A program made the translations under genes and the position numbers. A model generated the notes under the pieces. That model ran no database searches. It was not told where the DNA came from and saw only the letters and a list, made by a program, of their open reading frames with translations. A stretch of 64,000 nucleotides of DNA, taken from positions 1 through 64,000 of the IMG/VR virus record IMGVR_UViG_3300025133_005514; one strand, given 5' to 3'. This stretch comes from a virus. Below are positions 1 through 64,000 of the stretch, in pieces; positions within the stretch are counted from its first letter, which is position 1, and each line of letters begins with the position of its first letter.

Positions 1-1
1 C

Positions 2-235
2 CGAGGCGACGGCAGCATCGGACACCTCGACTCCGACTGTGAGGTGGTGCGCGGCGACATCCGCGACGGCGACCGCCTCAAGCGCATGACGCACGACGTG
101 GACGTCATCTTCAACCTCGCCGCCCTCATCAGCATCCCGCACTCGTACGCGAGCCCGAGCGACGACACGAGCCCCGCGAGCGCGGCCGGACAGGAGTACG
201 TCCGCAACGTCCATTCCTGCCGGGTCGTCGGATGA
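2..235 (+). pseudogene. NAD-dependent nucleotide-sugar dehydratase/epimerase fragment (partial)
   Basis: The frame is already open at the window edge, so the true start lies to the left. The readable part carries the pattern of short-chain UDP-sugar epimerases and 4,6-dehydratases: a VVRGDIRD segment, then DVDVIFNLAALISIPHSY, which matches the strand before the family's VxHLAA and SY regions. A normal member would run a further 200 or more residues; here the homology stops after the SYASP stretch and about 25 unrelated residues lead to TGA at 233-235. The catalytic YxxxK is absent. It looks like a 3'-truncated remnant, possibly of a LegB/PseB-like dehydratase given the nonulosonic acid genes downstream. 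Its stop overlaps the next start (ATGA). Confidence 0.6.
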
Positions 236-441
236 ACCCGCAGCACACCGAGATCATGGACGCCCTCAACACCCTGATCGAGGAGATCCTGGCGGACGAC
301 AAGCCGCACAAGTCGAAGCGCGCCGGAGCTGTCGAGATCGCCAAGGTGCGAGTCGCCGCGATCACGCTCCCGCCGGAGAAGATCGAGCCCTTCGAGATCA
401 AGCTCCGCGCCGACCGCCCAGGCGGACCGGGGGCCGCATGA
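232..441 (+). CDS. Small hypothetical protein (69 aa)
   Basis: I do not recognise this 69-residue protein. It is charged (many K, E and D), has no membrane segment and no cysteine, and its N-terminal part (residues 3-20) reads as an amphipathic helix. The start ATG overlaps the stop of the upstream dehydratase fragment and its own stop overlaps the next ATG, so it is probably translated by coupling in the sugar cassette. No function can be given. Confidence 0.5.
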   Translation: MNPQHTEIMDALNTLIEEILADDKPHKSKRAGAVEIAKVRVAAITLPPEKIEPFEIKLRADRPGGPGAA

Positions 442-770
442 CCTACGAGAGCATCGTCTTCGGGAACGACGCGGCCTGGGGCGGCTGGGGCCAGTGCCTC
501 GCGAACGCGAGCGTGGTTGTTGGCAACAGCAGCAGCATCCTGCTAGAGGCGGGCCTCTTCGGGACTCCCGCCGTTCTTGTCGGAGCGCGCCAGGAGGGGC
601 GGGAGGTGCCGAGGAACGTCATCGAGGTGCCCGCCGACGTGCGCTCCATCCGCGAGGCTGTCGAGTCTCAGTTGGTCGTGGGCCGCTACAGGCCCGACTA
701 CACCTACGGGTTCGGCGACGGAGCGGACAGGATTGCCTCCATCATCAAGGAGTGGCTCGATGCGAAGTAG
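438..770 (+). CDS. C-terminal fragment of UDP-GlcNAc 2-epimerase (NeuC/WecB-like)
   Basis: The 110 residues match only the last third of hydrolysing UDP-N-acetylglucosamine 2-epimerases. The stretch ASVVVGNSSSILLEAGLFG is the family's conserved nucleotide-binding loop (usually VGNSSSGIIE), followed by GTPAVLVGARQEGRE, the equivalent of GTPxVNIGxRQxGR. Full enzymes are about 370-390 residues, so the whole N-terminal Rossmann domain with part of the active site is missing. The gene begins with its own ATG overlapping the previous stop, so it may be a deliberate mini-gene rather than debris, but catalysis to ManNAc is unlikely from this piece alone. Its place before neuB fits nonulosonic acid synthesis. 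Confidence 0.65.
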   Translation: MTYESIVFGNDAAWGGWGQCLANASVVVGNSSSILLEAGLFGTPAVLVGARQEGREVPRNVIEVPADVRSIREAVESQLVVGRYRPDYTYGFGDGADRIASIIKEWLDAK

Positions 771-1038
771 CGTGCTGCTGCTGACGCTGCTCCTGGCGGC
801 ATGCTCACCCTGCGCCGACCTCGCCTCCAAGGGCGAGGAGTGCGGCGATGACGCAGGGCTCTCAGTTGCTACTTGCGAAACCGCGAGGCGACGGGCCTCA
901 CTTCCGGACTCGGGACTGACACTGGAGCAGGCGGACTGCCTCTTGGCTTGCGGTGCCGAGGGTTCGTGTGATGAGTACTTCGACAGGATGTACGTCTCGT
1001 GCGTCTGCGAGGAGAGGTGCGGTGTGACATGCCTGTAA
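760..1038 (+). CDS. Cysteine-rich lipoprotein (92 aa)
   Basis: The protein starts with a short positive N-terminus and a leucine-rich signal core, then a lipobox LAAC with the acylated cysteine at residue 15, so it should be exported and lipid-anchored in a Gram-negative envelope. The mature part holds at least eleven further cysteines, including CVC and CGVTC near the end, suggesting disulphide cross-linking in the periplasm. The start ATG lies inside the last codons of the NeuC-like fragment (11 nt overlap) and the 3' end overlaps neuB by 10 nt, so it belongs to the same transcript. Phage lipoproteins made early can block superinfection, but this role is only a guess here. Confidence 0.65.
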   Translation: MRSSVLLLTLLLAACSPCADLASKGEECGDDAGLSVATCETARRRASLPDSGLTLEQADCLLACGAEGSCDEYFDRMYVSCVCEERCGVTCL

Positions 1039-2045
1039 CGATTGTCGCTGAGGGCGGCTGCGAACACGCGGGCTCTCTGGACGAGGGTAAGCGCATCATC
1101 GACTTGGCGCTCGAGGCCGGTGCGGACTTCGTGAAGTTCCAGCTCTACGACGTGACCGAGCTCGTGTCGAAGCGCGCGGACCCGGCGCAGTGGGAGAAGC
1201 TCGCTGCCCTCGAGATGACCCCGCACGAGGCGTCGCTGCTGGTGGCGCACGCTCCCGGCAAGGTGGCGTTCTCGGTCTTCGACCACCGCTCGCTTGCGGT
1301 CGTCAACGAACTCGACGTGCCGTTCATCAAGCTCGGCTCCGGGGAACTCAGCGATTTCCCGCTCGTCCGCGCTGTGGCGGCACTCAGGAAGCCGACCGTC
1401 CTGAGCACCGGCATGCACGACGACCAAACTGTCTGGCGTGCGGAGGCGACGATCGCAGCCGAGGATGGCTGGCTCGACTACCACAAGCACCTGACGCTCA
1501 TGCACTGCGTGTCGGCGTACCCGGCCTCTGGCCCGCTCGACATGGGGCGCATGATTCGCCTGGATGCCGGCTTCAAGGTCGGCTACTCCGACCACACGAC
1601 GACGCCGATGGCGGCCCAGATGGCGGTGGCGCTCGGCGCGAGCATGATCGAAGCGCACGTCACCACGGGCAAGGGGCCGGACGCGGAGATGGCTTGGAGG
1701 CTGGACGTCGCAGACTCTGGCTGGCCCAGCGTCGAGGACCACACGCAGACCCGGTTCGGCGGCTACGTCCGCTGCGTCCGCGCTGCCGAGGAGGCGATGC
1801 AGCCGCCGGGAGCGGTGGGTGTGCCCGAGTGGGGCGGCGACCCGCTCAACGTCAAGGAGTTCGACACGGCCCGCTCCTCCCGTAAGTCCCTCGCCGCCGC
1901 CCGCGCCGTGCTGCGTGGCGACGTATGGACCGAGGACAGTCTGACTTGCATGCGTCCAGGGACCGGCATCCCGGCGGGCCGCTGGGACGAGTTCATCGGC
2001 AAGCGCGCCGAGCGCGACTACGACGCGGGGGAGTTGCTGCGATGA
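1029..2045 (+). CDS. neuB: N-acetylneuraminate (nonulosonic acid) synthase
   Basis: This 338-residue protein has the full NeuB layout. The TIM-barrel domain opens with TIVAEGGCEHAGSLDEG and ADFVKFQLY, continues with a FSVFD segment and FIKLGSGEL, and has the VGYSDHT motif typical of the family. The last 60 residues form the antifreeze-like SAF domain, starting near RSSRKSLAAARAV and ending GKRAERDYDAGELL. The enzyme condenses phosphoenolpyruvate with an N-acetylmannosamine-type sugar to give a nine-carbon acid in the cytoplasm. The ATG at 1029 is preferred because the upstream 10 codons lie inside the lipoprotein gene. Whether the product is sialic, legionaminic or pseudaminic-like cannot be told from sequence alone. 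Confidence 0.9.
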   Translation: MPVTIVAEGGCEHAGSLDEGKRIIDLALEAGADFVKFQLYDVTELVSKRADPAQWEKLAALEMTPHEASLLVAHAPGKVAFSVFDHRSLAVVNELDVPFIKLGSGELSDFPLVRAVAALRKPTVLSTGMHDDQTVWRAEATIAAEDGWLDYHKHLTLMHCVSAYPASGPLDMGRMIRLDAGFKVGYSDHTTTPMAAQMAVALGASMIEAHVTTGKGPDAEMAWRLDVADSGWPSVEDHTQTRFGGYVRCVRAAEEAMQPPGAVGVPEWGGDPLNVKEFDTARSSRKSLAAARAVLRGDVWTEDSLTCMRPGTGIPAGRWDEFIGKRAERDYDAGELLR

Positions 2046-2821
2046 TAGTCATCGGCAGAGGCGGACATGCTCGCGCTCTCGGACTCGACACGTCGGAAGC
2101 CATCAACTCGGACGAGTGGCCCGCCTTCTTCGCGGACTGGCGGCTCAACACGGATGACGACTTCCTCAACAGTGCCTGCGAGGTCGTCGTCGCCATCGGA
2201 GACAACACCGCTCGTAAGAGGGTGGTTGAGATGGTCGAGACGGACGGGGCGAAGGTGGTGGGCAAGCACAACGCTGCGCTGTCGGGGTATCCGCCGGCGG
2301 GCCTGCAGCAACAGCCGGGGTCGATGGTCCTGTTGTCCAGCCAGGTCGGCGCGCACGTCATCTTGAACACGGGCTGCATCGTCGAGCACGACTGCCGAGT
2401 GGGCGACTTCGTCCACATCGGCCCCGGTGCGGTGCTCTGCGGCACGGTGACCGTGGGCGAGGGCTCATTCGTGGGCGCGAACGTCACGGTGCTTCCTGGC
2501 CGGGTGATCGGGAAGTGGGCGACGGTCGGAGCTGGCGCGGTCGTCACGAAGGACGTGCCTGACGGGGAGACGTGGGTGGGCAACCCTGCTCGCCCGATGA
2601 GGTCGGGGGCGGACCCGCGAGCCCTGGCTAACCACCTCTCATCCAGCGGACACACTCAGTCGTCCCTGGCTCGCGAACTTGGTGTCAGCAAGTCGATGTT
2701 CTCCCGATGGGCTACCGGTGCCTATAACCCATCCTTGAAGTACGCCACCGCGATCGAGAGGCTCATCAACCTGCCCGCCGACTGGTGGGTTGACAGAGGC
2801 GGTGACCATGTCGCACGCTAG
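2042..2821 (+). CDS. neuD: NeuD-like sugar acetyltransferase fused to a C-terminal helix-turn-helix
   Basis: Residues 1-90 form a PglD/NeuD-type N-terminal segment starting IVIGRGGHAR. Residues about 95-185 are a left-handed beta-helix with hexapeptide repeats (VGAHVI, VGDFVHIGPGAV, VGEGSFVGANV, VGAGAVV) and the conserved histidine in VEHD at residue 116, which in the family deprotonates the acceptor. NeuD enzymes transfer acetyl groups to nonulosonic acids or their precursors. The protein does not stop at the usual NPARPM end. It continues with residues 195-250 that read as a Cro/XRE-type helix-turn-helix (SSLARELGVSKSMFSRWATG). I know of no standard NeuD with such a tail. The start overlaps neuB by 4 nt (ATGA). 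Confidence 0.8.
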   Translation: MIVIGRGGHARALGLDTSEAINSDEWPAFFADWRLNTDDDFLNSACEVVVAIGDNTARKRVVEMVETDGAKVVGKHNAALSGYPPAGLQQQPGSMVLLSSQVGAHVILNTGCIVEHDCRVGDFVHIGPGAVLCGTVTVGEGSFVGANVTVLPGRVIGKWATVGAGAVVTKDVPDGETWVGNPARPMRSGADPRALANHLSSSGHTQSSLARELGVSKSMFSRWATGAYNPSLKYATAIERLINLPADWWVDRGGDHVAR

Positions 2822-3179
2822 CCCCCGAGCGGAGTCCAGACATACTTCCACCCGGGCCGCTTCGGCGTGTCGAGTTCCGTTGCCGGGTGGTGGGCAGGCG
2901 TCGATTCAGTCGAGGCCGGGAGCGACTTCGATCCTCGCGCAAGCGGGAAGCCTCGGAGAGCTCTCGGACCCTCGATCTCGGCTGTCACGGGGGCGGGCAA
3001 TCAATATGACCCCGTTCGGACGCTGCGCGATCCCCGGCGCAGGTTCCCGTGACAGTACCTCCACCGTGAAGGCGGTCAGCGGAGGACCGGTACGGACGCC
3101 CGACTCCCGGTGGCGGCCCACAAGGACCGTTAGGAGGGGGTGCGCCACAGGTAAGTCAGGGCGGACCCGCTCGTCATGA
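2808..3179 (+). CDS. Arg/Ser-rich hypothetical protein (123 aa), doubtful
   Basis: An open frame of 123 codons starts 14 nt before the end of the neuD-like gene and ends in an ATGA overlap with a following start at 3176. The product is rich in Arg, Ser, Gly and Pro, has no domain I recognise and looks low in complexity, so it could be a chance frame in GC-rich DNA. If it is not a gene, 2822-3202 is a 380-bp untranslated stretch between two sugar genes. No competing frame in this stretch looks better. Confidence 0.3.
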   Translation: MSHASPRAESRHTSTRAASACRVPLPGGGQASIQSRPGATSILAQAGSLGELSDPRSRLSRGRAINMTPFGRCAIPGAGSRDSTSTVKAVSGGPVRTPDSRWRPTRTVRRGCATGKSGRTRSS

Positions 3180-3202
3180 CCAACAACAACGGAGACGACA
3201 AG

Positions 3203-3553
3203 ATGAGTACGGAGCGTGTTTTCAAGCAGCCCATCAAGCGAGTCCTCCTCGCCGCCATCTCAGCCCCTGGGCACATCACGGAGGCTGCCCCCGTTGGTGG
3301 GCACGTCACCTACCTGGGGGAGTCATTCGTCGTCTGCAAGGGTTGGTTTCGGCGTTGGCTGGAGCCCACCGGCCAGGTCGCCTGTCCTGTCTGCGACAAG
3401 CCGGCGGGCATTGCTTCTGACGTGGACTGGGGCGCACCGGACCTGGTGACCGGCGAGAAGCTAGCCCCCGGCGTCTTCCTAGCTACCTGCTGCACGTCGT
3501 TCATCCGGCCGACCAAGTCGGGCTGGCGGGTCGCGAGTTCGACTGACCTGTGA
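3203..3553 (+). CDS. Hypothetical protein with CPVC knuckle (116 aa)
   Basis: I do not recognise the family. A CPVC pair near residue 70 and a CC pair near residue 99 could hold one zinc ion. I chose ATG 3203 because GGAG at 3191-3194 sits 8 nt upstream; a longer frame from ATG 3176 adds nine residues (MTNNNGDDK) and is possible through ATGA coupling. It sits between neuD and neuA and its stop overlaps the neuA GTG start, so it is co-expressed with the sugar genes, but no enzyme activity can be assigned. Confidence 0.6.
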   Translation: MSTERVFKQPIKRVLLAAISAPGHITEAAPVGGHVTYLGESFVVCKGWFRRWLEPTGQVACPVCDKPAGIASDVDWGAPDLVTGEKLAPGVFLATCCTSFIRPTKSGWRVASSTDL

Positions 3554-4116
3554 TCGGAAACGAACGAGTCCTCGCCCTCATCCCCTCGCGAGAAGGCAGC
3601 AAGCGCCTCCCGATGAAGGCGCTCCGCACCCTCGGAGGCAAGCCCCTCATCCTCTGGAGCGTCGAGTTCGCCCAGGACTGTGGGCTCGCCTCCGCCGTCG
3701 CTGTCTCCACGGACTGCGCCGCCACCGCCATCGTCTCCTCGACCTTCGGGGCTCGCGTCATCCCGCGACCAGCGCCCCTGGCCGGCGACCTCGTGCCGAT
3801 GCGTCCAGTGGTCGCCCACGCGCGTACGTTCTTCCCTGACTGCCCGTGGATGCTCCTTCTGCAGCCGACCTCGCCCTTCCGCAAGCGAGGCGCGTTGATC
3901 ACCCTCGCCTCCCTGTTGGAGTCGTCCGGACGCAAGCGCGCCTGGAGCACCGGCGCGGACGGGCGCCCTGACGGCGGCTTCTACCTGCAGCACATCGACG
4001 CCTCGCACCTCCCTCTCGCGGACAGCGCCGGCGGGGATGACGCGATCACCATCACCGTGGGACATCTGGACATCGACACTCAGGCAGACTTCGACCGCGC
4101 CAAGGAGACGCTGTGA
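3550..4116 (+). CDS. neuA: CMP-nonulosonic acid cytidylyltransferase
   Basis: The N-terminus reads VLALIPSREGSKRLPMKAL, a form of the family signature (L)IPARxGSKxxxxKN that binds the CTP phosphates. LILWSVEFAQ, VAVSTDC and LLLQPTSPFR follow in the order seen in CMP-sialic acid synthetases. The product would activate the NeuB product to its CMP form, the donor for glycosyltransferases. At 188 residues it is shorter than typical members (about 220-230), with shortening in the dimerisation region, although the C-terminal IDTQADFDRA end is present. The asparagine usually following the lysine in the signature is replaced by alanine. Start GTG 3550 overlaps the upstream stop, and the stop overlaps the next GTG. 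Confidence 0.85.
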   Translation: MIGNERVLALIPSREGSKRLPMKALRTLGGKPLILWSVEFAQDCGLASAVAVSTDCAATAIVSSTFGARVIPRPAPLAGDLVPMRPVVAHARTFFPDCPWMLLLQPTSPFRKRGALITLASLLESSGRKRAWSTGADGRPDGGFYLQHIDASHLPLADSAGGDDAITITVGHLDIDTQADFDRAKETL

Positions 4117-4608
4117 AGATCGGATCGAAGATGGACACCTCGGGCTTCCGTGACGAGATTCAGTTCTACGGAGGCGACCGCGTCCTCGGCCTGCGCGAGA
4201 TCTGCGTCTTCGGGCTGGGCGACGGCTCTTCGCTACAGGCGCTGCTCGACTACGAGACGGAGGCTGGGCCCATCGCGGAGCACATCAGGATCGTCCAGGT
4301 GCTCGAGCCCGACGACGACGCCATCAAGGAGTGGCTCCCCACGGTGGAGGGGAAGTACGGGTTCCCCATCCAGATTCACACCGGACCCGACGCCTTCCGC
4401 CTACGCTGTGGCCGGCGTCGAAGGGGACGCCTCCGAAGCCTTCGACGAGGCGCAGGAGTACTCGCAGTGGGTGGACGCGCACTGTACTCGCGCACTGCAC
4501 GCGGTCCTGACGGCGCCGGGGATGAGCGGCGAAGAGCGCCTGCAGCAGAGTTGCTGGACGCTGTTGCGCGCCGCTCAGACGCTGGAGACGCTCCTGCGTG
4601 AGGTCTAG
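4113..4608 (+). pseudogene. Frameshifted hypothetical gene of the sugar cassette
   Basis: The first 95 or so codons from GTG 4113 read as a normal protein (FGLGDGSSLQALLDYETEAG, then EPDDDAIKEWLP). After about position 4395 that frame becomes arginine-rich nonsense, while the +1 frame suddenly reads as a sensible acidic helical protein (AYAVAGVEGDASEAFDEAQ to TLLREV) ending at TAG 4606-4608. The simplest reading is one gene of about 165 codons with a single-base indel or a +1 ribosomal shift between 4375 and 4402. A separate small gene starting at GTG 4408 is the alternative. I cannot name the family. Confidence 0.55.
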
Positions 4609-4820
4609 TACTTCTTTTTCTTCTGCTGCCGCTTGTCAACCTTGGTGTCCTCGCGGTGCGACCGGACCTCGCTGTCCATGCTGAACGCAGCCTCCTGCTT
4701 GCGGTTGCTCACCCTGGCCCTGCGGAGGGAGTTGTTGGCGTGCTGCGTAGAGCCCCCAGAGGAGTGCTGCGTCGAGCGACGCCCGTTCTCGCTGAAGTCC
4801 TTGCCGTTGTACTTGGGCAT
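4605..4820 (-). CDS. Small basic protein (71 aa)
   Basis: A leftward gene of 71 codons starts with ATG at 4818-4820 behind a good ribosome site (AGGAGA, 6 nt spacing). The protein is hydrophilic, with STQH repeated twice (near residues 16 and 25) and a highly basic end (KVDKRQQKKKKY), so nucleic-acid binding is plausible but unproven. It converges with the frameshifted gene, overlapping it by 4 nt, and diverges from the gene at 4887. The first half of the space 4821-4886 must hold the leftward promoter, although no clear boxes were found. Confidence 0.55.
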   Translation of the reverse strand: MPKYNGKDFSENGRRSTQHSSGGSTQHANNSLRRARVSNRKQEAAFSMDSEVRSHREDTKVDKRQQKKKKY

Positions 4821-4886
4821 TCTGTCTCTCCTTGCCTGATTGCTCTTGACTGTGCCAGATTCTCCAACACTTGAAGGAGTGTACTC

Positions 4887-5228
4887 ATGCTGGACCTCTC
4901 TCTGTCGGTGAAAGAACTGAAGAAGCTCATTCCCGAGTCCCCCCTCGAGGTGCTGCTGATGGCGGTCGCCGCCGAGGAGTTGTGCGAGACCCCGCGCCGC
5001 TCGCTGCTCAAGCGCCTGCGCCGGGAGATCGACTCCCGCGAGCCCGCCCAGAGCGAGGTGATCGAACTGGAGGAGGAGCGCGCCCGCGAGGACGACGGCA
5101 CCTTCCAGGCCGACGACCCGAGCACTCCCTACGTCGATGAGGCGTGGGAGCCGCCCAAGACCACCGAACGCGCTCCTCGCCGCATGTGCGGAGCACCCAA
5201 CACGACCCACCGGAGGGGCCCCAAGTAG
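4887..5228 (+). CDS. Hypothetical acidic/basic protein (113 aa)
   Basis: ATG 4887 follows AGGAG with a 7-nt spacer. The N-terminal 60 residues read as helical (LSVKELKKLIPESPLEVLLMAVAAEEL), the middle is rich in Glu and Arg, and the C-terminal 45 are proline-rich and probably disordered. It opens the operon that runs into terminase 1. I do not recognise it; a DNA-packaging accessory role is only suggested by position. Confidence 0.6.
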   Translation: MLDLSLSVKELKKLIPESPLEVLLMAVAAEELCETPRRSLLKRLRREIDSREPAQSEVIELEEERAREDDGTFQADDPSTPYVDEAWEPPKTTERAPRRMCGAPNTTHRRGPK

Positions 5229-5765
5229 ATGAGCTACACCGACGCAGACAGCAAGAGCAAGTTGACCAACCGCAAGAGCAAGCCGCTCAAGCGCGAGGAG
5301 ATCGACCGTATCCTCGGCAATGGCGAGGTCTTCCGCCGCTTCGACCGCTACAGCACTACCGGGCGCACTGCGAAGGAGGGTCCGATGAGCGACACCGCCG
5401 CGCTCGAGGAAGCCATCGAGGACGTCTTTGGTGGCGGGCGCACGCGGGGCTACCGACGCTTCGCCGCTCACGCGACCGAGCAGAACATCCTCCGCATGAA
5501 GTCGCTCCGCAAGGGCAAGGCCGCCCCCAACGACGTCTACCTCGGTGACGAGGTCAACGTGCGCCAGCGCGTGCGGAAGATCGACGACTCCGCGCAGCTC
5601 GCGCAGATGCTCGTCGCGGAGTACCAGGGGCGCAACGACAGCGGCGCTCCGCGTCCGGAGGTGCTCGGCATCATCCAGGCGCGCATGTCCGAGGTCGACC
5701 GCCCGGTGACCGAGGAGGGTGTCGCCAGCGCCGACGAGCTCAAGGCCGCTCTGGCGGACGACTGA
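5229..5765 (+). CDS. Hypothetical protein upstream of terminase 1 (178 aa)
   Basis: The gene starts at ATG 5229 directly after the previous stop. It is hydrophilic, with basic N-terminal residues (SKLTNRKSKPLKREEID) and mostly helical predicted character, and ends in a short acidic tail (ELKAALADD). Two genes of this kind sit just before TerL-1, where small terminase subunits usually lie, so this or the next gene may be TerS. No recognisable HTH was found by eye. Confidence 0.6.
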   Translation: MSYTDADSKSKLTNRKSKPLKREEIDRILGNGEVFRRFDRYSTTGRTAKEGPMSDTAALEEAIEDVFGGGRTRGYRRFAAHATEQNILRMKSLRKGKAAPNDVYLGDEVNVRQRVRKIDDSAQLAQMLVAEYQGRNDSGAPRPEVLGIIQARMSEVDRPVTEEGVASADELKAALADD

Positions 5766-6079
5766 TGGGCGCGGTGTCTGACGGTGGCAAGGAGCACCAG
5801 CGTCAACAGGTGATGCTGACGCTGCTCGCGTCGAGCCCCGGCTTCATCGAGCGGTACATGGGCAACCGCCTCCTGGGCTCGACGCCCGAGGCAGCGGCGC
5901 TCGGGGCCCTCTTGAGCGGGGGGCTTGCCGCCGAGCACGTCCTCCAGTTGCAGGGCGACAAGCACGACCTCGACACCGCTCGCGCCCAACGTGGGGTCAA
6001 GGCTGTCGCGAAAGCCCTCGCCCGGATGGTTGAGGCGAACCTCGACCGCACCCTCGGGACCATGCCCACGGTTCAGTAG
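5765..6079 (+). CDS. Possible small terminase subunit (104 aa)
   Basis: The start ATG shares one base with the upstream TGA (TGATG). The 104-residue protein is helical, with an alanine- and leucine-rich centre (TPEAAALGALLSGGLAAEHVL) and no cysteine. It ends immediately before the TerL-1 start, the classic position of a small terminase subunit, and its size is on the short side for that role. The assignment is by position only. Confidence 0.5.
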   Translation: MGAVSDGGKEHQRQQVMLTLLASSPGFIERYMGNRLLGSTPEAAALGALLSGGLAAEHVLQLQGDKHDLDTARAQRGVKAVAKALARMVEANLDRTLGTMPTVQ

Positions 6080-8086
6080 ATGGCGACGATCAAGGCGATG
6101 ACTGCGGAGAGGTCCCAGCGCATCGCTTGGTGGCTCACGACCCGCGACGAGTACGAGGACTTTGAGGTCTTCGCGGAGAGGTACATCAAGGTGCTCAACC
6201 GCCCTGAGACGAGCGGTCATGGTCGCATCGGTTCCTTCGTCCCCTTCAAGATGAACGCGGTGCAGCGCGACCTGTATCTCCGCCTGGAGCAGGCGAAACG
6301 CGAGGGGCGACCCGCTCGCTTCGTGGTCCTGAAGGCTCGCCGCATGGGCATCTCTACGATGATCCAGGCGTACCAAATGCACCAGTGCCTGACACGCCGC
6401 AACCGCAAGGCGTTCGTGGTGGCTCTGGACCGCACGACGACGACGAACATCGCCGCGATGGCGAAGGCGATGCACGCCAACCTCCCCTCGCTGCCGGTCC
6501 CGATGAAGGAGGCTGCGTGGCGCGCGGCGACGAAGGGTGACCCGCACTGCGACCTCCGTCCGCAGCACCGGCGCAGCAACGACAACGAGCTCTGGTTCAC
6601 GCACCCGTCGGACGAGACGAAGGGCTTGAACTCGCGCTTCCAGGTGGTGCTCGCAGACTCGGTGGATTCGACGCGCGGCTTTGAGTGCCACCTAGCGCAC
6701 CTGAGCGAGATCGCCTTCTATGCGGACGCCGCCGCGTTCATGCTCCCGATGATGCAGACGGTGTCGGACGATCCCGACACGATGGTCATCCTAGAGAGCA
6801 CGGCGAACGGCGCCGGCGGGTTCTTCTACGACACCTTCTGGCGGCACTGGAAGGGCCCCGGCGGTCCCGAGATGGACGGCAAGGGTCAGGAGATCGAAGG
6901 CGACTGGGAGTCGATCTTCTACCCGTGGCACGCCATGCCGGACTACCGGCGCTCGCTGCCCGAGGGCCTGACCACCGACGAACTCCTCAAGGCGATCCCC
7001 ACTGAACTCTTCGACATGGTCGATGAGTACGAACTGGACCCGGAACAGACCTACTGGGCGTACCGGTGCTGGGCCGACAAGTGCCAGGCCGACTGGGACC
7101 TCTTCCGTCAGGAGTACCCAGGCAAGCCCGAGGAGGCGTTCGCTCACGCAGCCCGCCGCGTGTTCGCCGAGAAGGATCTGGCGATCATCGAGAAGTTCAC
7201 GGAGAGGTCGAAGCCCATCCTCGTGGGCGACATCATCGACCGCAACGACGACATGGACGACCGTACGCGCATCGCCACCTACTCGGACATGAAGCCCGAG
7301 ATGGTGGGCGCCGGGAAGGATGGTCCGTTGTGGTTGTGGGAGAACCCGCGCGAGGGGGGTCGATACGTCATCTTCTGCGACCCGTCGAGCGGGAGTCAGA
7401 CCGGGGACGACACAGCGATTCAGGTCATCGACCAGGAGACGCGCCGCCAGGTGGCTGAGTTCCTGCGCCCCATTAGCCCCATCGAGGCGGCGAGGAAGCT
7501 CTGCTTGCTGGGGCTGTACTACAACGATGCTCTGGTGGCGTGGGAGATCAACGGTGTCGGGCATGCGGTGAGCCATGCGCTCATGGCGTCTGGCTACTGG
7601 AACCTGTTCGTGCGCGAGCAGGTTGAGAGCATCGGCGACCAGAGCCGGTTCGGGTGGGCGACGAACATCAGCACCAAGCCGATGATGATCGCAGTGGGCG
7701 AGGACATCGTTCAGCGCCGCCTGCCGATCATCCGCTCAAGCCGTCTGATTCGACAGATGCGGATGTTTCTGGAGTTCGCGAAGAACGCCACGAGCACCGG
7801 CGGCATCATCGCTGGCGACGAGAACTACCGTCGCGTGCGGTGCGGGTCGCCGCCTGGGGAGCACGACGATGCTGTGATGTCGTGGCTCGGCGCGCAGATC
7901 GTCTGCGACATGGAGTCGGGGCGGAATGCGTGGGAGGCATCTTCAGGGGACGAACCTGAGCCGCTCCGTGTACCCTCGGGGCACATCGGATCGAACAAGA
8001 CCATCCACTGGGACGAGGTGGAGGTACACACTGGGCGGGCCGACTCGGTAGTCGATGATGGGCCCATCGGGTCTGGTTGGATCTGA
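6080..8086 (+). CDS. terL: Terminase large subunit, copy 1
   Basis: This 668-residue protein has the two halves of a phage packaging motor. The N-terminal ATPase has a Walker A variant in VVLKARRMGIST (residues about 82-93), an acidic Walker B region around HLSEIAFY, and a coupling motif ILESTANGAGG. The C-terminal RNase H-like nuclease has its first aspartate in VIFCDPSSG, a glutamate in VAWEINGVG and a late aspartate in PPGEHDDAV. It would cut concatemers and pump DNA into procapsids through the portal. The start ATG directly follows the previous TAG. It is homologous to, but strongly diverged from, the TerL at 38338-40266. Both share the RQEYP region, a SxLGW/SRFGWxTN segment and PPGxHDDA. 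Confidence 0.92.
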   Translation: MATIKAMTAERSQRIAWWLTTRDEYEDFEVFAERYIKVLNRPETSGHGRIGSFVPFKMNAVQRDLYLRLEQAKREGRPARFVVLKARRMGISTMIQAYQMHQCLTRRNRKAFVVALDRTTTTNIAAMAKAMHANLPSLPVPMKEAAWRAATKGDPHCDLRPQHRRSNDNELWFTHPSDETKGLNSRFQVVLADSVDSTRGFECHLAHLSEIAFYADAAAFMLPMMQTVSDDPDTMVILESTANGAGGFFYDTFWRHWKGPGGPEMDGKGQEIEGDWESIFYPWHAMPDYRRSLPEGLTTDELLKAIPTELFDMVDEYELDPEQTYWAYRCWADKCQADWDLFRQEYPGKPEEAFAHAARRVFAEKDLAIIEKFTERSKPILVGDIIDRNDDMDDRTRIATYSDMKPEMVGAGKDGPLWLWENPREGGRYVIFCDPSSGSQTGDDTAIQVIDQETRRQVAEFLRPISPIEAARKLCLLGLYYNDALVAWEINGVGHAVSHALMASGYWNLFVREQVESIGDQSRFGWATNISTKPMMIAVGEDIVQRRLPIIRSSRLIRQMRMFLEFAKNATSTGGIIAGDENYRRVRCGSPPGEHDDAVMSWLGAQIVCDMESGRNAWEASSGDEPEPLRVPSGHIGSNKTIHWDEVEVHTGRADSVVDDGPIGSGWI

Positions 8087-8094
8087 GGAGCAAG

Positions 8095-10017
8095 ATGAAG
8101 TTCGACCCCCACCAGTTGCCCCTGAAGGACGAGGACGCGCGCAAGCTTCTCGACCTGGTGATCGACGACGCAGCCACCCTCTCGGGCATGTTCAAGGACT
8201 GGGACAAGCTCATCAAGGCGTACAAGCTCGGGCCCTCCAAGGGAGCCGCCGAGGGCAGCCAGGGGATCGCCCTCATCTCCAGCGTCATCCAGTCCTTGAA
8301 GCCCTACCTCTTCAACAGCGACCCCGCCGTGTACGCGAAGGCGAAGCGCCTAACGAAGGACGGCGACGAGGACAAGCGGGCGAAGATCACTGAGGCGGCG
8401 CTGACGTACCAGTGGGACGAAGCTGGGATGCGCGACGAGGTGGACAAGCTTCTGGACGACGTCCTCATCTTCGGCGCCGCCTTCGCGCGCGTGGGTTACG
8501 AGCCCAGTGGCGAGTTCGTGCCTATCGAGGACTACGACCGCGACACGGACATCGACGACTGGGTCGATGACCCTGACGTGCAGACTCTGCGCGACCGCCT
8601 TGAGGAGCTCGGCCTGCAGCCGGACACGCCGATGGCTTGCGTGACCTTGAAGCGGTGGAGCCCGTACAACGTGGCGTTCCCGGCTGGGTACGATGAGATC
8701 GGCAAGATGCCTCGGTTTGAGTTCCGGCACCTCCTGCCCATCGACATGGTCAAAGGCTCGGACAAGTTCAGGAACACCTCGCACCTCGAGGCCAACAAGG
8801 TCATCGCCAACGACGGCAAGGGCAGGGCCGGCTCCCAGTACCAGGCGGGACGTGGTGGCAAGCCGGGTCATATCGAGGTGTGGGAGGTCTGGCACGTCGA
8901 GTACCGCAAGCGTCTGGTACTGCGCGACGGGCGCAAAGTCCGGCGCATGGTCCGCGAGATGCACGTCACCTGGCTGTGCGACCAGGCGAACAAGGAGAAG
9001 GGCTCGACCTGTACGGTCCTGAAGAACCACATCACCGCACTGGACATGGAGGGCTACCCGGTGGTGGACCTCCGCTTCGCTCGCTGCCCAGACGCCTTCT
9101 TCGGCCTGTCGTTGGCGGCTCAGGTCATGCCCATCGCGGAGTGGGTCCAAGAGCTCGTCGTCAACGGCGTCGCTGGCCTGAAGGCTGCGATGAACCTGAA
9201 GACGCTCTATAACCCCGACAAGCTCGGGGAGAACGGGAAGGCGCTGCTCGCGGCCCCCTACCCGTCGATGGTCCCTATCAAGGACAAGCTCGGGGTCGGC
9301 AACGCTGTCGCCAACCTGGTGATGCCGGCGTTCCCCCAGGAGTTCCAGGGCACCCTGGGCCTGCTCAACGCGCTCATCTCGCGCGTCTCTGGCAGCGATG
9401 AGGTGGTGCAGGGCGGTCGCTCAAGCGCGGGCTCCGCGACCGAGGTGGCGTTCCGCGCGTCGGTGCTGCAAGGGCGCAGCCAGTACAACCTGAAGACGTT
9501 TGAGGGCTTCCTTCAGCGCGCGTTGCGGAAGGTACTGCAGATCATGCAGCAGTACTTCGAGTCCGAGCGTTGGGTCCGCATCACCGGCGACGAGACGCCT
9601 GTCGCCTTCACCCGCTCTGACATCCGAGGCGAGTTCGACGTCGGCGTCCACGCTGGCAGCACGCGCCCGCGCACACCGCAGGACGAGCGCCAGGCAGTCA
9701 TCGGCTTCTTGGAGTACCTCGGCACTGCCGCGAACGCGATGCAGATGGCTGGCGTGCCGCCCGAGGTTATGGCTTCAGTGTTCGGTAAGGTCGCTGACAT
9801 CTGGGACCAGAACCTGCCCGCCCTCGTGGACTCATTCGCCTCGATGGCGAGCGGAGCTGTGGCGAGCGCCGCTCCTCCTGGGATGGCGGGTCCACCTCCT
9901 GGCGATGTCGCCTCTGGATCAGCGGTTGGTCCCGGTGGCGAGTCGCTGAACGTCCCCGCCGCCGGCCGCCTGCAGGCTGTCGCTCGGGAGGGCGGTCTTC
10001 CCCCAGGGGCTGTGTAG
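8095..10017 (+). CDS. Portal protein, copy 1
   Basis: The 640-residue protein reads as a podovirus-type portal. It has an N-terminal helical segment, WSPYNVAFPAGYDEIGKMP in the wing, a long stem region with LGLLNALISRVSGSDEVVQG, then SAGSATEVAFRASVLQGRS, a stretch characteristic of the portals that join TerL and head. The C-terminal 80 residues are rich in Ala, Gly and Pro. ATG 8095 is chosen because GGAG lies 4 nt upstream; an in-frame TTG at 8077 would overlap terL. It is homologous to the portal at 40843-42780: both have the NALL/VYQRGGxxxxxTATEV-type region and end in low complexity. Confidence 0.88.
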   Translation: MKFDPHQLPLKDEDARKLLDLVIDDAATLSGMFKDWDKLIKAYKLGPSKGAAEGSQGIALISSVIQSLKPYLFNSDPAVYAKAKRLTKDGDEDKRAKITEAALTYQWDEAGMRDEVDKLLDDVLIFGAAFARVGYEPSGEFVPIEDYDRDTDIDDWVDDPDVQTLRDRLEELGLQPDTPMACVTLKRWSPYNVAFPAGYDEIGKMPRFEFRHLLPIDMVKGSDKFRNTSHLEANKVIANDGKGRAGSQYQAGRGGKPGHIEVWEVWHVEYRKRLVLRDGRKVRRMVREMHVTWLCDQANKEKGSTCTVLKNHITALDMEGYPVVDLRFARCPDAFFGLSLAAQVMPIAEWVQELVVNGVAGLKAAMNLKTLYNPDKLGENGKALLAAPYPSMVPIKDKLGVGNAVANLVMPAFPQEFQGTLGLLNALISRVSGSDEVVQGGRSSAGSATEVAFRASVLQGRSQYNLKTFEGFLQRALRKVLQIMQQYFESERWVRITGDETPVAFTRSDIRGEFDVGVHAGSTRPRTPQDERQAVIGFLEYLGTAANAMQMAGVPPEVMASVFGKVADIWDQNLPALVDSFASMASGAVASAAPPGMAGPPPGDVASGSAVGPGGESLNVPAAGRLQAVAREGGLPPGAV

Positions 10018-10848
10018 GTGGCGAAGCCGCACATCGAGATTGGTGAGCTCCGCAAGTCTGGCCCCGTCGAGGTCGTGGCTGGGCGACTCTCCCAGTTGTG
10101 GCAGACACTGACCGGGGACGGGGTGAACATCAAGTCCACGGACTCGTCCCTTCCGTCGGGCGCGCTTCAGGTCTGGAAGTTCGGCCACAACGCGGCGGTG
10201 GGCACCTCCTACGAGACGATTTGGATCGTCGGCGGTCTCTACCCCTGGGGGTCGTGGAAGGCGTGGGATGACGCAACCGGCTCGGTCGTGACACTCAAGT
10301 CTACCGACGCTGCGGACACCTCCGTCGAGGTCGCGTGGGAGGGGCTCGGCGCCGACGGTGAGCTTGTCTCGGGAACGACGACGACGGACGCTGTGGACGG
10401 GACCACGGGCGTAGCGGTCGCCACCAACCTCAACCGACTACATCGCGCGTATCGAGTCACCGCCGGCACATCGACAGGCTCGCTCCAGCTCACAGTGGGT
10501 GGCACCGTCATCGCGCAGATTGAAACCGACCTCGCGGCGACCCAGTTGGGTCTGTACACCGTCCCGGCCGGGTACACCGCCTACCTCCAGAGTCTGGACA
10601 TCGCCGTGGACGACAACAGCGACGGACTCATCCAGTTGATGACTCGACCTGACGGGGACGCTTTCTACTCGCGCAGCGGGGGGCTTATGGTCAGCGGGGC
10701 GACGAGGATCAGCTACGCCAGCAGCGGATGGTCCTCGGGTCTTCCCTTTGTGGAAGGTACGGACATCGACGTGCGCGGGGTAAAGGTGTCCGGTGGCGGA
10801 TCGCCCTTGATGTCGGTCAACTTCCACCTGGTATTGGATTCAGACTGA
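10018..10848 (+). CDS. Virion structural protein, beta-rich (276 aa)
   Basis: The start GTG follows the portal stop directly. After a short helical N-terminus the sequence is rich in Thr, Ser, Gly and Val, with QVWKFGHNAAVGTSYETIW and GGLYPW near residues 50-80, a pattern I associate with structural proteins of environmental podoviruses. Residues 150-276 read as beta strands (YTVPAGYTAYLQSLDIAVDD). It may be a head or receptor-binding accessory protein. No capsid or scaffold gene follows this first terminase/portal pair in the window, which is unusual. The stop shares bases with the next ATG (TGATG). Confidence 0.65.
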   Translation: MAKPHIEIGELRKSGPVEVVAGRLSQLWQTLTGDGVNIKSTDSSLPSGALQVWKFGHNAAVGTSYETIWIVGGLYPWGSWKAWDDATGSVVTLKSTDAADTSVEVAWEGLGADGELVSGTTTTDAVDGTTGVAVATNLNRLHRAYRVTAGTSTGSLQLTVGGTVIAQIETDLAATQLGLYTVPAGYTAYLQSLDIAVDDNSDGLIQLMTRPDGDAFYSRSGGLMVSGATRISYASSGWSSGLPFVEGTDIDVRGVKVSGGGSPLMSVNFHLVLDSD

Positions 10849-11162
10849 TGAACATCGACCCCAACAAAATCCTTCACGGAGCCATGGCTGCCGTGGTCGG
10901 CATCACCATCTCCTTCGTGTGGGAGGCGAACTCCCGGCTCGCCATCCTGGAGGATGACGTGGACGAGATGCTCGGCGTGGTGGAAGACCTCCACCCCCGG
11001 GGCACAGCTGCCCGTGGCGGGCCCCTCGCTCTCTTCCCCTTCGGCGGTAAGGACGACAGGTCCGAAGCCCGTCAGGAGCGGATGGAGGCCCTCAAGGAGA
11101 GAGCCCCGGTGGCTGACGATGACGACTCCGGGGATGATGACGACAGCGGAGGTTCGGAGTGA
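10848..11162 (+). CDS. Single-span membrane protein with acidic tail (104 aa)
   Basis: One hydrophobic segment (residues 8-25, ILHGAMAAVVGITISFVW) is followed by a soluble part that ends in an Asp/Ser/Gly-rich run (DDDDSGDDDDSGGSE). It is the first gene of a five-gene membrane cluster overlapping by 4-14 nt, which I read as a lysis or envelope cassette. It could be a pinholin-like or antiholin-like partner, but one span and an acidic tail are not diagnostic. Confidence 0.55.
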   Translation: MNIDPNKILHGAMAAVVGITISFVWEANSRLAILEDDVDEMLGVVEDLHPRGTAARGGPLALFPFGGKDDRSEARQERMEALKERAPVADDDDSGDDDDSGGSE

Positions 11163-11530
11163 CTGACTACACCCTCATCGTGGCCATCGGCTGCGTCATT
11201 GCCGTTGCCAGTTACGGCCTGGTAGGGCAGCTGCTCAAGCCGATGCTTCGGCTGTGGGCCCGCATGAAGGCGCGCAAGGCTGGGCGAAAGCTCTACCCGG
11301 AGGAGGTGGAGTTGTTCAAGATCATGACCCAGAGCGGTGCCGTAGTTAGCGGCGGGCTCATGGGTGCTGGGCCCATCTGGCCGGAGATGATTCCCTGGGC
11401 GATGGGTCCCTTGCTAGGGCTGGCCTTCGGCTCCCTCGCCATACCGCTCCACTCGGCTGTGAAGAAGGCGCTGCCCGAGAAGGTGGCCTCAGTCATCAGT
11501 GGCAAGAGCCCCAGAAAGTTGGACCTGTGA
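11159..11530 (+). CDS. Holin-like membrane protein (123 aa)
   Basis: Starts with GTG overlapping the upstream TGA. It has a first span near residues 5-25 (LIVAIGCVIAVASYGLVGQLL), a basic loop (RLWARMKARKAGRKLY), then one or two hydrophobic stretches between residues 60 and 100. Small size, two to three spans and charged ends fit a holin, which would form holes in the inner membrane at lysis time, but holins have no conserved motif, so this is an architectural inference. Confidence 0.5.
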   Translation: MTDYTLIVAIGCVIAVASYGLVGQLLKPMLRLWARMKARKAGRKLYPEEVELFKIMTQSGAVVSGGLMGAGPIWPEMIPWAMGPLLGLAFGSLAIPLHSAVKKALPEKVASVISGKSPRKLDL

Positions 11531-11847
11531 GCCCCGATCCAATCAAGTCAGCCACCCCCTGGATGCTGGCCCTGCTGGTGGCCTGTGTCGGAATCGGGGT
11601 CGGCGTCACCTTGTTCATCCTGGGGCGTCAGGCTGAGGCTGTGGGTGCTGGCGCTGTGACGGTTGCTGCTGCTGCAAAGACCGTCCGCAAGACCAAGCGC
11701 TCCGCGAAGCAGCGGGACAAGGAGGAGCGGGCCGAGGTTGTGGACCTGCAAGAGCGGCTCGATAGCTCCAGCGCCAACGCGGACCTGGAAGCCATGCAGG
11801 AGAAGCTGAGGGCTAGGCGGGAAGGGGGCGACGATGGCGCTGCGTAG
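11527..11847 (+). CDS. Membrane-anchored coiled-coil protein, i-spanin/Rz-like (106 aa)
   Basis: An N-terminal span (residues about 12-32, WMLALLVACVGIGVGVTLFIL) is followed by a basic linker and a Lys/Glu/Gln-rich coiled coil (residues 55-100), the layout of inner-membrane spanins. The next gene starts 14 nt before its end and encodes a lipoprotein, just as Rz and Rz1 genes overlap in many phages. A canonical Rz is longer (about 150 residues), so the call is tentative. Confidence 0.5.
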   Translation: MSPDPIKSATPWMLALLVACVGIGVGVTLFILGRQAEAVGAGAVTVAAAAKTVRKTKRSAKQRDKEERAEVVDLQERLDSSSANADLEAMQEKLRARREGGDDGAA

Positions 11848-12268
11848 CTTGCTGCTGGTGCTGCTGCTCTGCTCGGGGTGCGGGCACGTCGCTCACAAGG
11901 GCCCCATCTGGAGCGCCGACTTCGCACGAGTCGATGTGCCCGAGGTCCCGGCTGTGCCGGAGGATGCTCCCGAGCCTGAGATCATGATGGAGGGCAGGGA
12001 GGCTCCCTTCACAGGGATGCTGCTGTCCCCGGAGGAGTTGGACTCCCTGCTCGTGGCTGCTGAGCAGCGTGAGGTTGTTGTCGAGGCTCTCGACCTGTCT
12101 TACCGGGGCAGAGCCCTGGACAGGGAGGAGGCTGAGGCGATCGTTGCCGCCCGGGAGCTACAGCTAGCCGAGGCTCGCAAGACCCAGGGCAGGATGTTTG
12201 CCGTAGGGATGGGGGCTGGCATTGCCGGCACCATGGCGGCGGTGCTGGCTATCGTTCTGGCGAAGTGA
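11834..12268 (+). CDS. Lipoprotein with C-terminal membrane span, unimolecular-spanin-like (144 aa)
   Basis: The N-terminus (ALRSLLLVLLLCSGC) is a lipoprotein signal with the acylated cysteine at residue 16. The middle is periplasmic and acidic-helical, with Pro/Glu-rich residues 30-50. Residues about 119-143 form a hydrophobic C-terminal span with glycines (FAVGMGAGIAGTMAAVLAIVLA). An outer-membrane lipid anchor plus an inner-membrane span in one chain is the layout of u-spanins such as T1 gp11, which fuse the two membranes at the end of infection. The gene overlaps its neighbours on both sides. If correct, the host has an outer membrane. Confidence 0.55.
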   Translation: MALRSLLLVLLLCSGCGHVAHKGPIWSADFARVDVPEVPAVPEDAPEPEIMMEGREAPFTGMLLSPEELDSLLVAAEQREVVVEALDLSYRGRALDREEAEAIVAARELQLAEARKTQGRMFAVGMGAGIAGTMAAVLAIVLAK

Positions 12269-12456
12269 CCGACAAGGACTTCCGCTGCTGGCTCGGCTCC
12301 GGCCTGTACCTGCTGCTCATGGTCTCGGTCGTGGTGTTCCTGACCCAGGTCCAGATCCCCCCGGAGAACCGCGACATCATCGTGACGGTGATTGGCGTGA
12401 TGGCCGGAGGGGTTGGGGCTGCGGTCAGCCGGTTTGTGGGTCGGAGGCAGGAGTAG
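12265..12456 (+). CDS. Small two-span membrane protein, holin-like (63 aa)
   Basis: GTG 12265 overlaps the lipoprotein stop. Two hydrophobic segments (residues about 11-28 and 38-54) joined by a short loop (QIPPENRD), with a basic C-terminus (RFVGRRQE), give the shape of a class II holin. The same operon holds another holin candidate at 11159, so one may be the antiholin. Its 3' end overlaps the converging gene on the other strand by 32 nt. Confidence 0.5.
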   Translation: MTDKDFRCWLGSGLYLLLMVSVVVFLTQVQIPPENRDIIVTVIGVMAGGVGAAVSRFVGRRQE

Positions 12457-12715
12457 GGGGCAGCCGGCTAAGGCCCAGTACCTGGACCTCCTTGTCCGTC
12501 AGCTTGGAGAGCGCTGTCTCTCGGATGACGTGGTCGTCGGCGTAGTCGGGGCACATGAATACCGCCTCGGTCAGGCATTTGTGACAGGCAGCCAACTCGG
12601 AAGGCCCTCGCTCACCGAGCCCCACGAGGGGGACTCCGGTGATCCCGCACATTCCGCACTCCGTCACCCTTGCGAGATAGAGCCTGATGTCGGGCTTGTG
12701 GGGTCGTCGTCTCAT
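12425..12715 (-). CDS. Zinc-ribbon-like hypothetical protein (96 aa)
   Basis: Four cysteines in two pairs (CGMC near residue 20, CHKC near residue 44, plus one more in FMCPDY) suggest a zinc ribbon. The start ATG 12713-12715 overlaps the stop of a 25-codon upstream peptide, so translation is coupled to it; a longer start at 12784 lacks a ribosome site. This is the last gene of the leftward operon 12.4-16.8 kb. Function unknown. Confidence 0.5.
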   Translation of the reverse strand: MRRRPHKPDIRLYLARVTECGMCGITGVPLVGLGERGPSELAACHKCLTEAVFMCPDYADDHVIRETALSKLTDKEVQVLGLSRLPPTPASDPQTG

Positions 12716-12789
12716 ATCAGCCCACCCAAACGTAGCCCTGGGAGGGCACGTCCTCTGCTCGGTCCATCCATGAAACGTGTCCACACCAT
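12712..12789 (-). CDS. 25-residue coupled peptide (MVWTRFMDG...)
   Basis: A short frame starts at ATG 12787-12789 only 5 nt after a strong GGAGGT ribosome site and ends with TGA overlapping the ATG of the zinc-ribbon gene. The ribosome site is the best in this stretch, yet the frame in front of the downstream protein is only 25 codons, so it may act as a translational leader. It is basic, with no recognised motif. Confidence 0.4.
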   Translation of the reverse strand: MVWTRFMDGPSRGRALPGLRLGGLI

Positions 12790-12799
12790 CTCAAACCTC

Positions 12800-12994
12800 C
12801 TACGACCAAACGCGGTCGCCGCTGTACTTGTACAAACCTTCCTTCGGCTTGCTCGATCTGCGTAACCACTCTTCAAATCCACAAGCACACCGCCGCCTCC
12901 ACCATGGAGGGGCGATGGCTGTCTCGGGGTCGTAGTCTCCGAACCGCTCCCAAGCTGTATAGCGGTGCTTGGTTCCGCTAAACCTGCATGTCAC
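12800..12994 (-). CDS. Small Cys-containing protein (64 aa)
   Basis: The start GTG 12992-12994 overlaps the TGA of the HNH gene upstream. The product has an early cysteine (MTCRFSGTKH), a tryptophan-rich centre (PPWWRRRCACGFEEWLRR) and a tyrosine-rich tail. A CxC pair followed by Gly could bind metal. Short proteins of the type HRYxAWxxxxxC-CGxxxW are common in phages and have no known role. Confidence 0.5.
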   Translation of the reverse strand: MTCRFSGTKHRYTAWERFGDYDPETAIAPPWWRRRCACGFEEWLRRSSKPKEGLYKYSGDRVWS

Positions 12995-13548
12995 GGGATG
13001 TTCTTCCAGGTCTTCCGAACAACCACGGCCCAAATGTTGGAAGCAGAAACCCCGAAGCCCCGAGCTAGGTCGGCCCTGCTCGCCCCCAACGCTGAAAGCC
13101 TTCGAATCGTTCTGACGTCCTTTACAGAGAGCTTGGCCCTGTGGTGCCGACGGCCGCTAGCCTCGCGACCATGCTTGGTCCGGTCTGCGGCGTTCTCTTT
13201 GTGGGTTCCCCACTTAAGGTTGGTGGCGTGGTTGTTGGACGGGTCGCCATCAAGGTGGCGGCAAATCCGTCCACCCCTGGCCTCCCCGCTGAACCCCTCC
13301 AGGACCAGGTGATGTATCTGCTTGCAGCGCCTTGTCCCACACCTGGACAGGTGGACGCGACCGTACCCCTTGACCACGTCAGGCTTCAGTGTCCTCCCAT
13401 ACCTCTTTCGCTTAATTACGGAGCCCCATCGGCCCATGGCCATAACCTCTGAGGTCAGGCTCCTCACTCGTCCGCATGATGAAACCTCGTAAAGACCAAC
13501 GTAGCCCTCCACCGGAACCCACTCTTCTGACTTGCAACAATCGGACAC
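12991..13548 (-). CDS. HNH homing endonuclease with NUMOD4 and HTH domains
   Basis: The 185-residue protein has a NUMOD4 DNA-binding motif at its N-terminus (EEWVPVEGYVGLYEVSSCGRVRSL, residues 8-31), an HNH nuclease core (IHHLVLEGF, then CRHLDGDPSNNHATNLKWGT, with the histidine and asparagine positions of the betabetaalpha-metal fold) and a C-terminal helix-turn-helix (GASRADLARGFGVSASNI). Such free-standing enzymes cut DNA and spread their own gene. GTG 13546-13548 is chosen because GGGAGG lies 6 nt upstream; the longer frame lacks such a site. It is related in layout to the endonuclease at 31362-32099. Confidence 0.88.
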   Translation of the reverse strand: MSDCCKSEEWVPVEGYVGLYEVSSCGRVRSLTSEVMAMGRWGSVIKRKRYGRTLKPDVVKGYGRVHLSRCGTRRCKQIHHLVLEGFSGEARGGRICRHLDGDPSNNHATNLKWGTHKENAADRTKHGREASGRRHHRAKLSVKDVRTIRRLSALGASRADLARGFGVSASNIWAVVVRKTWKNIP

Positions 13549-13625
13549 AATCAACCTCCCGCTTCCTCTAAGGTACCACATCATTTCAGGACGATTGTGG
13601 CACCCTAGTGGAAGCGGCAGGCCAT

Positions 13626-14105
13626 CTAGACGGAGCCCTCGGCTACGGCTTCCTGTGCCTTGACCAGGGCTCGGGCTGCCGCCCCGGTGAACCGAGGCTC
13701 TTGGAAGCCGCCGGCCTTTGTCTTGACGTACATGGGGTGGATAGACTTCACCCACTGGAGCGTCGTCTTCCTCGCCACGTTGGTCCTCAGTCCAATGTGA
13801 TCAACCAGGTCCTGCATCGACAGGTTCCACGGAGCGCGCTCGCCGTCCTCCCACACGGTTCCGTCGGGACCGTTTAGGCCCTGGAGAACCTTGAGACGGA
13901 ACAACCACTCATCGAGGTTGGCCTCCTCGATAGAGCCCAGGTCTACCGACATGGTCTTCCAGATGAGGAGGTCGGTGGTCGGGTTCATCCGGGTCCACAC
14001 GCCCCCCTCACTCTTGAACCACTGGTCCCCCGGCTGCTCGGTTTCTACAGAGGTCTGCCAGACAACGGAGTCGGGCACGTCGGTCACGTTCCAGTTGAGA
14101 CTCAT
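13626..14105 (-). CDS. Hypothetical protein (159 aa)
   Basis: I do not recognise this protein. It has a tryptophan-rich N-terminal half (LNWNVTDVPDSVVWQ, then DQWFKSEGGVWTRM) and a helical C-terminal half with a basic DNA-binding-like stretch (GLRTNVARKTTLQWVKSIHP). The start ATG 14103-14105 lies 4 nt after the stop of the upstream gene. It is separated from the HNH gene by 77 nt that include the HNH ribosome site. Confidence 0.6.
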   Translation of the reverse strand: MSLNWNVTDVPDSVVWQTSVETEQPGDQWFKSEGGVWTRMNPTTDLLIWKTMSVDLGSIEEANLDEWLFRLKVLQGLNGPDGTVWEDGERAPWNLSMQDLVDHIGLRTNVARKTTLQWVKSIHPMYVKTKAGGFQEPRFTGAAARALVKAQEAVAEGSV

Positions 14106-14109
14106 TCCA

Positions 14110-15165
14110 TCACCCAATCTCAAACACCGGCTCGTCCGACACCGGCTCACGCTTCTTCGGCCTGCTGCTCAGTCGGACCTTGCCGGTCTTGCTCTCGATG
14201 GACAGGGCGTCAATCTGCCACTCCCTCATCCAGGCCAGCACCAGACCGACCTCGTCCTTGAGGTAATCCATGCTGGACTCGTCCCGCTTCACCCGAGGCT
14301 TGGGCTGGGGCTTCAGGATGACCTGAGGCTCAGGCGGCAGGGGCAGCGGCCGAGACTTCATCTTGCCCACAGCCTCGTCAACCACCTTCGCCGCATCGAG
14401 TTCAGGAAGCGCCTTCTCTGGCTCCTGGGCGGGCTCCGGCTCCGAGGGCGGGGCCATACCCAGCTTGTGAGCTTCCGGCGTCACAGAGCCGTTCAGGCGG
14501 GCTCGGATATCAGCAACCCTTTCCGTCGCATCAGACAAGAGGACAGTCATCCTGTCCCAGGCCATGACACCTCGGGGCATCGGCATGGGCTCCACCGGGA
14601 CCCTCGTGACCCTGGGTCCGACGTAGTTGGCGGGGTAGGTAGTGGAGCTACCCCCACGAGGGAGACCTCCCAGGCCCTGAGCCCTACGGCGGCGAGCCAC
14701 CTGTCGGTTGATGCGCTTCGTGTCGGAAACCAGTCCGAAAGACTCGGCCGCCGAAGCAATGTCCCTTGACGTCGCATCGGGCCACGCATCCAGAGCGCCC
14801 TCAACCCACTCGGTCCAGCAGCGAAACAGCTGGGGCGGAGGGACTCGGGAGCCGGGAACGATGGCCCCGTGCTCAGCAAGCTCCTCAACCAAGGAGGCGG
14901 CACCCACAGACCGAACCAGAGTGTGGGCCTCCTTGTCGGACCTCCACCAGTCGTTGCAGACGTCGGTAGCCCGGTGGCTCGCAGCCCGAGGCACAACGAC
15001 CACCACTCGGGCCCTCTTGGGGATGCGAGTCCTCTCGTTGGGGAAGACCTGTGTGGGGTTGAAGCCAAGCTCTTTGAGCCTGTTCATGTGGGACCTGCCG
15101 TACCGCTCCTTCGCAACCACGAAGATGGAGTCCGCAGGGACTGCTCTATACATTTGCTCTCGCAC
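14110..15165 (-). CDS. Hypothetical protein with Rossmann-like N-terminus and Pro-rich linker (351 aa)
   Basis: GTG 15163-15165 lies 5 nt after AGGAGTG. Residues 10-95 alternate beta strands and helices (SIFVVAKERYG, RARVVVVVPRAASHRATDVCNDW), which resembles a Rossmann or DUF2325-like fold without a clear nucleotide motif. Residues 150-190 are basic (VARRRRAQG), then a Pro/Glu-rich linker follows (residues 245-300) with a small C-terminal domain. It could be a DNA- or nucleotide-sensing regulator, but this is a guess. It is the largest gene of the leftward accessory operon. Confidence 0.6.
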   Translation of the reverse strand: MREQMYRAVPADSIFVVAKERYGRSHMNRLKELGFNPTQVFPNERTRIPKRARVVVVVPRAASHRATDVCNDWWRSDKEAHTLVRSVGAASLVEELAEHGAIVPGSRVPPPQLFRCWTEWVEGALDAWPDATSRDIASAAESFGLVSDTKRINRQVARRRRAQGLGGLPRGGSSTTYPANYVGPRVTRVPVEPMPMPRGVMAWDRMTVLLSDATERVADIRARLNGSVTPEAHKLGMAPPSEPEPAQEPEKALPELDAAKVVDEAVGKMKSRPLPLPPEPQVILKPQPKPRVKRDESSMDYLKDEVGLVLAWMREWQIDALSIESKTGKVRLSSRPKKREPVSDEPVFEIG

Positions 15166-15307
15166 TTTTCACTCCTTCGGTTAGCCCGGATTGACCCCCT
15201 TCAAGGCAGGGGGCCCATTCACCTTCCAGATAGGCATAGCCACTGAGGCCGTTACGAATGTCCCAACCACGGGGACGGCTTACGGTGGGCTTAAGGATTC
15301 CCCGTGG

Positions 15308-15634
15308 CTACTTCGGAACCCCTTCGTCTGTGTACCTCCTTGTAAAATTCTCCCCAACGTCGGCGACGTAGGCCCATGCCGCCATCTTCGTCACCGCGTC
15401 GCTGAAGGACGTGAACTCCACACCCCCCATCTCTTCGAAGACCTCCGACTCGTTCGTCGTCCACATCAGCATCTTGTGAGCGGCGTGGGTGTAGATGACC
15501 CAATAGGAGCCGTCTGTGACCTCGTGTATGGCGTCGTAGGGGTCTGTCCCATGGTCGGAGACCATCTCCGCAGCTTCGTCAGCGTCAGTGGCGACTGAGG
15601 CCCAGTAGGACTGGGCGGTGTCTTTGTTCTCCAT
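15308..15634 (-). CDS. Hypothetical acidic protein (108 aa)
   Basis: The protein is acidic and rich in aromatic residues (SYWASVATDADEAAEM, DGSYWVIYTHAAHKMLMW). Its predicted compact alpha/beta form with many Asp and Glu recalls small anti-restriction or host-takeover proteins, but no family signature is visible. The start ATG 15632-15634 sits 2 nt after the stop of a 23-codon peptide. The 142-nt gap 15166-15307 to the next gene holds only its ribosome site and nothing else I can name. Confidence 0.55.
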   Translation of the reverse strand: MENKDTAQSYWASVATDADEAAEMVSDHGTDPYDAIHEVTDGSYWVIYTHAAHKMLMWTTNESEVFEEMGGVEFTSFSDAVTKMAAWAYVADVGENFTRRYTDEGVPK

Positions 15635-15636
15635 GC

Positions 15637-15708
15637 CTACCTGCTGTGACTCTTGATGGTGGACCGCACCTCGGCAATGCGGTCTTGGATTTGCTGATTG
15701 ATGTTCAT
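15637..15708 (-). CDS. 23-residue peptide (MNINQQIQDRIAEV...)
   Basis: ATG 15706-15708 follows GGAGT by 5 nt; the ribosome site lies in the last codons of the upstream gene, so the two are coupled. The peptide is a single amphipathic, charged helix ending in HSR. Its stop TAG at 15637-15639 is 2 nt from the next ATG. It may be a real miniprotein or a translational relay. Confidence 0.4.
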   Translation of the reverse strand: MNINQQIQDRIAEVRSTIKSHSR

Positions 15709-15710
15709 CT

Positions 15711-16079
15711 CTACTCCTCGTTCATCACTACGAAGCTCCAGAACTCGTCATCGACGACGTAGTTGTGGACGACGACCTCGCCGCTGCCGAAGTTGATCCC
15801 AACGGTTATGCCCTGGTCTTCGTAATAGTTGATCGACTCGATGACCCCCTCGGTTCCCACGGGGAGGCTCTGAGGAAGGCCGTCAGGCCCGTCGTCCTCG
15901 ACAGCCTCCAGGGAGACAACCCTTGCCCCAACCTTGGGCATCCTACGGTTGGCAAGCAGGAGCAAGGACTCCTCAAGCAGTTCGCAGAGCGTGTCAGGGT
16001 CACCAATGGGGGGGAGGGGGTTGTTAGCGTCCCCACCACCAAAGGCGAGAAACTCAGCGGCCTTTCTCAGGAAGCTCAT
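15711..16079 (-). CDS. Hypothetical protein (122 aa)
   Basis: An N-terminal helix (SFLRKAAEFLAFGGG) is followed by a beta-rich domain with many Val and Gly residues (VGTEGVIESINYYEDQGITVGINF and VVVHNYVVDDEFWSFV), which has the look of a small SH3-like barrel. The start ATG shares a base with the upstream TAA (TAATG). No known family was recognised. Confidence 0.6.
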   Translation of the reverse strand: MSFLRKAAEFLAFGGGDANNPLPPIGDPDTLCELLEESLLLLANRRMPKVGARVVSLEAVEDDGPDGLPQSLPVGTEGVIESINYYEDQGITVGINFGSGEVVVHNYVVDDEFWSFVVMNEE

Positions 16080-16480
16080 TACTCGCCCCCCTCGTTCATC
16101 AGGCTCAGGAAGTTCCGAGCAAGGTCCGCCAGCTTCTTGTCCGTGGCGATTCGGCCGACAAGCTTGCCGGTCTCCCCCTCCTCGTACAGTTCCTTGAGCA
16201 GCTTGATGGTGTCGTCGTCGGGCCCGATCGCTCCATACTCTCGGAGGGCGGTTATGACCGAGAGCACGGAGTCCTCAAGTAAGTAGCCCAAGAGTTCGAC
16301 GAACTCGTCGGAGTCCATCTCGGCAGCAATCGTCGCAACCGACACGTCCACCGAGTTGACGGTGATGTAATCGGTGTCGTAGGTGGCGGTTACCGTGTTG
16401 TATTCGCCGAAGCAGGTGACCTCGATTTCGACGTCGTCGGCTTCCAGGTCCACGGACTCAAGGTCGTTGAAGGTGGGCAT
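16079..16480 (-). CDS. Hypothetical acidic protein (133 aa)
   Basis: ATG 16478-16480 follows GGAGAT with good spacing. Residues 1-50 are beta-rich and acidic (VEIEVTCFGEYNTVTATYDTDYITV); residues 55-130 are helical (SDEFVELLGYLLEDSVLSVITALREYG). The mix suggests a two-domain binding protein. Function unknown. Confidence 0.6.
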   Translation of the reverse strand: MPTFNDLESVDLEADDVEIEVTCFGEYNTVTATYDTDYITVNSVDVSVATIAAEMDSDEFVELLGYLLEDSVLSVITALREYGAIGPDDDTIKLLKELYEEGETGKLVGRIATDKKLADLARNFLSLMNEGGE

Positions 16481-16489
16481 CTCTATCTC

Positions 16490-16792
16490 CTATGCGTCGT
16501 GCTGTTCGTCGGGGCCGAGGCTGGATTGCCCTTCCCACACAGTCACGCTGTTGACGAAGACCTCCTGGCTCACGTCCATCCAGACACTCTCAGGAGAGTT
16601 CGTCTTGGGGAGCTTCACAAGCCAGTGGGTCCTCAGTACTCCGGGGGCAATCACAAGACTGAAGGTCAAGAGATGGTTCCCGGAAAGGTCGAGCTTCCTT
16701 AGTAGGTCGGGGACTCTTAGAGCGCGGTCGCGTCCAGTTGAATCCCTCGCCATCAGCAGAAGCCCTTTCGTGTTCGTAATCGTCGCCCTCAT
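16490..16792 (-). CDS. Hypothetical protein, first gene of the leftward operon (100 aa)
   Basis: I chose ATG 16790-16792 (MRATITNTKGLLLMARD) because AAGGA lies about 9 nt upstream; an earlier ATG at 16816 adds eight residues. The protein is mostly beta with a leucine-rich middle (LLRKLDLSGNHLLTFSLV). It opens the leftward accessory operon, so the promoter should lie in the next 100 nt upstream. Function unknown. Confidence 0.5.
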   Translation of the reverse strand: MRATITNTKGLLLMARDSTGRDRALRVPDLLRKLDLSGNHLLTFSLVIAPGVLRTHWLVKLPKTNSPESVWMDVSQEVFVNSVTVWEGQSSLGPDEQHDA

Positions 16793-16919
16793 TGCCGGGC
16801 CGTCCTTTCGCTGCAACTAGCCTAAGCCCCGGCGTTCCGAGTGTCAACCGGGAAGTTTAACTTTGTGCAAAAGCCGAGGAGTTTCGGGGGGTTGGCGGCT
16901 CGCCCGTGTACGCGACTTC

Positions 16920-16952
16920 CGCGAGGCGCATGTGCATATGCGTGCCTTCGCG
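16920..16952. repeat. Imperfect inverted repeat around GCATATGC
   Basis: CGCGAGGCGCATGTGC is mirrored, with small gaps, by GCATATGCGTGCCTTCGCG. The symmetric core includes GTGCATATGCG. It sits just upstream of the leftward operon and is a candidate operator or cruciform. Confidence 0.4.
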
Positions 16953-17202
16953 TAGGCGCGTCGTGCCCGTGAGCGCGAGGCGATAGCCCCCCTTCCCTTC
17001 GTCTGTCCCTGCCCTCCCCGAAGGGGTGCAGCTAAAGACAAGGGTTAAGCGCGTTCACCTACTGCGGGTCTACCGACCGGCTCCTAGCGGGACGAAACTA
17101 GGAGCGCACGCAGAGACGGGCGTCCGACTGCGGCGGGGGCTTAGGTACCGCAGGTCTCCAGGGCGTGCGTAGCACTTAGGCAACCCCGGACGCCGCCATC
17201 AC

Positions 17203-17360
17203 CACTGGACCAGGGTCCTTAGTGAAGCGCTGACCAAATCATCCCGGGCTTCGGGGAGGTGGCAACCATTTGGTTTATGTGGTAACCGTGCGGATGCAAC
17301 GTCCGCAAGAGCAGTCTTGCTCCGAACCCCCCGTCCAGTCAAGGCTAGGCGGGGGGTTCG
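17203..17360 (+). ncRNA. Structured RNA candidate: five consecutive hairpins
   Basis: In order along the plus strand: CACT-GGACC/GGTCC-TT-AGTG (17203-17224), ACCAAAT/ATTTGGT enclosing a TCCC/GGGA stem (17233-17274), GCGGA/TCCGC (17290-17306), GAGCA/TGCTC (17309-17322), and an 11-bp stem CGAACCCCCCG/CGGGGGGTTCG (17323-17333 with 17350-17360). They are adjacent or a few bases apart. It could be the 5' leader of the operon at 17582, a free ncRNA, or DNA structure; the opposite strand would fold similarly. Confidence 0.45.
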
Positions 17361-17388
17361 TGTATCCGGGGGTGGAGGCGGGGCCTGC

Positions 17389-17405
17389 GGCATAAGTTTC
17401 GAGGC
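17389..17405 (+). repeat. GGCATAAGT-type element, copy 1
   Basis: GGCATAAGTTTCGAGGC here matches GGCATAAGTCTTGAGGC at 23249-23265 in 15 of 17 positions. Both copies lie in non-coding DNA 160-190 nt before a rightward gene start, and both are followed by CCAAAAACGC (here 17475-17484). Confidence 0.45.
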
Positions 17406-17520
17406 CGACATAGACCTGGCCCCAGCCCGCGCGCGTGTAGTCGTGGCGCAAAGCTCGCCAAATCGGCAAAAGGGCCAAAAACGCTGGACGTCTCGGCAGT
17501 GTACGCTGATTCTCAGTTGC

Positions 17521-17560
17521 CCCGCCGCTCTCGCCGGATTCACCGGAGGGGGGGTTTTTT
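17521..17560 (+). terminator. Terminator-like stem with six T before the 17582 operon
   Basis: A GC-rich imperfect stem built on CCGG-attca-CCGG (17534-17546) with flanking C-rich and G-rich arms is followed by TTTTTT at 17555-17560. It lies 22 nt before the first gene of the rightward operon, the position of an attenuator, or it may stop transcripts coming from the left. Confidence 0.4.
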
Positions 17561-17581
17561 ACTCTGGACAAGGATTTACTA

Positions 17582-18301
17582 GTGCTCCTTATCTCTTCTC
17601 TTCTCGTTGCCCTGTTGGGGCTCCTCTCTTTCAACATCTACAGGAAGGCCAACTCCACCGAGGATGCCTTCCTCAACCGGTTGGGGCAGTTCGTTCCTGA
17701 CAAGTACGAATGGCCCGACCCCCTGTCCCTGACGGAGGTTGAGGAGGTCAACATGGCCTTGCTCACCTCCGACGCCACCGACGTTCCTGCCGCCTTCAGG
17801 CTCATCCTGAGGCTGCTCGACACCGTCGAGGACTTGGAGGCCGACTACGGCATCCAGGAGAGGGCCCACAAGGACGAGGTCAAGCTCTTGACGGGGGTGC
17901 TGAAGCGGCGTAACGAACTGCTCGACTCCATCATGGAGGAGCGGACCACGGTGTTCACGGCGGTCAGCACGGCGAAGCAGGCTGTTGCTGAACTCCAGGA
18001 CGATCTGGACAAGGCCGGTGACTACTTCATCAAGGCCATGATGGAGGCCCCCTCGACGACCCATCAGGCTGGCATCACCGCCGATGCCCTGGAAGATCTC
18101 GACACCCTGGTTGGTCAGACCAACCGCGAAGGGGACGTCCTGAACCAGGCCGACGCCGACTTCTGGGCGATGCACGACAGCTTGTCTCAGGCTGAGAGGG
18201 GAGAGATTGACAGCATCCTCCCCCTCCAGACCTGGGAGGACGACCTGCTCGACAGCCTCGACAGCGACCTGAACGACTTCAACTTCTGGCCGATGGTTTA
18301 G
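17582..18301 (+). CDS. Membrane-anchored coiled-coil protein (239 aa)
   Basis: GTG 17582 follows AAGGA. The first 17 residues are hydrophobic (LLISSLLVALLGLLSF) and then positively charged (YRKAN), so the protein is either anchored in the inner membrane or carries an uncleaved signal. The rest is acidic and helical with heptad-like stretches (residues 80-150, e.g. LLTGVLKRRNELLDSIMEERTT). It is the first gene of the MoxR/VWA operon and could tether that machine to the membrane. No family recognised. Confidence 0.6.
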   Translation: MLLISSLLVALLGLLSFNIYRKANSTEDAFLNRLGQFVPDKYEWPDPLSLTEVEEVNMALLTSDATDVPAAFRLILRLLDTVEDLEADYGIQERAHKDEVKLLTGVLKRRNELLDSIMEERTTVFTAVSTAKQAVAELQDDLDKAGDYFIKAMMEAPSTTHQAGITADALEDLDTLVGQTNREGDVLNQADADFWAMHDSLSQAERGEIDSILPLQTWEDDLLDSLDSDLNDFNFWPMV

Positions 18302-18398
18302 CGGTCTGTGCTGCGAACAGCGGGGCGGGGATGTGCTTCGCTCCGCTGTTCCACTGCACAGACGGCAATCACGCCAACCAAAACTGGAGACTGAGGTT

Positions 18399-18581
18399 AT
18401 GGGAACTCTTGCAGACGAACTGTTGCGAGCCGTTGAGGGCGTCATCAACGATGCCCTTGTCAACGACGGCATCGACGACCTCCCCGGAAGAGTGGACGAC
18501 CTTGAGTGGAAGCTCAAGCGGGTGCAGAACACTGTCAAAGAGCTTGACGAGCTTCTTGCCGCCCTGAAGGTGGAGGACTGA
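18399..18581 (+). CDS. Small coiled-coil protein (60 aa)
   Basis: ATG 18399 is preceded by TGAG and begins MGTLADELLRAVEG; the longer frame from 18333 has an unnatural basic N-terminus. Residues 30-58 form a clear coiled coil (VDDLEWKLKRVQNTVKELDELLAAL). The stop shares bases with the MoxR start (TGATG), so the two are made together and may interact. The 97-nt gap before it (18302-18398) holds no feature that I could support. Confidence 0.55.
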   Translation: MGTLADELLRAVEGVINDALVNDGIDDLPGRVDDLEWKLKRVQNTVKELDELLAALKVED

Positions 18582-19438
18582 TGAACATCGACCTCCCCAC
18601 CCTGGAGCGTCAGATTCGGGAGCAGGGCTATGTGCCTCGCCGCTCCGAACTCTTGATGCTGGCAGATGCACTGACTGTTGACAGTCGTGTTGCCGGCATC
18701 CGCTCCGTCCTTCTTGAGGGGCTGCCCGGTACCGGCAAGTCGGCGTTTGCCGAGGTTGTTGCCTCGGTCCTTGGATGCCCTTTGGTTGTCCATCAGCTTC
18801 ATCAGTGGAGCGATGCTGACGACCTGTTTGTCGGTGTTGACGTCGCTGCTGCTGTCGGCGGCGAGGCTGACAAGGTCCGACAGGATGGCGTCCTTGCCGT
18901 CACCGCTCGTATGTCGGAGAAGGGCGCTGTCATTCTCCTTCTTGACGAGGTGGACAAGACCCATGAGCGGTGTGAAGCACTGCTGCTGGACTGGTTGCAG
19001 ACGGGGCGAGTTCCGGTCAAGCCCGGTCACCACGTTCGCACCGTCATCAGCAACGTCATCGTCTTCCTGACCAGCAATGCTCAGAGGGACTTGAGCGATG
19101 CCCTGATGCGGCGCTGTGCCAGGGTCCAGATGGGGCTGCTCCCCTTCGATACCCAGGTCGGCATCATTTCCGGCAAGACCGGGCTCCCCAAGGGGTTCGT
19201 CAAGGTGACCTGGAAGGCGGCGATCCACATCGCTCAGTCCGAAGGGAACAAGGGGCTCTCCCTTCAGGAGGGGCACCGACTGGTCGGAACCATCGTCCGG
19301 TTCGCTGAAACGATGGATGATATCAGGCTCATCCTCTCAAGCTGGGCTGCACGAACCCCCAAAGGCCGGAACACGGCGGCAACGACTGACGTCTCTGCTG
19401 TCTGGTCCGAACTCAACAACGTCCGAAAGAGCGGGTAG
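18581..19438 (+). CDS. MoxR/CobS-type AAA+ ATPase
   Basis: The 285-residue protein has Walker A GLPGTGKS (residues 47-54), Walker B VILLLDEVD (118-126), sensor 1 in VFLTSN and an arginine-finger region ALMRRCAR, in the order of MoxR-family AAA+ proteins. Such ATPases work with a VWA-domain partner as chaperones or metal-chelatase-like machines (for example CobS with CobT), and a VWA gene follows at 20197. The C-terminal lid (residues 195-285) is helical. It starts by ATG coupling to the coiled-coil gene. Substrate unknown. Confidence 0.88.
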   Translation: MNIDLPTLERQIREQGYVPRRSELLMLADALTVDSRVAGIRSVLLEGLPGTGKSAFAEVVASVLGCPLVVHQLHQWSDADDLFVGVDVAAAVGGEADKVRQDGVLAVTARMSEKGAVILLLDEVDKTHERCEALLLDWLQTGRVPVKPGHHVRTVISNVIVFLTSNAQRDLSDALMRRCARVQMGLLPFDTQVGIISGKTGLPKGFVKVTWKAAIHIAQSEGNKGLSLQEGHRLVGTIVRFAETMDDIRLILSSWAARTPKGRNTAATTDVSAVWSELNNVRKSG

Positions 19439-19442
19439 GAAC

Positions 19443-20105
19443 ATGAACCAGAACGAATTCAACGACTTCATCAACGATGCGTTGCATAGCCTCATGAGGG
19501 TAGCGGCTCCTCCCATCCCCGGCACGGAGTCCCTTGAGGACTTCACGGAGGAGGAGGCTCTGGACCTGGGGTTGCTGTTCGTCGGTGACGACCCCGACCC
19601 CTCGACCGGATGCGGAGAGAGCGCCCTCCGAACCCCCTTCCACACCCCCTCCAGCCCCATCGAGGATGCCATCGCTGTCAACCTTGTTGGCGACACCCAC
19701 CCCGAGGAGTTCGAACGCTTCATGGAGCGGTTCGACGAGGCTCACAGCATCGCCCTGAGAGGTGACTACGTCTCCTTCCCCCATCTGACCCAAAGGGTGG
19801 ACCTGGGCAACGGCACCTTCCGGGTCATCATGCCGTTCGTCGGCCATATCGAGCACGAAGAGGACGGTCCCCACGACGACGAGTGTCAGTGGGTCCATGC
19901 AATGGACTTCGACCTGGGGGTTCTTCCTGCTTCCTGCTTTGAGCGGCTTGGGGACAACCCCGAGAGGCTCGCCGAGGCGAAGGCTGTGATGGCAGAGGTT
20001 GATGGCAACAAGGCTGTTGCCGATGCGATGACGAACATGGCCGAGGAGTACAGCCTTCCCGAAGGGGTCCCGATGACCTTCGGGACCATCGTCGGCGACT
20101 GCTAG
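19443..20105 (+). CDS. Hypothetical acidic protein between MoxR and VWA genes (220 aa)
   Basis: The start ATG 19443 lies 4 nt after the MoxR stop with AGGA in front. The protein is strongly acidic, with a helical N-terminus (NEFNDFINDALHSLMRV), a Pro/Ser segment (residues 55-75) and a later beta part (VDLGNGTFRVIMPFVGHIEHEEDG). Its place inside the pair suggests an adaptor or substrate of the ATPase. A strong hairpin follows its stop. Confidence 0.6.
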   Translation: MNQNEFNDFINDALHSLMRVAAPPIPGTESLEDFTEEEALDLGLLFVGDDPDPSTGCGESALRTPFHTPSSPIEDAIAVNLVGDTHPEEFERFMERFDEAHSIALRGDYVSFPHLTQRVDLGNGTFRVIMPFVGHIEHEEDGPHDDECQWVHAMDFDLGVLPASCFERLGDNPERLAEAKAVMAEVDGNKAVADAMTNMAEEYSLPEGVPMTFGTIVGDC

Positions 20106-20124
20106 CAGTCTTCCCTTTGCCGCA

Positions 20125-20159
20125 CTGCCCTGGGGCTTCTCTCCGGGGCTCCAGGGCAG
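20125..20159 (+). terminator. Strong hairpin between the acidic gene and the VWA gene
   Basis: CTGCCCTGG (20125-20133) pairs with CCAGGGCAG (20151-20159) across a 17-nt loop. There is no T-run after it, so it may be an RNA-processing or stability element that lowers VWA expression rather than a full terminator. Confidence 0.45.
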
Positions 20160-20196
20160 GCGATAGAGGGTAGGCAAAACAGGAAGGGAGAGGGTG

Positions 20197-21897
20197 ATGA
20201 GCGAGCATAAGAAAATCTGGAAGCTCCGGGAGATTCAGTCTCTCCTTAGCAAGGGTCCGTCTACGGATTTTGGGTCCTGCTATCCGGCCTACTATGAGCC
20301 GACCACTGGGGAGCGGGTTTACCTTCCTCAACTCCGGGAAGCTGGCAACCCCTGGCCTGGAGGCAATTGTGAGCTGAGTGAGTACCTCCGCCGCATTGAC
20401 CAGCGAATCAGCAAGTACGGACCGAACGCCGAGTACGAGGCCCACCGTCGTTGGGAGGAAGACCACGGCGACGACAAGCCCATCAACCACAACGAGTCGA
20501 AGGGAGACAGCGATGAACAAGCCGATGAACTAAACAAGGGTGGAGGACAGGGCGAATCGCCAGAGAGCGGAGCGAACGCACAGTCAGAGACTTCTGCACA
20601 AGGACAGGGACAGTCCGAGGGCAGCGGCCAGACGATGGGCAAAAACGAAGCTTCCAACACCGGACACTCCGGTGGGCCCACAAGCAGTGGTGGGTCTGGC
20701 GAGGGGAATGGGCAGACAATGGGGCAGCCGTCGTCCAACGGCAGTCCAGGAAAGAGCCCAGGTAGTAGAGAAGGCCGCTCCAGCGACTCCGAGGGATTCG
20801 GAAAGCAGGGAGACAACGCCGGCCAGCCGAAATCATCCAACCAGTCAGACGGCCGACAAGGTGTCCAGACTGAGAAGAACCGAAGCTTTGGGGAGGGGGT
20901 TGATCGCCCCAGCTCCGAGGGCCGAGACAACACCCTTAAGGGTGGGTTGGACGACGACGGTAGGAGACGCGGTTTCCCAACCGTGAAAACTCTGGATCCA
21001 GGAGGGGACGCTTCGACACCCTTCTTTCCTTACGAGGGAACTCGGGGGCTGCATCAGACCATTGCGGAAAGCGATGACTCTGGTGTGGCCCCCGCACCCA
21101 CCTCCCGAATGGCTCTTGAGGAGTTTAAATCCCTCTTTGAAGCCATTCAGGAGGACGGTGGGTTGCACACAGCCCGAAGCATCAACAACAACCCCGGCGG
21201 CGTCACCCAAAGCATGATTGGGGACGCCTACGGATTCGCTGCCAGGATGCCCAAGAAGGATATTCGGAGGGTGAAGCAGCTTATCGACCGCATGTTCAAG
21301 TCCTTTGAGCAGGGCACCTTCGGTGAGTTCGTTCCCCGCATCGACCCCACCAAGCTGGTCAAGGAGCTTGTGGGTAAGAGCTACCGGCTTGGACGGTGCG
21401 CCGAGGAGTCTCAGGAGTCAGGGCTTAAGGTCCTCCTTGTGGATAACAGCGGGTCCTGCCACTCGATTTGCGGACCGGCTATGGCGGCTTGTATCGAGCT
21501 TGCCAGGGCCGACCCTGACATCGTTATTTACGTCCACTCCAATGGGTGGGCCACAGGGGATGCCTACCGGGACGACCTGATTGGTGTCAGGGCTCATGAG
21601 GTTGTAGGGATTCGGCGAGGACACGGCATTGACTCCATCGACCTGAAGGGTGTGAACATTGCCGGCGTCGTCGCCTTCGGGGACTGGGATGCGGTCGACC
21701 TCTATCAGCAGCTTGTAGAGGTGGCTCCGCTGATTTGGATCGACCCGTCGGACGATGCGAACGCTTGGCGAGGCGAATCCTGTCACTCAATCGTGGAACA
21801 CAAGAACACCCTCTACATCCCTTGCATGGACTGGAGCGCCCCCCTGGGCTGGTCTGCGAAGGCGATTGACAAGGCTTTGGCTGAGTCGGGGAGGTGA
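20197..21897 (+). CDS. CobT-like VWA-domain protein with long disordered insert (566 aa)
   Basis: ATG 20197 is preferred over GTG 20194 because AGGAAGGGAG lies at proper distance. Residues 1-95 form a charged N-terminal domain, residues about 95-255 are a Gly/Ser/Gln/Asn-rich disordered segment with repeated GQTMG-type units (two copies), and residues 300-400 are helical (MPKKDIRRVKQLIDRMF). The VWA domain follows, with the MIDAS motif DNSGS starting at Asp416 and a later GDWDAVDL. VWA partners of MoxR ATPases bind metal and substrate. Together with the ATPase at 18581 it recalls CobS/CobT and phage homologues, although no cobalamin genes are near. Confidence 0.82.
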   Translation: MSEHKKIWKLREIQSLLSKGPSTDFGSCYPAYYEPTTGERVYLPQLREAGNPWPGGNCELSEYLRRIDQRISKYGPNAEYEAHRRWEEDHGDDKPINHNESKGDSDEQADELNKGGGQGESPESGANAQSETSAQGQGQSEGSGQTMGKNEASNTGHSGGPTSSGGSGEGNGQTMGQPSSNGSPGKSPGSREGRSSDSEGFGKQGDNAGQPKSSNQSDGRQGVQTEKNRSFGEGVDRPSSEGRDNTLKGGLDDDGRRRGFPTVKTLDPGGDASTPFFPYEGTRGLHQTIAESDDSGVAPAPTSRMALEEFKSLFEAIQEDGGLHTARSINNNPGGVTQSMIGDAYGFAARMPKKDIRRVKQLIDRMFKSFEQGTFGEFVPRIDPTKLVKELVGKSYRLGRCAEESQESGLKVLLVDNSGSCHSICGPAMAACIELARADPDIVIYVHSNGWATGDAYRDDLIGVRAHEVVGIRRGHGIDSIDLKGVNIAGVVAFGDWDAVDLYQQLVEVAPLIWIDPSDDANAWRGESCHSIVEHKNTLYIPCMDWSAPLGWSAKAIDKALAESGR

Positions 21898-21960
21898 CTT
21901 ATCGGGAAATTCCTATGGGATTCCGGCGGTTCCCTACCGTTTTCGCTACGGCAAGCTCTG

Positions 21961-22143
21961 TTGGGTGTCCAGTCCGCAAGACGGGCCGACAACCTTCAGA
22001 TGATTTGCAGAGCGACCATAGAGGCTTACAAGATTGCTGAGATGTTCGGGTGCCAGCTTCGCTTCGTTGCCGGCCAACCACACTCAACCATCGTCAACAT
22101 TACCGGCTCCGTCAACGGGACTTGGCTGCTCTACGAGGACTAG
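21961..22143 (+). CDS. Small hypothetical protein (60 aa)
   Basis: A short frame reads well only in its second half, from ATG 21999 (MICRATIEAYKIAEMFGCQL to GTWLLYED), where it looks like an alpha-beta mini-domain. A TTG at 21961 would give 60 residues; no ribosome site is clear for either. A frameshift in this stretch is possible, because another frame (21896-22003) reads protein-like just before it. Low certainty. Confidence 0.35.
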   Translation: MGVQSARRADNLQMICRATIEAYKIAEMFGCQLRFVAGQPHSTIVNITGSVNGTWLLYED

Positions 22144-22219
22144 AACGACAACACACATCATAGAACGATTGAGGGCGGTTGGGGAGCCTGAGACTTGGGC
22201 GAAGGAAGGGGTTTAGGCC

Positions 22220-23212
22220 ATGTCATACAAAGAAGAAGCGCTTGGGAGTCTCCGTTACCTTAAGGAGCACATCTCCATGCTGGAGGATGAGGTTCTCTGC
22301 ATCGAGGAAGGGGGCGACAACGTCGCTGAGGAGCTTGGGTTCGACGACCTTGACGACCTTAAGGACCAGTTGGGAAACATCTGTGGCAACAACTACGACA
22401 GCGCGGAGGCTGTGGAGCATCTCTGGAACACCATCAACAACCACGGCCTTCACTATGAGGCCGACCTGGTTAACTGGCTTGACCATGAGGGCTGTGGAGA
22501 TCACGCCGAGCCCGCCACCAACGACAACGACACCATCAAAGCCTTCCTCCGCAAGCTAGAGGGCAAAGGCATCCTCTTCGTCAACAACGACCTGGAGGAG
22601 TTCTCCTTCAAGAACTTGATGGACATTGCTGACGAGAGGGAGGCCGCCAAGGTCCCCGACCTGTTGACCGGCCTCCGAGCGACGGACGGCGGCTACCTGT
22701 GGAAGCTCCAGAAAGATGTGCTGTTCCCAAAGACTGACGGGGAGTTTGGACTCAACGGTTGTCCTGATGGGGTCCGGGTTGAGGTCGGCTTTGGGGCGCA
22801 GCCTCAGAACCCTTGCTGGACCGGTAATGTGGTCTACGTGATGAAAGAGGGGTCGCTTGTGAACGAGGCGACCGACCAGCTTATGGGCCGGGGGGTCCCT
22901 GTTGTTGAGAAGTGGCGCTGGCTTCCCAGTGCTGGGCTGAAGCCCTCCGGCCAGCGACCATGTCTTCCCGACGGCAAGCTGTTCCAGGACGGGGAGTGGC
23001 TTGAGATGTTCTGGGATGAGGGATCCTGCCCCGGGAGGGGCAACGGTACCGCGTGCTTCTACCAGCCCGGTACCGGGAAGAGTCTTGGCTCCGACCTTTG
23101 TAGTTGGAGTACGGACATGGCCTTGTCCACCAACTGGCTTTGGGAGGTTGTCAGCCCAGACCGCGCAAAGGAGCTTCAAGCCCGGCTCGATGAGTTTGAA
23201 GCCGGCCGGTGA
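22220..23212 (+). CDS. Hypothetical protein (330 aa)
   Basis: The N-terminal 110 residues are helical and acidic (SLRYLKEHISMLEDEVLCIEEGG). Residues 115-330 include many cysteines and tryptophans (WLEMFWDEGSCPGRGNGTACFYQ, LCSWSTDMALSTNWLW), which gives the look of a beta-rich binding domain. It is the fourth large gene of the MoxR/VWA operon. I do not recognise a family. Confidence 0.6.
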   Translation: MSYKEEALGSLRYLKEHISMLEDEVLCIEEGGDNVAEELGFDDLDDLKDQLGNICGNNYDSAEAVEHLWNTINNHGLHYEADLVNWLDHEGCGDHAEPATNDNDTIKAFLRKLEGKGILFVNNDLEEFSFKNLMDIADEREAAKVPDLLTGLRATDGGYLWKLQKDVLFPKTDGEFGLNGCPDGVRVEVGFGAQPQNPCWTGNVVYVMKEGSLVNEATDQLMGRGVPVVEKWRWLPSAGLKPSGQRPCLPDGKLFQDGEWLEMFWDEGSCPGRGNGTACFYQPGTGKSLGSDLCSWSTDMALSTNWLWEVVSPDRAKELQARLDEFEAGR

Positions 23213-23423
23213 CCTCCGAGCCTCCCCCGATGGGGGGCAGTGGGTTAAGGCATAAGTCTTGAGGCTTCTCCCCAGGAGCTTCCCCCAGCCTCCCTAACGG
23301 TTGAGGCTAGGAACACCCCAAAAACGCCGAATCCGGCTAAGTCCCCGGAATTCCGGCGGAAATCCGGTGTGTCATGCTCGTTTCTCAACCGGCCCGAAGT
23401 TGGCCAAACCGGAGAAAACGAAA
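23213..23423. other. Non-coding leader before the 23424 gene
   Basis: This 211-bp gap holds a CCCCC/GGGGG hairpin at 23224-23236 just after the previous stop, the second copy of the GGCATAAGT element, CCAAAAACGC at 23318-23327, and the ribosome site GGAG at 23411-23414 for the next gene. It looks like a promoter or processed leader of its own. Confidence 0.5.
23249..23265 (+). repeat. GGCATAAGT-type element, copy 2
   Basis: GGCATAAGTCTTGAGGC matches copy 1 at 17389-17405 (15 of 17 bases) and is followed by the same CCAAAAACGC word 69 nt later. The shared context before two rightward genes suggests a phage promoter, operator or RNA-processing signal. Confidence 0.45.
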
Positions 23424-24116
23424 ATGGCGAAATCCCCTATCTACTGTGACGACATCCCCCAGGTTGGAGACTTCAGCGTCTCCGTCTCGACGTACAACCT
23501 GGACCGTGGCGTCTCCATCGTCCCCTCCCGTCACTACGTGACTCGGGACGGTCGGGCCGGAATGTCCTGGATGACCGGAGGCAAGTACCCGCTCTCCATC
23601 GCCGATGCGAAGGTGGTGCGGGACCTGCTGATCAAGGCTTGCGCCGTCGCTGATACTCAGCAGGCGAAGGTCAACGAGCGCCGCCGCCAGGAGGCGGAAG
23701 CGGTCACCCTTCAGCCTCAGGGCGCTTCCGGTCACACCGGAGCCGCTGGCCCCGTCAAGACTCCGGTGTGGTTCGCCGATCCGGTCAAGGGTCAGCCCGT
23801 CCAGACCACGCTGGACGCCGTCCCCGCTGGCGGTCAGTACATGGCCCTCGACCAGAAGGGCGGATGGCAGACGAAGCCTGCCCCCGTCGCCGCCCCCCCG
23901 GCGATGCCGCCGGCCATGCCGGGGATGCCGGCCGCTCCGGCCATGCCGACCGTCGCCGCCGTTCAGCCCGCTTCCTTCGACCCGATGCAGGTGAAAGGGA
24001 ACGCGACCAACGTCATGAAGCGGCTCGCCCTGGATTCGTTCGGCGTCGCCCATGACGGTGTCAAGGGTGCAGCCCTGACGGCGCTCCTCAAGACCGCCCA
24101 GAAGGCGAACGCCTAA
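23424..24116 (+). CDS. Hypothetical protein with Pro/Ala/Met-rich linker (230 aa)
   Basis: ATG 23424 follows GGAG by 9 nt. Residues 1-85 are a compact alpha/beta segment (FSVSVSTYNLDRGVSIVPSRHYVTRDG). Residues 100-190 are low complexity with repeats of Ala-Pro-Met (PPAMPPAMPGMPAAPAMP), and a helical C-terminus follows. Its own leader with the GGCATAAGT element suggests separate control from the MoxR operon. No family recognised. Confidence 0.6.
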   Translation: MAKSPIYCDDIPQVGDFSVSVSTYNLDRGVSIVPSRHYVTRDGRAGMSWMTGGKYPLSIADAKVVRDLLIKACAVADTQQAKVNERRRQEAEAVTLQPQGASGHTGAAGPVKTPVWFADPVKGQPVQTTLDAVPAGGQYMALDQKGGWQTKPAPVAAPPAMPPAMPGMPAAPAMPTVAAVQPASFDPMQVKGNATNVMKRLALDSFGVAHDGVKGAALTALLKTAQKANA

Positions 24117-24373
24117 TGGCCGCTCGTACCCACATCGCCGTCAACGTCTCCGACGTTCGTGACGATCACAAGGCGCTTAACGCGCTTTGCGTGGTCCCGT
24201 TGCTGTTGGCCGTTGCCTTCGAAGCTGTAGAGGATGCCGAGCGGCGGATGGTCGTCACCGCTGCCGCCGATGACTCCGGGGCGGTCGCCGTCGAAGCGTT
24301 CAACCTGGGTTGGGCTTGCGCTTCCTACTGGGATGCCCGGAGCGAAGCCCTCATCGGTGGGGAGGGTTCCTAG
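24116..24373 (+). CDS. Small hypothetical protein (85 aa)
   Basis: The ATG shares a base with the previous TAA. The protein is alanine- and valine-rich, alternating beta and helix (HIAVNVSDVRDDHKALNAL, VVPLLLAVAFEAVEDAE). The hydrophobic core could be membrane-associated but is interrupted by charges. Function unknown. Confidence 0.55.
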   Translation: MAARTHIAVNVSDVRDDHKALNALCVVPLLLAVAFEAVEDAERRMVVTAAADDSGAVAVEAFNLGWACASYWDARSEALIGGEGS

Positions 24374-24374
24374 C

Positions 24375-24458
24375 GTGGTCGCCTTCGCTTCCCTCTGCAT
24401 CGCCCTTGCCCTCGTCGGTTCGATGGACTGGTCCCGCACCGTTCCCGCCGATGAGTGA
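24375..24458 (+). CDS. 27-residue hydrophobic miniprotein
   Basis: GTG 24375 begins 1 nt after the previous stop. The peptide is one hydrophobic segment (VAFASLCIALALVG) with a charged tail (SMDWSRTVPADE), the shape of a single-span membrane miniprotein. The upstream gene has a GGAGGG ribosome-like stretch at 24360-24366 at suitable distance. It is the last gene before the terminator. Confidence 0.45.
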   Translation: MVAFASLCIALALVGSMDWSRTVPADE

Positions 24459-24482
24459 CTGACGGGCCGACACCCCACGGCG

Positions 24483-24518
24483 AACCCCAGGATCGGCTTG
24501 ACGGCTGGTCCTGGGGTT
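24483..24518 (+). terminator. Intrinsic terminator of the rightward operon
   Basis: AACCCCAGGA (24483-24492) pairs with TCCTGGGGTT (24509-24518) across a 16-nt loop, and TT precedes and follows on the plus strand (GGGGTTTCGCTTT). It closes the 17.58-24.46 kb operon. Confidence 0.6.
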
Positions 24519-24779
24519 TCGCTTTGTGGCGGCAGCAACGGCCTACCAGTCCATCAAATGAGCAATGAATGCCGGTCCTGCTCCGGTCGCTTCCCAGCGG
24601 CCTACGACCCGGCTAGCGGCCTCCGCCGCATTCCGCCCCACAGTCCAGCCGACTGCTAACAGGCTTCCCCTACAGCGTTTCAGCTACTGCCGCCCAACAT
24701 CACCGGGCCGGCTGCCCTACCTCCGTTTGCAGCTAACTACCCGTTTCTCAACGGTATTTGGCCCACGGCCAGGCCGTAC

Positions 24780-24791
24780 TACTACGTAGTA
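24780..24791. promoter_or_regulatory. 12-bp perfect palindrome TACTACGTAGTA
   Basis: A perfect palindrome in non-coding DNA, preceded by another TAC triplet (GTACTACTACGTAGTAC). It is a candidate protein-binding site. No neighbour gene start lies close enough to name a target. Confidence 0.35.
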
Positions 24792-25411
24792 CGCTTTGCG
24801 GCCCTCTCAGCCGCCCTCTCAGCCGTCCGAGCCCTCCGGCCATGCCAGGACCTAGGCACGGCCCTGCAAAGCCAGGAGAGGCGACGCCAGCGGCCAGCAA
24901 CAGCCGCTCTGAGCAAGGCGAGCAACCCCAGGAGCGAATAGGCGACGACAAGGGGGGCCGTTCCCCAGGTCCGGTGCTGCCCTGGACCGCCGGCCTGCCC
25001 TGCCCCTGACCCGCTGAGAGCCCACGTTCACCCCGTGCCTCCCCTACCTACCCCAAACGGCGATGCCCCTACCTACTGCCCAACAGCGCCGACGCCCATC
25101 GTCCGCAGCCTGTCACCTTGTACCTGTATGGGGCTGGCTAGGAGCCGATCTGGGGACCCCTGTGCGAATCGATGACCCACCCCCCTGGGGGGGTCTGAAT
25201 TCTATATATATTGATACGGTATGCCCCGCCGACCCTCACCACAAACGCCCTACATAGCCCCTGTCGGCTCGTTGGTGGGCTATCTGTAGCTGGTTGTGGC
25301 TGCTCCGCGCTGCTCTGGGGCCGGCAGCTGCTGCGATGACTTGTTGCTGCAACATCACGGGGGGAACACAGAGGTCCTCCCCCCCTAATCCCCCCCTCAT
25401 CGGGGAAATTA

Positions 25412-25430
25412 ACTTAGTTCGGTGCTAAGT
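25412..25430. repeat. ACTTAG/CTAAGT stem-loop
   Basis: ACTTAG (25412-25417) and CTAAGT (25425-25430) flank a 7-nt loop TTCGGTG. It lies in the palindrome-rich non-coding region and may be a binding site or small hairpin. Confidence 0.35.
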
Positions 25431-25770
25431 AGCGGGACTCCACCGGGGCTGGTGGGACTGGCCGGCAGCTGTGCATGTGGTGCAGCTGATCGGCCGACCT
25501 CACCCCCGGGGGGGTTGTTGGGACGGTACTAGTGGGGGTGCCGGAAGTTAATTGTGTCACTCATCTGCCACCCTCCAGCCGCTTAACCCGCCGCTTCGAC
25601 GTGTGCGGGTCGGGCAGCCCGCAGAAGCTCGACGCGATGCAACGGGGGATGCGCTGCTTCGAGAGCCGAACCTACTTCCGCGAATGGCTTCGCGAGGTCC
25701 TCGAACACCCCAAATTCGCAGCCAGTCCCTAGCAGCCGGGGGAGCGTGAACTCCTCGATCGCTAAATTCC

Positions 25771-26022
25771 TCAGAGGTCCTCGTGTTCGAACGGGTCCAC
25801 CTCGGCAGCCGTAGCCTCAGTCGGTACGGGGGCGGGCTCCAACCATCGGGCGAGCCGCTCCGTGCATTTGGCGCACAGGTCAACGCGGATGGTTTCGGGA
25901 GCTATGTCGCCCCTGTGGTCGCCGCGCATCACCGGAAGGTCCAGACACATCCACCCAGACCTGCGGTCCGGGGGGCTCTGCTGCGCTTCGCAGCGGTCGC
26001 ATCGCAGAACTTGAATCCTCAT
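25771..26022 (-). CDS. Zinc-binding miniprotein after ruvC (83 aa)
   Basis: ATG 26020-26022 overlaps the ruvC stop (ATGA). Two cysteine pairs, CDRC near residue 8 and CAKC near residue 50, predict a zinc ribbon. The C-terminal 30 residues are Pro/Glu-rich and probably disordered. It closes the leftward recombination operon and may modulate a DNA enzyme, as zinc-ribbon miniproteins are common there, but this is inference. Confidence 0.6.
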   Translation of the reverse strand: MRIQVLRCDRCEAQQSPPDRRSGWMCLDLPVMRGDHRGDIAPETIRVDLCAKCTERLARWLEPAPVPTEATAAEVDPFEHEDL

Positions 26023-26480
26023 CCCACCAATTCCTCTCGCAAGTGCTCCGCAATCCACAGAGCGTCAGCCTCGTTGTCGTCGGATGGGTCCACACCCCAT
26101 CGCTCTTTTGCGGCTTCAATCATCCGCTCCTTGTTGGCGTTGCCCTTGCCGGTAGCCAGCTTCTTCACCGAGCCGACGGGGCGGGCGGAGTACGCCTGCT
26201 CTCTGGCCTCGCACGCGCTGGTGATGACGGCGACGATCCCGCCATAGACGTGCGCTGCTGAGGTGCCCGCGTGTCGCCTGATCTCCTCGTAACCGACGAC
26301 GGCGTCGGGGTAGGCGTCCAGAAGTTCGCTGAGGTAGCGGCGGGCGCGCAGGTAGCGCATTCCGCCACCCTCGTGCCGCCTGGACGACAGGTCCCACACG
26401 CCAGAGCCCAGCCTAGCTCCAGCCTTGCCGAGCACGGCCCAGCCGCACTTGGTGCCTGGGTCGATGCCGATGACGATCAC
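26019..26480 (-). CDS. ruvC: RuvC-like Holliday junction resolvase
   Basis: From GTG 26478-26480 the protein is 153 residues, the normal RuvC size. It starts IVIGIDPGTKCGWAVL with the first catalytic aspartate at residue 7, has YEEIRRHAGTSAA with the conserved glutamate at residue 65, and SDDNEADALWIAEHL with the last acidic residues near 135-139. The enzyme would resolve four-way junctions from recombination before packaging. It starts by GTGA overlap with a 25-codon peptide gene, which supports this start over longer frames. Confidence 0.85.
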   Translation of the reverse strand: MIVIGIDPGTKCGWAVLGKAGARLGSGVWDLSSRRHEGGGMRYLRARRYLSELLDAYPDAVVGYEEIRRHAGTSAAHVYGGIVAVITSACEAREQAYSARPVGSVKKLATGKGNANKERMIEAAKERWGVDPSDDNEADALWIAEHLREELVG

Positions 26481-26554
26481 GGCGCCGCCCACGCCTGCCG
26501 CACGAGCGCCAGAAGGCACCCGAGGGTCGCGGGGTCTGAGAGGTCGGGGGTCAT
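26477..26554 (-). CDS. 25-residue coupled peptide upstream of ruvC
   Basis: ATG 26552-26554 overlaps the TGA of the zinc gene upstream and its own TGA overlaps the ruvC GTG. The peptide (MTPDLSDPATLGCLLALV...) may simply keep ribosomes moving to ruvC. Its length and hydrophobic middle also allow a tiny membrane peptide. Confidence 0.4.
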   Translation of the reverse strand: MTPDLSDPATLGCLLALVRQAWAAP

Positions 26555-26748
26555 GACAGAGCCTTCCTAGTAGCAATGCGGCAGCGCCGGCAGCTGACTT
26601 CGTCCTTCGTCTCTGTGTCTGCCATGGCTCCCTTGTGGACAACGTCCAGACCGCAAGCTGTCTTGAACAGTCCCAACCTGCCAGAGGTGGCGAGGTGGAC
26701 CTTCTTGCGGCCGTGGAAGCGGTAGCGGCGGGGCTTGAGGAGGCTCAC
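26551..26748 (-). CDS. Zinc-finger miniprotein (65 aa)
   Basis: GTG 26746-26748 overlaps the stop of the preceding gene. The product has a basic N-terminus (LLKPRRYRFHGRKKVHLA), one cysteine in TACGLD and a CRRC pair near the end: the HLxxxxxxxxTxCG...VSCxxC pattern of small phage zinc proteins. It probably binds nucleic acid or protein; role unknown. Confidence 0.55.
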   Translation of the reverse strand: MSLLKPRRYRFHGRKKVHLATSGRLGLFKTACGLDVVHKGAMADTETKDEVSCRRCRIATRKALS

Positions 26749-26915
26749 GGGACTGCCTCAATCCGATCACATCGGTAGGAGGCGTCGTCCAAAACCACCT
26801 TCCCCAAGAGGTCGCAGTCCTTTTTGGTAGCACTGTGGGCTGCGTCTACTCCGGCCCCAATGCCCAGCGCGGCCATCAGAAGACCCACCAGCGAAAGCAG
26901 GACGATGTCGTTCAC
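26745..26915 (-). CDS. Single-span membrane miniprotein (56 aa)
   Basis: GTG 26913-26915 overlaps the TGA of the upstream HTH gene, and the stop overlaps the next GTG. Residues 4-23 are hydrophobic (IVLLSLVGLLMAALGIGAG), then the charged tail holds two cysteines that could pair. It may be an exported or membrane-anchored accessory protein. Confidence 0.5.
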   Translation of the reverse strand: MNDIVLLSLVGLLMAALGIGAGVDAAHSATKKDCDLLGKVVLDDASYRCDRIEAVP

Positions 26916-27178
26916 GCCACCCCCCTAGCGCCGCCCAACACCGGGGTCAGACCGATGTCAGGCGGCTTGCCGGACCCGGCGCGGTCCGACGTTTCTAGGC
27001 GGTAGACGGCGACGCCATCCTCGTAGGTCTTGCTGACGTCCCAGCCGGCGTAGCGGATGTACTTCAGGTGGCGGCTCACAGCGCGGTCGCTCAGCCCGAG
27101 CACCTCCCGCATCGTGACCCTCGCGGCTCCGTTCTGGAGCATTCGGAGGATGTACAAGGTCTTCACGGTCGGGCTCAT
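26912..27178 (-). CDS. Winged-helix DNA-binding protein (88 aa)
   Basis: ATG 27176-27178 lies 5 nt after AGGAGG and overlaps the upstream stop (ATGA). Residues 5-65 read as a winged helix: helix 1 (VKTLYILRMLQNG), a recognition part VTMREVLGLSDRAVSRHLKYIRYAGWDV, and a wing with YRLET. It is likely a transcription or replication regulator in the recombination operon. The C-terminal 20 residues are Gly/Pro-rich. Confidence 0.65.
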   Translation of the reverse strand: MSPTVKTLYILRMLQNGAARVTMREVLGLSDRAVSRHLKYIRYAGWDVSKTYEDGVAVYRLETSDRAGSGKPPDIGLTPVLGGARGVA

Positions 27179-27393
27179 CGCTGCCTCCTGTGCCACATGG
27201 TTCGACCCTCCTTGAGCCGGTCCTTACCCTCCTTGGTCTGCGCCACACAGATGGGGCAAGGGAAGGTGAGGCGGTGGGACTGGCACTGCTTGGTGCGAAT
27301 CTCTTCGCACTGCCGGCAGACGCCGTGCTGCCCCAGGGGCAGGCAGCAGTCGGGCTCGGGACAGAGTTTCCTATCGCGGGCTTCGAACTTCAT
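27175..27393 (-). CDS. Cys-rich zinc-binding miniprotein (72 aa)
   Basis: ATG 27391-27393 overlaps the methylase stop. Eight cysteines in CPEPDCC, CRQC, CQSH and CPIC patterns suggest two zinc sites. It ends with a basic tail (RTMWHRRQR). Many such zinc proteins lie in this operon and probably bind DNA enzymes or nucleic acid. Function unknown. Confidence 0.55.
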   Translation of the reverse strand: MKFEARDRKLCPEPDCCLPLGQHGVCRQCEEIRTKQCQSHRLTFPCPICVAQTKEGKDRLKEGRTMWHRRQR

Positions 27394-27959
27394 CGCGGCA
27401 CCACCTCCAGCCTGGCTTGTGAGCGAATCCCCCACATCTCTATTCCCCGCCTCCAGACAAACCAGGCGTAGTCGGTCGCGTCGGTCTTGCCGTCGCCGGT
27501 AAAGCTGGGCCTGCGAGCCATCACAATCACGCGCTCCAGTGCGGAGTCAGGACCCACAAGGTCAATGCGCTTGGTGCTGCTCCCGAGGAAGTTCAAGCGA
27601 AGCAGGGCACAAACCACCCCACCCACCTCAACCGCGTCCAGGGCCTTCCGCACGAATTCTGCGGCCATCTTGTAAGGGGGGTTCATCACCACCGCCGACT
27701 GGTCGCTGAGGTCCTGAACCAGGAAGTCTCCCGCCCTTGAGCAGATACCCGGGGACGCCGGAGGTGGTTCGGTGTCGTAGGCGTTCACGGCGTGACCGTG
27801 GTTGTTGAGAACCTTGGCGATTGCCAGAGTCCCACACCCTGCGTCCAGCACACAGTGCGGCAGATGCACCCTGGAGAGGAGCACTTCGGTACACCAGGCT
27901 GGTGTTTCAAAGAAGTCGCGGCCTTGGCCTCCGCGTGGATTACGACCTGCCGCGCTCAC
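27390..27959 (-). CDS. Class I DNA methyltransferase (N6-adenine-type)
   Basis: The 189-residue protein has SAM motif I VLDAGCGT (residues 37-44), an acidic residue in AYDTE for ribose contact and catalytic motif IV NPPY (residues 93-96), as in N6-adenine methylases and some glutamine methylases. FFETPAW near the N-terminus is common in phage Dam-like methylases acting without a restriction enzyme. The likely role is protecting phage DNA from host restriction. There is no obvious target recognition domain. GTG 27957-27959 overlaps the upstream gene by 20 nt; a start slightly further in cannot be excluded. Confidence 0.75.
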   Translation of the reverse strand: MSAAGRNPRGGQGRDFFETPAWCTEVLLSRVHLPHCVLDAGCGTLAIAKVLNNHGHAVNAYDTEPPPASPGICSRAGDFLVQDLSDQSAVVMNPPYKMAAEFVRKALDAVEVGGVVCALLRLNFLGSSTKRIDLVGPDSALERVIVMARRPSFTGDGKTDATDYAWFVWRRGIEMWGIRSQARLEVVPR

Positions 27960-28158
27960 GGAGCCCCCGAATCTTTGCCAGGGCGTCCATCGCCCTACGG
28001 TTGGCTGCGGCCCAGTCCTTCACCAGCCGGTCCTCTGGTGGTGGCGGGGCCCCTGCGGCCACCTCCGTCGCGATGACGGAGGCGAGCGCGCTGGCTTCGC
28101 TGGAGGCTCTGGCGTAGTTGTTGTAGTCGCCCAGGTCCGGCCTAGAAGTGGGGGGCAT
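27940..28158 (-). CDS. Small helical protein between recT and methylase (72 aa)
   Basis: ATG 28156-28158 lies inside the end of recT (17-nt overlap). The protein is alanine-rich and helical (ASSEASALASVIATEVAAG, WAAANRRAMDALAKIRGL), with a Pro-rich turn in the middle. It may be a small DNA-binding or partner protein of RecT. No family recognised. Confidence 0.5.
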   Translation of the reverse strand: MPPTSRPDLGDYNNYARASSEASALASVIATEVAAGAPPPPEDRLVKDWAAANRRAMDALAKIRGLRERGRS

Positions 28159-29188
28159 CGTCGTCCCCCAGCGGAGCGTCGTCCGGCGGCCCGTCACCAC
28201 CGGGCGGCATCTCGGCCTGCTTCATCAGCCACTCCTCCATCTGCACGATGAGGTCGTTGCCCTCGTCCAGCTTGATGGACGGAATGCGGCGGCGGCCCAC
28301 CACGGCGTCCCAGGCGGCGCGGCGGTTGGACCGGTAGCCGTTGAGCTTGGCGTGGAGGGTGACGAGGCCGTTGCCGCTGGGCTCCGCGTCCACCTCGATG
28401 GGCTCGACGTCCATCACCTTGTCGGCCGGGTGTCCGGGGGCCAGCAGGCTGCTGCCAGCGGACGGCATGACTCGGCGGTCCTCCGACGTCAGCGCGGAGT
28501 TCAGGTCCTCCCCGCCCTCGGTGGCGATGGGGAGCATCTTGACCAGCCGGCGCACGGCCGTCTTCTTCGCCATCTCCGGGTAGTGGTCGCGCCAGGGGCC
28601 CCACTCTCCCTTGCTCTGCGTGTTCCGCATGATGCGGTTGACCTCGCCGACGCTCATGACGGTGAACTGGTAGCTCATGCCGTCCTTGAAGCGGGCGATG
28701 GCGTAGACGCGGGTGATGCGCCCCCGGTCCTCGTCGGTGGACGGGATGTGCTTCAGCTTCTCGTCCAGCCCCAACTCGTACTCGAAGAAGTCCTTCTCGT
28801 ACACGCACTCAGCCGTGAGGGTGGCCACCTCGCCGGCCCGCCGAACGAGGCTGATGAGCCCCCGGTAGCCGATGATGAGGGTGCACTCGCTGACCCGCTT
28901 CTTCTTGTTGTAGTGCGGCACCAGGTACGCCTGACCCAGGGCTCCGCCGGACGGGTCGAGTCCGTACTTCGCGGCCTCCAGCACCGACAGCAGGAAGCTC
29001 TGCGGGTCGCACTCCTGAAGCTTGGGGTTCTGCTTCCAGCAGGCAACAGCGATGCGCTGGAGCTTGTCGGCGGTGAGGTGGCGCGTAGCGACCTCGGTGA
29101 GGGCGGTGGTGATCGCCGGGGACTTGATGCGCTCCAGGAGCGCCTGCTCGCGGTCCCGCTTGGCGGGGACTTGCACTCGTTCAGCCAT
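28142..29188 (-). CDS. recT: RecT-like single-strand annealing recombinase
   Basis: The 348-residue protein matches the RecT family. LQRIAVACWKQNPKLQECDPQSFL is the N-terminal conserved block, followed by AAKYGLDPSGGALGQAYLVP, then CTLIIGYRGLISLVRRAG and YEKDFFEYELG. It pairs complementary single strands during phage recombination or repair and normally acts with a 5'-3' exonuclease, here the gene immediately upstream. The C-terminal 80 residues are acidic and Pro-rich. ATG 29186-29188 follows AGGAGA, with a 2-nt gap to the exonuclease stop. Confidence 0.88.
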   Translation of the reverse strand: MAERVQVPAKRDREQALLERIKSPAITTALTEVATRHLTADKLQRIAVACWKQNPKLQECDPQSFLLSVLEAAKYGLDPSGGALGQAYLVPHYNKKKRVSECTLIIGYRGLISLVRRAGEVATLTAECVYEKDFFEYELGLDEKLKHIPSTDEDRGRITRVYAIARFKDGMSYQFTVMSVGEVNRIMRNTQSKGEWGPWRDHYPEMAKKTAVRRLVKMLPIATEGGEDLNSALTSEDRRVMPSAGSSLLAPGHPADKVMDVEPIEVDAEPSGNGLVTLHAKLNGYRSNRRAAWDAVVGRRRIPSIKLDEGNDLIVQMEEWLMKQAEMPPGGDGPPDDAPLGDDDAPHF

Positions 29189-29190
29189 TT

Positions 29191-30324
29191 CTACTTCTCC
29201 TTGGGAAGGGTGATGAGATTCTGTCGGTCAACGTGCTTGAGGTGTTCTTCTGCGATTCCCTGAGCCTTGGGGGGTAGGGCCTCCAGCCATGCTGCGAGCC
29301 CGCCGGACTTCGGCCGCTTCGGCTCGAACGTCTCGGAGAAGTCGGCCCCCTCCTCCAGCGCTGCTGCGGCGATGGCCTGCCAGAGGTGGCCCCGGACCTC
29401 CTTGTCCACGTTCTTTCGGCTCCAGGTTCGGCCGGGGACGCGGTTCATGCCGAGGGTGGTTCCGTCCTCAAGCTCCAGAGGAGAGGTGCGCTCGCGGAGG
29501 CGGGCCATCAGGTCGTCCTTGGCCATGCTGGTCACGTGCTTGAGCAGCTGCCATCGGCGGTACAGGAGTTCGTCATCCTGGGTGCCGTAGGTCATGTCAC
29601 CAACCACCTCGGCCCCCTCCTGCGCCATGCAGTGGGTCCGGTACGGGCACCGCCCGCAGTGCTCGCCGGGGCGGAAGTCTCGCCCCAACTCCTCGTGCGG
29701 CACCTTGTCCCGCTGCACGCAGGCGGCAAACAGCGCCTGGGCCCTCTTGTGGAACCAGTCGGCCGGCTTCGCAATCTGCTGCCCGACCTTGAACCGGAGG
29801 TTCCAGTAGGTGAACACAACCTTGCCCACGGTCAGGTACTGGGCAACGGCCGAGCCGTAGGAGATAGCCTGAGGCTCGTTGTCCAGGTTGTTGTCGCTGG
29901 TCAGGCCCTGGGCCGTCTTCCAGTCGTCCACCATGGCGACACCCATGTCCGACCTGAAGCCGTCCGGGGTCACCGAGTAGTAGGTGCCGCTGGTGGGCTC
30001 CTCCTCGGTCCAATCCTCCACGACGCCCTTGTTGCCGATGCGGCCGTAGAGGGTTCGCTCGATGAAGTCGTTGTGGATACCGAGCAGCCCCATGTCGGCC
30101 GCGTTCTCGTACAGCTTCTCGCTGTCCCGCAACTCCACCACGGACAGGGAGGAGGGCGGCTCCGGCTGGTCGATACCCAACCCGTTCGCCTCCACCTTGT
30201 GGTGGACGTGTCGGCCTACCCCGTACCCAGACCAGTCGTCCGAGGGCTTGAGGCCGAGCCTCTGCCACAGGGAGCTTCGGGGGCACAGAGAGTCCCACTT
30301 CACAGTTGTGCTTCGCCACCTCAC
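29191..30324 (-). CDS. Cas4/AddB-like PD-(D/E)XK exonuclease with iron-sulphur cysteines
   Basis: From GTG 30322-30324 (GTGA overlap) the protein is 377 residues. It has early CP (C14), an AddB/RecB-type helix with RHVHHKVEANG, the nuclease motif DMGVAMVDDWK with Asp126, Asp134 and Lys136, and the QxxxY motif at Gln152/Tyr156. Three more cysteines, C223, C226 and C232 (CGRCPYRTHC), with C14 give the CxxC-x5-C spacing of the 4Fe-4S cluster in AddB and Cas4. It should chew DNA ends to make 3' single strands for RecT. This is the two-gene exo/annealase pair. Confidence 0.85.
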   Translation of the reverse strand: MRWRSTTVKWDSLCPRSSLWQRLGLKPSDDWSGYGVGRHVHHKVEANGLGIDQPEPPSSLSVVELRDSEKLYENAADMGLLGIHNDFIERTLYGRIGNKGVVEDWTEEEPTSGTYYSVTPDGFRSDMGVAMVDDWKTAQGLTSDNNLDNEPQAISYGSAVAQYLTVGKVVFTYWNLRFKVGQQIAKPADWFHKRAQALFAACVQRDKVPHEELGRDFRPGEHCGRCPYRTHCMAQEGAEVVGDMTYGTQDDELLYRRWQLLKHVTSMAKDDLMARLRERTSPLELEDGTTLGMNRVPGRTWSRKNVDKEVRGHLWQAIAAAALEEGADFSETFEPKRPKSGGLAAWLEALPPKAQGIAEEHLKHVDRQNLITLPKEK

Positions 30325-30557
30325 TGAACCAACCCCACTACCTTCTCTACGAAGTCTGCAATCTTCATGTCGCCTCGTTCGATGTGGTTCCATTTGCCCT
30401 TGCCGTGAGGGCGGTAGGAAGCGCTCTCGTCGGCCACCACGGCCACGCGCTCGTTGTCGCTGTAGCGCTTGATGATGGTCGTCGGCCCCTCGGCCAGAGC
30501 CCAGAACTTGTTCGGGATGACGTCCTCGACGTAGACGTATGTGCGTCCGCCAGCCAT
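30321..30557 (-). CDS. Hypothetical protein (78 aa)
   Basis: ATG 30555-30557 follows GGGAGGAG. The product is mostly beta (TYVYVEDVIPNKFWALAEGPTTI) with a basic HIERGDMKIADF segment. Its stop overlaps the exonuclease GTG. Such small beta proteins often act as DNA-binding or inhibitory partners, but there is no direct evidence here. Confidence 0.5.
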   Translation of the reverse strand: MAGGRTYVYVEDVIPNKFWALAEGPTTIIKRYSDNERVAVVADESASYRPHGKGKWNHIERGDMKIADFVEKVVGLVQ

Positions 30558-30730
30558 CACTCCTCCCTCATTCGTTCGGCGAATCGGCGCAGTTGGTCGT
30601 ATCCGTCAAGGAGGTCGCGCAGGGCGCGTTCCAGCGAGTGGCCGAAGTTGTGGATTCCCCAGCCCCGCTGCTCCAGCAGGAGCAATGCGGCCAACACGTC
30701 CTCCTCCTCGGGAGGCGGCGCGGGCATCAT
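30557..30730 (-). CDS. Small helical protein (57 aa)
   Basis: ATG 30728-30730 overlaps the DnaQ-like stop. The peptide begins with a proline run (MMPAPPPEEED) and then forms a leucine-rich helix (DVLAALLLLEQRGWG) and a basic helix (DQLRRFAERMREE). It could be a helix-loop-helix partner of the exonucleases. No family. Confidence 0.45.
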   Translation of the reverse strand: MMPAPPPEEEDVLAALLLLEQRGWGIHNFGHSLERALRDLLDGYDQLRRFAERMREE

Positions 30731-31365
30731 GGGGTCCACCCGTTGCGCTCGGCTTCGATAGCGACCGCAACCATGGCCTCCTGGAGAGCGTCCTCCTGGG
30801 CTCGGTGAGCCTGGGAACCCCAGCGAATCTCGTGCCCCCTGCCGTTGAGGTAGGAGATGGTCTCCGTGAGAGACGGCCACTTCCATTCCGCACCCTTCGC
30901 CTTGGCCCACTCAGGCGCGGGGGGCAGAGCGCCGGCCGGTCCCATGATTCCCATCGCGGCCTCCATGATGCACTCACCCGGGACGGTTTTCGTCCTGTCG
31001 AAAATGTCCCACGGGGAGGCTCCGAGGAAGCGGAAGTCGAAGGCTTGATTGAAGGCCCGAAGCTTCAGGTCGCCGCCGTAGCGGACCGCGATGCGCTCGA
31101 CCCATTCAGCCAACCGTTCGGCTGCGGCCTCCTCTTCCAAGCCCTCCTCAAGGACCTGCTCCCGGCTGATGCCGGTGATTTCGAAGGCTCGCTTGGCCTT
31201 GGGGTCGTATAGGACGTCCTTGTCGTGCTTCACGAAGAAGCCGATGGGGTTCTTGACGAGCCCCTCCCCAGTAACAACGACGGCTCCCACCTCGACAATC
31301 ACAGGCTCGTAGCCGCTCTTGGGGAGACCTGTTGTTTCGGTATCGATACAGACGAACGGAATCAT
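30727..31365 (-). CDS. DnaQ-like 3'-5' exonuclease
   Basis: The N-terminus FVCIDTETTGLPKSGYEPV holds the ExoI motif DTETTGL, AVKYGGD...NQAFDFRFL gives an ExoII region and HRAQEDALQEAM is the ExoIII HxAxxD motif. The 212-residue length suits a free-standing DEDD exonuclease (proofreading or RNase T-like) that trims single-stranded 3' ends. ATG 31363-31365 overlaps the homing endonuclease stop. No DNA polymerase is present in the window, so it may act on recombination intermediates rather than proofreading. Confidence 0.82.
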   Translation of the reverse strand: MIPFVCIDTETTGLPKSGYEPVIVEVGAVVVTGEGLVKNPIGFFVKHDKDVLYDPKAKRAFEITGISREQVLEEGLEEEAAAERLAEWVERIAVRYGGDLKLRAFNQAFDFRFLGASPWDIFDRTKTVPGECIMEAAMGIMGPAGALPPAPEWAKAKGAEWKWPSLTETISYLNGRGHEIRWGSQAHRAQEDALQEAMVAVAIEAERNGWTP

Positions 31366-32099
31366 TCTTTCTCCCGGGTTGCGAGCGGGTGCCTAAGGGC
31401 TTCTTCTGCCTCGTGGGGCGAAATAGCTGGCCCCGACACTCGGGCCCTCCACGTCCTCCCCTGCTTAACGTCTCGGATGGTTCTTTCTGAGACACCCATC
31501 CGGCGGGCGAGAGCATTGTTTGGCTCTCCTGAGCTTCTTATTTCACTCACAGCCTTCCAGGCAAGCTTGGCCGTACCCCTGTGGTGGCCTCGGTTTCTGA
31601 TCATGTCTGCCATATTTTCGGCCTGGGTTCCCCATCGGAGGTTTTCGACACTGTTGTTCAACGGGTCATCATCCCAGTGGCGGGCGACGTACCCCTCTGG
31701 CCTGGGGCCAACGAACACGTTAAGGACCGCGATGTGAGACCTGAGATACGCGCTCTTAATGCGTCTGCCATGCACAACCACGGCCAGTCCAACCCCGGGG
31801 TAGCGCCCGCGAAGAGAAAGCTTGCGTACCACCCCCCTTGTCATCCTGGTTCGCTCTCCAGATTTGTGGTGGACGAACCTAACCCGCCTGGGAAGCGACT
31901 TGAACCGCCCAAGGTCCGAGACCTCGTACACCCCCAGAAAGCCAGGCACAGGTCGCCACCTCTCTCGCTCCTCCGCCCGCTCGTAACACGCGAGGCAGAG
32001 CCCTTGCAGCGGCCGGCAAAGCGGGCTGTGGTTGATTGGATCTTCCTCGTTAGGTTGGCCGCAGGTTTTACAGGACGGGGTACCCTCTACCGTGGGCAT
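31362..32099 (-). CDS. HNH homing endonuclease with NUMOD4 and zinc N-terminus
   Basis: From ATG 32097-32099, which has AGGAGG 6 nt upstream, the protein is 245 residues. An N-terminal cysteine pair (CKTCGQ and CLAC) is followed by NUMOD4 (ERWRPVPGFLGVYEVSDLGRFKSL), the HNH core (SHIAVLNVFVG then ARHWDDDPLNNSVENLRWGTQ) and a C-terminal HTH (NALARRMGVSERTIRD). An upstream ATG at 32174 in frame would add 25 residues. It is inserted between the DnaQ gene and a zinc-protein gene and is related in layout to the enzyme at 12991. Confidence 0.87.
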   Translation of the reverse strand: MPTVEGTPSCKTCGQPNEEDPINHSPLCRPLQGLCLACYERAEERERWRPVPGFLGVYEVSDLGRFKSLPRRVRFVHHKSGERTRMTRGVVRKLSLRGRYPGVGLAVVVHGRRIKSAYLRSHIAVLNVFVGPRPEGYVARHWDDDPLNNSVENLRWGTQAENMADMIRNRGHHRGTAKLAWKAVSEIRSSGEPNNALARRMGVSERTIRDVKQGRTWRARVSGPAISPHEAEEALRHPLATREKE

Positions 32100-32175
32100 A
32101 GCGAACCTCCTTTGTTCGTCGCCTGCGCGCTGGACCTGGTCGTACAGCGGCGCGGGGTGTCCACACAAAATCATG

Positions 32176-32427
32176 TCACTTCCCCTCTGTCCACCTAAAC
32201 CAGCACGGGGCGCAAAACGGAACGTCGGCCAGGTGTGGGAAGCCCAGGTGTCGCTGCCTGATGGCTGCGGGGGCTGAGCACAGGTGGCACAAGATTTCCC
32301 CGTACTCGTTCAACTCCTGGACCGCCATGCGGACGTGCTCCTGCGGCCAACGCGGGTGTGGACCCGTGATTGACGCGCTTACACGCGGGGGCGCTGGGGG
32401 CGTGTGGGTGCCGGACTTCGTCGTCAT
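32176..32427 (-). CDS. Zinc-ribbon miniprotein, first gene of recombination operon (83 aa)
   Basis: ATG 32425-32427 lies just after GGTGGAG. A CHLC pair near residue 50 and a CAPC pair near residue 74 predict a zinc ribbon; the N-terminal 40 residues are Pro/Thr-rich. As the first gene after the leftward promoter it is expressed early. Function unknown. Confidence 0.55.
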   Translation of the reverse strand: MTTKSGTHTPPAPPRVSASITGPHPRWPQEHVRMAVQELNEYGEILCHLCSAPAAIRQRHLGFPHLADVPFCAPCWFRWTEGK

Positions 32428-32448
32428 GTGCTCCACCTTTCGTCAGCT

Positions 32449-32477
32449 AAGTTACAGGGCGGTTAACCCGGTTGCAA
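32449..32477 (-). promoter_or_regulatory. Leftward sigma70-type promoter candidate
   Basis: On the minus strand, TTGCAA (32472-32477) and TAACTT (32449-32454) are 17 nt apart. The palindrome GGTTAACC (32461-32468) lies in the spacer. A start near 32442 would give a 15-nt leader before the first gene of the recombination operon. Confidence 0.4.
32461..32468. promoter_or_regulatory. GGTTAACC palindrome, operator candidate
   Basis: A perfect 8-bp palindrome lies between the -35 and -10 of the leftward promoter candidate. GGTTAAC recurs at 35994-36000 over the start of the XRE-type gene, suggesting a common repressor. Confidence 0.4.
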
Positions 32478-32495
32478 GCCTCGTGGTTGAATTTG

Positions 32496-32504
32496 TGGTA
32501 GAAT
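32496..32504 (+). promoter_or_regulatory. Rightward extended -10 promoter candidate
   Basis: TGGTAGAAT has the TGn extension and five of six bases of the -10 box TATAAT. It lies about 240 nt before the replication initiator-like gene. No good -35 box was found, which is tolerated with an extended -10. Confidence 0.4.
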
Positions 32505-32745
32505 TAGTTTGCAAACGCTGGACGCGAAGCCTTTTTTAATTTGCGGTTGCTCGGAGGCTTGTGTGGGCGTAGCTTGCACGGGCTGTTGCGAAAGCGACGG
32601 CTCGGCCCGCCTGGGTTTCTGCTCTGCCCTCGCCCCCTCCCAGGGGGGCGGGGCTACGCGGAAAAAGCGGGAAGCAGAAACGGCGGAGACCTTCTCCACC
32701 GACCATGAATTCGGAAGCCGCCAAGCGGCAGTGGAGAAGTGCGCC

Positions 32746-33834
32746 ATGGGAAACGGCCGTTGGGTCAGACTCGATTACACCTACTACACGGATGGGAAGC
32801 TCCAGAAAGCCGGATGGGAGGCTGTGGCCCTCTGGCCGGTTATTCTCGCCAGACTCGGCGAGGGCGAGGGAGTTAGGGAGGAGGACGACTTCGACCAGAA
32901 CCTTCTCGCCAGGATTACCGGGTTCCCAGAGAAGCTGGTTAGCAAGGGCTTGGCTGGCCTGACGCGCGTCGGCCTGCTCGCACACGGCTCCATCCGTAAG
33001 CGCGGCGGAGCGGCTGGCGGACGCGAGGTTTCAGGGATTATCACCCCCGCGTGGCGTTCGTACCACCCCGGGGCCGGGAGCGTAAAAGTAGAGAACAGGG
33101 GCGACGTCAGCGTTTCGTCCAGCACGGTGCCTTTCGCGGGACGGGAACGCGGGACGGGAACGCGGGACGTTACGGACGATACGAACGTTACGGACGTTAC
33201 GAAGGAACCTTCGGTTCTTGGTCCAGACGCTCTCCGAGCTATCCAGGACCAGGCGATTAAAGAACTCGTTGAGTTCATCATCGAGACGTGGTCAGACCGA
33301 ACCCTCGGCAAGCCGGAGACCTTCGTGAAGTGGGTCCAGACCAACGCCCTGGCGAACCCCGGCGTAGACCTCCTGGCCGAAGCTCAGGCGGCGGCAGCCT
33401 GGGAACTCTCCAACCCCTCAAAGAAGAAGAAGCAGATCCGCCGGTTCTTGGGCAGCTGGTGGAGCAGGGCTCAGGACCGAGGTGGGAGCCGCCCACGGAC
33501 CCAGCCGAAGGAGCAGCCCATCGAGATAAACCCGCACAGCGGACTCCCGGCCTTCAAACACCCCGACCCCAACATCGCAACCCCGGTGAGCCGCCACCCT
33601 GATGGGGTCTGGTGCCCCAACGAGTCCGAGATGAAGCGGCACCAGCCGTGGCGGGAAGCGTTCCGTGGGGTGATTGCCGAAGGGATGGCTAAGGGGAACG
33701 GGGACTTCGATGGCTACAACGACACCCAGTACATCGAAGCTCTGGGCAAGCTGAACGCTCGCCCGATGGCAAGGGAGCTTCGGTACGCCATCGATCACTT
33801 CATGACCGAGTACAAAGAGGAGGCCGGGCTGTGA
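32746..33834 (+). CDS. Replication initiator / replisome organiser-like protein
   Basis: ATG 32746 follows GGAG by 9 nt; the longer frame from 32509 has an implausible N-terminus. The 362-residue protein starts with a winged-helix-like domain (RWVRLDYTYYTDGKLQKAG, then LARITGFPEKLVSKGLAGLTRVGLLA) typical of phage replication proteins. A disordered linker follows, with imperfect repeats rich in Thr, Arg and Asp. The C-terminal 110 residues are helical and may load the helicase encoded by the next gene, whose GTG overlaps its stop. Origin recognition is not proved; the direct repeats expected of an origin were not seen inside the gene. Confidence 0.65.
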   Translation: MGNGRWVRLDYTYYTDGKLQKAGWEAVALWPVILARLGEGEGVREEDDFDQNLLARITGFPEKLVSKGLAGLTRVGLLAHGSIRKRGGAAGGREVSGIITPAWRSYHPGAGSVKVENRGDVSVSSSTVPFAGRERGTGTRDVTDDTNVTDVTKEPSVLGPDALRAIQDQAIKELVEFIIETWSDRTLGKPETFVKWVQTNALANPGVDLLAEAQAAAAWELSNPSKKKKQIRRFLGSWWSRAQDRGGSRPRTQPKEQPIEINPHSGLPAFKHPDPNIATPVSRHPDGVWCPNESEMKRHQPWREAFRGVIAEGMAKGNGDFDGYNDTQYIEALGKLNARPMARELRYAIDHFMTEYKEEAGL

Positions 33835-35786
33835 CCCTGCGAGCAGAAGACCCACGGCTGGCTGAAGCCAAGAGCAAGTGCATCCGCGAGGTTGCGGCAG
33901 CCCTCGGGCTGGACGTGACCCAGAACGGGAAGAAGGCGTACCACCCCGGAGGAAGGGGTCCCGGAGGCCGGTCCCCGAGCATCACCTTCGGCGTCAAAAA
34001 CATGACGGAGGTGTGGCACTGCTTCCGCGACGGCAGCGGCGGCGACGTCATCGAACTCGTGAAGCACTTCAAGGACTACGACTTCAAAATGGCGGTGGAC
34101 TGGCTGGCTGGACCGCTTCCCGAGCCCATCAAGGTTCGGACCTACGGAGCGCTTGAGGAAGCGCCGCCCGAGCCCACGTTCGCCGAACGGACCGCAGCCT
34201 GCGCCGCCTTCTACAACGCCCTCCCCAAGCTGGATCACTTCGGCTCGATGTGGCTGCTCACGGAGCGGGGCATCTCCGCAGACACCGTTGCGAAGTTCGG
34301 AATCCGGTACGTGGACGACGACCACACCGACGAGGCCATGGGACAGGCGCTTCGGGCTACCGACTGCAAGGTGGTCTCAGCCCTGGGCCTGGGGAAGCTG
34401 TCGAGCAAGACCGACAAGATGTACGGCAGGTTCCGGGGGTACTGGCTGGTCATCCCCTACTTCGGCATCGACTCCGGCGGCCCGACAAAGATTGGCCACC
34501 TCCAGTTCCGGCGGGTCCACCGCAGCGGGAAGAAGGCTGAGGGATACGAGAAGTGGCGGCACACCAGCGGGACCGTGCCCTGGCCCTGGAACATCGACGC
34601 CGTCTCGACCCTGGCCGAGGGCGACAAGCTCTGGTTCGTTGAGGGCGCCCTGGACGGCATGAGGCTGGAGCAGGAGGACGTCGCCGCCATCGGCGTCCCC
34701 GGGGTCCACTGGTTGACCGATGTGAAGACGCAGAGGCTGGTGGAGATTCTCCCTGACGGAGTTGACGGGGTTGAGGCGTTCGATTGGGACGACGCCGGCC
34801 GCGAAGCTGGCCCCAAGCTGGTGGACAAGATGCAGGAGGCCGGGCTCAGGATGAGCAAGGTCGTGTGGCCCGACACCTGGGAGGGGGACTGGTGCGAGGC
34901 GTTCATGTCGCCGGACGAGCCCAAGCCAGAGGTTGTGGACTGCCCACCGAAGCTGCGGGTTATCTCTGGCCCTGAGCCTGGGGATGACATGTCGGTCAGC
35001 CTGGGGGATGTGTTTCTAGGGTCCACCCAGCGGCACATGGCGACCGACCAGCAGACCAAGCCATGGAGGTCTGGGATCAAGTCGATCGACGCAAGGTTTG
35101 CCCCGGAGCGGGGAGACACGGTGGTAATCGCCGGCCGTCCGGCGGCAGGCAAGACGCACACCATGATGTCGCTGGCCTATGCCAGCGCTGCTGCCGGGTA
35201 CTCCAAGCCGGGGATTGTCAGCATCGAGATGAGCCGCAGACAGCTGGGCAAGCGAACCATGTGCGCCACCCTCGGCCTGACCAACACGGACAACATCGGC
35301 AGCAGCCAGGCCATGATGGACAAGGTTGCGCTGGCGGCAGCCGAGATGCCGGACGTCAGGGTGTGGTTCTCTGGCAGGTCACTGGACGACGTGGTTGACG
35401 CCCTGACCTCGTTGGCCCGCCGTGGCTGCGACGTGGTGATGGTGGACTACCTCCAGTACATCAAGTCCACCGAGTCGAACCGGTACGAGTCCCTGGACCT
35501 GGTGAGCAAGACCCTGAAGTCCACCTTCAAGCGGCTGAACATTCTCGGCATCGTAGGGGCCCAGTTGAAGCGTGGGTCTACCGGGGTGGACCGCAGGCCG
35601 ACCATCGATGACATCAAGGGCTGCGGAAGCATCGAGGAGGACGCCGACCACATCCTCCTCCTGGATGTGCCGGACCCGAACAACCCCTCGCTCAAGCGGC
35701 TCAACCTGGCCAAGAACAAGAATGGGGAGCCGGCTGAGTTCGCACTCATCACCCCCTACCCCTTCGGATGGATGGTGGGAGAATGA
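33831..35786 (+). CDS. Bifunctional primase-helicase (Toprim plus DnaB-like)
   Basis: GTG 33831 overlaps the upstream stop. The 651-residue protein has a CHC2-like N-terminal segment with only one cysteine retained (VWHCFRDGSGGDVIELV), a Toprim domain with FVEGALDG near residue 272 and FDWDDAG near 317, and a DnaB-type RecA fold with Walker A GRPAAGKT near residue 435 and Walker B VVMVDYLQY near 538. Layout and order match T7 gp4-like primase-helicases, though primase competence with a degenerate zinc motif is uncertain. It would unwind DNA and prime the lagging strand at the phage fork. Confidence 0.88.
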   Translation: MTLRAEDPRLAEAKSKCIREVAAALGLDVTQNGKKAYHPGGRGPGGRSPSITFGVKNMTEVWHCFRDGSGGDVIELVKHFKDYDFKMAVDWLAGPLPEPIKVRTYGALEEAPPEPTFAERTAACAAFYNALPKLDHFGSMWLLTERGISADTVAKFGIRYVDDDHTDEAMGQALRATDCKVVSALGLGKLSSKTDKMYGRFRGYWLVIPYFGIDSGGPTKIGHLQFRRVHRSGKKAEGYEKWRHTSGTVPWPWNIDAVSTLAEGDKLWFVEGALDGMRLEQEDVAAIGVPGVHWLTDVKTQRLVEILPDGVDGVEAFDWDDAGREAGPKLVDKMQEAGLRMSKVVWPDTWEGDWCEAFMSPDEPKPEVVDCPPKLRVISGPEPGDDMSVSLGDVFLGSTQRHMATDQQTKPWRSGIKSIDARFAPERGDTVVIAGRPAAGKTHTMMSLAYASAAAGYSKPGIVSIEMSRRQLGKRTMCATLGLTNTDNIGSSQAMMDKVALAAAEMPDVRVWFSGRSLDDVVDALTSLARRGCDVVMVDYLQYIKSTESNRYESLDLVSKTLKSTFKRLNILGIVGAQLKRGSTGVDRRPTIDDIKGCGSIEEDADHILLLDVPDPNNPSLKRLNLAKNKNGEPAEFALITPYPFGWMVGE

Positions 35787-35986
35787 CCATGATGGAAGAA
35801 TGGGAAGGCGTTGTAGCCACGCTGCCGTGGATTCGGAAGTTCGCGATGGGGATGATGTGCCCGTTGCACGGAGCCATGCCTGACGAGCGCTGCGCCCCCG
35901 ACCTGAAGTGCTGCTGGATGCGGGTTGAGTACGCCGAGTTGGTCATCCACGCGGACCTGGTTGGGGTTGACGAGGTGGGTGACTAG
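35783..35986 (+). CDS. Small Cys-containing protein (67 aa)
   Basis: ATG 35783 overlaps the helicase stop (ATGA). The product has CPLH, CAPD and CC in MCPLHGAMPDERCAPDLKCC, which could bind one zinc ion. The N-terminus is acidic and the C-terminus reads as a helix. Function unknown. The last 20 nt hold the promoter proposed for the next gene. Confidence 0.5.
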   Translation: MTMMEEWEGVVATLPWIRKFAMGMMCPLHGAMPDERCAPDLKCCWMRVEYAELVIHADLVGVDEVGD

Positions 35987-35996
35987 ACCGTATGGT
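35967..35996 (+). promoter_or_regulatory. Promoter candidate for a leaderless XRE gene
   Basis: TTGACG (35967-35972) and TATGGT (35991-35996) lie 18 nt apart. A transcript would start near 36003, exactly at the ATG of the XRE gene, which has no ribosome site. GGTTAAC (35994-36000) overlaps the -10, so a repressor could switch it off. Confidence 0.4.
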
Positions 35997-36002
35997 TAAC
36001 TT

Positions 36003-36290
36003 ATGGAATTCGGCGAACTGTTCAGAGCAAGACGGAAGCTGGCGGGGTGGACCCTGAGGGACGTGAGTTCGGCCCTGGGAATCAGTTCGGCCTACGTCTC
36101 CATGGTCGAGCGGGGGCTCAAGCTCCCCATGAGCGACGACCTCCTGGTCACCATGGCGAAGACCTGGGGCACAGACCCTGGCGAGCTAATCCAGGCAGCC
36201 GGCGCAGCCCGTGGGTTCTTCCGGGTTCCGGCTGACGGCGACGACCACAACGAGAAGATGGCCAGAGCCGTCATGAGGTGCATTGCATGA
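36003..36290 (+). CDS. XRE-family repressor-like regulator (95 aa)
   Basis: Residues 5-60 are a clear XRE helix-turn-helix: LFRARRKLAGWTLRDVSSALGISSAYVSMVERGLKLP. The remaining 35 residues are a short acidic tail without a cleavage-type domain, so it is a Cro- or small-repressor-like protein. No ribosome site precedes the ATG, which agrees with a leaderless message from the promoter just upstream. Likely it binds GGTTAAC-type sites here and at 32461, but that is inference. Confidence 0.75.
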   Translation: MEFGELFRARRKLAGWTLRDVSSALGISSAYVSMVERGLKLPMSDDLLVTMAKTWGTDPGELIQAAGAARGFFRVPADGDDHNEKMARAVMRCIA

Positions 36291-36496
36291 TCAAGCCGGT
36301 AGCTGGCGAGGTATGGACCGACGGCAAGACGGACAAGGTTCTGATGCACGTCACCCACTTGGAAGGCCCCTCGGGTGAGTCCTGGCGGGTTGGTTGGGGT
36401 GACGGCGCTGTATTCCGCTACTGGCCTCCCGAGGCTGTGAAGGGTAGAAAGCGTGCAGAAGCCTGGCCCCCGAAGGGCTGGACCAAGCGAGGTTAG
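36287..36496 (+). CDS. Hypothetical protein (69 aa)
   Basis: ATG 36287 overlaps the repressor stop. The product is mostly beta, with tryptophans spaced through it (EVWTDGKTDKVLMHV, SWRVGWGDGAVFRYW), the look of a small SH3- or Tudor-like barrel. Basic C-terminus (KGWTKRG). Function unknown. Confidence 0.5.
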   Translation: MIKPVAGEVWTDGKTDKVLMHVTHLEGPSGESWRVGWGDGAVFRYWPPEAVKGRKRAEAWPPKGWTKRG

Positions 36497-36498
36497 CG

Positions 36499-36813
36499 AT
36501 GTTCGACCCGACCGAGATGACCGTGAAAGAAGCCATCCCAGCCCTTGAGGGGTTGAGCCAGGAGGACCTCCTCGGCGTTCGGATGGCAGAGATGGCCGGC
36601 AAGGACCGGGTCTCCCTGATTCGGGAGATTGACGAGCACCTTGAGGCGCTGATCGATGACCTCGTTGAGATCGTGGCCGAGGACCTCATCGACCCCGAGC
36701 CAGTCAAGGTGGTCGAGGTTGTGCCCACCATCTCGGTCAAGGACTGGTTCCGGCTGCCCAAGAGCCACCGGAAGATGTGGATTCGGGACGGCCGGACCTT
36801 CCGCAAGCGGTAG
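36499..36813 (+). CDS. Hypothetical acidic helical protein (104 aa)
   Basis: Starts 2 nt after the previous stop. It is acidic and helical over residues 15-70 (IREIDEHLEALIDDLVEIV), and the last 25 residues are basic (LPKSHRKMWIRDGRTFRKR). This charge split suggests binding to both protein and nucleic acid. No family recognised. Confidence 0.55.
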   Translation: MFDPTEMTVKEAIPALEGLSQEDLLGVRMAEMAGKDRVSLIREIDEHLEALIDDLVEIVAEDLIDPEPVKVVEVVPTISVKDWFRLPKSHRKMWIRDGRTFRKR

Positions 36814-37728
36814 GTGACCACGGTTGTCGATCTCTTCGCTGGCGTCGGCGGGTTCACCCACGGGGCTAAAGAAGCGGGGGCGACCTGCCTGACGGCTGTA
36901 GAGCTTGCTCCAGCAGCAGCCGAGTACCACCACCTGAACCACCCCGAGGTGGACGCTGTGGAGGCAGACCTCTCCTCCTTCAGGGTGGACCGCCTGCCGG
37001 CTCACGACATCCTTCTGGCATCACCGCCTTGCACCGGCTTCACCCCGGCACGTGGGGCAGACAAGGCGGGGCACCAAGCCGCCAGGAAGCTATCCTGGGC
37101 CTGCGTGAAGGCCCTGAAGGCCCACCGCCCACCAGCAGCGATTGTCGAGAACGTCCCAGAGTTCCTCCGCTGGTCAGAGTTCCCAGCGTGGGAGACCGCC
37201 TGCGTCAGGCTTGGGTACTCAGTCTCGGGACACCTGGTGGACTCCGCCAGGTTTGGCGTTCCCCAGAACAGGGTTAGGGCCATCCTGGTTCTCACGCGGA
37301 CCAAGGCCAGGCTGAGGCTCAAGGAGCCGGACCTCGCAAGAGTGTCAGCCGACCAGGCACTGAACTGGCACAAGGGGAGGTGGATCAGCTGGAAGTCGAA
37401 GCCGCTGAACCAGAGGGTTATGGACCAGATAGACTACGGACGTAGTCGCGGGTGGTTCAGGTTCCTCGCCCCCTACTACGGCTCTGGCTCCGGCCGTAGG
37501 GCTAGGTCCCCGAGCCTTCCGGTTGGGACCATCACCTCGTTCGACGGGTGGCGTCTGGTGTACGGGGAGCACTCCCGGATGATGACCCGGTCTGAGTACA
37601 TCCTGGTTGCAGGGTTTCCTGAGAGCTACGTTTTACCGAACCGGAAGAACGATGTCGTTACGATGGTGGGTAAGGCCATTACCCCAGCGGTTGCGAAGTG
37701 GGCTTGTGAGGGGGTGATGAGTGCGTAG
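36814..37728 (+). CDS. dcm: DNA cytosine-C5 methyltransferase
   Basis: The 304-residue protein has all key motifs: motif I VVDLFAGVGGF (residues 3-13), motif IV SPPCTGF with the catalytic cysteine near residue 71, motif VI VENVPEF near 111, motif VIII QNRVRAILV near 151 and motif X GKAITPAVA near the end. The target recognition region (residues 185-250) is short. No restriction enzyme is next to it, so it looks like an orphan phage methylase for protection of its DNA. GTG 36814 follows the previous stop directly, and its 3' end overlaps the next gene by 8 nt. Confidence 0.9.
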   Translation: MTTVVDLFAGVGGFTHGAKEAGATCLTAVELAPAAAEYHHLNHPEVDAVEADLSSFRVDRLPAHDILLASPPCTGFTPARGADKAGHQAARKLSWACVKALKAHRPPAAIVENVPEFLRWSEFPAWETACVRLGYSVSGHLVDSARFGVPQNRVRAILVLTRTKARLRLKEPDLARVSADQALNWHKGRWISWKSKPLNQRVMDQIDYGRSRGWFRFLAPYYGSGSGRRARSPSLPVGTITSFDGWRLVYGEHSRMMTRSEYILVAGFPESYVLPNRKNDVVTMVGKAITPAVAKWACEGVMSA

Positions 37729-38341
37729 CAGCAGACGAGTCGGCGGAGCAAGAACCTGGGCCACAGCCGCCCAGGCTGAAGACCATCAGCGCGAAGCTCT
37801 CAAGCAGAAGCGCGGTGGCTCACACGGCCGGACACAGAGCGTTGTCCCAGAATTCAGAGATGAGAACGATCGCTACCTTTGGGAGCTAGCTCGCTGGAGG
37901 GCCGGCTCCTTTATCCGTGTCGGCTTCTGTAGCGCCTCAGGATGGATGGGGTCTGACGAGCGAGTCTATGTTGGGCACCCGGTTCACCCCGGGGCCCCCG
38001 TGTTTGAGGACCCCGACTGCTTCAAGGCGTTCAAGGCAGCGAATGCTGCCGGGTACATCGGCTGCACCCAGGTGGCCAACGCTGCCCCCTTCCGCATCAC
38101 GAAGTACGAGGTCCGCAAGGTCATCCAGTCGAACCTGGACAAGTTGAACGTCGGGTTCGTCCGCTACCCGCACAAGATGAACAGGTCCAAAGTGTGGGTC
38201 TGCACCTTCCTGCATGAGGATGAGGTGGCGGACTTCCTGGCTTCGTTCAGGGAGTACGCGGCTGCGTCCATCAAGAAGATGAGCGCCGGGTTGGTGCCGT
38301 TCAAGCAGGACCTGATGAGGAACTTCCGGGAGATCAAATGA
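37721..38341 (+). CDS. Hypothetical protein before TerL-2, possible small terminase subunit (206 aa)
   Basis: GTG 37721 follows GAGGGGGTGAT. Residues 50-110 read as alpha/beta (ENDRYLWELARWRAGSFIRVGF); residues 105-150 hold an HTH-like helix pair (AANAAGYIGCTQVANAAPF, then ITKYEVRKVIQSNLDKL). Its stop overlaps the TerL-2 start, where a small terminase subunit is expected, and its size suits that. Without a match to a TerS fold this stays a position-based call. Confidence 0.55.
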   Translation: MRSSRRVGGARTWATAAQAEDHQREALKQKRGGSHGRTQSVVPEFRDENDRYLWELARWRAGSFIRVGFCSASGWMGSDERVYVGHPVHPGAPVFEDPDCFKAFKAANAAGYIGCTQVANAAPFRITKYEVRKVIQSNLDKLNVGFVRYPHKMNRSKVWVCTFLHEDEVADFLASFREYAAASIKKMSAGLVPFKQDLMRNFREIK

Positions 38342-40266
38342 GCATCAAGAAGGGCGAGAAGGAAGACCCAGCAGCGGACATCCTCACTTCGGGCGACTAC
38401 GACAACTTCACCCAGTTCGCTGAGGAGTACCTCAAGATTCAGACGAAGGCCGGCAAGCTCAAGCCGTTCAAGCTGAACCGGAGTCAGGTCATCCGGGAGA
38501 CCCTCATCACTGAGATGGAGGAGGCCGGGCTGCCGGTGCGAGTGTGGGAAGCGAAGGCCCGCCAGCTGGGCTGCTCCACCCACGTCCAGGGCCGGATGTT
38601 CTGGAAGACCATCACCAACTACGACGAGGGTGCAATCGTTGCTGCCCACGCAGACCCGGCGGTACGGCAGGTCTTCACGAAGTCGAAGGTGTTCTACGAC
38701 TTCCTGCCGGACCACATGAAGCCGATGACTCGGTACAACAACCTGTACGAGCTGGACTTCCGGGCCTCCAAAGGTAGCGGCGGTCTGCGGTCCAGGTTCG
38801 CTGTTACGACGGCGCGAGCGGTTGACGACATGCGCGGGTTCACGGCGCGTCAGGTTCACGCCTCAGAGGTAGCGTTCTTCAACGACCCCGAGTCCTTCTT
38901 CTTGGCGCTGCTTCAGGCGGTACCGGACGAGCCGGGCACCATGATCTACAGCGAGTCCACCTGTAGGGGCTCGGGTGACTTCCACCACAGCACCTACATC
39001 AACGCCAACGTGTGGTGGGACGAGATTCCGCCCTGGATGCCGCTGAAGCGGGCCTACCCCGGCCACCCAGACAGCACCTGGTACGCGCTGTTCACGCCCT
39101 GGTTCCTGATGGAGGAGTACACCAGGGACCTCCCGATGCCGGAAGCCGAGTACAGGCTGACGCTGGATCACGATGAGGTTGAGCTTCTGGAGCGGTTTGA
39201 GAGCTACGTCTCTCTGGAGAATCTCCAGTGGCGCAGAGAGACGCTCATCAGCAAGTGCGGCGGTTCGCTCGACCGGTTCCGTCAGGAGTACCCCAGCACG
39301 GACAAGGAGGCGTACTCCGCCACCGGCAGTCCGGCGTTTGATGGTAGGCACGTGGAGGCCGTTCAGGACCGTCACGGCTGCTGGTGCAGGGTCTGCAAGC
39401 CCCGGGGTCGGGTGGACCCTGGGACCACCGACTGCCCCGAGCATGAGTGGTACGACATCGTTGACGCGGCGGACACCGAGCGAGGCAGACACCGGCTGTT
39501 TACCAGCTTCAAGCCCGAGCTAATCGACGCCATGCCGGGCCAGGGGTCTATGTCGGTTTGGAGGCACCCGGAGAGCAGCAAGCGCTACGTCATCGGGGCC
39601 GACATCAGCAACGGGTCGCACGGCGGTGACTGGGACGTGGCCTCGGTGTTTGAACTGTCGAACATGGAGCAGGTAGCTGAGTGGCGCGGCAAGGCCGACC
39701 TGGATATCTACGCCGAGATTCTGCTGATGCTGGCCCTGCGCTACAACAACGCCCAGCTGGCCCCCGAAATCAACAACATGGGCGGCGGCATCGTCGCGAT
39801 GCTTCGGCAGACCCAGTACTGGAACTTCTACCGGAGGCGGATCACCGACTCGCTGCGCGGGCCGACGTCACAGCTTGGCTGGAGCACGAACAAGCGGACC
39901 AAGCCCGAGATGGTGGGCTTGATGCAGAAGGCCCTGAAGGATGGGTACATCAAGATCCGGTCCCAGATGGCCCTGACAGAGATGCGGGCCTACCGGATGA
40001 ACATCAGCAGAGATGCGTCCGGTGGCGACACACGGGTGGACATGTCTGCCCCTCCAGGCAAGCACGACGATGCCCTCATCGCCACGATGATCAGCAACGC
40101 GGTAGCCCACCACACCCCAGGGCACGGAGCAGCGCTGCCGAAGGCTGATCGGCCTCAGGCTTCGTCGGACCACAACCAGTGGACTGCGGACATGTGGGAC
40201 AAGTACGAGAAGGCGCCGCAGTCCATGGCGGTCCGCCGGCTCAAGCGAGCTATGCGGAAACTGTGA
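38338..40266 (+). CDS. terL: Terminase large subunit, copy 2
   Basis: The 642-residue motor has Walker A in EAKARQLGCST (residues 71-81), a Walker B region VHASEVAFF, coupling motif IYSESTCRGSG, and a C-terminal nuclease with VIGADISNG, APEINNMGG and PPGKHDDALI carrying the acidic residues. It shares overall plan with TerL-1 (6080-8086), including RQEYP, LGWxTN and PPGxHDDA, but identity is visibly low. It heads the full structural gene set of this window, so it most likely serves the particle encoded at 42.8-64 kb. ATG overlaps the previous stop. Confidence 0.92.
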   Translation: MSIKKGEKEDPAADILTSGDYDNFTQFAEEYLKIQTKAGKLKPFKLNRSQVIRETLITEMEEAGLPVRVWEAKARQLGCSTHVQGRMFWKTITNYDEGAIVAAHADPAVRQVFTKSKVFYDFLPDHMKPMTRYNNLYELDFRASKGSGGLRSRFAVTTARAVDDMRGFTARQVHASEVAFFNDPESFFLALLQAVPDEPGTMIYSESTCRGSGDFHHSTYINANVWWDEIPPWMPLKRAYPGHPDSTWYALFTPWFLMEEYTRDLPMPEAEYRLTLDHDEVELLERFESYVSLENLQWRRETLISKCGGSLDRFRQEYPSTDKEAYSATGSPAFDGRHVEAVQDRHGCWCRVCKPRGRVDPGTTDCPEHEWYDIVDAADTERGRHRLFTSFKPELIDAMPGQGSMSVWRHPESSKRYVIGADISNGSHGGDWDVASVFELSNMEQVAEWRGKADLDIYAEILLMLALRYNNAQLAPEINNMGGGIVAMLRQTQYWNFYRRRITDSLRGPTSQLGWSTNKRTKPEMVGLMQKALKDGYIKIRSQMALTEMRAYRMNISRDASGGDTRVDMSAPPGKHDDALIATMISNAVAHHTPGHGAALPKADRPQASSDHNQWTADMWDKYEKAPQSMAVRRLKRAMRKL

Positions 40267-40843
40267 CGACCCGGTATTCCCGGGGCTGGCCGGTAGCCTC
40301 CAGGGCTCCGCTGCGGGACAGGTAGGAGATGGCTCCCCTGGCTTGGCCGCCGGTCAACTTCGTGCTGGCAACCACATCTCGGTAGCTGACGATGCCGTCG
40401 TTCTCCTTCACAGCCCACCTCAGCACGGTCTCGGAGGGTTTTTCGAAGAGGCCGGTGCGCTTGTCAACGTGGATGATCTCCCCGTCGGCGTCCACCTTGA
40501 TGACCTTGCCGACCTTGCCCTTGCGGGGGGAGGGGTCGTCGCCGTCGTCGTGGACGTGGGTCCCAACATGGGCTGTCTGCCGGTCGCGCTCCTCCTTGCC
40601 GTAGAACTTCTTGCCCTTTAGCCCGGGGGTAGCGGTACGGCCCCACCATCCACGGGGGGTGATGTCCTTGGGGGCCCCATCAGCCGGCCACCATCTCTTG
40701 CTGGTAGCAACCTGGCCGCAGGTTCCGCACTGCGTGTCCCTGAAGCCGTCCTTCTTGGACTGCATGTACAGGTAGGCAGAGGTGTTGAGTTCCCACGCTG
40801 CGCCGCAGGAGGAGAAGGAGCAGATCATCGGGTAGATGGGCAT
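40250..40843 (-). CDS. Zinc-ribbon protein with winged-helix C-terminus (197 aa)
   Basis: CSFSSC near residue 8 and CGTC near residue 40 give a zinc ribbon. The middle (residues 75-125) is basic and Gly-rich, and the last 70 residues read as a winged helix (SETVLRWAVKENDGIVSYRDVVAST, then LTGGQARGAISYLSRSGALE). It lies on the minus strand, coupled to the portal gene upstream (TGATG), and converges with TerL-2. It may be a DNA-binding packaging or transcription factor. Confidence 0.65.
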   Translation of the reverse strand: MPIYPMICSFSSCGAAWELNTSAYLYMQSKKDGFRDTQCGTCGQVATSKRWWPADGAPKDITPRGWWGRTATPGLKGKKFYGKEERDRQTAHVGTHVHDDGDDPSPRKGKVGKVIKVDADGEIIHVDKRTGLFEKPSETVLRWAVKENDGIVSYRDVVASTKLTGGQARGAISYLSRSGALEATGQPREYRVVTVSA

Positions 40844-42780
40844 CAGAAGTTTCCTCCGAAGGGTCCGCCACCGCCGCCGGCACCGGAGATTGGAACAGCC
40901 TGACCAGCCCCCGGACGGGGTCCTCCACCAGCCAACTCAGCCTCGCTCGGGGCCGGGAGACCCGGTCCACCACCACCTGAAGCACCAGCGGTGCCGGCGT
41001 TAACCAGCTGACCCAGCGGCGACATGAGCCCGCTGTTGGCCTGCCAGAGCGAGAAAGCCTTCTCCAGGTAAGAGCGCACCGTCTGGTCGTCAACCATGCC
41101 CAGTTGCGCCAACTGACCGAAGGTCTCCAGGGTCTTGTCGATGGTGGAGAGCAAGCCGATGTAAGCCTGGGCCTCCTCAGCCGGGTCCTTGCCGATGGCG
41201 CTGCCGGCCTCGATGTTGACGTCGTAGGAGGAGCCAACCTTGGACGAGTCGAAGGTCTCAAAGCCCTCCTGCCCAGACTCCCCGATGACCCGCATGTGCC
41301 GAGGCTCATCCCAGTACTGGGCAACCACGGACAGGAGCACGCGGGAGATGTCCTCCATAAACTGCTCAACAGCAGCGAGCCGAACGCCGGCACGGCTGTT
41401 GGAGCCCTGAGCAGCAACGGACACCTCGGTAGCCGTGGTGCCCTTCCGGCCCACGCCGCCCCGCTGGTAGACGTCTACGCCCGACAGTTCGTACATCATG
41501 CGCTGAAGGCCCTGAAGGACCGTCATGGTGGTGCTGGGCGGCGGAGCCTCAGGCAGGAGCATGACCACCTTGCGGATGTCGTCCGTGGCCACCGGAAGCT
41601 CGGCAACCTCCAGGTCGATGCCGCTCTCCAGTAGCGCAGTCAGCTGCCCGCCTTCCAGGGCTCCCTGGAGGGCGACGAACTTGCGCTTGCTGGACCTCTC
41701 GTGGTGGTTGAGCAGGTAGTTCCACTCCGTGTTCAGGCGGCTGCTCGGCTCCTGGATGATGGCCAGGTCGGCTGCGGTGGTGGTGTACAGCTTCCCGGGG
41801 ATGCGAACGAAGGACAGGGTTCGGTAGGGGTAGCCGCTGATGTCCATCGGGTCGTTGATGTGTCGGAGCACGCAGTCCTTCGGGGACAGCCCATCCCGGG
41901 GCTTCACAATCCAGAGGATGCGGCGCTGCATCGTGTCCTTGACACGGGCCCAGTAGCGAATCTCGTAGACCATGACGTGGTCGGCCGCTGTGTCGGGCTG
42001 ACTGTGTCGGTTGTGAGGGTCGTTCCCGGCCAGGGAGGTGGGGATGGAGTCCATCACCCAGGAGTCGGCCTCCAAAGCCTTGGGCACCTTGAACCGTCCG
42101 TCGTTCCGAAGGTCGTCAAGCATGAAGGGGATGCGCTCGGCGACCCAGGGGGCCTTGCGGAGCTTGTCGTAGCCCAGAGGGACCAGCAGGTTCCAGGGGG
42201 CGATGCGGTTGAAGACCGGCATGTCGTCCTCGGAGTCCGAGGCGATGGGAATGTCCACCTCTGCCATCATCCGAAGCAGGGTTCGCCGCTGCTGGTCGTC
42301 CAGCTGGGTCTCTTCAGTCCCCTGAGTCGGACCGCGTTCGTACTCATCAGCCATCAGGAAGGCGTCACTGTCGTCGTAGCTGACCTTGCCCACACCTAGG
42401 TTGAACAGAAGGGCGTCCAAAGCGGCCTCCTGTGTGGTCTCCAGAGCCCGAATCTCCCGCCACACGTAGTTCACGGTGGCCTCTGCCACCTTGGCGGTCT
42501 CCTCGTCACCCGGTCGGCGAGGCTTTGCCCGGATGTACGGGTTGGTTGAGACGATTGAGGGCAGGAGGGAGTTGGCCGTAGCCAGCAGGAAGTTGAAGTT
42601 GACCCCGCTCTCCGGCGTCACCAGCGAGTTGCGGTCGTGCTCCTTGAGACCCTCGTAGTCGGACAAGATGTCCCGCCAACGGGGGAGAATCTCCTCGTCA
42701 AGGAAGTCTTCGACAGCGCTAATCTTCTCGGCCCAAGCCGAGACTTCGCTTTCCGCAATGGGCATCTTTCTCTGTGTCAT
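40843..42780 (-). CDS. Portal protein, copy 2, encoded on the opposite strand
   Basis: The 645-residue protein has portal features: SLLPSIVSTNPYIRAKPRRPGDE near residue 75, INRIAPWNLLVPLGYDKLRKAP-type wing, a long helical stem with LNTEWNYLLNHHERSS, and VDVYQRGGVGRKGTTATEVSV near residue 440, followed by a Gly/Pro-rich tail. It resembles portal-1 in order and motifs. Its gene runs left while TerL-2, scaffold and capsid run right, which is not usual. ATG 42778-42780 follows GGAGT. With the zinc protein it forms a small leftward operon. Confidence 0.88.
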   Translation of the reverse strand: MTQRKMPIAESEVSAWAEKISAVEDFLDEEILPRWRDILSDYEGLKEHDRNSLVTPESGVNFNFLLATANSLLPSIVSTNPYIRAKPRRPGDEETAKVAEATVNYVWREIRALETTQEAALDALLFNLGVGKVSYDDSDAFLMADEYERGPTQGTEETQLDDQQRRTLLRMMAEVDIPIASDSEDDMPVFNRIAPWNLLVPLGYDKLRKAPWVAERIPFMLDDLRNDGRFKVPKALEADSWVMDSIPTSLAGNDPHNRHSQPDTAADHVMVYEIRYWARVKDTMQRRILWIVKPRDGLSPKDCVLRHINDPMDISGYPYRTLSFVRIPGKLYTTTAADLAIIQEPSSRLNTEWNYLLNHHERSSKRKFVALQGALEGGQLTALLESGIDLEVAELPVATDDIRKVVMLLPEAPPPSTTMTVLQGLQRMMYELSGVDVYQRGGVGRKGTTATEVSVAAQGSNSRAGVRLAAVEQFMEDISRVLLSVVAQYWDEPRHMRVIGESGQEGFETFDSSKVGSSYDVNIEAGSAIGKDPAEEAQAYIGLLSTIDKTLETFGQLAQLGMVDDQTVRSYLEKAFSLWQANSGLMSPLGQLVNAGTAGASGGGGPGLPAPSEAELAGGGPRPGAGQAVPISGAGGGGGPFGGNF

Positions 42781-42793
42781 CTACGACTCCTGC

Positions 42794-42824
42794 TTGACAA
42801 CGGGTGTGTGTTTTACCCTAACTA
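42794..42824 (+). promoter_or_regulatory. Divergent promoter region before scaffold; TTGACA box
   Basis: A perfect -35 TTGACA (42794-42799) is followed 19 nt later by TAACTA (42819-42824). The 93-bp gap 42781-42873 separates portal-2 from the scaffold gene, so it must serve both directions. The leftward boxes were not found. Confidence 0.35.
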
Positions 42825-42873
42825 GGATTAGTCGCTGTGCGAATGGGTCGTCAGCGACAAAGGGAGATCGGAA

Positions 42874-43656
42874 ATGACCGAGGCGGTTACCGACAACTTC
42901 GACGAGGCCCTTGGCAACGAGGACAACCCCGACGAGGCCGGCACTGACATCACGGACGAGACACCTGACGACACGGAAGGAGAACCGGATTATTCCGATC
43001 CGGTAGCTTGGCTAGACACCCAGGACAACGTCCCGGATGAGGTCAAGCAAGCGGTCAAGAATGGGTTCCTGCGGCGAAGCGATTACTCGCAGAAGACGCA
43101 GGCGCTAGCGAAGAAGCGTGACCTTGTTGACGAAATCCTGCTTCAGCGGGAAGCCGGCAAGGACAAGCCTCAGCCCCAGGTTGAGGAGAAGCCCCCGCCT
43201 TCATTGAAGGAGGGAGCCACGCCCGAAGAGGTGATTGACCATTACGTGCAGCAGGCCGTCCAGGCCAAGCTTGAAGCCCTCGGTATCAACAATACCGTCG
43301 AGCAGATGAAGCCCCTGGTAGACAAGCAGCGCGTTGTGGACGCTTACCGCGACTACGCAAGCGAGAACCCCGACCAGGACCACGCCACCCTTTCCGCAGC
43401 CGTCGGGCAAGTTCTCGACACCGATCCCGAGCTTGAACAGCTAGCCATTACGAACCCGCGAGCAGCGGTTCGTGCAGCAGCGCGCATCGCTTCTGCCGAA
43501 CTCCGGGTCGCGAAGAGTAGGGCCAGCAAGAAGCGAAAGAGGGCTACAGCACCAGCTTCAGCCAGAGCTTCTACGTCTCGGGTAGCTACGGGGGGCAAGC
43601 GATTGACCCCCCTGGAAGCCGCGACGCAGGCTCTGAAGGAGCAGGGAGCCCTCTAG
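42874..43656 (+). CDS. Capsid scaffolding protein
   Basis: ATG 42874 follows GGGAG. The 260-residue protein has a strongly acidic, disordered N-terminus (residues 1-45), a helical middle (RRSDYSQKTQALAKKRDLVDEI, then PEEVIDHYVQQAVQAKLEALG) and a basic C-terminal tail (residues about 209-240, SRASKKRKRATAP). The acidic-helical-basic pattern and position right before the capsid gene are typical of phage scaffolds that guide capsid assembly and then leave. No protease is seen in the window. Confidence 0.8.
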   Translation: MTEAVTDNFDEALGNEDNPDEAGTDITDETPDDTEGEPDYSDPVAWLDTQDNVPDEVKQAVKNGFLRRSDYSQKTQALAKKRDLVDEILLQREAGKDKPQPQVEEKPPPSLKEGATPEEVIDHYVQQAVQAKLEALGINNTVEQMKPLVDKQRVVDAYRDYASENPDQDHATLSAAVGQVLDTDPELEQLAITNPRAAVRAAARIASAELRVAKSRASKKRKRATAPASARASTSRVATGGKRLTPLEAATQALKEQGAL

Positions 43657-43668
43657 GGAGTCTGAAAA

Positions 43669-44742
43669 TTGGCCGCCGTTACCGCCTCAATTGAGTTTGA
43701 TCGGGTTTACTCGACAACTCTCGCTGTCCAGCGCGACGACGTCGCGATGGAGATCGTCCAGTCCAACCCCCTCCTCTGGCACATGTACCGCCAGGGCGCA
43801 GTCCAGTACGACGGTGGAACGGAAGTTCGCCAGCCGGTCGTCCTGGAAGAGACCGCCAACATCTCGGCGATCTCGACCTACGAGACCTTCGGCACCACGC
43901 CGGAAGACGGGCCCGACACGGCTCGCTACCCGACCTGGTACAAGAACCGCGCCTCCATCGTCCTGGACAACACCGAGTTGGCCCAGAACCGTGGCGCGTC
44001 TCAGATCGTCTCGCTCCTGAACAGCAAGCTCGCGATTGCGAAGATCAGCATGATCAACGACATCGCCCGCCAGCTGTACGCTGACAACTCCGCCCTCCCC
44101 AAGGAGATCAACGGCCTTCAGTCGGACTTCCTGGAGTTTTCGGCCGAGGCCGCTCAGACCGGCACGGTCGGCGGCATCAGCAAGGCTGGCTACGCCAACT
44201 GGCGCAACCGCTACCAGCAGATCACCGCCTTCGGGACGGACGGACTGGACCAGTGGGAGCAGCTGTACATGGAGTGCTCGCAGCGGGGTACGCACCCCGA
44301 CATCATCCTGACCGACCCCGCCGTCTACCGCTTCTTCAAGCGGACGGTCGCGGCCAACCAGGCTGAGCGCGACAACGCCATGTGGGACCAGGGTTTCCAC
44401 AACCTCCTCTTCGAAGGTACGCCCGTCGTGCCCGACTACGAGTTGGACGGAACCGGTCAGACGTACATGCTGACCACGACCGGAAAGCGCGGAGTCAACG
44501 ACTTCAACCTGAAGCCCGAGTACTTCACGGTCCCCGGCAAGAACCCGCTGGCCAAGGGCAAGCACACCGGCATCGGCCTCGGCCTCGCGATTCTGTCGCA
44601 GGACGATTTCCGCATGACGGACTTCATGACCCCGCCCAACGCTGACACCATCCTCGCCCACTGCTACCTGTCGTGCATGTTGGTCACTGCGTCCGAAGGA
44701 CGTCAGGGCTGCTCGGACTTCAGCGGCACCGTCCAGTTCTAG
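43669..44742 (+). CDS. Major capsid protein (HK97-fold family)
   Basis: The 357-residue protein starts with TTG 43669, with AGGGAG 8 nt upstream; no ATG fits. It has an extended N-arm, then VQYDGGTEVRQPVVLEE, FGTTPEDGPDTARYPTW, SIVLDNTELAQNRGASQIVSLLN and later GVNDFNLKPEYF and a C-terminal domain. These belong to a broad family of HK97-fold capsid proteins of podo- and siphoviruses. Many copies form the shell. The TTG start for such an abundant protein is notable. Confidence 0.85.
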   Translation: MAAVTASIEFDRVYSTTLAVQRDDVAMEIVQSNPLLWHMYRQGAVQYDGGTEVRQPVVLEETANISAISTYETFGTTPEDGPDTARYPTWYKNRASIVLDNTELAQNRGASQIVSLLNSKLAIAKISMINDIARQLYADNSALPKEINGLQSDFLEFSAEAAQTGTVGGISKAGYANWRNRYQQITAFGTDGLDQWEQLYMECSQRGTHPDIILTDPAVYRFFKRTVAANQAERDNAMWDQGFHNLLFEGTPVVPDYELDGTGQTYMLTTTGKRGVNDFNLKPEYFTVPGKNPLAKGKHTGIGLGLAILSQDDFRMTDFMTPPNADTILAHCYLSCMLVTASEGRQGCSDFSGTVQF

Positions 44743-44751
44743 GAGGACAAA

Positions 44752-45372
44752 ATGAGCTACACAGACATTGGGTCTTACCCGCAGCGAATTGACGCTGTGG
44801 TCATCTGGAACCCCACCACGAGCACCGACCTCCTCTACCGGGGCGACGTTGTGCAGATCGAGGCGGAGACCATCGCCAACCTGGACGGCGCGAACGCGCA
44901 GGTTCCGGTGGTCGATTCGTCCTCGCCCGAGACGCTCAACATGATGTGCGGAGTTGTCCTCGGCACGGCGAAGAAGTTCACCTACCGCGACCAGGAAGAG
45001 GTCCCGGTTCGGGTTCTCGGCGTTGTCGAGGCCCTGGTGGACGGCGGAACCGTGGATGTGGATCCGCAGGACCACCTGTACATTCAGGACGCCTTGCACG
45101 GCCTCATCGCGAAGGCGGCTGAGCCGGACCTGGTTACGCCGGCTCCGGCGGCCCTCGCGGCCTCGGTCCCCACCGACCTCAGCACGACGATCACGGCCGT
45201 CACCGAGATCATGACCGACATCGACGCGATGAATCTGATCCTCCAGGACCTCATGGACATGAAGGTCTGCAAGGCGATTGCAATTGACGAGGACGACGAC
45301 GCCGTTGGGACCCGCTCCGGCGCGGCCTCGACGCTCTCGACCGTCTTCTTCAACGGCATCGCCCAGTTCTAG
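44752..45372 (+). CDS. Capsid-associated (decoration or vertex-like) protein (206 aa)
   Basis: ATG 44752 follows AGGAGG. The protein is beta-rich and acidic (NPTTSTDLLYRGDVVQIEAET, then VPVRVLGVVEALVDGG), without cysteine clusters, and has a helical middle (TAVTEIMTDIDAMNLILQDL). Its place between capsid and tail genes and its matching ending NGIAQF/TVQF with the capsid C-terminus suggest a related or partner virion protein. It may decorate the shell. Confidence 0.6.
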   Translation: MSYTDIGSYPQRIDAVVIWNPTTSTDLLYRGDVVQIEAETIANLDGANAQVPVVDSSSPETLNMMCGVVLGTAKKFTYRDQEEVPVRVLGVVEALVDGGTVDVDPQDHLYIQDALHGLIAKAAEPDLVTPAPAALAASVPTDLSTTITAVTEIMTDIDAMNLILQDLMDMKVCKAIAIDEDDDAVGTRSGAASTLSTVFFNGIAQF

Positions 45373-45381
45373 GAGGACTCC

Positions 45382-45804
45382 ATGGTCGCTATCCCACAGC
45401 ACATCGATCGGCAGGTCTCAGAGACCCGTCCGCACGGTGTGTCCATCCTCCAGGACTTCGCAGTCCACCTCCAGTTCGACGTGGACGGGGTCTTCATCCC
45501 GCTCCTGTTGGCCCTGGATTCGGACTACTACATCGAAGAAGCCTGGTTCCTGCCAAGCGAGGTGGCTGATGCCACCACGGTCACGCTGACCCTGAAACAG
45601 TACCTCGCGGCTGCTGACCAGAGTCTGGACCTGATGAGTTCGGCGGTTGCTTCGACGGCCTTCGTCATCAACGTCCCCGTGGACTTGGGAGTTGACCAGA
45701 ACCAGACCCTGGTTGACGGCAACTACCTGTGCATGGACGTTGCCGTTGCCACGGGCGGCGACATCTCCGGCGTCGTTCAGGTCCGCTACCGCCGCAAGGC
45801 GTAA
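45382..45804 (+). CDS. Virion decoration-like protein (140 aa)
   Basis: ATG 45382 follows AGGAGG closely. The product is mostly beta (LQFDVDGVFIPLLLALDSDYYIEEAWFL, then ATTVTLTLKQYLAAAD), the look of a jelly-roll decoration or head-completion protein. A strong hairpin follows the gene. No family name can be given with certainty. Confidence 0.6.
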   Translation: MVAIPQHIDRQVSETRPHGVSILQDFAVHLQFDVDGVFIPLLLALDSDYYIEEAWFLPSEVADATTVTLTLKQYLAAADQSLDLMSSAVASTAFVINVPVDLGVDQNQTLVDGNYLCMDVAVATGGDISGVVQVRYRRKA

Positions 45805-45814
45805 AGAACGGGGG

Positions 45815-45889
45815 GCCCGGCTGTCCTCTGTGCCGCTCCTCACCCCACCGGGGAGCGGCAGGTCCCCCATCCTCCGGGGACAGCCGGGC
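45815..45889 (+). terminator. Nested hairpin after the capsid gene group
   Basis: GCCCGGCTGTCC (45815-45826) pairs with GGACAGCCGGGC (45878-45889), and inside it CCGCTCC (45833-45839) pairs with GGAGCGG (45852-45858). There is no T-run. It lies between the last head gene and the first connector gene, so it can shut down or process mRNA to keep capsid transcripts more abundant. Confidence 0.55.
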
Positions 45890-45917
45890 TAACCCCATCC
45901 TCCGCTAGGATGGCCGC

Positions 45918-47144
45918 ATGATCCGTTCTGAGATCCGAACAGCCCTCCAGCGCAGACGCTCTGATTACAGCCACACAGCTGCACAGCTGAACGACTGGAT
46001 CGACCAAACCGAGCGGGACATGTACTCGCGCCGGGCATGGTCCTTTCTCCGCAGAGAGGTCACCCTCGCCTGCCACCCTAAGGACGACACCTCCTACACT
46101 GCCGCAGTGGTGGGCTCCATCACGAACCAGGGGACCACGTTCACCATTACCGCAGCCAACGTGTCCCCAACCACCTGGGGCAAGCGGCTGCTGATTGATG
46201 GACGCATCTACCGGGTTGTGAACATCCGAACCAGCGGCTCCAACCGGGTGTGCCGGATTGACCGGCCCTTCGAGTCGGCGACCGACAGCTACGCCGCAAC
46301 CATCATCTACGACGAGGTGGCACTGCCGGCGGACTGCGAGTCCCTAATGCACGTCACCCTGGTGAACGCCAACGCTTCACCTCTGAACATCACGTCCATC
46401 GCTCCCCAGCAGATGGCCTTCGGGGACAAGGATGTATTTGGTCAGCCGACCACCTGTTCCATCGTGCGACGTCAGCCCATCCCGGCCCCGCTCGCAGCGC
46501 CCACCCTGGCGGATGACGCCACGGGCTCAACCCCCGCTGCCGGCGTCTACACCTACTGGGTCGCCTACCGGGACCACCAGACCGGCGCTGTCTCCGCGTT
46601 GTCGCCCTCAGGGTCGGTCACGGCTGCTGGGGGCCAGGTGGACGTTACGCACGCTGGACGGCAGGATTTCTACCTGAACTTGTACCGGTCCCGCGCCGGA
46701 GGCTCTGTCCCCTACCTGGTGACCGAGTACAACGAGACGGCGCTGTCCACAGAGGCTGACGTCGTTGCGAACGAGGAGCTTCGTGGCAGGGCCCACGAGG
46801 GTGGCACCTCGGTGTGGATGGGGCTGTACCCGGCCCCCGACTCCACCTACGCCTTGAACATCATCTACCAGGCTGAGGGCAAGCCTCAGAGCGAGGACGA
46901 CCAGGTCCCTCTGTTCGGGCCGAGCTTCTGCTCTGTTCTGTTGGACGGGGCTGAGATGATGATGCTGTCGGCTCACGACGAGCAGGGGCGGGCCCAGTCC
47001 GCTCAGCAGCGGTACGAGCTAGGCATCCAGCGGATGATTGCCCGCGACCGCTCGGACAAGCACCACACCGCAGTGATTGGCGGTAGGTCCAGGGTGCGGG
47101 GACGCCAGACTGCGTGGTACGGCGCAGTCCTGCCGGAGGTCTAA
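45918..47144 (+). CDS. Head-tail connector (P22 gp4/T7 gp11-like tail adaptor)
   Basis: The 408-residue protein starts IRSEIRTALQRRRSDYSHTAAQLNDWIDQTERDMYSR, a helical N-terminus common in tail adaptor proteins that bind the portal. A beta-rich central part holds an Ig-like region (residues 180-270, GSTPAAGVYTYWVAYRDHQTGAVS). The C-terminal helices (SAQQRYELGIQRMIARDRSDK) may contact the tail. Together with the next gene it would close the head and form the tail tube. Assigned from position and pattern. Confidence 0.65.
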   Translation: MIRSEIRTALQRRRSDYSHTAAQLNDWIDQTERDMYSRRAWSFLRREVTLACHPKDDTSYTAAVVGSITNQGTTFTITAANVSPTTWGKRLLIDGRIYRVVNIRTSGSNRVCRIDRPFESATDSYAATIIYDEVALPADCESLMHVTLVNANASPLNITSIAPQQMAFGDKDVFGQPTTCSIVRRQPIPAPLAAPTLADDATGSTPAAGVYTYWVAYRDHQTGAVSALSPSGSVTAAGGQVDVTHAGRQDFYLNLYRSRAGGSVPYLVTEYNETALSTEADVVANEELRGRAHEGGTSVWMGLYPAPDSTYALNIIYQAEGKPQSEDDQVPLFGPSFCSVLLDGAEMMMLSAHDEQGRAQSAQQRYELGIQRMIARDRSDKHHTAVIGGRSRVRGRQTAWYGAVLPEV

Positions 47145-49133
47145 GTGGCCAAGGCCAAGGGCAAGAGTCAGGTTTTTGAAGCCCTCAACCTTGGCATCGA
47201 CACCCGTGTCTTCCAGCCGGAAGGCAGGGCGTCGGACGCTCAGGGCGTTGTGTTCTCCCAGAATGGGGAACTGGTCAAGGCCAGGGGGATTCAGCCGTTC
47301 GTAGGGACCTGGGACACCACCCCGAACCCCTTCACCACCAACCCGGTGGTTGGGCTGGGCGTCTTCAATCACCACGGCCAGACCGACATCCTGGTGAACT
47401 ACGACGACACCATCGCCGTGCTTCGGCAGGACGGGCTCACCTCCGGGACGTACACCAGCGTCAGCGGCAGGTTTGTGGCGACCAGGCCCCGGGACGCCCA
47501 CCGCTTCATTCAGTCCGGCGACATCTGCATCATCACCAACGGCATGGACGAGAACCTGAAGTGGGACGGAGAGAAGTTCACCCCGCTGGGCATCTCGGCC
47601 ACACCCCCTCCGCCCTCGGTCATTACCGACGCTGACGGCAAGCTCTGGACCGGCGGCGACCGCACGGGCGAGTTCTGGGAGGGGCGGTACATAGAGGGCA
47701 ACATCGACGCCAACACCAAGTACCTGTACCGGCTGACCTGGGTGAACGACAAGGGCCAGGAGTCCGAGGGCGGGAACGAGAGCAACGCGGCGATCGACGG
47801 GGCTGAGGACGACGTCACGCCGGGTGACGAGGTTTCCCACCACGTCATCCTGGTGGCGGAGCTAGCTTCTACCCCTCCCACAGCGGACATCGTCGGCCGA
47901 GCCCTCTACCGGAGCACCGACTCTGGGCAGACCTGGTCGTTCATCGCGTACCTGCCGGGCACCTCCACCAACCACTACTGGGACTACACCCAGCCCGGGA
48001 CAGAGGCCCCCCTCCTCCTGCCCATCGCCGGAACGAACAAGCCGCCCCCGGTGGTGAAGTGGGCGTTCCCGTTCCGTACTCGCACCTACTACGGCGGGGA
48101 CGTGGACAACCCCACGCTCCTGTTCTACTCCCGGCAGGACGGGATGAAGGAGGCTGTCTCTGCGGCCAACTTCATCGACACAGGCGGCAGCGATGGCGAG
48201 TCCATCTCAGGCTGGGCCCTAGCCCGGGACTTCGCACTTATCTTCCGGCAGCGCAGCATCTTCATGCTGACGCACGACAAGTCCGAACTGCCCATCCTGA
48301 CGCCGATTTACCACGGTGCTGGAGCGGTCTCTGACCGGGCCATCGCGACCTTCGACGGCAAGGTCTACTTCATGTCGGAGGACGGCATCTACGTCACCGA
48401 CGGAAGCAAGACCAGCCGCATGAGTGCTGAGTTGGACAAGAAGGTTCAGCGGCTGCCACGAGCCACCCTTGCCGACACGGTCGCCTGGACAGACACCCGC
48501 AACCGGATGGTCATGTTCAGCGTGTGCCCGGGACCCGGCGTGGAGAACTCTGAGGTGTGGGCCATCTACACCGACACAGGGGCCTTCACCCGCCTCACCG
48601 ACATGGGTGTGTACTCAGCCATCCACTACCGCGAGGAGACGCTCGTCGGCTTCGACAGCGACCTACCCTACCCGCTCAACGACGTTGGGATGTGGGACGT
48701 TCAGGGGACGGTCAGGGCTGACGGTTACCCCGGAGCCTTTGAAACACGGTGGCTGACGCTGGGGGACCCCGAGGCTGGCAAGGATGTCTGGCGGGTTGAC
48801 GTCATCTACGTCCAGACCGGCGACATCACCATGACCGTGGGGTGGTCCACGGACTGGGACGACCGTACCACCGCCGGGACCGACACCCTCGACCTCGCTG
48901 ACGCTGACGCGACCATCTGGAACGAGGGCAGCTGGGGCACCGGCACCTGGGACAAGGCCAGGGTTCGCATCGCACGGGTGGACGTGACCGACGCCTTCGA
49001 TATCAAGTGCATCCGCTTCAAGCTCTCCACACCCACCTCAACCAAGGGCTCCACCCCCTTCCGGCTGGTTGCCCTCCGCATCCACTACGCCGACCACGGC
49101 ATCCGGGACTACGGAACGGACCTGCCGACATGA
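47145..49133 (+). CDS. Tail hub/stabilisation protein (P22 gp10-like)
   Basis: GTG 47145 follows the previous stop. The 662-residue protein opens with LNLGIDTRVFQPEGRASDAQGVVFSQNGELVKARG, has many repeated beta strands with Trp and Gly (FNHHGQTDILVNYDD, SEDGIYVTDGSKTSRMS), and includes a segment AFPFRTRTYYGGDVDNPTLL. This plan matches P22 gp10-type tail hub proteins with a beta-propeller. It sits at the tail base and holds tail tube and fibres. Length is normal for the family. Confidence 0.7.
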   Translation: MAKAKGKSQVFEALNLGIDTRVFQPEGRASDAQGVVFSQNGELVKARGIQPFVGTWDTTPNPFTTNPVVGLGVFNHHGQTDILVNYDDTIAVLRQDGLTSGTYTSVSGRFVATRPRDAHRFIQSGDICIITNGMDENLKWDGEKFTPLGISATPPPPSVITDADGKLWTGGDRTGEFWEGRYIEGNIDANTKYLYRLTWVNDKGQESEGGNESNAAIDGAEDDVTPGDEVSHHVILVAELASTPPTADIVGRALYRSTDSGQTWSFIAYLPGTSTNHYWDYTQPGTEAPLLLPIAGTNKPPPVVKWAFPFRTRTYYGGDVDNPTLLFYSRQDGMKEAVSAANFIDTGGSDGESISGWALARDFALIFRQRSIFMLTHDKSELPILTPIYHGAGAVSDRAIATFDGKVYFMSEDGIYVTDGSKTSRMSAELDKKVQRLPRATLADTVAWTDTRNRMVMFSVCPGPGVENSEVWAIYTDTGAFTRLTDMGVYSAIHYREETLVGFDSDLPYPLNDVGMWDVQGTVRADGYPGAFETRWLTLGDPEAGKDVWRVDVIYVQTGDITMTVGWSTDWDDRTTAGTDTLDLADADATIWNEGSWGTGTWDKARVRIARVDVTDAFDIKCIRFKLSTPTSTKGSTPFRLVALRIHYADHGIRDYGTDLPT

Positions 49134-49327
49134 TGCAGAAGTTGCTGGAGCGGGCCGAAACGGCCATCGCAGAACTGGACCTCGGGGTCAGGTACTCGCT
49201 GTTCGCCACGGAGCCCCTCATCCCGTTGAACCAGGCCCTGGCCCAGACGGGCGGGGCTAGGATGACGGAGCTAGACGAAGGGCAGCTGGCAAGGGCTGTG
49301 CGGTTCCTGGAGGGCGAGGTCGAATGA
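49130..49327 (+). CDS. Small helical protein (65 aa)
   Basis: ATG 49130 overlaps the previous stop. The 65 residues are helical (MMQKLLERAETAIAELDLG, then EGQLARAVRFLEGEVE). It may be a small tail component. No family recognised. Confidence 0.5.
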   Translation: MMQKLLERAETAIAELDLGVRYSLFATEPLIPLNQALAQTGGARMTELDEGQLARAVRFLEGEVE

Positions 49328-49899
49328 GGTACGTCCGCAAAGAGGTGTTCAGCGACGACATGCTCGGCGACGCCGACGCCTTGATGCGCGAGTTCTACAG
49401 GGCGCAGGGAGCCATCCACGACATCGATCAGGACATGATTGCCGACACCGTCGTCAACCCGGGACACCTGGTCCGCCCCTCCGCGTCGCTCCGTGGGGCC
49501 ACGGTCACGCACGACTCGGGAGGCAGCCTCCTGGCCGTACAGACCAACGCGCTGACCATCTCTTCGGTGGAGACAACCTGGGTCTCCAACGCCACCCCCG
49601 TCTCGTTCACCTCCTACGCTCAGGGGAGGTTTCGGGTGATTGCTGACGGCCAGTACAGCGGAGGTGTGGGACCCGCCAAGTTCGACGTGCGAGTCATCGT
49701 GGACGGCAGGCCGGGCAGGGTTGTGACCTTCAGCCTTCCCGACTTCGGGGCAGCGGCTCCCGACTGCGGGTTCTTCATCGACGACAGCTTCCTGCTCACG
49801 CCAGGGGCGCACGAAGCCTACGTCCAGGTAAGGGAGCGGTCGGCTGCTGCCGGGTCTGTCAGCGAGGTTGACCTCTACGTGATTGGGATCGTCCGATGA
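49324..49899 (+). CDS. Tail/virion structural protein A (191 aa)
   Basis: ATG 49324 overlaps the previous stop. A helical N-terminus (residues 5-40, with ALMREFYRAQGAIHDIDQDMI) is followed by a beta-sandwich-like region (ATVTHDSGGSLLAVQT, then KFDVRVIVDGRPGRVVTFSLPD). This layout recurs in the next two genes. It could be a tail spike or fibre adaptor. Confidence 0.55.
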   Translation: MRYVRKEVFSDDMLGDADALMREFYRAQGAIHDIDQDMIADTVVNPGHLVRPSASLRGATVTHDSGGSLLAVQTNALTISSVETTWVSNATPVSFTSYAQGRFRVIADGQYSGGVGPAKFDVRVIVDGRPGRVVTFSLPDFGAAAPDCGFFIDDSFLLTPGAHEAYVQVRERSAAAGSVSEVDLYVIGIVR

Positions 49900-50420
49900 C
49901 CTACCCGCTCACCAACGACATCAAGCCCGGGGATGCGCTCACGGCTTCGGACCTGGACACCAATTTCGACGACATGTTCACGATGACGGATAGCATCCAG
50001 ACCCACCAGTTCCGTCCCGGGTCTGTGGTGTACCGGACTGTGTCTGTTGCGGTGGACGCTTACAAAACCATCCAGCAGGTAGACCAGGGCGCGGGGACCA
50101 TCACTGCGGCTGGCTTCGTAACTGCCGACACAGCCTTCGACCTGTTCGACGGTGAGGGCGTTCTGGTCATCGCCAGGGCCAGGATTAAGGCTTCGGGGGC
50201 CTCCTCAAACTGCACCCTGGGCATCACGGTAGCCGGGGCCAGCGTCACCTCCAGGCTGTGGTCGTTCGCCGCCAACACCATCATGACCGGCACCATCGGC
50301 TGGTACTACGAGTTCGTGGACGCCACAGCCAACCACGAGAACATCCGGCTTGAGGTGGTTAGCGGGTCCGCCTTCGAAGTTACGAGTGGAACAATCACCG
50401 TCATGGGCGTGAACCGATGA
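49896..50420 (+). CDS. Tail/virion structural protein B (174 aa)
   Basis: ATG 49896 overlaps the previous stop. It has a short N-terminal segment with LTASDLDTNFDDMFTM, then a beta-rich domain (VYRTVSVAVDAYKTIQQV, VASRLWSFAANTIMTG). It shares the helix-then-beta-sandwich plan with its two neighbours, although I could not see strong sequence identity. Possible fibre or adhesin part. Confidence 0.55.
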   Translation: MTYPLTNDIKPGDALTASDLDTNFDDMFTMTDSIQTHQFRPGSVVYRTVSVAVDAYKTIQQVDQGAGTITAAGFVTADTAFDLFDGEGVLVIARARIKASGASSNCTLGITVAGASVTSRLWSFAANTIMTGTIGWYYEFVDATANHENIRLEVVSGSAFEVTSGTITVMGVNR

Positions 50421-51088
50421 GTAGCTACTCAACGCCAGCCCTGGGAGCCACGTTCGACCCGGCCGAGGTCCAGAGCCTGTTCGACGACTTCGAAACAGCG
50501 ATCAACGACCTCGATGCGAACAACTTCGCCAAGTCCACGAACATCTCGTTCAGGGAGATTCACCCCGGGGCACTGGTGAAGGAGCACGTCTCGGAAGGAG
50601 AGGGGGCGGCCGTTATGTTGGCGACGGTCCCGGGGACCACCACAGCCAGCCCGTTCCCCGACCACGGGGGCGACTTCGATATCCCCGACACGGGAATCTC
50701 CTTCTTCGCGGACGAGGTGACCAACTGCGAATGGGAGTCGGTTGTCTCTGTTGAGAAGGTCCGAACAGACGGCCTGTGGGACGACGCAACAGCCCCAGGG
50801 ACGGTGACGCTGAACGCTGTGTTGAGCGTCTATCTCAACGGAACAGTGATCAACACACCCAACCTCACGGTCTCAAACAACTACATTGAACTCACGGTGC
50901 CTGATCACGCCGGGTTTACACTTCAGGCTCAGGGCGTGGCCACCCTGGTCGAGGGCTTGAACACATTCCACGCCACCCTAAGTCTGTCAGGGACAACTAC
51001 CGGGAACACCCCCACGGGTAAGGACGACTACTTTGTTCAGTTCTTGGTATTGGGTAGGCTGAATCGCGTCACGGTGGTTCGGAGGTAA
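50417..51088 (+). CDS. Tail/virion structural protein C (223 aa)
   Basis: ATG 50417 overlaps the previous stop. Residues 1-45 are helical (DPAEVQSLFDDFETAINDLDANNF), the rest is beta-rich (VTLNAVLSVYLNGTVINTPNLTVS), ending in FLVLGRLNRVTVVRR. It looks like the third of three tandem structural proteins with one layout, perhaps a receptor-binding set. Confidence 0.55.
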   Translation: MSSYSTPALGATFDPAEVQSLFDDFETAINDLDANNFAKSTNISFREIHPGALVKEHVSEGEGAAVMLATVPGTTTASPFPDHGGDFDIPDTGISFFADEVTNCEWESVVSVEKVRTDGLWDDATAPGTVTLNAVLSVYLNGTVINTPNLTVSNNYIELTVPDHAGFTLQAQGVATLVEGLNTFHATLSLSGTTTGNTPTGKDDYFVQFLVLGRLNRVTVVRR

Positions 51089-51091
51089 CTA

Positions 51092-51694
51092 ATGGCTGCT
51101 TGGGGCATGAGTAAGGAACTAAGCTCCGCGTTCGGCCCCAGTGCCGACCGTGGCTTCAACCCGCAGGACGAAGACCTCCTTCGTCGTGAGTCTGTGGCTC
51201 GGGAGGTTGGGCGAAACCAGCTTCTCCAGGGCGCAGAGGCCCGACGAGGTGCCCCGGTAGCCATGCCGGGGATGGTTCGCGGGGCCGACCTCCAGCGGCA
51301 GAACTCCTTCCAGGCATCCCTCGCTGGCGCGATGGCTGGCGTTGGCCACCGGGCCGCATCAGCCCGGACGCAGCAGATGTTGCAAGACCGAGCCGCCTTC
51401 GTGGACGCCAAGCTCCGGGAGCGGCGGGCCTACGAGATGGCGTTGGCCCAGGCCCAGCAGCGAGCGGCTCAGTACGTCGGCGCTGTGGGGCGTCGAACGG
51501 TCGGAGGAGTCCGGGACTACATGTACGAGAACCCGCCCGAGGGCCACTCCTCCATGCCGGACGGCCGGTGGGTCAGGACCCCCACTGTAACGCCGGAGGG
51601 AACCTCCGAGGAAATCTGGGGACCGTCCAACCAGTACCCGGCCTCCATCCAGAGAACGGACGAGGAGTTGAGGACGCTTTGGGGAGGTGAGTAA
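51092..51694 (+). CDS. Ejection/internal virion protein 1 (200 aa)
   Basis: ATG 51092 follows GGAGG. The protein is Arg/Ala/Gln-rich and helical in residues 60-130 (RASARTQQMLQDRAAFVDAKLRERRAYEMALAQAQQRAAQ), then ends in a Pro-rich tail. It precedes the large ejection proteins and is made in the same operon. Small podovirus ejection proteins (like T7 gp14) fit this place, but no motif proves it. Confidence 0.5.
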   Translation: MAAWGMSKELSSAFGPSADRGFNPQDEDLLRRESVAREVGRNQLLQGAEARRGAPVAMPGMVRGADLQRQNSFQASLAGAMAGVGHRAASARTQQMLQDRAAFVDAKLRERRAYEMALAQAQQRAAQYVGAVGRRTVGGVRDYMYENPPEGHSSMPDGRWVRTPTVTPEGTSEEIWGPSNQYPASIQRTDEELRTLWGGE

Positions 51695-52494
51695 TGGGCG
51701 CGAACCAGCAAGTCACCAGGGAGTACGCCTGGAGAGCTTCGGACCCCGAGCAGGGCGGGACCTTTGCCGGCGCGTTGCACAACGCCGAAACCGGAGCCTA
51801 CCTAGCTGACCCTCAGCAAATTTACGACTGGTACGTCCGGCCAGAGCTTCAGTCTGAGTACCGACGGGCCCTCAGCGCTGGCCAAGGTCTGCACGAGAAT
51901 GCCATGAAGGCGGCCAGGTTCCAGAACCAGAAACGATCCGGCTCTCTCGGGATTGGCGGGGCAGCGAGCGCAGCGCTTGAGGCTGGGTTTGATGATGAGG
52001 CAGGGCGACGGCTCTCAGACGCTAAGACCCAGGCGCGAGGTCAGTTTGAGACCTGGTTGTCCGACCCGGCGCGGCTCTCCAAGCTGCGCGAGTACGAGTC
52101 CAGGGTGTACGAAGGTTTGAACCGCAAGGAGCGCGAGGCCAGGTCCATCAACCAGGGCATCTCCCTCGCCGGGAACACCATCGGCGGTATCTTCTCCGCC
52201 ATCCCGGGCCTCAACCTCATCGGCTCCGGCATCCAGATGGGCGAAGCTCTGCGTACCGGCATCACCTCAGCGGTCATTGACTCTGAGGCTAGAAAGGGCA
52301 GGCGGCAAGCTAGCCGCAGGCTTTCAGGCGACCTGAAGCAGGCTGACTTCAAGTTCGGCAACATTGGCTCGGGCCCCCAGGGTTACAACCTCCAGACATC
52401 TGGAGCGGCAACCCCGCGCAAGGCGAGCAGCTTGTTCAAGGATGACTTCGAAGAGGCGCTCCCGGGCTCCCAGAACCTGTACGGCGGCTACTAG
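51694..52494 (+). CDS. Ejection/internal virion protein 2 (266 aa)
   Basis: The start ATG shares a base with the previous TAA. Residues 1-130 are helical and charged, and a hydrophobic stretch with glycines (residues about 155-190, ISLAGNTIGGIFSAIPGLNLIGSG) could insert in membranes. The C-terminus is Gly/Ser-rich with basic residues. This mix is common in podovirus ejection proteins that help DNA cross the envelope. Confidence 0.55.
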   Translation: MGANQQVTREYAWRASDPEQGGTFAGALHNAETGAYLADPQQIYDWYVRPELQSEYRRALSAGQGLHENAMKAARFQNQKRSGSLGIGGAASAALEAGFDDEAGRRLSDAKTQARGQFETWLSDPARLSKLREYESRVYEGLNRKEREARSINQGISLAGNTIGGIFSAIPGLNLIGSGIQMGEALRTGITSAVIDSEARKGRRQASRRLSGDLKQADFKFGNIGSGPQGYNLQTSGAATPRKASSLFKDDFEEALPGSQNLYGGY

Positions 52495-54933
52495 ATGGGC
52501 AACTTCTACGGAGACGGAGCCAGCAAGTACGGCCCCTCGCTGGGCGCAGGCGGTGCCTTTGAGGGTGCCCTGAGCGGCATCGCTTTCGGCGAGCGGCTGA
52601 TCGAGGCCGAGCTTCGTCGCAAGGCCATGCGCCAGAAGATGGTCCAGGACCAGCAGCGCCTCGGCTACGAGCACGACCGTCTCATCATGGAGAAGGAGAA
52701 GCAGGACATGCTCCTCGCTTCCCTCGTGGGAGGGGCGGGGCAGCCTGACGCCTTGGACCAGATTCTGGGACAGTCGGGAGGCGGCGGAGGCGGCCGTTCG
52801 GGTGGTAAGCGAACCATTCAGGGCCGTGGTGGCTCTGCCGGCTCAGACGGATGGGTTGACTCCCGCACCGGACTAGAGCGTGGCGCTCCCACCCCGGAGG
52901 AGGTTGGGCGCAGGGCCGAGGCCCAGCACACCCTCTCCACCGTCGGGCACGGTGAAGACATGCGCGTTCCGCGTATGGAGCGGGACCGAATCACTGCCGG
53001 CGAGGCCGAAGTTCGGAACCGTGAGCTTGAGGAAGCCTTGGCGGCTAGGGACGCTTTCCAGCCCCGGAGCAAGGACTACTTGAGCGAAGAAGACAAGCTG
53101 TGGCGTAACGCCGACACGGCCGAAGCCCCCCGCTCCTACGAGGAGGCGGTGGCTGGCTCTGGGTACGGCGTTGCTGGTGAGTCTGTCCGAGGTGGCGGGC
53201 TTGAGGGGGAGCGCGTCCCGATGTCGGACGACGCTCTCCGCGACGCAGCGCTTCTGCTCGCCGAGGCTGAAGCCAACCGAGAGAGCGAGCTTGCCACTGC
53301 CGTTGCGGCCGAAGGCCAGATCCCAATCAAGGAGGACCAGCCGGTCGCCTCAGCTGGTGGCAGAGCCCGCGACGCCAAGCACGAGGAACTCATGGCGACC
53401 ATCGCGGCCGACGACTTCGACCCCTACCGCCTGGAGGGCGAGAACCAGCCCATGTCACCGCTGGGCGAAGCTCTGTACGAGGGGCAGCTGGCTGCTGGTG
53501 CGGCCGGACGGCCCAGGTCCGCAGACCCGCAGACGGAGATTCAGAAGGCCCTCGGCCACCGCAACGTGGGTGCCGAGAAGCTCGGGTACGAGCCCTCCAA
53601 GGTCTTGTCGCAGGGCGAGATTGCGATGCTGAAGATTCCCCGCGTCGCCAAGATGTTCGGCCTCCGCCCGGACGAGGTTGACGGCCTGATTCAGGACAAC
53701 GACGCCTTCCGCACTGCGCTGTCTCGTGACATTGCCGAGCAGGAAATCCCCGAAGATCGTAGCGAGCGACTCACCGTCTTCAGGAACCTGATTGAACAGG
53801 TCAACGTGGACCCGAAGACGGGCAAGCCCCGCATGTCGGACGAACAGATGGACCGGTTCGCCGAGGGGTTGATGAACGCCCCGACCGAGGTGGCCAACAA
53901 GGCCATCAAGAGCCTGGAGACCACCGTGGGCACCCTGGAGAAGGCCCTCGCCAACGTCCAGGTGTCGATCAACCCGAACGAGCGGGCCCGCATTGCGAAG
54001 GACATGTTTGGGGAGACGGTCCGAGAAATGCGGACCTACGCCGCCGAGATGACGGACCTGGACCAGAAGCTGGCAGACCCGACGATCAGCGCAGAGGACA
54101 AGGCAGAAATTCGGGGCAGACTCGTTACGCTTCAGGACAAGTACGACAAGGCTGAAGCCTCCCGCATCGGCCTTGAGGCTCTCGCCTACAGCCTCCTCGG
54201 CGGCAAGGTGCCCACCGGGTACTTCGACGTGTCGGACGACGGTGGGGATGGCGACGCCGGCGATGGCCGAACCCTGAACGACGAAACCTTCGGAGCCGTC
54301 ACGGAGCAGGAGGCTGGGTTCATTCGTCGAGCCCGAGCCGGAGACTTCTCTGACGAGCAGATCCAGGCGGAACTCAGCAAGAAGCGCGGTGAGGCCGTCG
54401 AAATCATCGTGCCCCCCGAACTGAGCGACGCGGAGATTGAGGCGATGCCGAAGGCTGAACGTCCCGCCGGACGCAAGCTGCCGGAGTCCTACACGGCTCC
54501 CCAGCCGACGCCACCGGAGGAGACCGTCATCGGCAAGACCAGGGCCAGTCTGGTTGACCGACACAAGCCGACCGTGACACGTCGCAAGGCGGAGCTTCCG
54601 GTTCTCTCGGAGCGGCTCCAGGGTGCAGCAGCTAGCTCCAACGTGGAGGAGGCTCGGTCGGTTGAGATGGCGGCGGCCGACGCCCTGACGGAACTTCAGC
54701 GAATCCAGGGCGAGGCGATGCGTACCACCGGCCTGCCGTTCACGGGCGATCTGTCCAAGTCGATCGGGGAAGCCCGAGACCTGCTGGAGCGAGCCAGGCG
54801 AACCAGGGAGGCCCTGGGTGGCGGCGATATGGGTGCCGTCAGGTCGGGGGATGACGACCCGCTCCCGTTCGGCGAGGACCTGGAGCGAGCGGCCAAGGGC
54901 GTCCTCCCTGACTTCATGGTGCCGGACCTGTAG
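52495..54933 (+). CDS. Large internal virion protein, coiled-coil and low-complexity (812 aa)
   Basis: ATG 52495 directly follows the previous stop. The N-terminal 90 residues are helical (ELRRKAMRQKMVQDQQRLGYEHDRLIMEK), then a Gly/Ser-rich section (residues 90-130) is followed by acidic, charged coiled-coil-like stretches with many Glu, Lys and Arg. A large helical middle has TLEKALANVQVSINPNERARI. No enzymatic motif was recognised. It lies between the smaller ejection proteins and the giant gene, and is probably packed in the head. Confidence 0.6.
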   Translation: MGNFYGDGASKYGPSLGAGGAFEGALSGIAFGERLIEAELRRKAMRQKMVQDQQRLGYEHDRLIMEKEKQDMLLASLVGGAGQPDALDQILGQSGGGGGGRSGGKRTIQGRGGSAGSDGWVDSRTGLERGAPTPEEVGRRAEAQHTLSTVGHGEDMRVPRMERDRITAGEAEVRNRELEEALAARDAFQPRSKDYLSEEDKLWRNADTAEAPRSYEEAVAGSGYGVAGESVRGGGLEGERVPMSDDALRDAALLLAEAEANRESELATAVAAEGQIPIKEDQPVASAGGRARDAKHEELMATIAADDFDPYRLEGENQPMSPLGEALYEGQLAAGAAGRPRSADPQTEIQKALGHRNVGAEKLGYEPSKVLSQGEIAMLKIPRVAKMFGLRPDEVDGLIQDNDAFRTALSRDIAEQEIPEDRSERLTVFRNLIEQVNVDPKTGKPRMSDEQMDRFAEGLMNAPTEVANKAIKSLETTVGTLEKALANVQVSINPNERARIAKDMFGETVREMRTYAAEMTDLDQKLADPTISAEDKAEIRGRLVTLQDKYDKAEASRIGLEALAYSLLGGKVPTGYFDVSDDGGDGDAGDGRTLNDETFGAVTEQEAGFIRRARAGDFSDEQIQAELSKKRGEAVEIIVPPELSDAEIEAMPKAERPAGRKLPESYTAPQPTPPEETVIGKTRASLVDRHKPTVTRRKAELPVLSERLQGAAASSNVEEARSVEMAAADALTELQRIQGEAMRTTGLPFTGDLSKSIGEARDLLERARRTREALGGGDMGAVRSGDDDPLPFGEDLERAAKGVLPDFMVPDL

Positions 54934-57900
54934 TGCCCAACATCGAGGATATGTGGGAGGAGACAGCCACCCCACAGCTGCCGACCACGGAGTTGGCCAT
55001 CGACCCCACCCCGATGGGAGGCACCGGAAACATCGGCGACCTGTGGGACGAGCCGGAGGCGGCAGAACCCCGGGCGGAGCGCCGCCCCCCTCGCCAGAGA
55101 CCTGAACCCAGGGCGGCACAGGCGCGGGAAATCGGCGACCTGTGGGACGAGCCAGATACGCCGGCTCAGGTGCCTGCTCCAGAGTACGGCGACGACCCGC
55201 CCGACACCCTGGACGACTCCATCCTCACGGACTCGCTGCCCATCATCGAGCCGGAGAAGCGTCAGCCCGCCAGCCAGGCGTGGGTCCAGGCCCGCACCAA
55301 GTACAACCGCCTCCACAGCCCCGTGGAGAAGGTGGAGGTCCTCGACGCCTGGATGTCGGAGTACCTGCCGGCGGAGCGCAGGCGGGCGTACAAGGAGGCT
55401 GGCGAGCCGGGGGAGCTGCACGGTCTGTGGAAGTTCCTGGACCGTGTGGACAAGTGGACTGACCGCATGTCCAGGGCTGGGCCCATCGCCCTGTGGGAGG
55501 CCCGCAAGAAGTATTTCGAGACCGGCGAGTACGTCGGACCCAAGGAGATGTGGGGCCTCCTCCAGGACTCCTGGCGGAACGACCGGGGCGACCTGGAAGA
55601 CGGCACCCGGGCCCTGAAGGCCCTGAAGTCGTACACCTCCAGCATCATCGGGATGCCGGGGGCCACCATGAGGGGTATGTCGGAGGCCGACTTCCTCGCT
55701 CAGATCGAGGCAGACACCGAGGCCGACTTTGCCTCCATGGCCTCATGGATCGACAAGAGCGGCATCGGTCGGCCCATCACCTCGGTTGGCATGGCTGGCC
55801 TGGCTGTCGGCTCTCAGCTGATTTGGGGAGGTGAGAACTTCAAGTCCATGATGGAGGCCCGCAGCGCCATGATGGAGCAGGAGGCTTACGCCTCAGGCGA
55901 GGCCATCATCGGGTTCGTGGGCCTGGCTACGATCAGCCACCTCAACGCCCTCGGCGGCAAAGGCATCGCCAAGACGGTGGGCACCAGGGGCACCCGCTTC
56001 GGCAGCGACGTCGTCACCCACTCCCTCGCCCAGGAGAAGGCGACCCTCAAGGGAATCATGGACGCCCAGGGCGGCATCCTGGACAAGGGGATGATCTCCC
56101 TGCGTGAAGCCTCAGAGGCCGGCGACTCGATCGACCCTGCCATGGGGCGCATCATCGAGACTCTGGCTGACGACCCCGTCCTGGACGTTGTGGCCAAGCA
56201 GGAGGTGGACGAGTACCTCACCGAGCTTGCTGAACTGACCCGCGTCAGGGACGAGATGGTTGCTGCCGGCGGCGATGCTGGGGCGGCGGATGCCAGCCTC
56301 GCCAGCCTTCAGGCCGACATGATCGAGAAGCTGTCGGGCCACGTTGACTCCTACAAGCAGCGCGCTCCCGCAAGGATGGAGGCGAACGTCACGGCCCAGG
56401 TCGAGGCTCGCTACCTGGATGCGGTGGACACCGCCTTCCGGCACGAGGTGCCGCTGTACGGGGCCGAGTCCATCAACGTCCTAAACAAGCTCAAGCACGG
56501 CGCTGTGTTCGAGGCCGCTCTGGACGGCGCTGCTGAGGCCGTGGGCCTGTCCCGGGCCGAGCTTCTGGCCAAGACCAAGAGCGGCGACAACGTCATTCTG
56601 TCCGAAGCCCTGGGTGCCATGGGCGTCAACGCTGGGGACCTGCCGGGCCACGAACTGAAGGCCGAGGCTCTGTGGGCTGAGTTGATGCGGCAGGGGCACC
56701 GCGACAAGAAGCTGCTCAAGGACATCGACTTCAAGCTGACCGGCGAGGTTGACGAGTACGGACACCTGGTCGTTCGACCCGAGGACGTGAAGATCACCTG
56801 GCAGACCCCGGCGGAAGCGAAGGCCGAGCTTCTCGAAGCCGGCATGGTGATGCCCAAGGACAGCGCTATCGGCCGAGCCATGGCTGCTCCGGGCCAGGAG
56901 TTGATCGAAGCTGTCGCGAAGGTGTCGGGCAGGGGTGACGAGTTCGCCAGGACCCAAGCGTTCCGCCAGCACAAGATGCTGTCTGCCAGCGATGCTCTGG
57001 GCCACAAGATGGCCTACGCCGCGTTGTCGAAGTTCCCGCCGTTTGTCGAAGCCATCACCCGCAACGCATGGTCCATCGGCAGCCCCCGCAAGGTGACCCA
57101 CTTCTACGGTGGCACCGAGGCTGCGGTTAGGGGAACTCCTCGCCCCAAGATTCTGTCCCGTCGCAGCATCCTGCACCCGGCGAAGTTCGCTCGGATGGAG
57201 GCCAGGACCCGGGCCCAGCACGTCACCCGTGGCGTGGACCGCGAGCGTCTCGGCCTGTTCGTGCAGCGCGTGTTGGCCATCTCGAAGGACCCCAGGATTC
57301 AGAACCTGGCTGTCCTGTACCGGGAGATGGGCTGGACGGACGAGCTTACGGAGCAGCAGATCATCGCTCTGGCCCACCTGGAACGGGTGGAGCACATCGT
57401 CTCGCAGTCCGACCTCGGCCGGAACCTGGACGAGATTGCGATGGACACGGCCAACGTGTCGGACGACGAGATGCGGTCCATCATCTCCGGCCTTCGGACG
57501 GTGCTGGACCCTGATTCTCCGAACCCCAATCGCCCCGCCGCGTTCCCCGACACAGCGCTGGCCGGCGAGGATCACCTCCAGGGCATCACAGCCATCGTAG
57601 GAAGCGTCGTAGACGAGCTTGAAGATGCCTACCGCAACGGAGGAGCAAAGAAGCGCAAGAAGGCTCTGAGGGCCGTTGCTGTGCAGACCGGTGTTATCCG
57701 CCGCGCTCTGACGGATGTGCTGACGAAGGAGCACGAACTCAGCCGCATGATCAAGGGCTGGGAGCAGGCGGCTCCGATGTTGGAGGAGGGGAAGGAGCTT
57801 CGCACCCTCCGCAAGTCTCTGCTCGGCGCTGTTCGCGGGAAGTGGGACGAGGACGCTCCGCTGGAGGATGTGGTCCGCCGTATCCAGGAGCTTCAGGCCA

Positions 57901-60900
57901 GCTACGACAGCAAGTACGGCGCTGTCCACGGGGAGCTTGCTGCTCTGCGGACTGGTCTGCCGCCCGGCGGCAAGTCCACCTGGGCCCAGCACCGAACCAA
58001 CCTCCGCGACAGCATGGCCGCGAGGTTCGGGGACGAGCAGGTTGACGAGCTTGTCATGCCGCTGCTGGACCAGCGCGCGAAGACATGGGCTTCGTACCAC
58101 GGCGTTCACCCGGACCAGGCCGACGCCTGGTACGCCAAGACCATCCGCGACTTCCAGACTGCCGAGACTTACGACGCCTGGGACAAGGGTCAGCGGGCTA
58201 CCGGCCACAACACCGAACTCAGCGCGGAGACCTCAGGCGGCATGTACAGCGCCCTGGAGGTGAAGCTCCAGGACTTCCCGAAGCCGAAGGCCACGGTTCA
58301 GGAGGTACTCGGGTTCCTTCGGAAGCAGGGAGTGAAGCAGGAAGAGTTGGACGACATGTCCTTCTTCGCCTCGCTGGACCCCGGGACGAAGGTGACCAAG
58401 GCCGAAATGCTGGAGGAGTTTGAGCGCAGCCAGCGTCCGTGGACCGAGCACATCCGCACTGACAACGTCGCCGTCAAGACCGCCAAAGAACGGCAGCTAG
58501 CCTCAGAGCTTGAGGTTTTGAACAAGCGCATCGCCGAACTGGAGAAGGAGGCCGACCCGGTTGACAACATTATGGCCCTGCTCGGCGGCCCCGAAGAGGG
58601 TGACGAACTGACCCCTCTGTACCGCCAGCGAGATCGGCTAGCCGCTGACCTGCGGAACGAAGCGTCTGTCGCCACAGAGAGTCGCAGGTTCGAGGATGTG
58701 TTCAGGAGCGAGGTTGCAGAGGAGGTTGGCGACAGCCTCTCCTGGGTCGAGCGCATCTCGCCAAGCTCAGGCCCACCAGACCTGTTCGGCGACATGTCTG
58801 CCGGCGGTTTCGAGGTTCGGTACGTGCATCGCGGGAACGCGTTCGGGGAGACCCTCTCTGCGGTGGATGAGCCTGACGCCTTCGCCGCGTTCGACGGGCT
58901 TATGCAGGGGCGTGATCGGTACGACCACAAGCCGGCCCAAGATCGCACCACCCGATCGAAAAACGCCTGGACCCGAGAGGGGGACCCGGATGGCGGCACC
59001 GGCTACACGGAGCGTGTCTACACCCTCGACGAACTGAAGGAGGGGGAGGAGACCTTCACGACCGGCCACTTCGTCACGGACGAGAACGTCTTTCTGCACA
59101 TCCGGTACGACTTCGTGACCGGCGCAGACGGGAAGAAGGAGCTTCGTCTGATTGAGGTCCAGAGCGATTTGCACCAGAAGGGGCGGAGCACTGGGTACGG
59201 ACCTACCAGGTATGAGACGCCGGACGACATCAACTCCAGACTGGATGACATCAGGTCGGACCCAGACTTTAGTCAGCTAACCCGATTTGAGCAGGGAGAG
59301 TGGGCCAGAGTCACCTCCGATGAGATGTTCGACCACCTGGATGCCATGGGGGACTTTGAAGACGCTGGGTCCATCTTCGACGTTTTGGTTGATCAGCTAG
59401 ACATGACCCTCGACACCCAGGCCAGGAATGCCACCAAGCGACTGGTCGCCAAGTACAGCCGGCCAGGCACCGGTAAAACCAATAAGGGCCTCCCCTCGGC
59501 CCCCTTCAAAAAGTCCTGGCGAGCCTTCGCCCTGAAGCAGGCTGTGAAGGCCGCTGTGGAGGAAGGTGCGGAACGTGTGTTGTGGCTGTCCGGGGATGAG
59601 GTAACCCGCGCCCGCAGCGCCAACGCCAACCTCGCCCGCATCACTTACGACGAGGAGCTGCCGAGGGCTGCGAAGAAGCTCTACAAGCGGCACGGAGCCA
59701 GGCCCCGCAGGGGTCGGCCCGCGTTGGGCGGGATCAAAGAGAGGCTCCGAGGGGAGGGGATCGACATCAGGCCCGAGGACAAGTTCATCCTGATGGAGGA
59801 TGGTTCGTCCGAGATTTACTCCGTGGCTAAGAGCAGGGACGAAGCCGTTCGGCACCACGACGAAGCGTTCCGTGTGGATATCGACGCTCCCGAGGGGGCT
59901 ATTGAAATCATGCCCCTGGAGGAGGGGTTGGCCAGGTGGGCGAAGGCTAACGGCATCCCCTCAAGCCCTGTGGGTAACCACATCCTCGACCTCACCCCCG
60001 AACTCAGGGCGTCCGTCTCAGACAAGGGGCAGACACTCTATAGCGCTGCCTTTGACGACTTCAAGGCGGTCCAGTCCGACGTCATCCGCGCCATCGGCGA
60101 CACGGAGGACCTGCTCCGGGACATCGAAGCCCAGGTGGCGAAGCTGGCCCCCTACGAAGCCAGAGCCAAGACCGCACGCAAGAAGGTGGACCTGAAGAGG
60201 GCCGCGATTGGTGCAGTCCGCGAAGCCCGGGAGATGCGGGCAGCGGTTGCGAAGGCTCGTGCTGCTCGGGGTGGCCTCTCTCTGGAGGGGTCGGAGGCTG
60301 GCGCGGGCCAGCTTTCCCTGGAGCGAGCCGGACCCGGCGGTCTGTCCATGGAGGGCCCCGGAGCAGACCCCAGGCCCACCGCAAGGAGCGAGGCTGAGCG
60401 ACTGACGTCGCCGCTCTCGGACGAAGAGACGGCTATCCGCCAGGTTGAGGACAAGTTGCTCGATGCGGCCGAGGCCGAGGCTCGGATGCTCGGAGCCGAC
60501 GTTCTCAAGAGCGTTCCCACCGACGTTAGGGACAAGGTCGCAGACCTCTACAAGCAGCGGGTTGCCCAGAGGCGCTCAATCCAGGAACTTCAGCGCAAGG
60601 AGGCCCAGCGCTTGGTTGACGCTATCCCTGGGTTGGACGGACAGGTTGATTACGTCTCGGTGTTTACCCATCGTATGGGCTTACGGCAGGGGGAGCTTGG
60701 GGAGGTCGTCGTCAGGCTGAACGGTGAACACGTCGCCATCCCGACCCGAGATATCGAGGCTGCCGGGCTTGGCGGGGTTGGCGACAACTTGGTCACGTAC
60801 TCAGAGCTTCAGACCAAGTCGATGTACGCCATCCGTGATGCCAACGACTCCATCGAATCCTTGCGATCCGCCTCCCTCAGCAGGGCCGACCTCCAGTTCC

Positions 60901-63900
60901 AGGGCAACACCAGCGGCGTTCGGGGTGTCCACGAGTCCATGGGCGACCTGTCACAGAAGACCATTGCGGCCTTCGCCTCCGCCGATATCAACACGTTGAT
61001 CCACGAACTCGGCCACCTCATGCGCCGGGACATCCCCCTCACGGACCTCAACGTGCTCAGCAGCTGGGTCAACGCGAACCCGAAGGTCAAGCAGATGGGC
61101 ACGGTCACCACCGTGGGTGGCAAGTGGGTGGGCCTGGACAAGAAGGGCAAGAAGAACGACGCCGTCCTTCAAGCAGCTGAAGAGATGTTCGCCGAAGGCT
61201 TCGTGCAGTACCTGAAGAAGGGCAAGGCTCCGGTCAAGGAGTTGGAGACGGCCTTCGCCAGGGCGAAGCAGTGGTTGCGGGACATCTTCACCGCGATCGT
61301 CTCGCTGCGGCTAGATGGCAAGCGTCGCAAGAGGCCGCTCAACATCAACGTCGAGCTTGGCCACGGCGCTATCGAGGCGATGGACAACCTGTTCATCCCG
61401 CTGGAGGGCAAGGCTGCGAAGGCTGCCGCTGCGAAGCGGGGCGGCAAGGCGAAGGCTCTGTCGGACTACCGTGCTGCTGAGGCTGCTCGGAAGGTTGAGA
61501 TTGAGGCTCGTCCCGTCACAGAAGCGAAGGCGTTCAGCAAGATTGAGGACTTCAAGAACTCTCCGAACCGTGGGCGAGGTGAAGCGGCCAAGGTCAGGAT
61601 CATGGCCAAGACCGGCTCCCAGGTGTTCGAGGAGATCATCGAGCGGCTCCCCGTGGTGGGTGACGAACTCAAGGAGGCGTTCGCCAAGGCCCTGCTGTTC
61701 GGTTCGAAGATCGACCTCCCCGAGGGTGGGACCTGGTTGGACACGATCCGAACCGCTGACATCGACACCTCCAGCGTGTCCGCCTTCAACAGCGGCGACT
61801 ACGGCAAGGCTCTCAGAACCTCCTTGCTGGGCGGCAGGGCTGATAGGGTCGCGAAGATCGAAGGCTTCCTGAACGACCTCAGGAAGGCGGCTGTGGACCT
61901 AGAGGACGCCCTCAAGACCGGCTCCGACCTCCCGCCCCTGGAGGTGGCTCCGTCCATCGCTACGGCTGTTGGCGCGAAGTCCCAGGTCTCCACCATCTGG
62001 CGGCAGTTGGCCGAGGAGCAGCTGCCCTGGCTGGACCAGGTCCTCAAGGACAACCAGGCTTCGGTCAAGCAGACGATGGACCGGGCGAACCTGGAGGCCA
62101 AGGCTATGGCTGCGGCCACGGCTGACCAGGAGGTTGCCGAGCTTCTGGCCCGAGCCGTCGCCAACCAGGACTACGGCGAGGTCCAGAAGCTGGTTGCCCA
62201 GAGCATGGAGGCTGGCCGCAAGGGCGTGAAGCGCAACCGCAGCAAGTTCGCCCACGAGAAGAAGCCCGTGGAGGGAGACCTCAAGCAGCTGGACGACATG
62301 CTCAAGTCGCCCGAGGCGATCAAGGACCTTGAGGTCACGATGGACTGGCTGGGCTGGAACACGGACAGCCCCCAGAAGATGTGGGACGCCCTGCGACACG
62401 GCAAGGAGTTCTCGGCCTCCCACAAGGCCCGCATGAAGGAGTACCGAACGCGGGTGCTGAAGTCGTGGAGGGACCACGAGACCGCCCGCCAGTTCAAGAC
62501 CCTGACCAAGCGCGAGCAGGAGATGGTCAAGCGTGTCCTGAAGAACCCGGCCATGTACCGCATCCCGGACGGGCTGAGCCCGGAGGTTGCGAAGAAGGCT
62601 GCCGCCCGTGGCATGAAGCGAACGGTCGGCGAAGACCTGGACCCGAAGGCTCTGGAGATCGCAGAGGTCCTGGACGAGTTCTTTGAGGGCTACCTCCAGA
62701 AGCTGCGTCACGAGCACGGCGGGCTGGCCAACTTCGACAAGGATGAGTTCCTCACCCGGGTCGATGTCGCCGCCTACGTCCCCCACATCCTCACCTCGAT
62801 GGCCCGAGACAAGGTGCAGAGGCTCAAGAACGCCGGGACCCTCCCCAAGAACTTTGACCCCATGTTCCTGGAGCGTCGCGGCATCAAGGGGACGATCGAG
62901 GCTATTAACGACCAGATGCGCCGCAGCCTGGCTACCTCAGCGCTCCGGTCCAAGGTCAAGGCTGGGAAGCTGGACGCCGCTGCGTTCGGGTTGGACGGAC
63001 CAGCCATGCGGCACGCTGCTGAGAACAACACGCTGTCCGAGCTTCTGACCCCCGAGGTCTACGACCAACTGGTCAACGAGATGATTGAGACCTTGGACGT
63101 GGGCCAGGGGTTCGACTTCTTCGAGGTCGAGCCGATGCTCCTGATGGAGCACTACGCCACCCAGGTGGACCGCTCCCTGTCTGACGCCTCCTACCTCCGG
63201 GACATGATGGAGATGTTCCCGATGGGGCGGAAGTTCTCCGAGATGGACCAGGCGAACGCTGCGACGGGCAGGCCGGGCGAGTTGGTGGAGATGGCTGCGG
63301 AGGCTGCTGGCTACAGCAAGCTGTCGCACAACGACTACCTCGCCACGCTGGCCAACCTGAAGCTGCCGAAGCAGCTGCGTAAGTACGGCGAGTACATCCG
63401 GGGCCAGATTGTCCAGGGCAAGAGCCCGAACGAAATCATGCGGCTGCTGCACGAGCAGGGCGTGACGGTGGACCTGGAGTGGATTGCCTCCTTCCGGGCT
63501 CCGCCCGTGTACCTGCCCATCCCGGTGGTTGAGTACCTCCAGTGGATCAACCGTCCCGACAAGGGTGGCGCTGGGACGGAGTTTCTCGACGGCATCCTGT
63601 CCTGGGCCAAGGGCATGGCGACGGTGTCATCCCTCGCTCACATCTCGATGAACGTCTTCGGCAACATCCTGTCGGTCATGCAGCTGGCCACGCTGAAGGA
63701 CCTGCGTCCGAAGAACCTGATGAAGGCGTTCACCATCTTCGCCAAGCGCCCGCCGGACCACCCCTCCTGGGGGCAGATGATCACGCTGGGCGACAAGACG
63801 ATGTCCGCGAAGGACTGGCGTACCAGGCTCCAGTTCGGTGGCGCGCTGGACGTGCCTGGACAGAGCGCGTTCCGGGAGGAGATGCTTGGCAGAGCCCTCG

Positions 63901-64000
63901 TCAGCCCGGCCTCCGACGAGGCTGGCGTGGGCAAGCGGATGGTTGGAGCGGTCGGAGGAGCGGCAGTTGGAGCGGCCATCGGTGGCGCTGTGGGTGGCGT
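54933..64000 (+). CDS. Giant polyvalent ejection protein with zinc-metallopeptidase motif (partial, at least 3,022 codons)
   Basis: GTG 54933 shares a base with the previous TAG, and the frame stays open to the end of the window. The N-terminal 75 residues carry three copies of an (N/E)IxDLWDE-type motif (residues 3-10, 33-40, 66-73). Residues about 1286-1570 read as the LPD-type domain seen in phage polyvalent proteins (LRLIEVQSDLHQKGR near 1406, PFKKSWRAFALKQAV near 1523, VLWLSGDEVTR). At 2024-2028 HELGH is a zinc HExxH site, with the glutamates E2083/E2084/E2088 in AAEEMFAEG a likely third ligand. Near the end (about residue 3000) is a glycine-zipper stretch, MVGAVGGAAVGAAIGGAVGG. Such proteins are packed in the head and injected with the DNA. 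The 3' end is outside. Confidence 0.8.
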   Translation, partial: MPNIEDMWEETATPQLPTTELAIDPTPMGGTGNIGDLWDEPEAAEPRAERRPPRQRPEPRAAQAREIGDLWDEPDTPAQVPAPEYGDDPPDTLDDSILTDSLPIIEPEKRQPASQAWVQARTKYNRLHSPVEKVEVLDAWMSEYLPAERRRAYKEAGEPGELHGLWKFLDRVDKWTDRMSRAGPIALWEARKKYFETGEYVGPKEMWGLLQDSWRNDRGDLEDGTRALKALKSYTSSIIGMPGATMRGMSEADFLAQIEADTEADFASMASWIDKSGIGRPITSVGMAGLAVGSQLIWGGENFKSMMEARSAMMEQEAYASGEAIIGFVGLATISHLNALGGKGIAKTVGTRGTRFGSDVVTHSLAQEKATLKGIMDAQGGILDKGMISLREASEAGDSIDPAMGRIIETLADDPVLDVVAKQEVDEYLTELAELTRVRDEMVAAGGDAGAADASLASLQADMIEKLSGHVDSYKQRAPARMEANVTAQVEARYLDAVDTAFRHEVPLYGAESINVLNKLKHGAVFEAALDGAAEAVGLSRAELLAKTKSGDNVILSEALGAMGVNAGDLPGHELKAEALWAELMRQGHRDKKLLKDIDFKLTGEVDEYGHLVVRPEDVKITWQTPAEAKAELLEAGMVMPKDSAIGRAMAAPGQELIEAVAKVSGRGDEFARTQAFRQHKMLSASDALGHKMAYAALSKFPPFVEAITRNAWSIGSPRKVTHFYGGTEAAVRGTPRPKILSRRSILHPAKFARMEARTRAQHVTRGVDRERLGLFVQRVLAISKDPRIQNLAVLYREMGWTDELTEQQIIALAHLERVEHIVSQSDLGRNLDEIAMDTANVSDDEMRSIISGLRTVLDPDSPNPNRPAAFPDTALAGEDHLQGITAIVGSVVDELEDAYRNGGAKKRKKALRAVAVQTGVIRRALTDVLTKEHELSRMIKGWEQAAPMLEEGKELRTLRKSLLGAVRGKWDEDAPLEDVVRRIQELQASYDSKYGAVHGELAALRTGLPPGGKSTWAQHRTNLRDSMAARFGDEQVDELVMPLLDQRAKTWASYHGVHPDQADAWYAKTIRDFQTAETYDAWDKGQRATGHNTELSAETSGGMYSALEVKLQDFPKPKATVQEVLGFLRKQGVKQEELDDMSFFASLDPGTKVTKAEMLEEFERSQRPWTEHIRTDNVAVKTAKERQLASELEVLNKRIAELEKEADPVDNIMALLGGPEEGDELTPLYRQRDRLAADLRNEASVATESRRFEDVFRSEVAEEVGDSLSWVERISPSSGPPDLFGDMSAGGFEVRYVHRGNAFGETLSAVDEPDAFAAFDGLMQGRDRYDHKPAQDRTTRSKNAWTREGDPDGGTGYTERVYTLDELKEGEETFTTGHFVTDENVFLHIRYDFVTGADGKKELRLIEVQSDLHQKGRSTGYGPTRYETPDDINSRLDDIRSDPDFSQLTRFEQGEWARVTSDEMFDHLDAMGDFEDAGSIFDVLVDQLDMTLDTQARNATKRLVAKYSRPGTGKTNKGLPSAPFKKSWRAFALKQAVKAAVEEGAERVLWLSGDEVTRARSANANLARITYDEELPRAAKKLYKRHGARPRRGRPALGGIKERLRGEGIDIRPEDKFILMEDGSSEIYSVAKSRDEAVRHHDEAFRVDIDAPEGAIEIMPLEEGLARWAKANGIPSSPVGNHILDLTPELRASVSDKGQTLYSAAFDDFKAVQSDVIRAIGDTEDLLRDIEAQVAKLAPYEARAKTARKKVDLKRAAIGAVREAREMRAAVAKARAARGGLSLEGSEAGAGQLSLERAGPGGLSMEGPGADPRPTARSEAERLTSPLSDEETAIRQVEDKLLDAAEAEARMLGADVLKSVPTDVRDKVADLYKQRVAQRRSIQELQRKEAQRLVDAIPGLDGQVDYVSVFTHRMGLRQGELGEVVVRLNGEHVAIPTRDIEAAGLGGVGDNLVTYSELQTKSMYAIRDANDSIESLRSASLSRADLQFQGNTSGVRGVHESMGDLSQKTIAAFASADINTLIHELGHLMRRDIPLTDLNVLSSWVNANPKVKQMGTVTTVGGKWVGLDKKGKKNDAVLQAAEEMFAEGFVQYLKKGKAPVKELETAFARAKQWLRDIFTAIVSLRLDGKRRKRPLNINVELGHGAIEAMDNLFIPLEGKAAKAAAAKRGGKAKALSDYRAAEAARKVEIEARPVTEAKAFSKIEDFKNSPNRGRGEAAKVRIMAKTGSQVFEEIIERLPVVGDELKEAFAKALLFGSKIDLPEGGTWLDTIRTADIDTSSVSAFNSGDYGKALRTSLLGGRADRVAKIEGFLNDLRKAAVDLEDALKTGSDLPPLEVAPSIATAVGAKSQVSTIWRQLAEEQLPWLDQVLKDNQASVKQTMDRANLEAKAMAAATADQEVAELLARAVANQDYGEVQKLVAQSMEAGRKGVKRNRSKFAHEKKPVEGDLKQLDDMLKSPEAIKDLEVTMDWLGWNTDSPQKMWDALRHGKEFSASHKARMKEYRTRVLKSWRDHETARQFKTLTKREQEMVKRVLKNPAMYRIPDGLSPEVAKKAAARGMKRTVGEDLDPKALEIAEVLDEFFEGYLQKLRHEHGGLANFDKDEFLTRVDVAAYVPHILTSMARDKVQRLKNAGTLPKNFDPMFLERRGIKGTIEAINDQMRRSLATSALRSKVKAGKLDAAAFGLDGPAMRHAAENNTLSELLTPEVYDQLVNEMIETLDVGQGFDFFEVEPMLLMEHYATQVDRSLSDASYLRDMMEMFPMGRKFSEMDQANAATGRPGELVEMAAEAAGYSKLSHNDYLATLANLKLPKQLRKYGEYIRGQIVQGKSPNEIMRLLHEQGVTVDLEWIASFRAPPVYLPIPVVEYLQWINRPDKGGAGTEFLDGILSWAKGMATVSSLAHISMNVFGNILSVMQLATLKDLRPKNLMKAFTIFAKRPPDHPSWGQMITLGDKTMSAKDWRTRLQFGGALDVPGQSAFREEMLGRALVSPASDEAGVGKRMVGAVGGAAVGAAIGGAVGG

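Follow-up and report, generated by a model that had tools for sequence, protein, structure and literature searches.

Two terminase/portal pairs in one marine virus record: very probably two phages joined at a common gene

Terminase, portal and head genes and the repeat at the joins

The window analysed here, a stretch of 64,000 nucleotides, corresponds to positions 1-64000 of the 73,074-bp IMG/VR record IMGVR_UViG_3300025133_005514; higher coordinates are those of the record. It contains two terminase/portal pairs, which are attributed below to two phages, B and A. The first pair is located on the plus strand and consists of TerL-1 (668 aa, 6080-8086; phrog_2, terminase large subunit, E 5e-23) and portal-1 (640 aa, 8095-10017, or 646 aa from an upstream TTG at 8077; Pfam SU10_portal, E 3e-15). 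The second comprises TerL-2 (642 aa, 38338-40266, plus strand; phrog_24361, terminase, and phrog_5989, terminase large subunit) and portal-2 (645 aa, 40843-42780; SU10_portal, E 3e-24), the latter on the minus strand, opposite to TerL-2 and to the scaffold and capsid genes. An ORF of 197 aa, zinc-ribbon-like by eye (40250-40843), shares the minus strand with portal-2. The preliminary description had presented 38338-42780 as a plain pair; both genes exist there, but they are not colinear, portal-2 and the 197-aa ORF being reversed. All four genes are intact, and the family models (PHROG, Pfam) identify both TerLs as terminases and both portals as P22/SU10-type. TerL-1 and TerL-2 are 29% identical over 625 aa (E 4e-72) and the portals 25% over 553 aa (E 1e-31), in agreement with the initial proposal of two homologous but diverged pairs. 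The TerL and portal trees that had been called for place the copies in different clades with 99-100% support by both measures, copy 1 with 11 B-type sequences (100/100 for TerL-1) and copy 2 with 17 A-type sequences.

It had also been stated that scaffold and capsid genes follow pair 2 only. This is correct inside the window, where the scaffold (42874-43656, plus strand; phrog_3927, E 3e-6) and the major capsid protein (43669-44742, plus strand; phrog_9953, E 2e-42) of phage A are found, but a second set is located outside it, at record 69732-71830. This set is composed of a scaffold (69732-70706; phrog_3927) and a major capsid gene (70739-71830; phrog_9953), and in the related contig L006 it lies directly behind portal-1. 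With its zinc-ribbon gene, the complement belonging to TerL-1 and portal-1 extends over record 69.1-71.8 kb. Hence a Caudoviricetes head module, with TerL, portal, scaffold and major capsid genes (PHROG/Pfam), is present in both A and B, and the candidate explanation of a second module lacking its own capsid genes was ruled out by the set at 69.7-71.8 kb.

Comparison of the record with itself revealed a sole repeat, R, of 703 bp, direct and 97.7% identical, whose copies lie at 10161-10863 (plus strand) and 68379-69081. The copies differ at three positions in the first 133 bp and at 13 in the last 34 bp, and between these they share an exact core of 536 bp (10294-10829 and 68512-69047). From left to right, copy 1 passes from B to A and copy 2 from A to B, so that the whole record reads B_left, R, A, R, B_right. 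The left part of phage B (1-10293, plus strand), delimited by its matches to contigs L005 and L006, carries NeuB, hexapeptide transferase and cytidylyltransferase genes (Pfam) followed by TerL-1 and portal-1. Phage A (10830-64000 and on to about record 68511, plus strand), delimited by relatives G001-G007 and contig L007, carries early genes, TerL-2, the head genes, a giant protein of 3490 aa and lysis genes. Both joins lie inside the exact core, the passage from B to A at 10294-10829 and the other at 68512-69047, and not near 10.85, 12.46 or 16.8 kb, the positions at which the preliminary description had proposed to look for a break. The same repeat thus stands in direct orientation at both joins, and it exceeds typical k-mers and short reads. 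When one period of 58,218 bp is excised at R, phage B is left and the piece removed is phage A. The k-mer sets of the joined record and of the two separate genomes are identical for every k tested up to 537; consequently, short reads or k-mers below that length cannot distinguish the two forms.

Most of a gene of 276 aa (10018-10848, plus strand; phrog_8198, function unknown), common to both phages, is covered by R. In the window it starts as the B gene and ends as the A gene: copy 1 starts like the gene of L006 and ends in VLDSD, while copy 2 starts differently and terminates in ALEPS, as L006 does. The gene is located behind the portal in B and behind an endolysin gene in A, and it is nearly identical in phages that are otherwise diverged. 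Among the 22 B-type contigs with portal and capsid, only L006 has it between portal and zinc-ribbon genes, and for this reason it looks like a recent arrival in B; a recent transfer between the A and B lineages is likely. Distant relatives of the protein are cyanophage proteins annotated as virion or tail fibre. Apart from R, the DNA similarity between A and B is confined to one 43-bp stretch and a small gene, methyltransferase-like by eye and without a Pfam hit, present in A at 27390-27959 and in B at L005:1075-1623 and 72% identical in DNA over 246 bp.

Relatives of the two phages in independent contigs

The arrangement of phage B can be read in L006 (IMGVR_UViG_3300025141_002147), which matches 5669-10863 and then directly 68379-73074. 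The outer parts of the record are thus joined through R in independent data, in the order B_left, R, B_right and with no A. When compared with the B_left plus B_right model, L006 showed 30 mismatches over 9188 bp, none of them in the 703-bp R region; it is a close strain (99.4-99.7%; 99.7% over 5669-10863), not an identical one. After TerL-1 and portal-1, its order is the 276-aa gene, a zinc-ribbon-like gene, scaffold, major capsid and a tail-connector-like gene. It follows from this order that the scaffold and capsid of pair 1 are those found 5.7 kb past the end of the window. A contig from another sample, L005, is 100% identical over 1-10415 and reaches 1717 bp further upstream. It ends about 122 bp inside the exact core of R, a position which is suggestive, but only suggestive, of the point at which a short-read graph would branch. 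The B-type capsid was found in 27 contigs, and in the 22 that also have the portal the two genes share a strand and are not separated by any A gene, the order being (TerL), portal, zinc-ribbon, scaffold, capsid within a span of a few kilobases. The B-type relatives reach 56.7 kb. The sugar genes of B (1029-4116) are of the type used in the synthesis of nonulosonic (sialic-like) acids, and its hexapeptide transferase bears an added helix-turn-helix domain. Upstream of the window, at L005:174-479, there is an ORF of 101 aa that by eye resembles a GroES co-chaperonin.

The A-type portal and capsid occur together in 44 distinct contigs, none of them with B-type module genes beyond cross-family similarity. 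A single TerL locus was found in all A-type records searched bar one, the partial record G006, which has none. Judged by gene order, the inner part of the record is found alone, or in an order consistent with its closing on itself, in two of these records. G002 (55,133 bp) has the A gene order and no module 1, and is apparently complete, because it has exact terminal repeats of 97 bp. In G001 (61,044 bp), which is without the 276-aa gene, the homologue of the 67.6-kb gene (g076, 79%) precedes by about 1 kb the counterparts of the genes at 11.2-12.5 kb (g017-g020, 66-92%), the order predicted by closure of A on itself through R. Contig L007 is 99.99% identical over 28338-46045. Scans of viral_contigs with exact 40-mers from the two junction flanks of A did not find the exact A-R-A junction, so that this junction is seen solely in the gene order of G001. 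We infer that A is circular or circularly permuted, and it is probably one complete phage of 58,218 bp. No relative of the A capsid was detected in GTDB genomes, so no host can be assigned to A. The 3490-aa protein is encoded by a single ORF (54933-64000 and on to record 65405), parts of which have relatives at 25-44% in other A-type genomes.

A Megablast search of positions 1-20000 gave no match among phage records. At the protein level, Roseobacter phage CRP-7 (MK613349, 58,106 bp) and Podoviridae sp. ctuNt529 (MW202692) are, for TerL-1 and TerL-2 alike, among the best annotated matches, with 26-28% identity, and the stretches compared have a single annotated TerL and a single annotated portal. 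The length of CRP-7 is close to the 58,218 bp of A.

Origin of the joined record

The record is very probably a chimeric metagenome contig that unites two marine phages of related but distinct lineages, each with one motor, and the join would have been made in the assembler and not by recombination in a cell. A and B would have been merged because they have one nearly identical gene in common. In the proposed course, A and B co-occur and share the gene of the 276-aa protein, with its 536 exact bp; A would assemble as a cycle of 58,218 bp passing through this gene and B as a linear path through the same gene. The assembler would then enter on B, cross R, go once round A, cross R again and leave on B, each phage contributing a single TerL, portal, scaffold and capsid gene. 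That two genomes are joined had been one of the possibilities first offered, and it is now strongly supported by R, by L006, by the single-module relatives, by the gene order of G001, by the k-mer sets and by the TerL and portal trees. Finding the first 10-17 kb elsewhere only as a separate phage had been named at the outset as an outcome contrary to the initial reading; this is what was found for the first 10.3 kb, and 10.83-17.6 kb belongs to phage A. As for composition, the tetranucleotide distance between the two B ends is 0.168 and that of either end to any A stretch is at least 0.231, which backs the two-genome reading but is supportive only, because the B-B value falls among the distances measured within A (minimum 0.145, mean 0.224).

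Chimeric contigs arising from regions common to co-existing viruses made up less than 5% of the contigs of at least 10 kb in simulated viromes (PMC5610896), and the repeats of mosaic phage genomes are known to give rise to such contigs (PMC10563150). In those documented cases, as here, two genomes are joined at a repeat longer than the reads or k-mers. The present record differs in that two parts of one genome enclose the whole of the other, which is apparently circular, and so the contig resembles a phage with a duplicated module.

In an alternative account, homologous recombination between A and B at their common gene, for example in a co-infected cell, could produce a replicating co-integrate: one crossover in R gives exactly this structure, the common stretch has sufficient length for recombination, and a gene for a RecT-like annealing protein is present in A (28142-29188). 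Such a genome would, however, be oversized (58.2 kb plus all of B) and would carry two full head modules, B occurs without A in L006, and an extra event is required which the assembler walk does without. Moreover, the two modules occur together in none of the 44 A-type contigs and in none of the 22 B-type contigs with portal and capsid. We regard a true recombinant of this kind as very improbable.

The same counts bear on the other arrangements raised by the preliminary description, which had suggested looking for contigs that keep both modules in this order; there are none in either set. A captured module, whether mosaic, decoy or cargo switch, implies a foreign TerL/portal pair taken up without a capsid. 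The position of scaffold and capsid behind pair 2 only, inside the 64-kb window, would suit it, as would the seemingly recent movement of the 276-aa gene between lineages, but B sequence begins again at 69.05 kb, includes a scaffold and a capsid of its own and continues to the end of the record, in an order that matches L006 and the B-type relatives. With B sequence at both record ends and the evidence of L006, capture is already refuted and its probability is close to nil. Two diverged packaging modules side by side might also recall a satellite riding on phage A as the source of module 1. B, however, has scaffold, capsid and connector genes of its own and relatives of up to 56.7 kb, which define an ordinary phage lineage and not a small capsid-less element; a satellite-helper pair thus has practically no chance of being the explanation. 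Neither a second packaging module nor a captured one was borne out: the modules were found together in none of the related contigs examined, and module 1 comes with a scaffold and a capsid of its own.

Under the preferred reading, that of two phages joined in assembly, the two-motor phage as originally posed is almost certainly an artefact. The record should not be cited to illustrate duplicated packaging genes, nor should it be treated as one genome; when it is split, A (58,218 bp) and a portion of B are obtained, and with the sequence of L005 and L006 this portion comes to about 19 kb. One gene common to otherwise diverged phages can conceal a chimera from k-mer-based checks.

The inverted portal of the A lineage

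The part of the record that deserves attention is the portal of A, whose inversion is conserved in its lineage: it is opposite in strand to the capsid in all 44 A-type contigs. The zinc-ribbon-like gene next to it shares the strand of the portal in the 31 contigs where it was found (31/31). TerL is on the capsid strand in 32 of 34 contigs and flipped in the other two. In B and in CRP-7, unlike in the A lineage, TerL, portal and capsid are colinear. When it is read along the portal strand, the portal block of A would correspond to the B order, portal and then zinc-ribbon gene, but flipped. This flip leaves a gap of 93 bp (42781-42873) which would be expected to hold putative promoters firing in both directions. 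No inverted repeats convincingly flank the portal block, so there is nothing to suggest an invertible switch. A search of the literature, which was not exhaustive, found no precedent for an inverted portal; the arrangement is a conserved, unexplained and genuinely odd gene orientation. The portals of CRP-7 and ctuNt529 are on the TerL strand, that of CRP-7 also on the capsid strand, and in this they differ from phage A. Myxococcus phages Mx9 and Mx8 have capsids among the nearest annotated ones to that of A (24-28% over about 70%), a distant likeness that concerns one protein only.

Follow-up and report, generated by a model that had tools for sequence, protein, structure and literature searches.

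A phage that carries a MoxR-class ATPase gene beside a gene for a VWA protein raises the question of what such a machine would act upon. In the window, the 64,000 nucleotides at positions 1 to 64,000 of IMG/VR virus record IMGVR_UViG_3300025133_005514, these genes lie in a cluster (17582-24458) that occupies a single strand with mostly small gaps. The product of 18581-19438 (plus strand, 285 aa), the first part of the conserved core, is a MoxR-type AAA+ ATPase: it matches Pfam AAA_5 with 59.4 bits against a cut-off of 22 (E 5e-16) and contains both Walker A (GLPGTGKS) and Walker B (LLLDEVDK) motifs. The MoxR core motif residues are invariant in a 13-row alignment, and the corresponding proteins of the nearest phages are 50-57% identical to that of the window. 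Used alone in a single-sequence scan of viral_contigs, the window MoxR gave nothing useful, and the phages collection yielded only ClpA-like or short matches with E-values of 6e-4 or worse.

The second part of the core (20197-21897, plus strand, 566 aa), homologues of which are found downstream of MoxR, is a VWA/MIDAS adaptor consisting of an N-terminal region, a low-complexity disordered linker of approximately 200 aa and a C-terminal VWA domain. The domain proper, as modelled (21100-21894, plus strand), is supported by motif alignment, a domain model and fold matches. DNSGSC in this protein aligns with the DxSxS of its homologues, and the MIDAS is intact; D-x-S-x-S-C and G-D are invariant in 20/20 aligned VWA rows. 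No match was obtained in Pfam, PHROGs or PADLOC, and nothing useful came from tblastn of the phages collection with the protein or with the VWA domain alone (E up to 10), from a single-sequence scan of viral_contigs, or from a search of solved structures. With the domain model (pLDDT 70.7), two NorQD structures, which include the NorD VWA, ranked top in Foldseek (E 0.02-0.04), and two structures of the Rea1 MIDAS with client (6qta and 6qtb) ranked top in VIA (Z 7.2 and 6.8). Because all Z scores were below 8, unrelated Rossmann-like folds scored nearly equally (6.7), and the Foldseek E-values were not significant alone, the main support for the VWA assignment is the motif. The full-length model (mean pLDDT 55.9) did less well than the domain alone, returning mixed Rossmann-like folds in Foldseek and no clear viral structural match among the matches listed. 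The sequence-only reading had described a MoxR and a VWA protein with an intact MIDAS in one phage cluster, and the ORFs, the AAA_5 match and the motif alignment bear this out.

The pair recurs as a near-constant two-gene unit in many unrelated viruses. A VWA gene lies downstream of this MoxR on the same strand in 25/29 records, and the four exceptions consist of two truncated MoxR genes (138 and 175 aa) and two contigs that end within 181 bp after MoxR. Loci were drawn from two search sets, one of 34 loci and one of 23, between which some contigs were shared; those holding the VWA gene, or grouping with such loci in the tree, were counted as family, while 21 loci (L026-L042 and L061-L064) represent other MoxR groups. 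The family label changes six times on the tree, at least five of these being forced, and the changes partly reflect fragments or long branches (L060, HCTV-2, L061-L064); L060, a weak VWA member (E 6e-8), is placed with the other MoxR groups. The family ranges over phages and plasmids of cyanobacteria and Aquificota, and a scan of genome_contigs with the VWA protein revealed at least one locus, L043 from a Proteobacteria MAG, among the matches listed. Two plasmids carry the pair; a plasmid search with the Gloeobacter VWA protein returned no match except itself.

The remaining genes of the cluster behave differently from the pair. Flanking it on the plus strand are genes for a membrane-anchored acidic coiled-coil protein (17582-18301, pI 4.1), a 60-aa coiled-coil-like ORF (18399-18581) and a Cys/Trp-rich acidic protein of 330 aa (22220-23212; 9 Cys, 11 Trp) belonging to no family, while an acidic protein (19443-20105, plus strand; pI 4.2, 45 D+E of 220) is encoded between MoxR and VWA. 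Their sequences agree with the initial descriptions of them. Not even the nearest relatives have detectable homologues of the membrane/coiled-coil, small coiled-coil or Cys/Trp genes next to the pair, tblastn of the phages collection with the 330-aa protein gave nothing useful, and a third gene common to the pair loci was sought and not found. Only the gene between MoxR and VWA has a positional counterpart (in L044 and L045, with no significant similarity), and the set as a whole is not a unit. The other genes would be phage-specific neighbours that lie outside the machine, with the possible exception of the acidic protein, a candidate clade-specific accessory. Recurrence in unrelated phages, suggested at first as a check on the whole set, holds for the pair and is not supported for its wider company. 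Pairs of MoxR and VWA genes in phages have been reported earlier; of this particular MoxR/VWA family, no published description was found. The last part of the cluster (23424-24458) is separated by 211 bp, and its final ORF (24234-24458), which is without support, overlaps 24116-24373 in a different frame; promoter-like and terminator-like matches in the cluster were no more frequent than in shuffled sequences. Elsewhere in the family, the Gloeobacter plasmid and L056 apparently have one small gene in common (as judged by eye), another, with 40% identity, is found in both the Thermovibrio plasmid and L007, and a zinc-ribbon-like gene is common to L012, L014, L015, L016, L018 and L020.

Two-gene AAA+/VWA units are also found in tailed viruses as cobST pairs, interpreted in the published account as recruiting host CobN and boosting cobalamin synthesis (PMC8651126), and the window MoxR weakly matches phrog_249, 'porphyrin biosynthesis' (7.5e-9). 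That the window pair operates in this way is highly improbable. The CobS model scored 18.7 bits with the window MoxR against a cut-off of 558.55, the CobT model gave no match, and CobN was present in 0/27 records, an absence that is nevertheless compatible with hijacking of the host enzyme. A ribonucleotide reductase match occurred in 1/27 records, that one with a truncated MoxR. The window pair, unlike the published viral pairs (PMC8651126), was not detected as CobS or CobT, and the VWA protein of HCTV-2, the single viral VWA subunit compared, was not matched by the family VWA profile (hhalign probability 0.7%). The absence of nearby chelatase genes noted earlier extends to the entire 73-kb record, which contains no CobN-type gene. 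None of these tests identified the pair as CobST, in agreement with the initial view that it is no plain cobaltochelatase.

Other AAA+/MIDAS systems offer further parallels. In NorQD, insertion of a VWA finger, twisting of a linker and client carboxylates are described in two reports (PMC9976466, PMC13036017). The window pair likewise combines MoxR with a linker-bearing VWA protein, and the NorD VWA was the top Foldseek match of its domain model; in contrast to NorQ/NorD, no respiratory client is encoded near the pair, and the VWA domains are only ~12-13% identical in structural alignment. A role in metal-centre insertion, in which the pair would be the chaperone of a metalloprotein from the phage or its host, in the manner of CoxD/CoxE or NorQ/NorD, is very unlikely: the top NCBIfam match of the MoxR is a MadB-type ATPase (4.6e-15; CoxD-linked proteins score far better) and in L012 and loci related to it the gene after VWA is a small zinc-ribbon-like one, yet the MadB-type model NF047784 reached 55.6 bits against a cut-off of 475 and no metalloenzyme is a constant neighbour. 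Rea1/Midasin, the source of the top VIA matches, resembles the pair as an AAA+ plus MIDAS remodeller, and is a single giant polypeptide that functions in ribosome assembly. RavA/ViaA systems are distinguished by the LARA domain and ViaA homology. The MoxR-vWA-beta-propeller ternary systems also pair MoxR with VWA; bpMoxR was rejected for the window protein (18 bits against a Pfam cut-off of 27).

Viral MoxR proteins with VWA partners have also been proposed as chaperones, namely p618/p892 of Acidianus two-tailed virus (ATV) and a pair in group 2.2 jumbo phages, both tied to virion assembly in published proposals (PMC7824862, PMC7911831). A comparable folding or maturation of tail or capsid proteins by the window pair seems quite unlikely, since the structural module of the window phage (TerL to tail, 38 kb onward) excludes the pair, which in other phages sits amid polA, ligase, SSAP and exonuclease genes. 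Furthermore, the VWA protein of the jumbo phages is described as carrying an N-terminally fused metallopeptidase (PMC7824862, PMC7911831), whereas Pfam detected no N-terminal peptidase in the window VWA protein.

The surroundings of the pair point instead to DNA metabolism. On the minus strand, opposite to the pair and 6.6 kb from it, the window encodes a RecT single-strand annealing protein (28142-29188; Pfam RecT 3.5e-41), also present in relatives, adjoined by a PD-(D/E)XK nuclease (29191-30393, minus strand; PDDEXK_1 1.5e-5) that is shared with relatives G001, G003 and G018. A RuvC-like resolvase (26019-26642, minus strand; Pfam RuvC 3.5e-6) and, as a context gene, a primase-helicase (33831-35786, plus strand) are nearby; the latter is preceded by 32509-33834, the homologue of which in G003 directly follows VWA. 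Single-strand-annealing proteins (SSAPs; RecT, ERF or Sak) were found in 14/26 viral family records, in 13 of them within 8 kb of the pair and in G015 at 28 kb; the other 12/26, several of which are short fragments, had none of these three families. No SSAP was found in the comparator contigs (0/16; few lineages), which comprise 16/21 other-MoxR loci, L041 (a 4-kb contig) and L061-L064 being left out. RecT occurred in 8/27 records and ERF in 2/27 (the RecT search did not include L025, G029), and Sak in 4/44, all four within the family. One-strand clusters include Erf-YqaJ-MoxR-VWA in L016, MoxR-VWA-zinc-YqaJ-RecT in L014 and polA-ligase-Sak-MoxR-VWA in L022. A placement test gave p 0.023 for SSAPs under a uniform null that is blind to phage gene modules, and p 0.074 for RecT/ERF alone; when collapsed roughly by lineage, with lineage counts made by eye, the enrichment was non-significant (p 0.25). 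DNA-recombination genes are the pair's most consistent neighbours, a pattern that comes from few lineages and is suggestive only.

Location in the early region would also suit a machine for counter-defence or host takeover, one that remodels a protein of the host such as a nuclease or defence complex, and one of the two plasmids with the pair, pGMOR1, carries it near a gene annotated as Cas3 of CRISPR type I-D. This explanation is nonetheless unlikely, as PADLOC gave nothing beyond generic ATPase matches and the pair is kept across a phage group with otherwise varying neighbours, unlike variable anti-defence cargo. Of the functions suggested by the sequence-only reading, a chaperone or remodeller remains in favour, while virion remodelling and counter-defence lack positive evidence here and the neighbours are more suggestive of replication and recombination.

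We tentatively favour, at somewhat less than even confidence, a NorQ/NorD- or Rea1-like AAA+/MIDAS remodeller with a client in early phage DNA metabolism. By analogy with those systems, the MoxR-class ring and the VWA/MIDAS adaptor would act together: the VWA protein may plug the ring, its metal site may dock a carboxylate of the client, and ATP hydrolysis could twist or pull the long flexible linker, such that the client is remodelled. Judging from the gene neighbourhood, the client would most likely be a complex that serves recombination or replication, whether it comes from the phage or from its host. The more specific idea that MoxR/VWA loads, strips or recycles the phage SSAP (RecT, Erf or Sak), or an exonuclease or SSB partner, is conceivable and rather doubtful. 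No report linking MoxR with RecT or single-strand annealing as a phage functional unit was found in the literature searched, which did not extend to subscription papers and preprint servers, and no published description was found of an AAA+/MIDAS remodelling layer for phage RecT/Erf/Sak recombination.

A default annotation as cobaltochelatase is best avoided for phage MoxR/VWA pairs. MoxR/VWA pairs are widespread and their known clients are few. A compact mobile family that nearly always consists of two genes, and that often resides near a recombinase, is readily amenable to study, and its client may be encoded next door.

An ORF check confirmed that the genes described in a sequence-only reading of the window are real and positioned as claimed. 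The MoxR protein (18581-19438, + strand) matches Pfam AAA_5 (5e-16) and other AAA models, while the identity of the VWA protein (20197-21897, + strand) rests on homologues, because Pfam, PHROGs and PADLOC give no match. MoxR as sole query found no close relative among the phages searched. It matches proteins of Gloeobacter morelensis plasmid pGMOR1 (34.6%, 8e-27) and Thermovibrio ammonificans plasmid pTHEAM01 (35.7%, 3e-22), where the following gene encodes a 541-545-aa 'hypothetical' protein that aligns with the window VWA protein across the MIDAS and a GDWD-type motif (pairwise E 3e-13 and 1e-11). Profiles built from these alignments were used to search viral contigs, yielding one VWA locus and then 34 and 23 MoxR loci, and MAG contigs, yielding at least one locus. 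D-x-S-x-S-C and G-D occur without exception in 20/20 aligned VWA rows.

On pGMOR1 (L003, 4608-8765), a gene annotated as type I-D Cas3 and a DNA methyltransferase precede the pair. Downstream of the pair at L007 (8741-13806) come a small gene that pTHEAM01 also has, then an SNF2-type helicase and a PAPS-reductase/DUF3440 protein. The pair at L043 (4298-7585) lies in a 994-kb contig of a Proteobacteria MAG, is followed by a gene judged by eye to be repressor-like, and is perhaps a small integrated element.

MoxR and the VWA protein form one unit. Of the 29 records with this MoxR group, 25 have a VWA gene behind MoxR in the same orientation; in 22 of these the two genes overlap or lie no more than 250 bp apart. 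Among the remainder, L011 and L059 reach the contig edge, and L021 and L058 carry MoxR shortened to 138 and 175 aa; a whole-record VWA-profile search was positive in 23/27 records and negative in the same four. The MoxR tree places the window in a supported group (99/99) of 19 rows, 15 of them with VWA and the other four being the incomplete records; over the whole tree the family label requires 6 changes, so there is no single clean clade. The family is real and recurrent.

The wider gene set around the pair does not recur: in a sensitive BLAST search of 29 loci, no homologue turned up for the membrane/coiled-coil, small coiled-coil, acidic or 330-aa proteins, or for the two genes after the last. 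In two phages, G001 and G002, MoxR and VWA are likewise separated by a gene, one with no significant similarity to its counterpart in the window. G001, G003 and G018, the phages nearest to that of the window, have portal, capsid, RecT and nuclease genes in common with it, and the first two also the terminase. MoxR is kept in G001 and G003 (50-57% identical) and as a contig-end fragment in G018; the pair is therefore a feature of this phage group, unlike its other neighbours.

The window lies in a 73,074-base IMG/VR record in which a terminase-portal-capsid set occurs twice (window 6080-10848; record 68248-71830, beyond the window). Copies of a 669-bp repeat (10161-10829 and record 68379-69047; 99.6% identical) flank a ~58-kb stretch syntenic with those relatives. 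The arrangement suggests that a phage sits inside a partial second phage or that the two were wrongly joined in assembly. The pair lies inside the repeat-flanked phage. A single 3490-aa open frame (record 54933-65405, extending beyond the window) resembles giant proteins of G001, G003 and G018, with ~32% identity across ~1100-1300 aa. Two related NUMOD4/HNH endonucleases (12991-13755 and 31362-32174, both - strand; 37% identical) are probably of the homing type.

Viral AAA+/VWA pairs have been reported as cobST (PMC8651126), as virion-assembly chaperones (PMC7824862) and in haloviruses (PMC7911831); one in a Bacillus phage has been described as a two-subunit chaperone of MoxR type (PMC2147016). 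The view that the pair is not a plain cobaltochelatase was supported: the CobS model gave 18.7 bits, with a cut-off of 558.55, the CobT model did not match, and CobN was found in 0/27 records. Ribonucleotide reductase matched in 1/27, a record with truncated MoxR. The family VWA profile did not match the VWA protein of halovirus HCTV-2. The best NCBIfam match was a MadB-type ATPase (55.6 bits, cut-off 475), a model against which two plasmid-encoded CoxD-linked ATPases scored 259 and 286 bits.

The VWA domain model (pLDDT 70.7, pTM 0.69) shows a VWA-like alternation of strands and helices. Its best matches fall below a safe fold-match level, both in Foldseek (NorD VWA domains of NorQD complexes, E 0.02 and 0.04) and in VIA (Rea1-MIDAS with clients; Z 7.2, 171 residues, 4.4 A, and Z 6.8, 163 residues, 4.5 A), where unrelated folds of Rossmann-like type are close behind (Z 6.7). 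In NorQD, a VWA finger passes through the ring pore, with linker twisting and client carboxylates also described (PMC9976466; PMC13036017). A NorQD-like mechanism is a good candidate by analogy; finger in pore, linker twist and client carboxylate would be borrowed steps, and which of them may apply we infer.

The pair appears to be associated with genes for single-strand annealing proteins (SSAPs), a lead rather than proof. RecT, ERF and YqaJ occur in 8/27, 2/27 and 4/27 records, and Sak in 4/44, all four within the family. An SSAP of the RecT, ERF or Sak family is present in 14/26 viral family records, against 0/16 for each in comparator contigs with other MoxR groups (Fisher per record, p 0.0002; per rough lineage, counted by eye, p 0.25). 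By coordinates, 13 of the 14 lie within 8 kb of the pair, with G015 at 28 kb; uniform placement gave p 0.023 for 11 records and p 0.074 for the first eight with RecT/ERF only. One-strand orders include Erf-YqaJ-84aa-MoxR-VWA-zinc (L016), MoxR-VWA-zinc-YqaJ-RecT (L014) and polA, ligase, Sak, two further genes, MoxR and VWA (L022, 249-7894); in the window phage, RecT and a nuclease lie on the opposite strand, 6.6 kb away. MoxR of the L022 group is 451-571 aa with an N-terminal extension, and Sak is also found in the related L023, L024 and L025. The MoxR/VWA family is apparently undescribed, and the best-placed guess is that its client acts in DNA recombination or replication.
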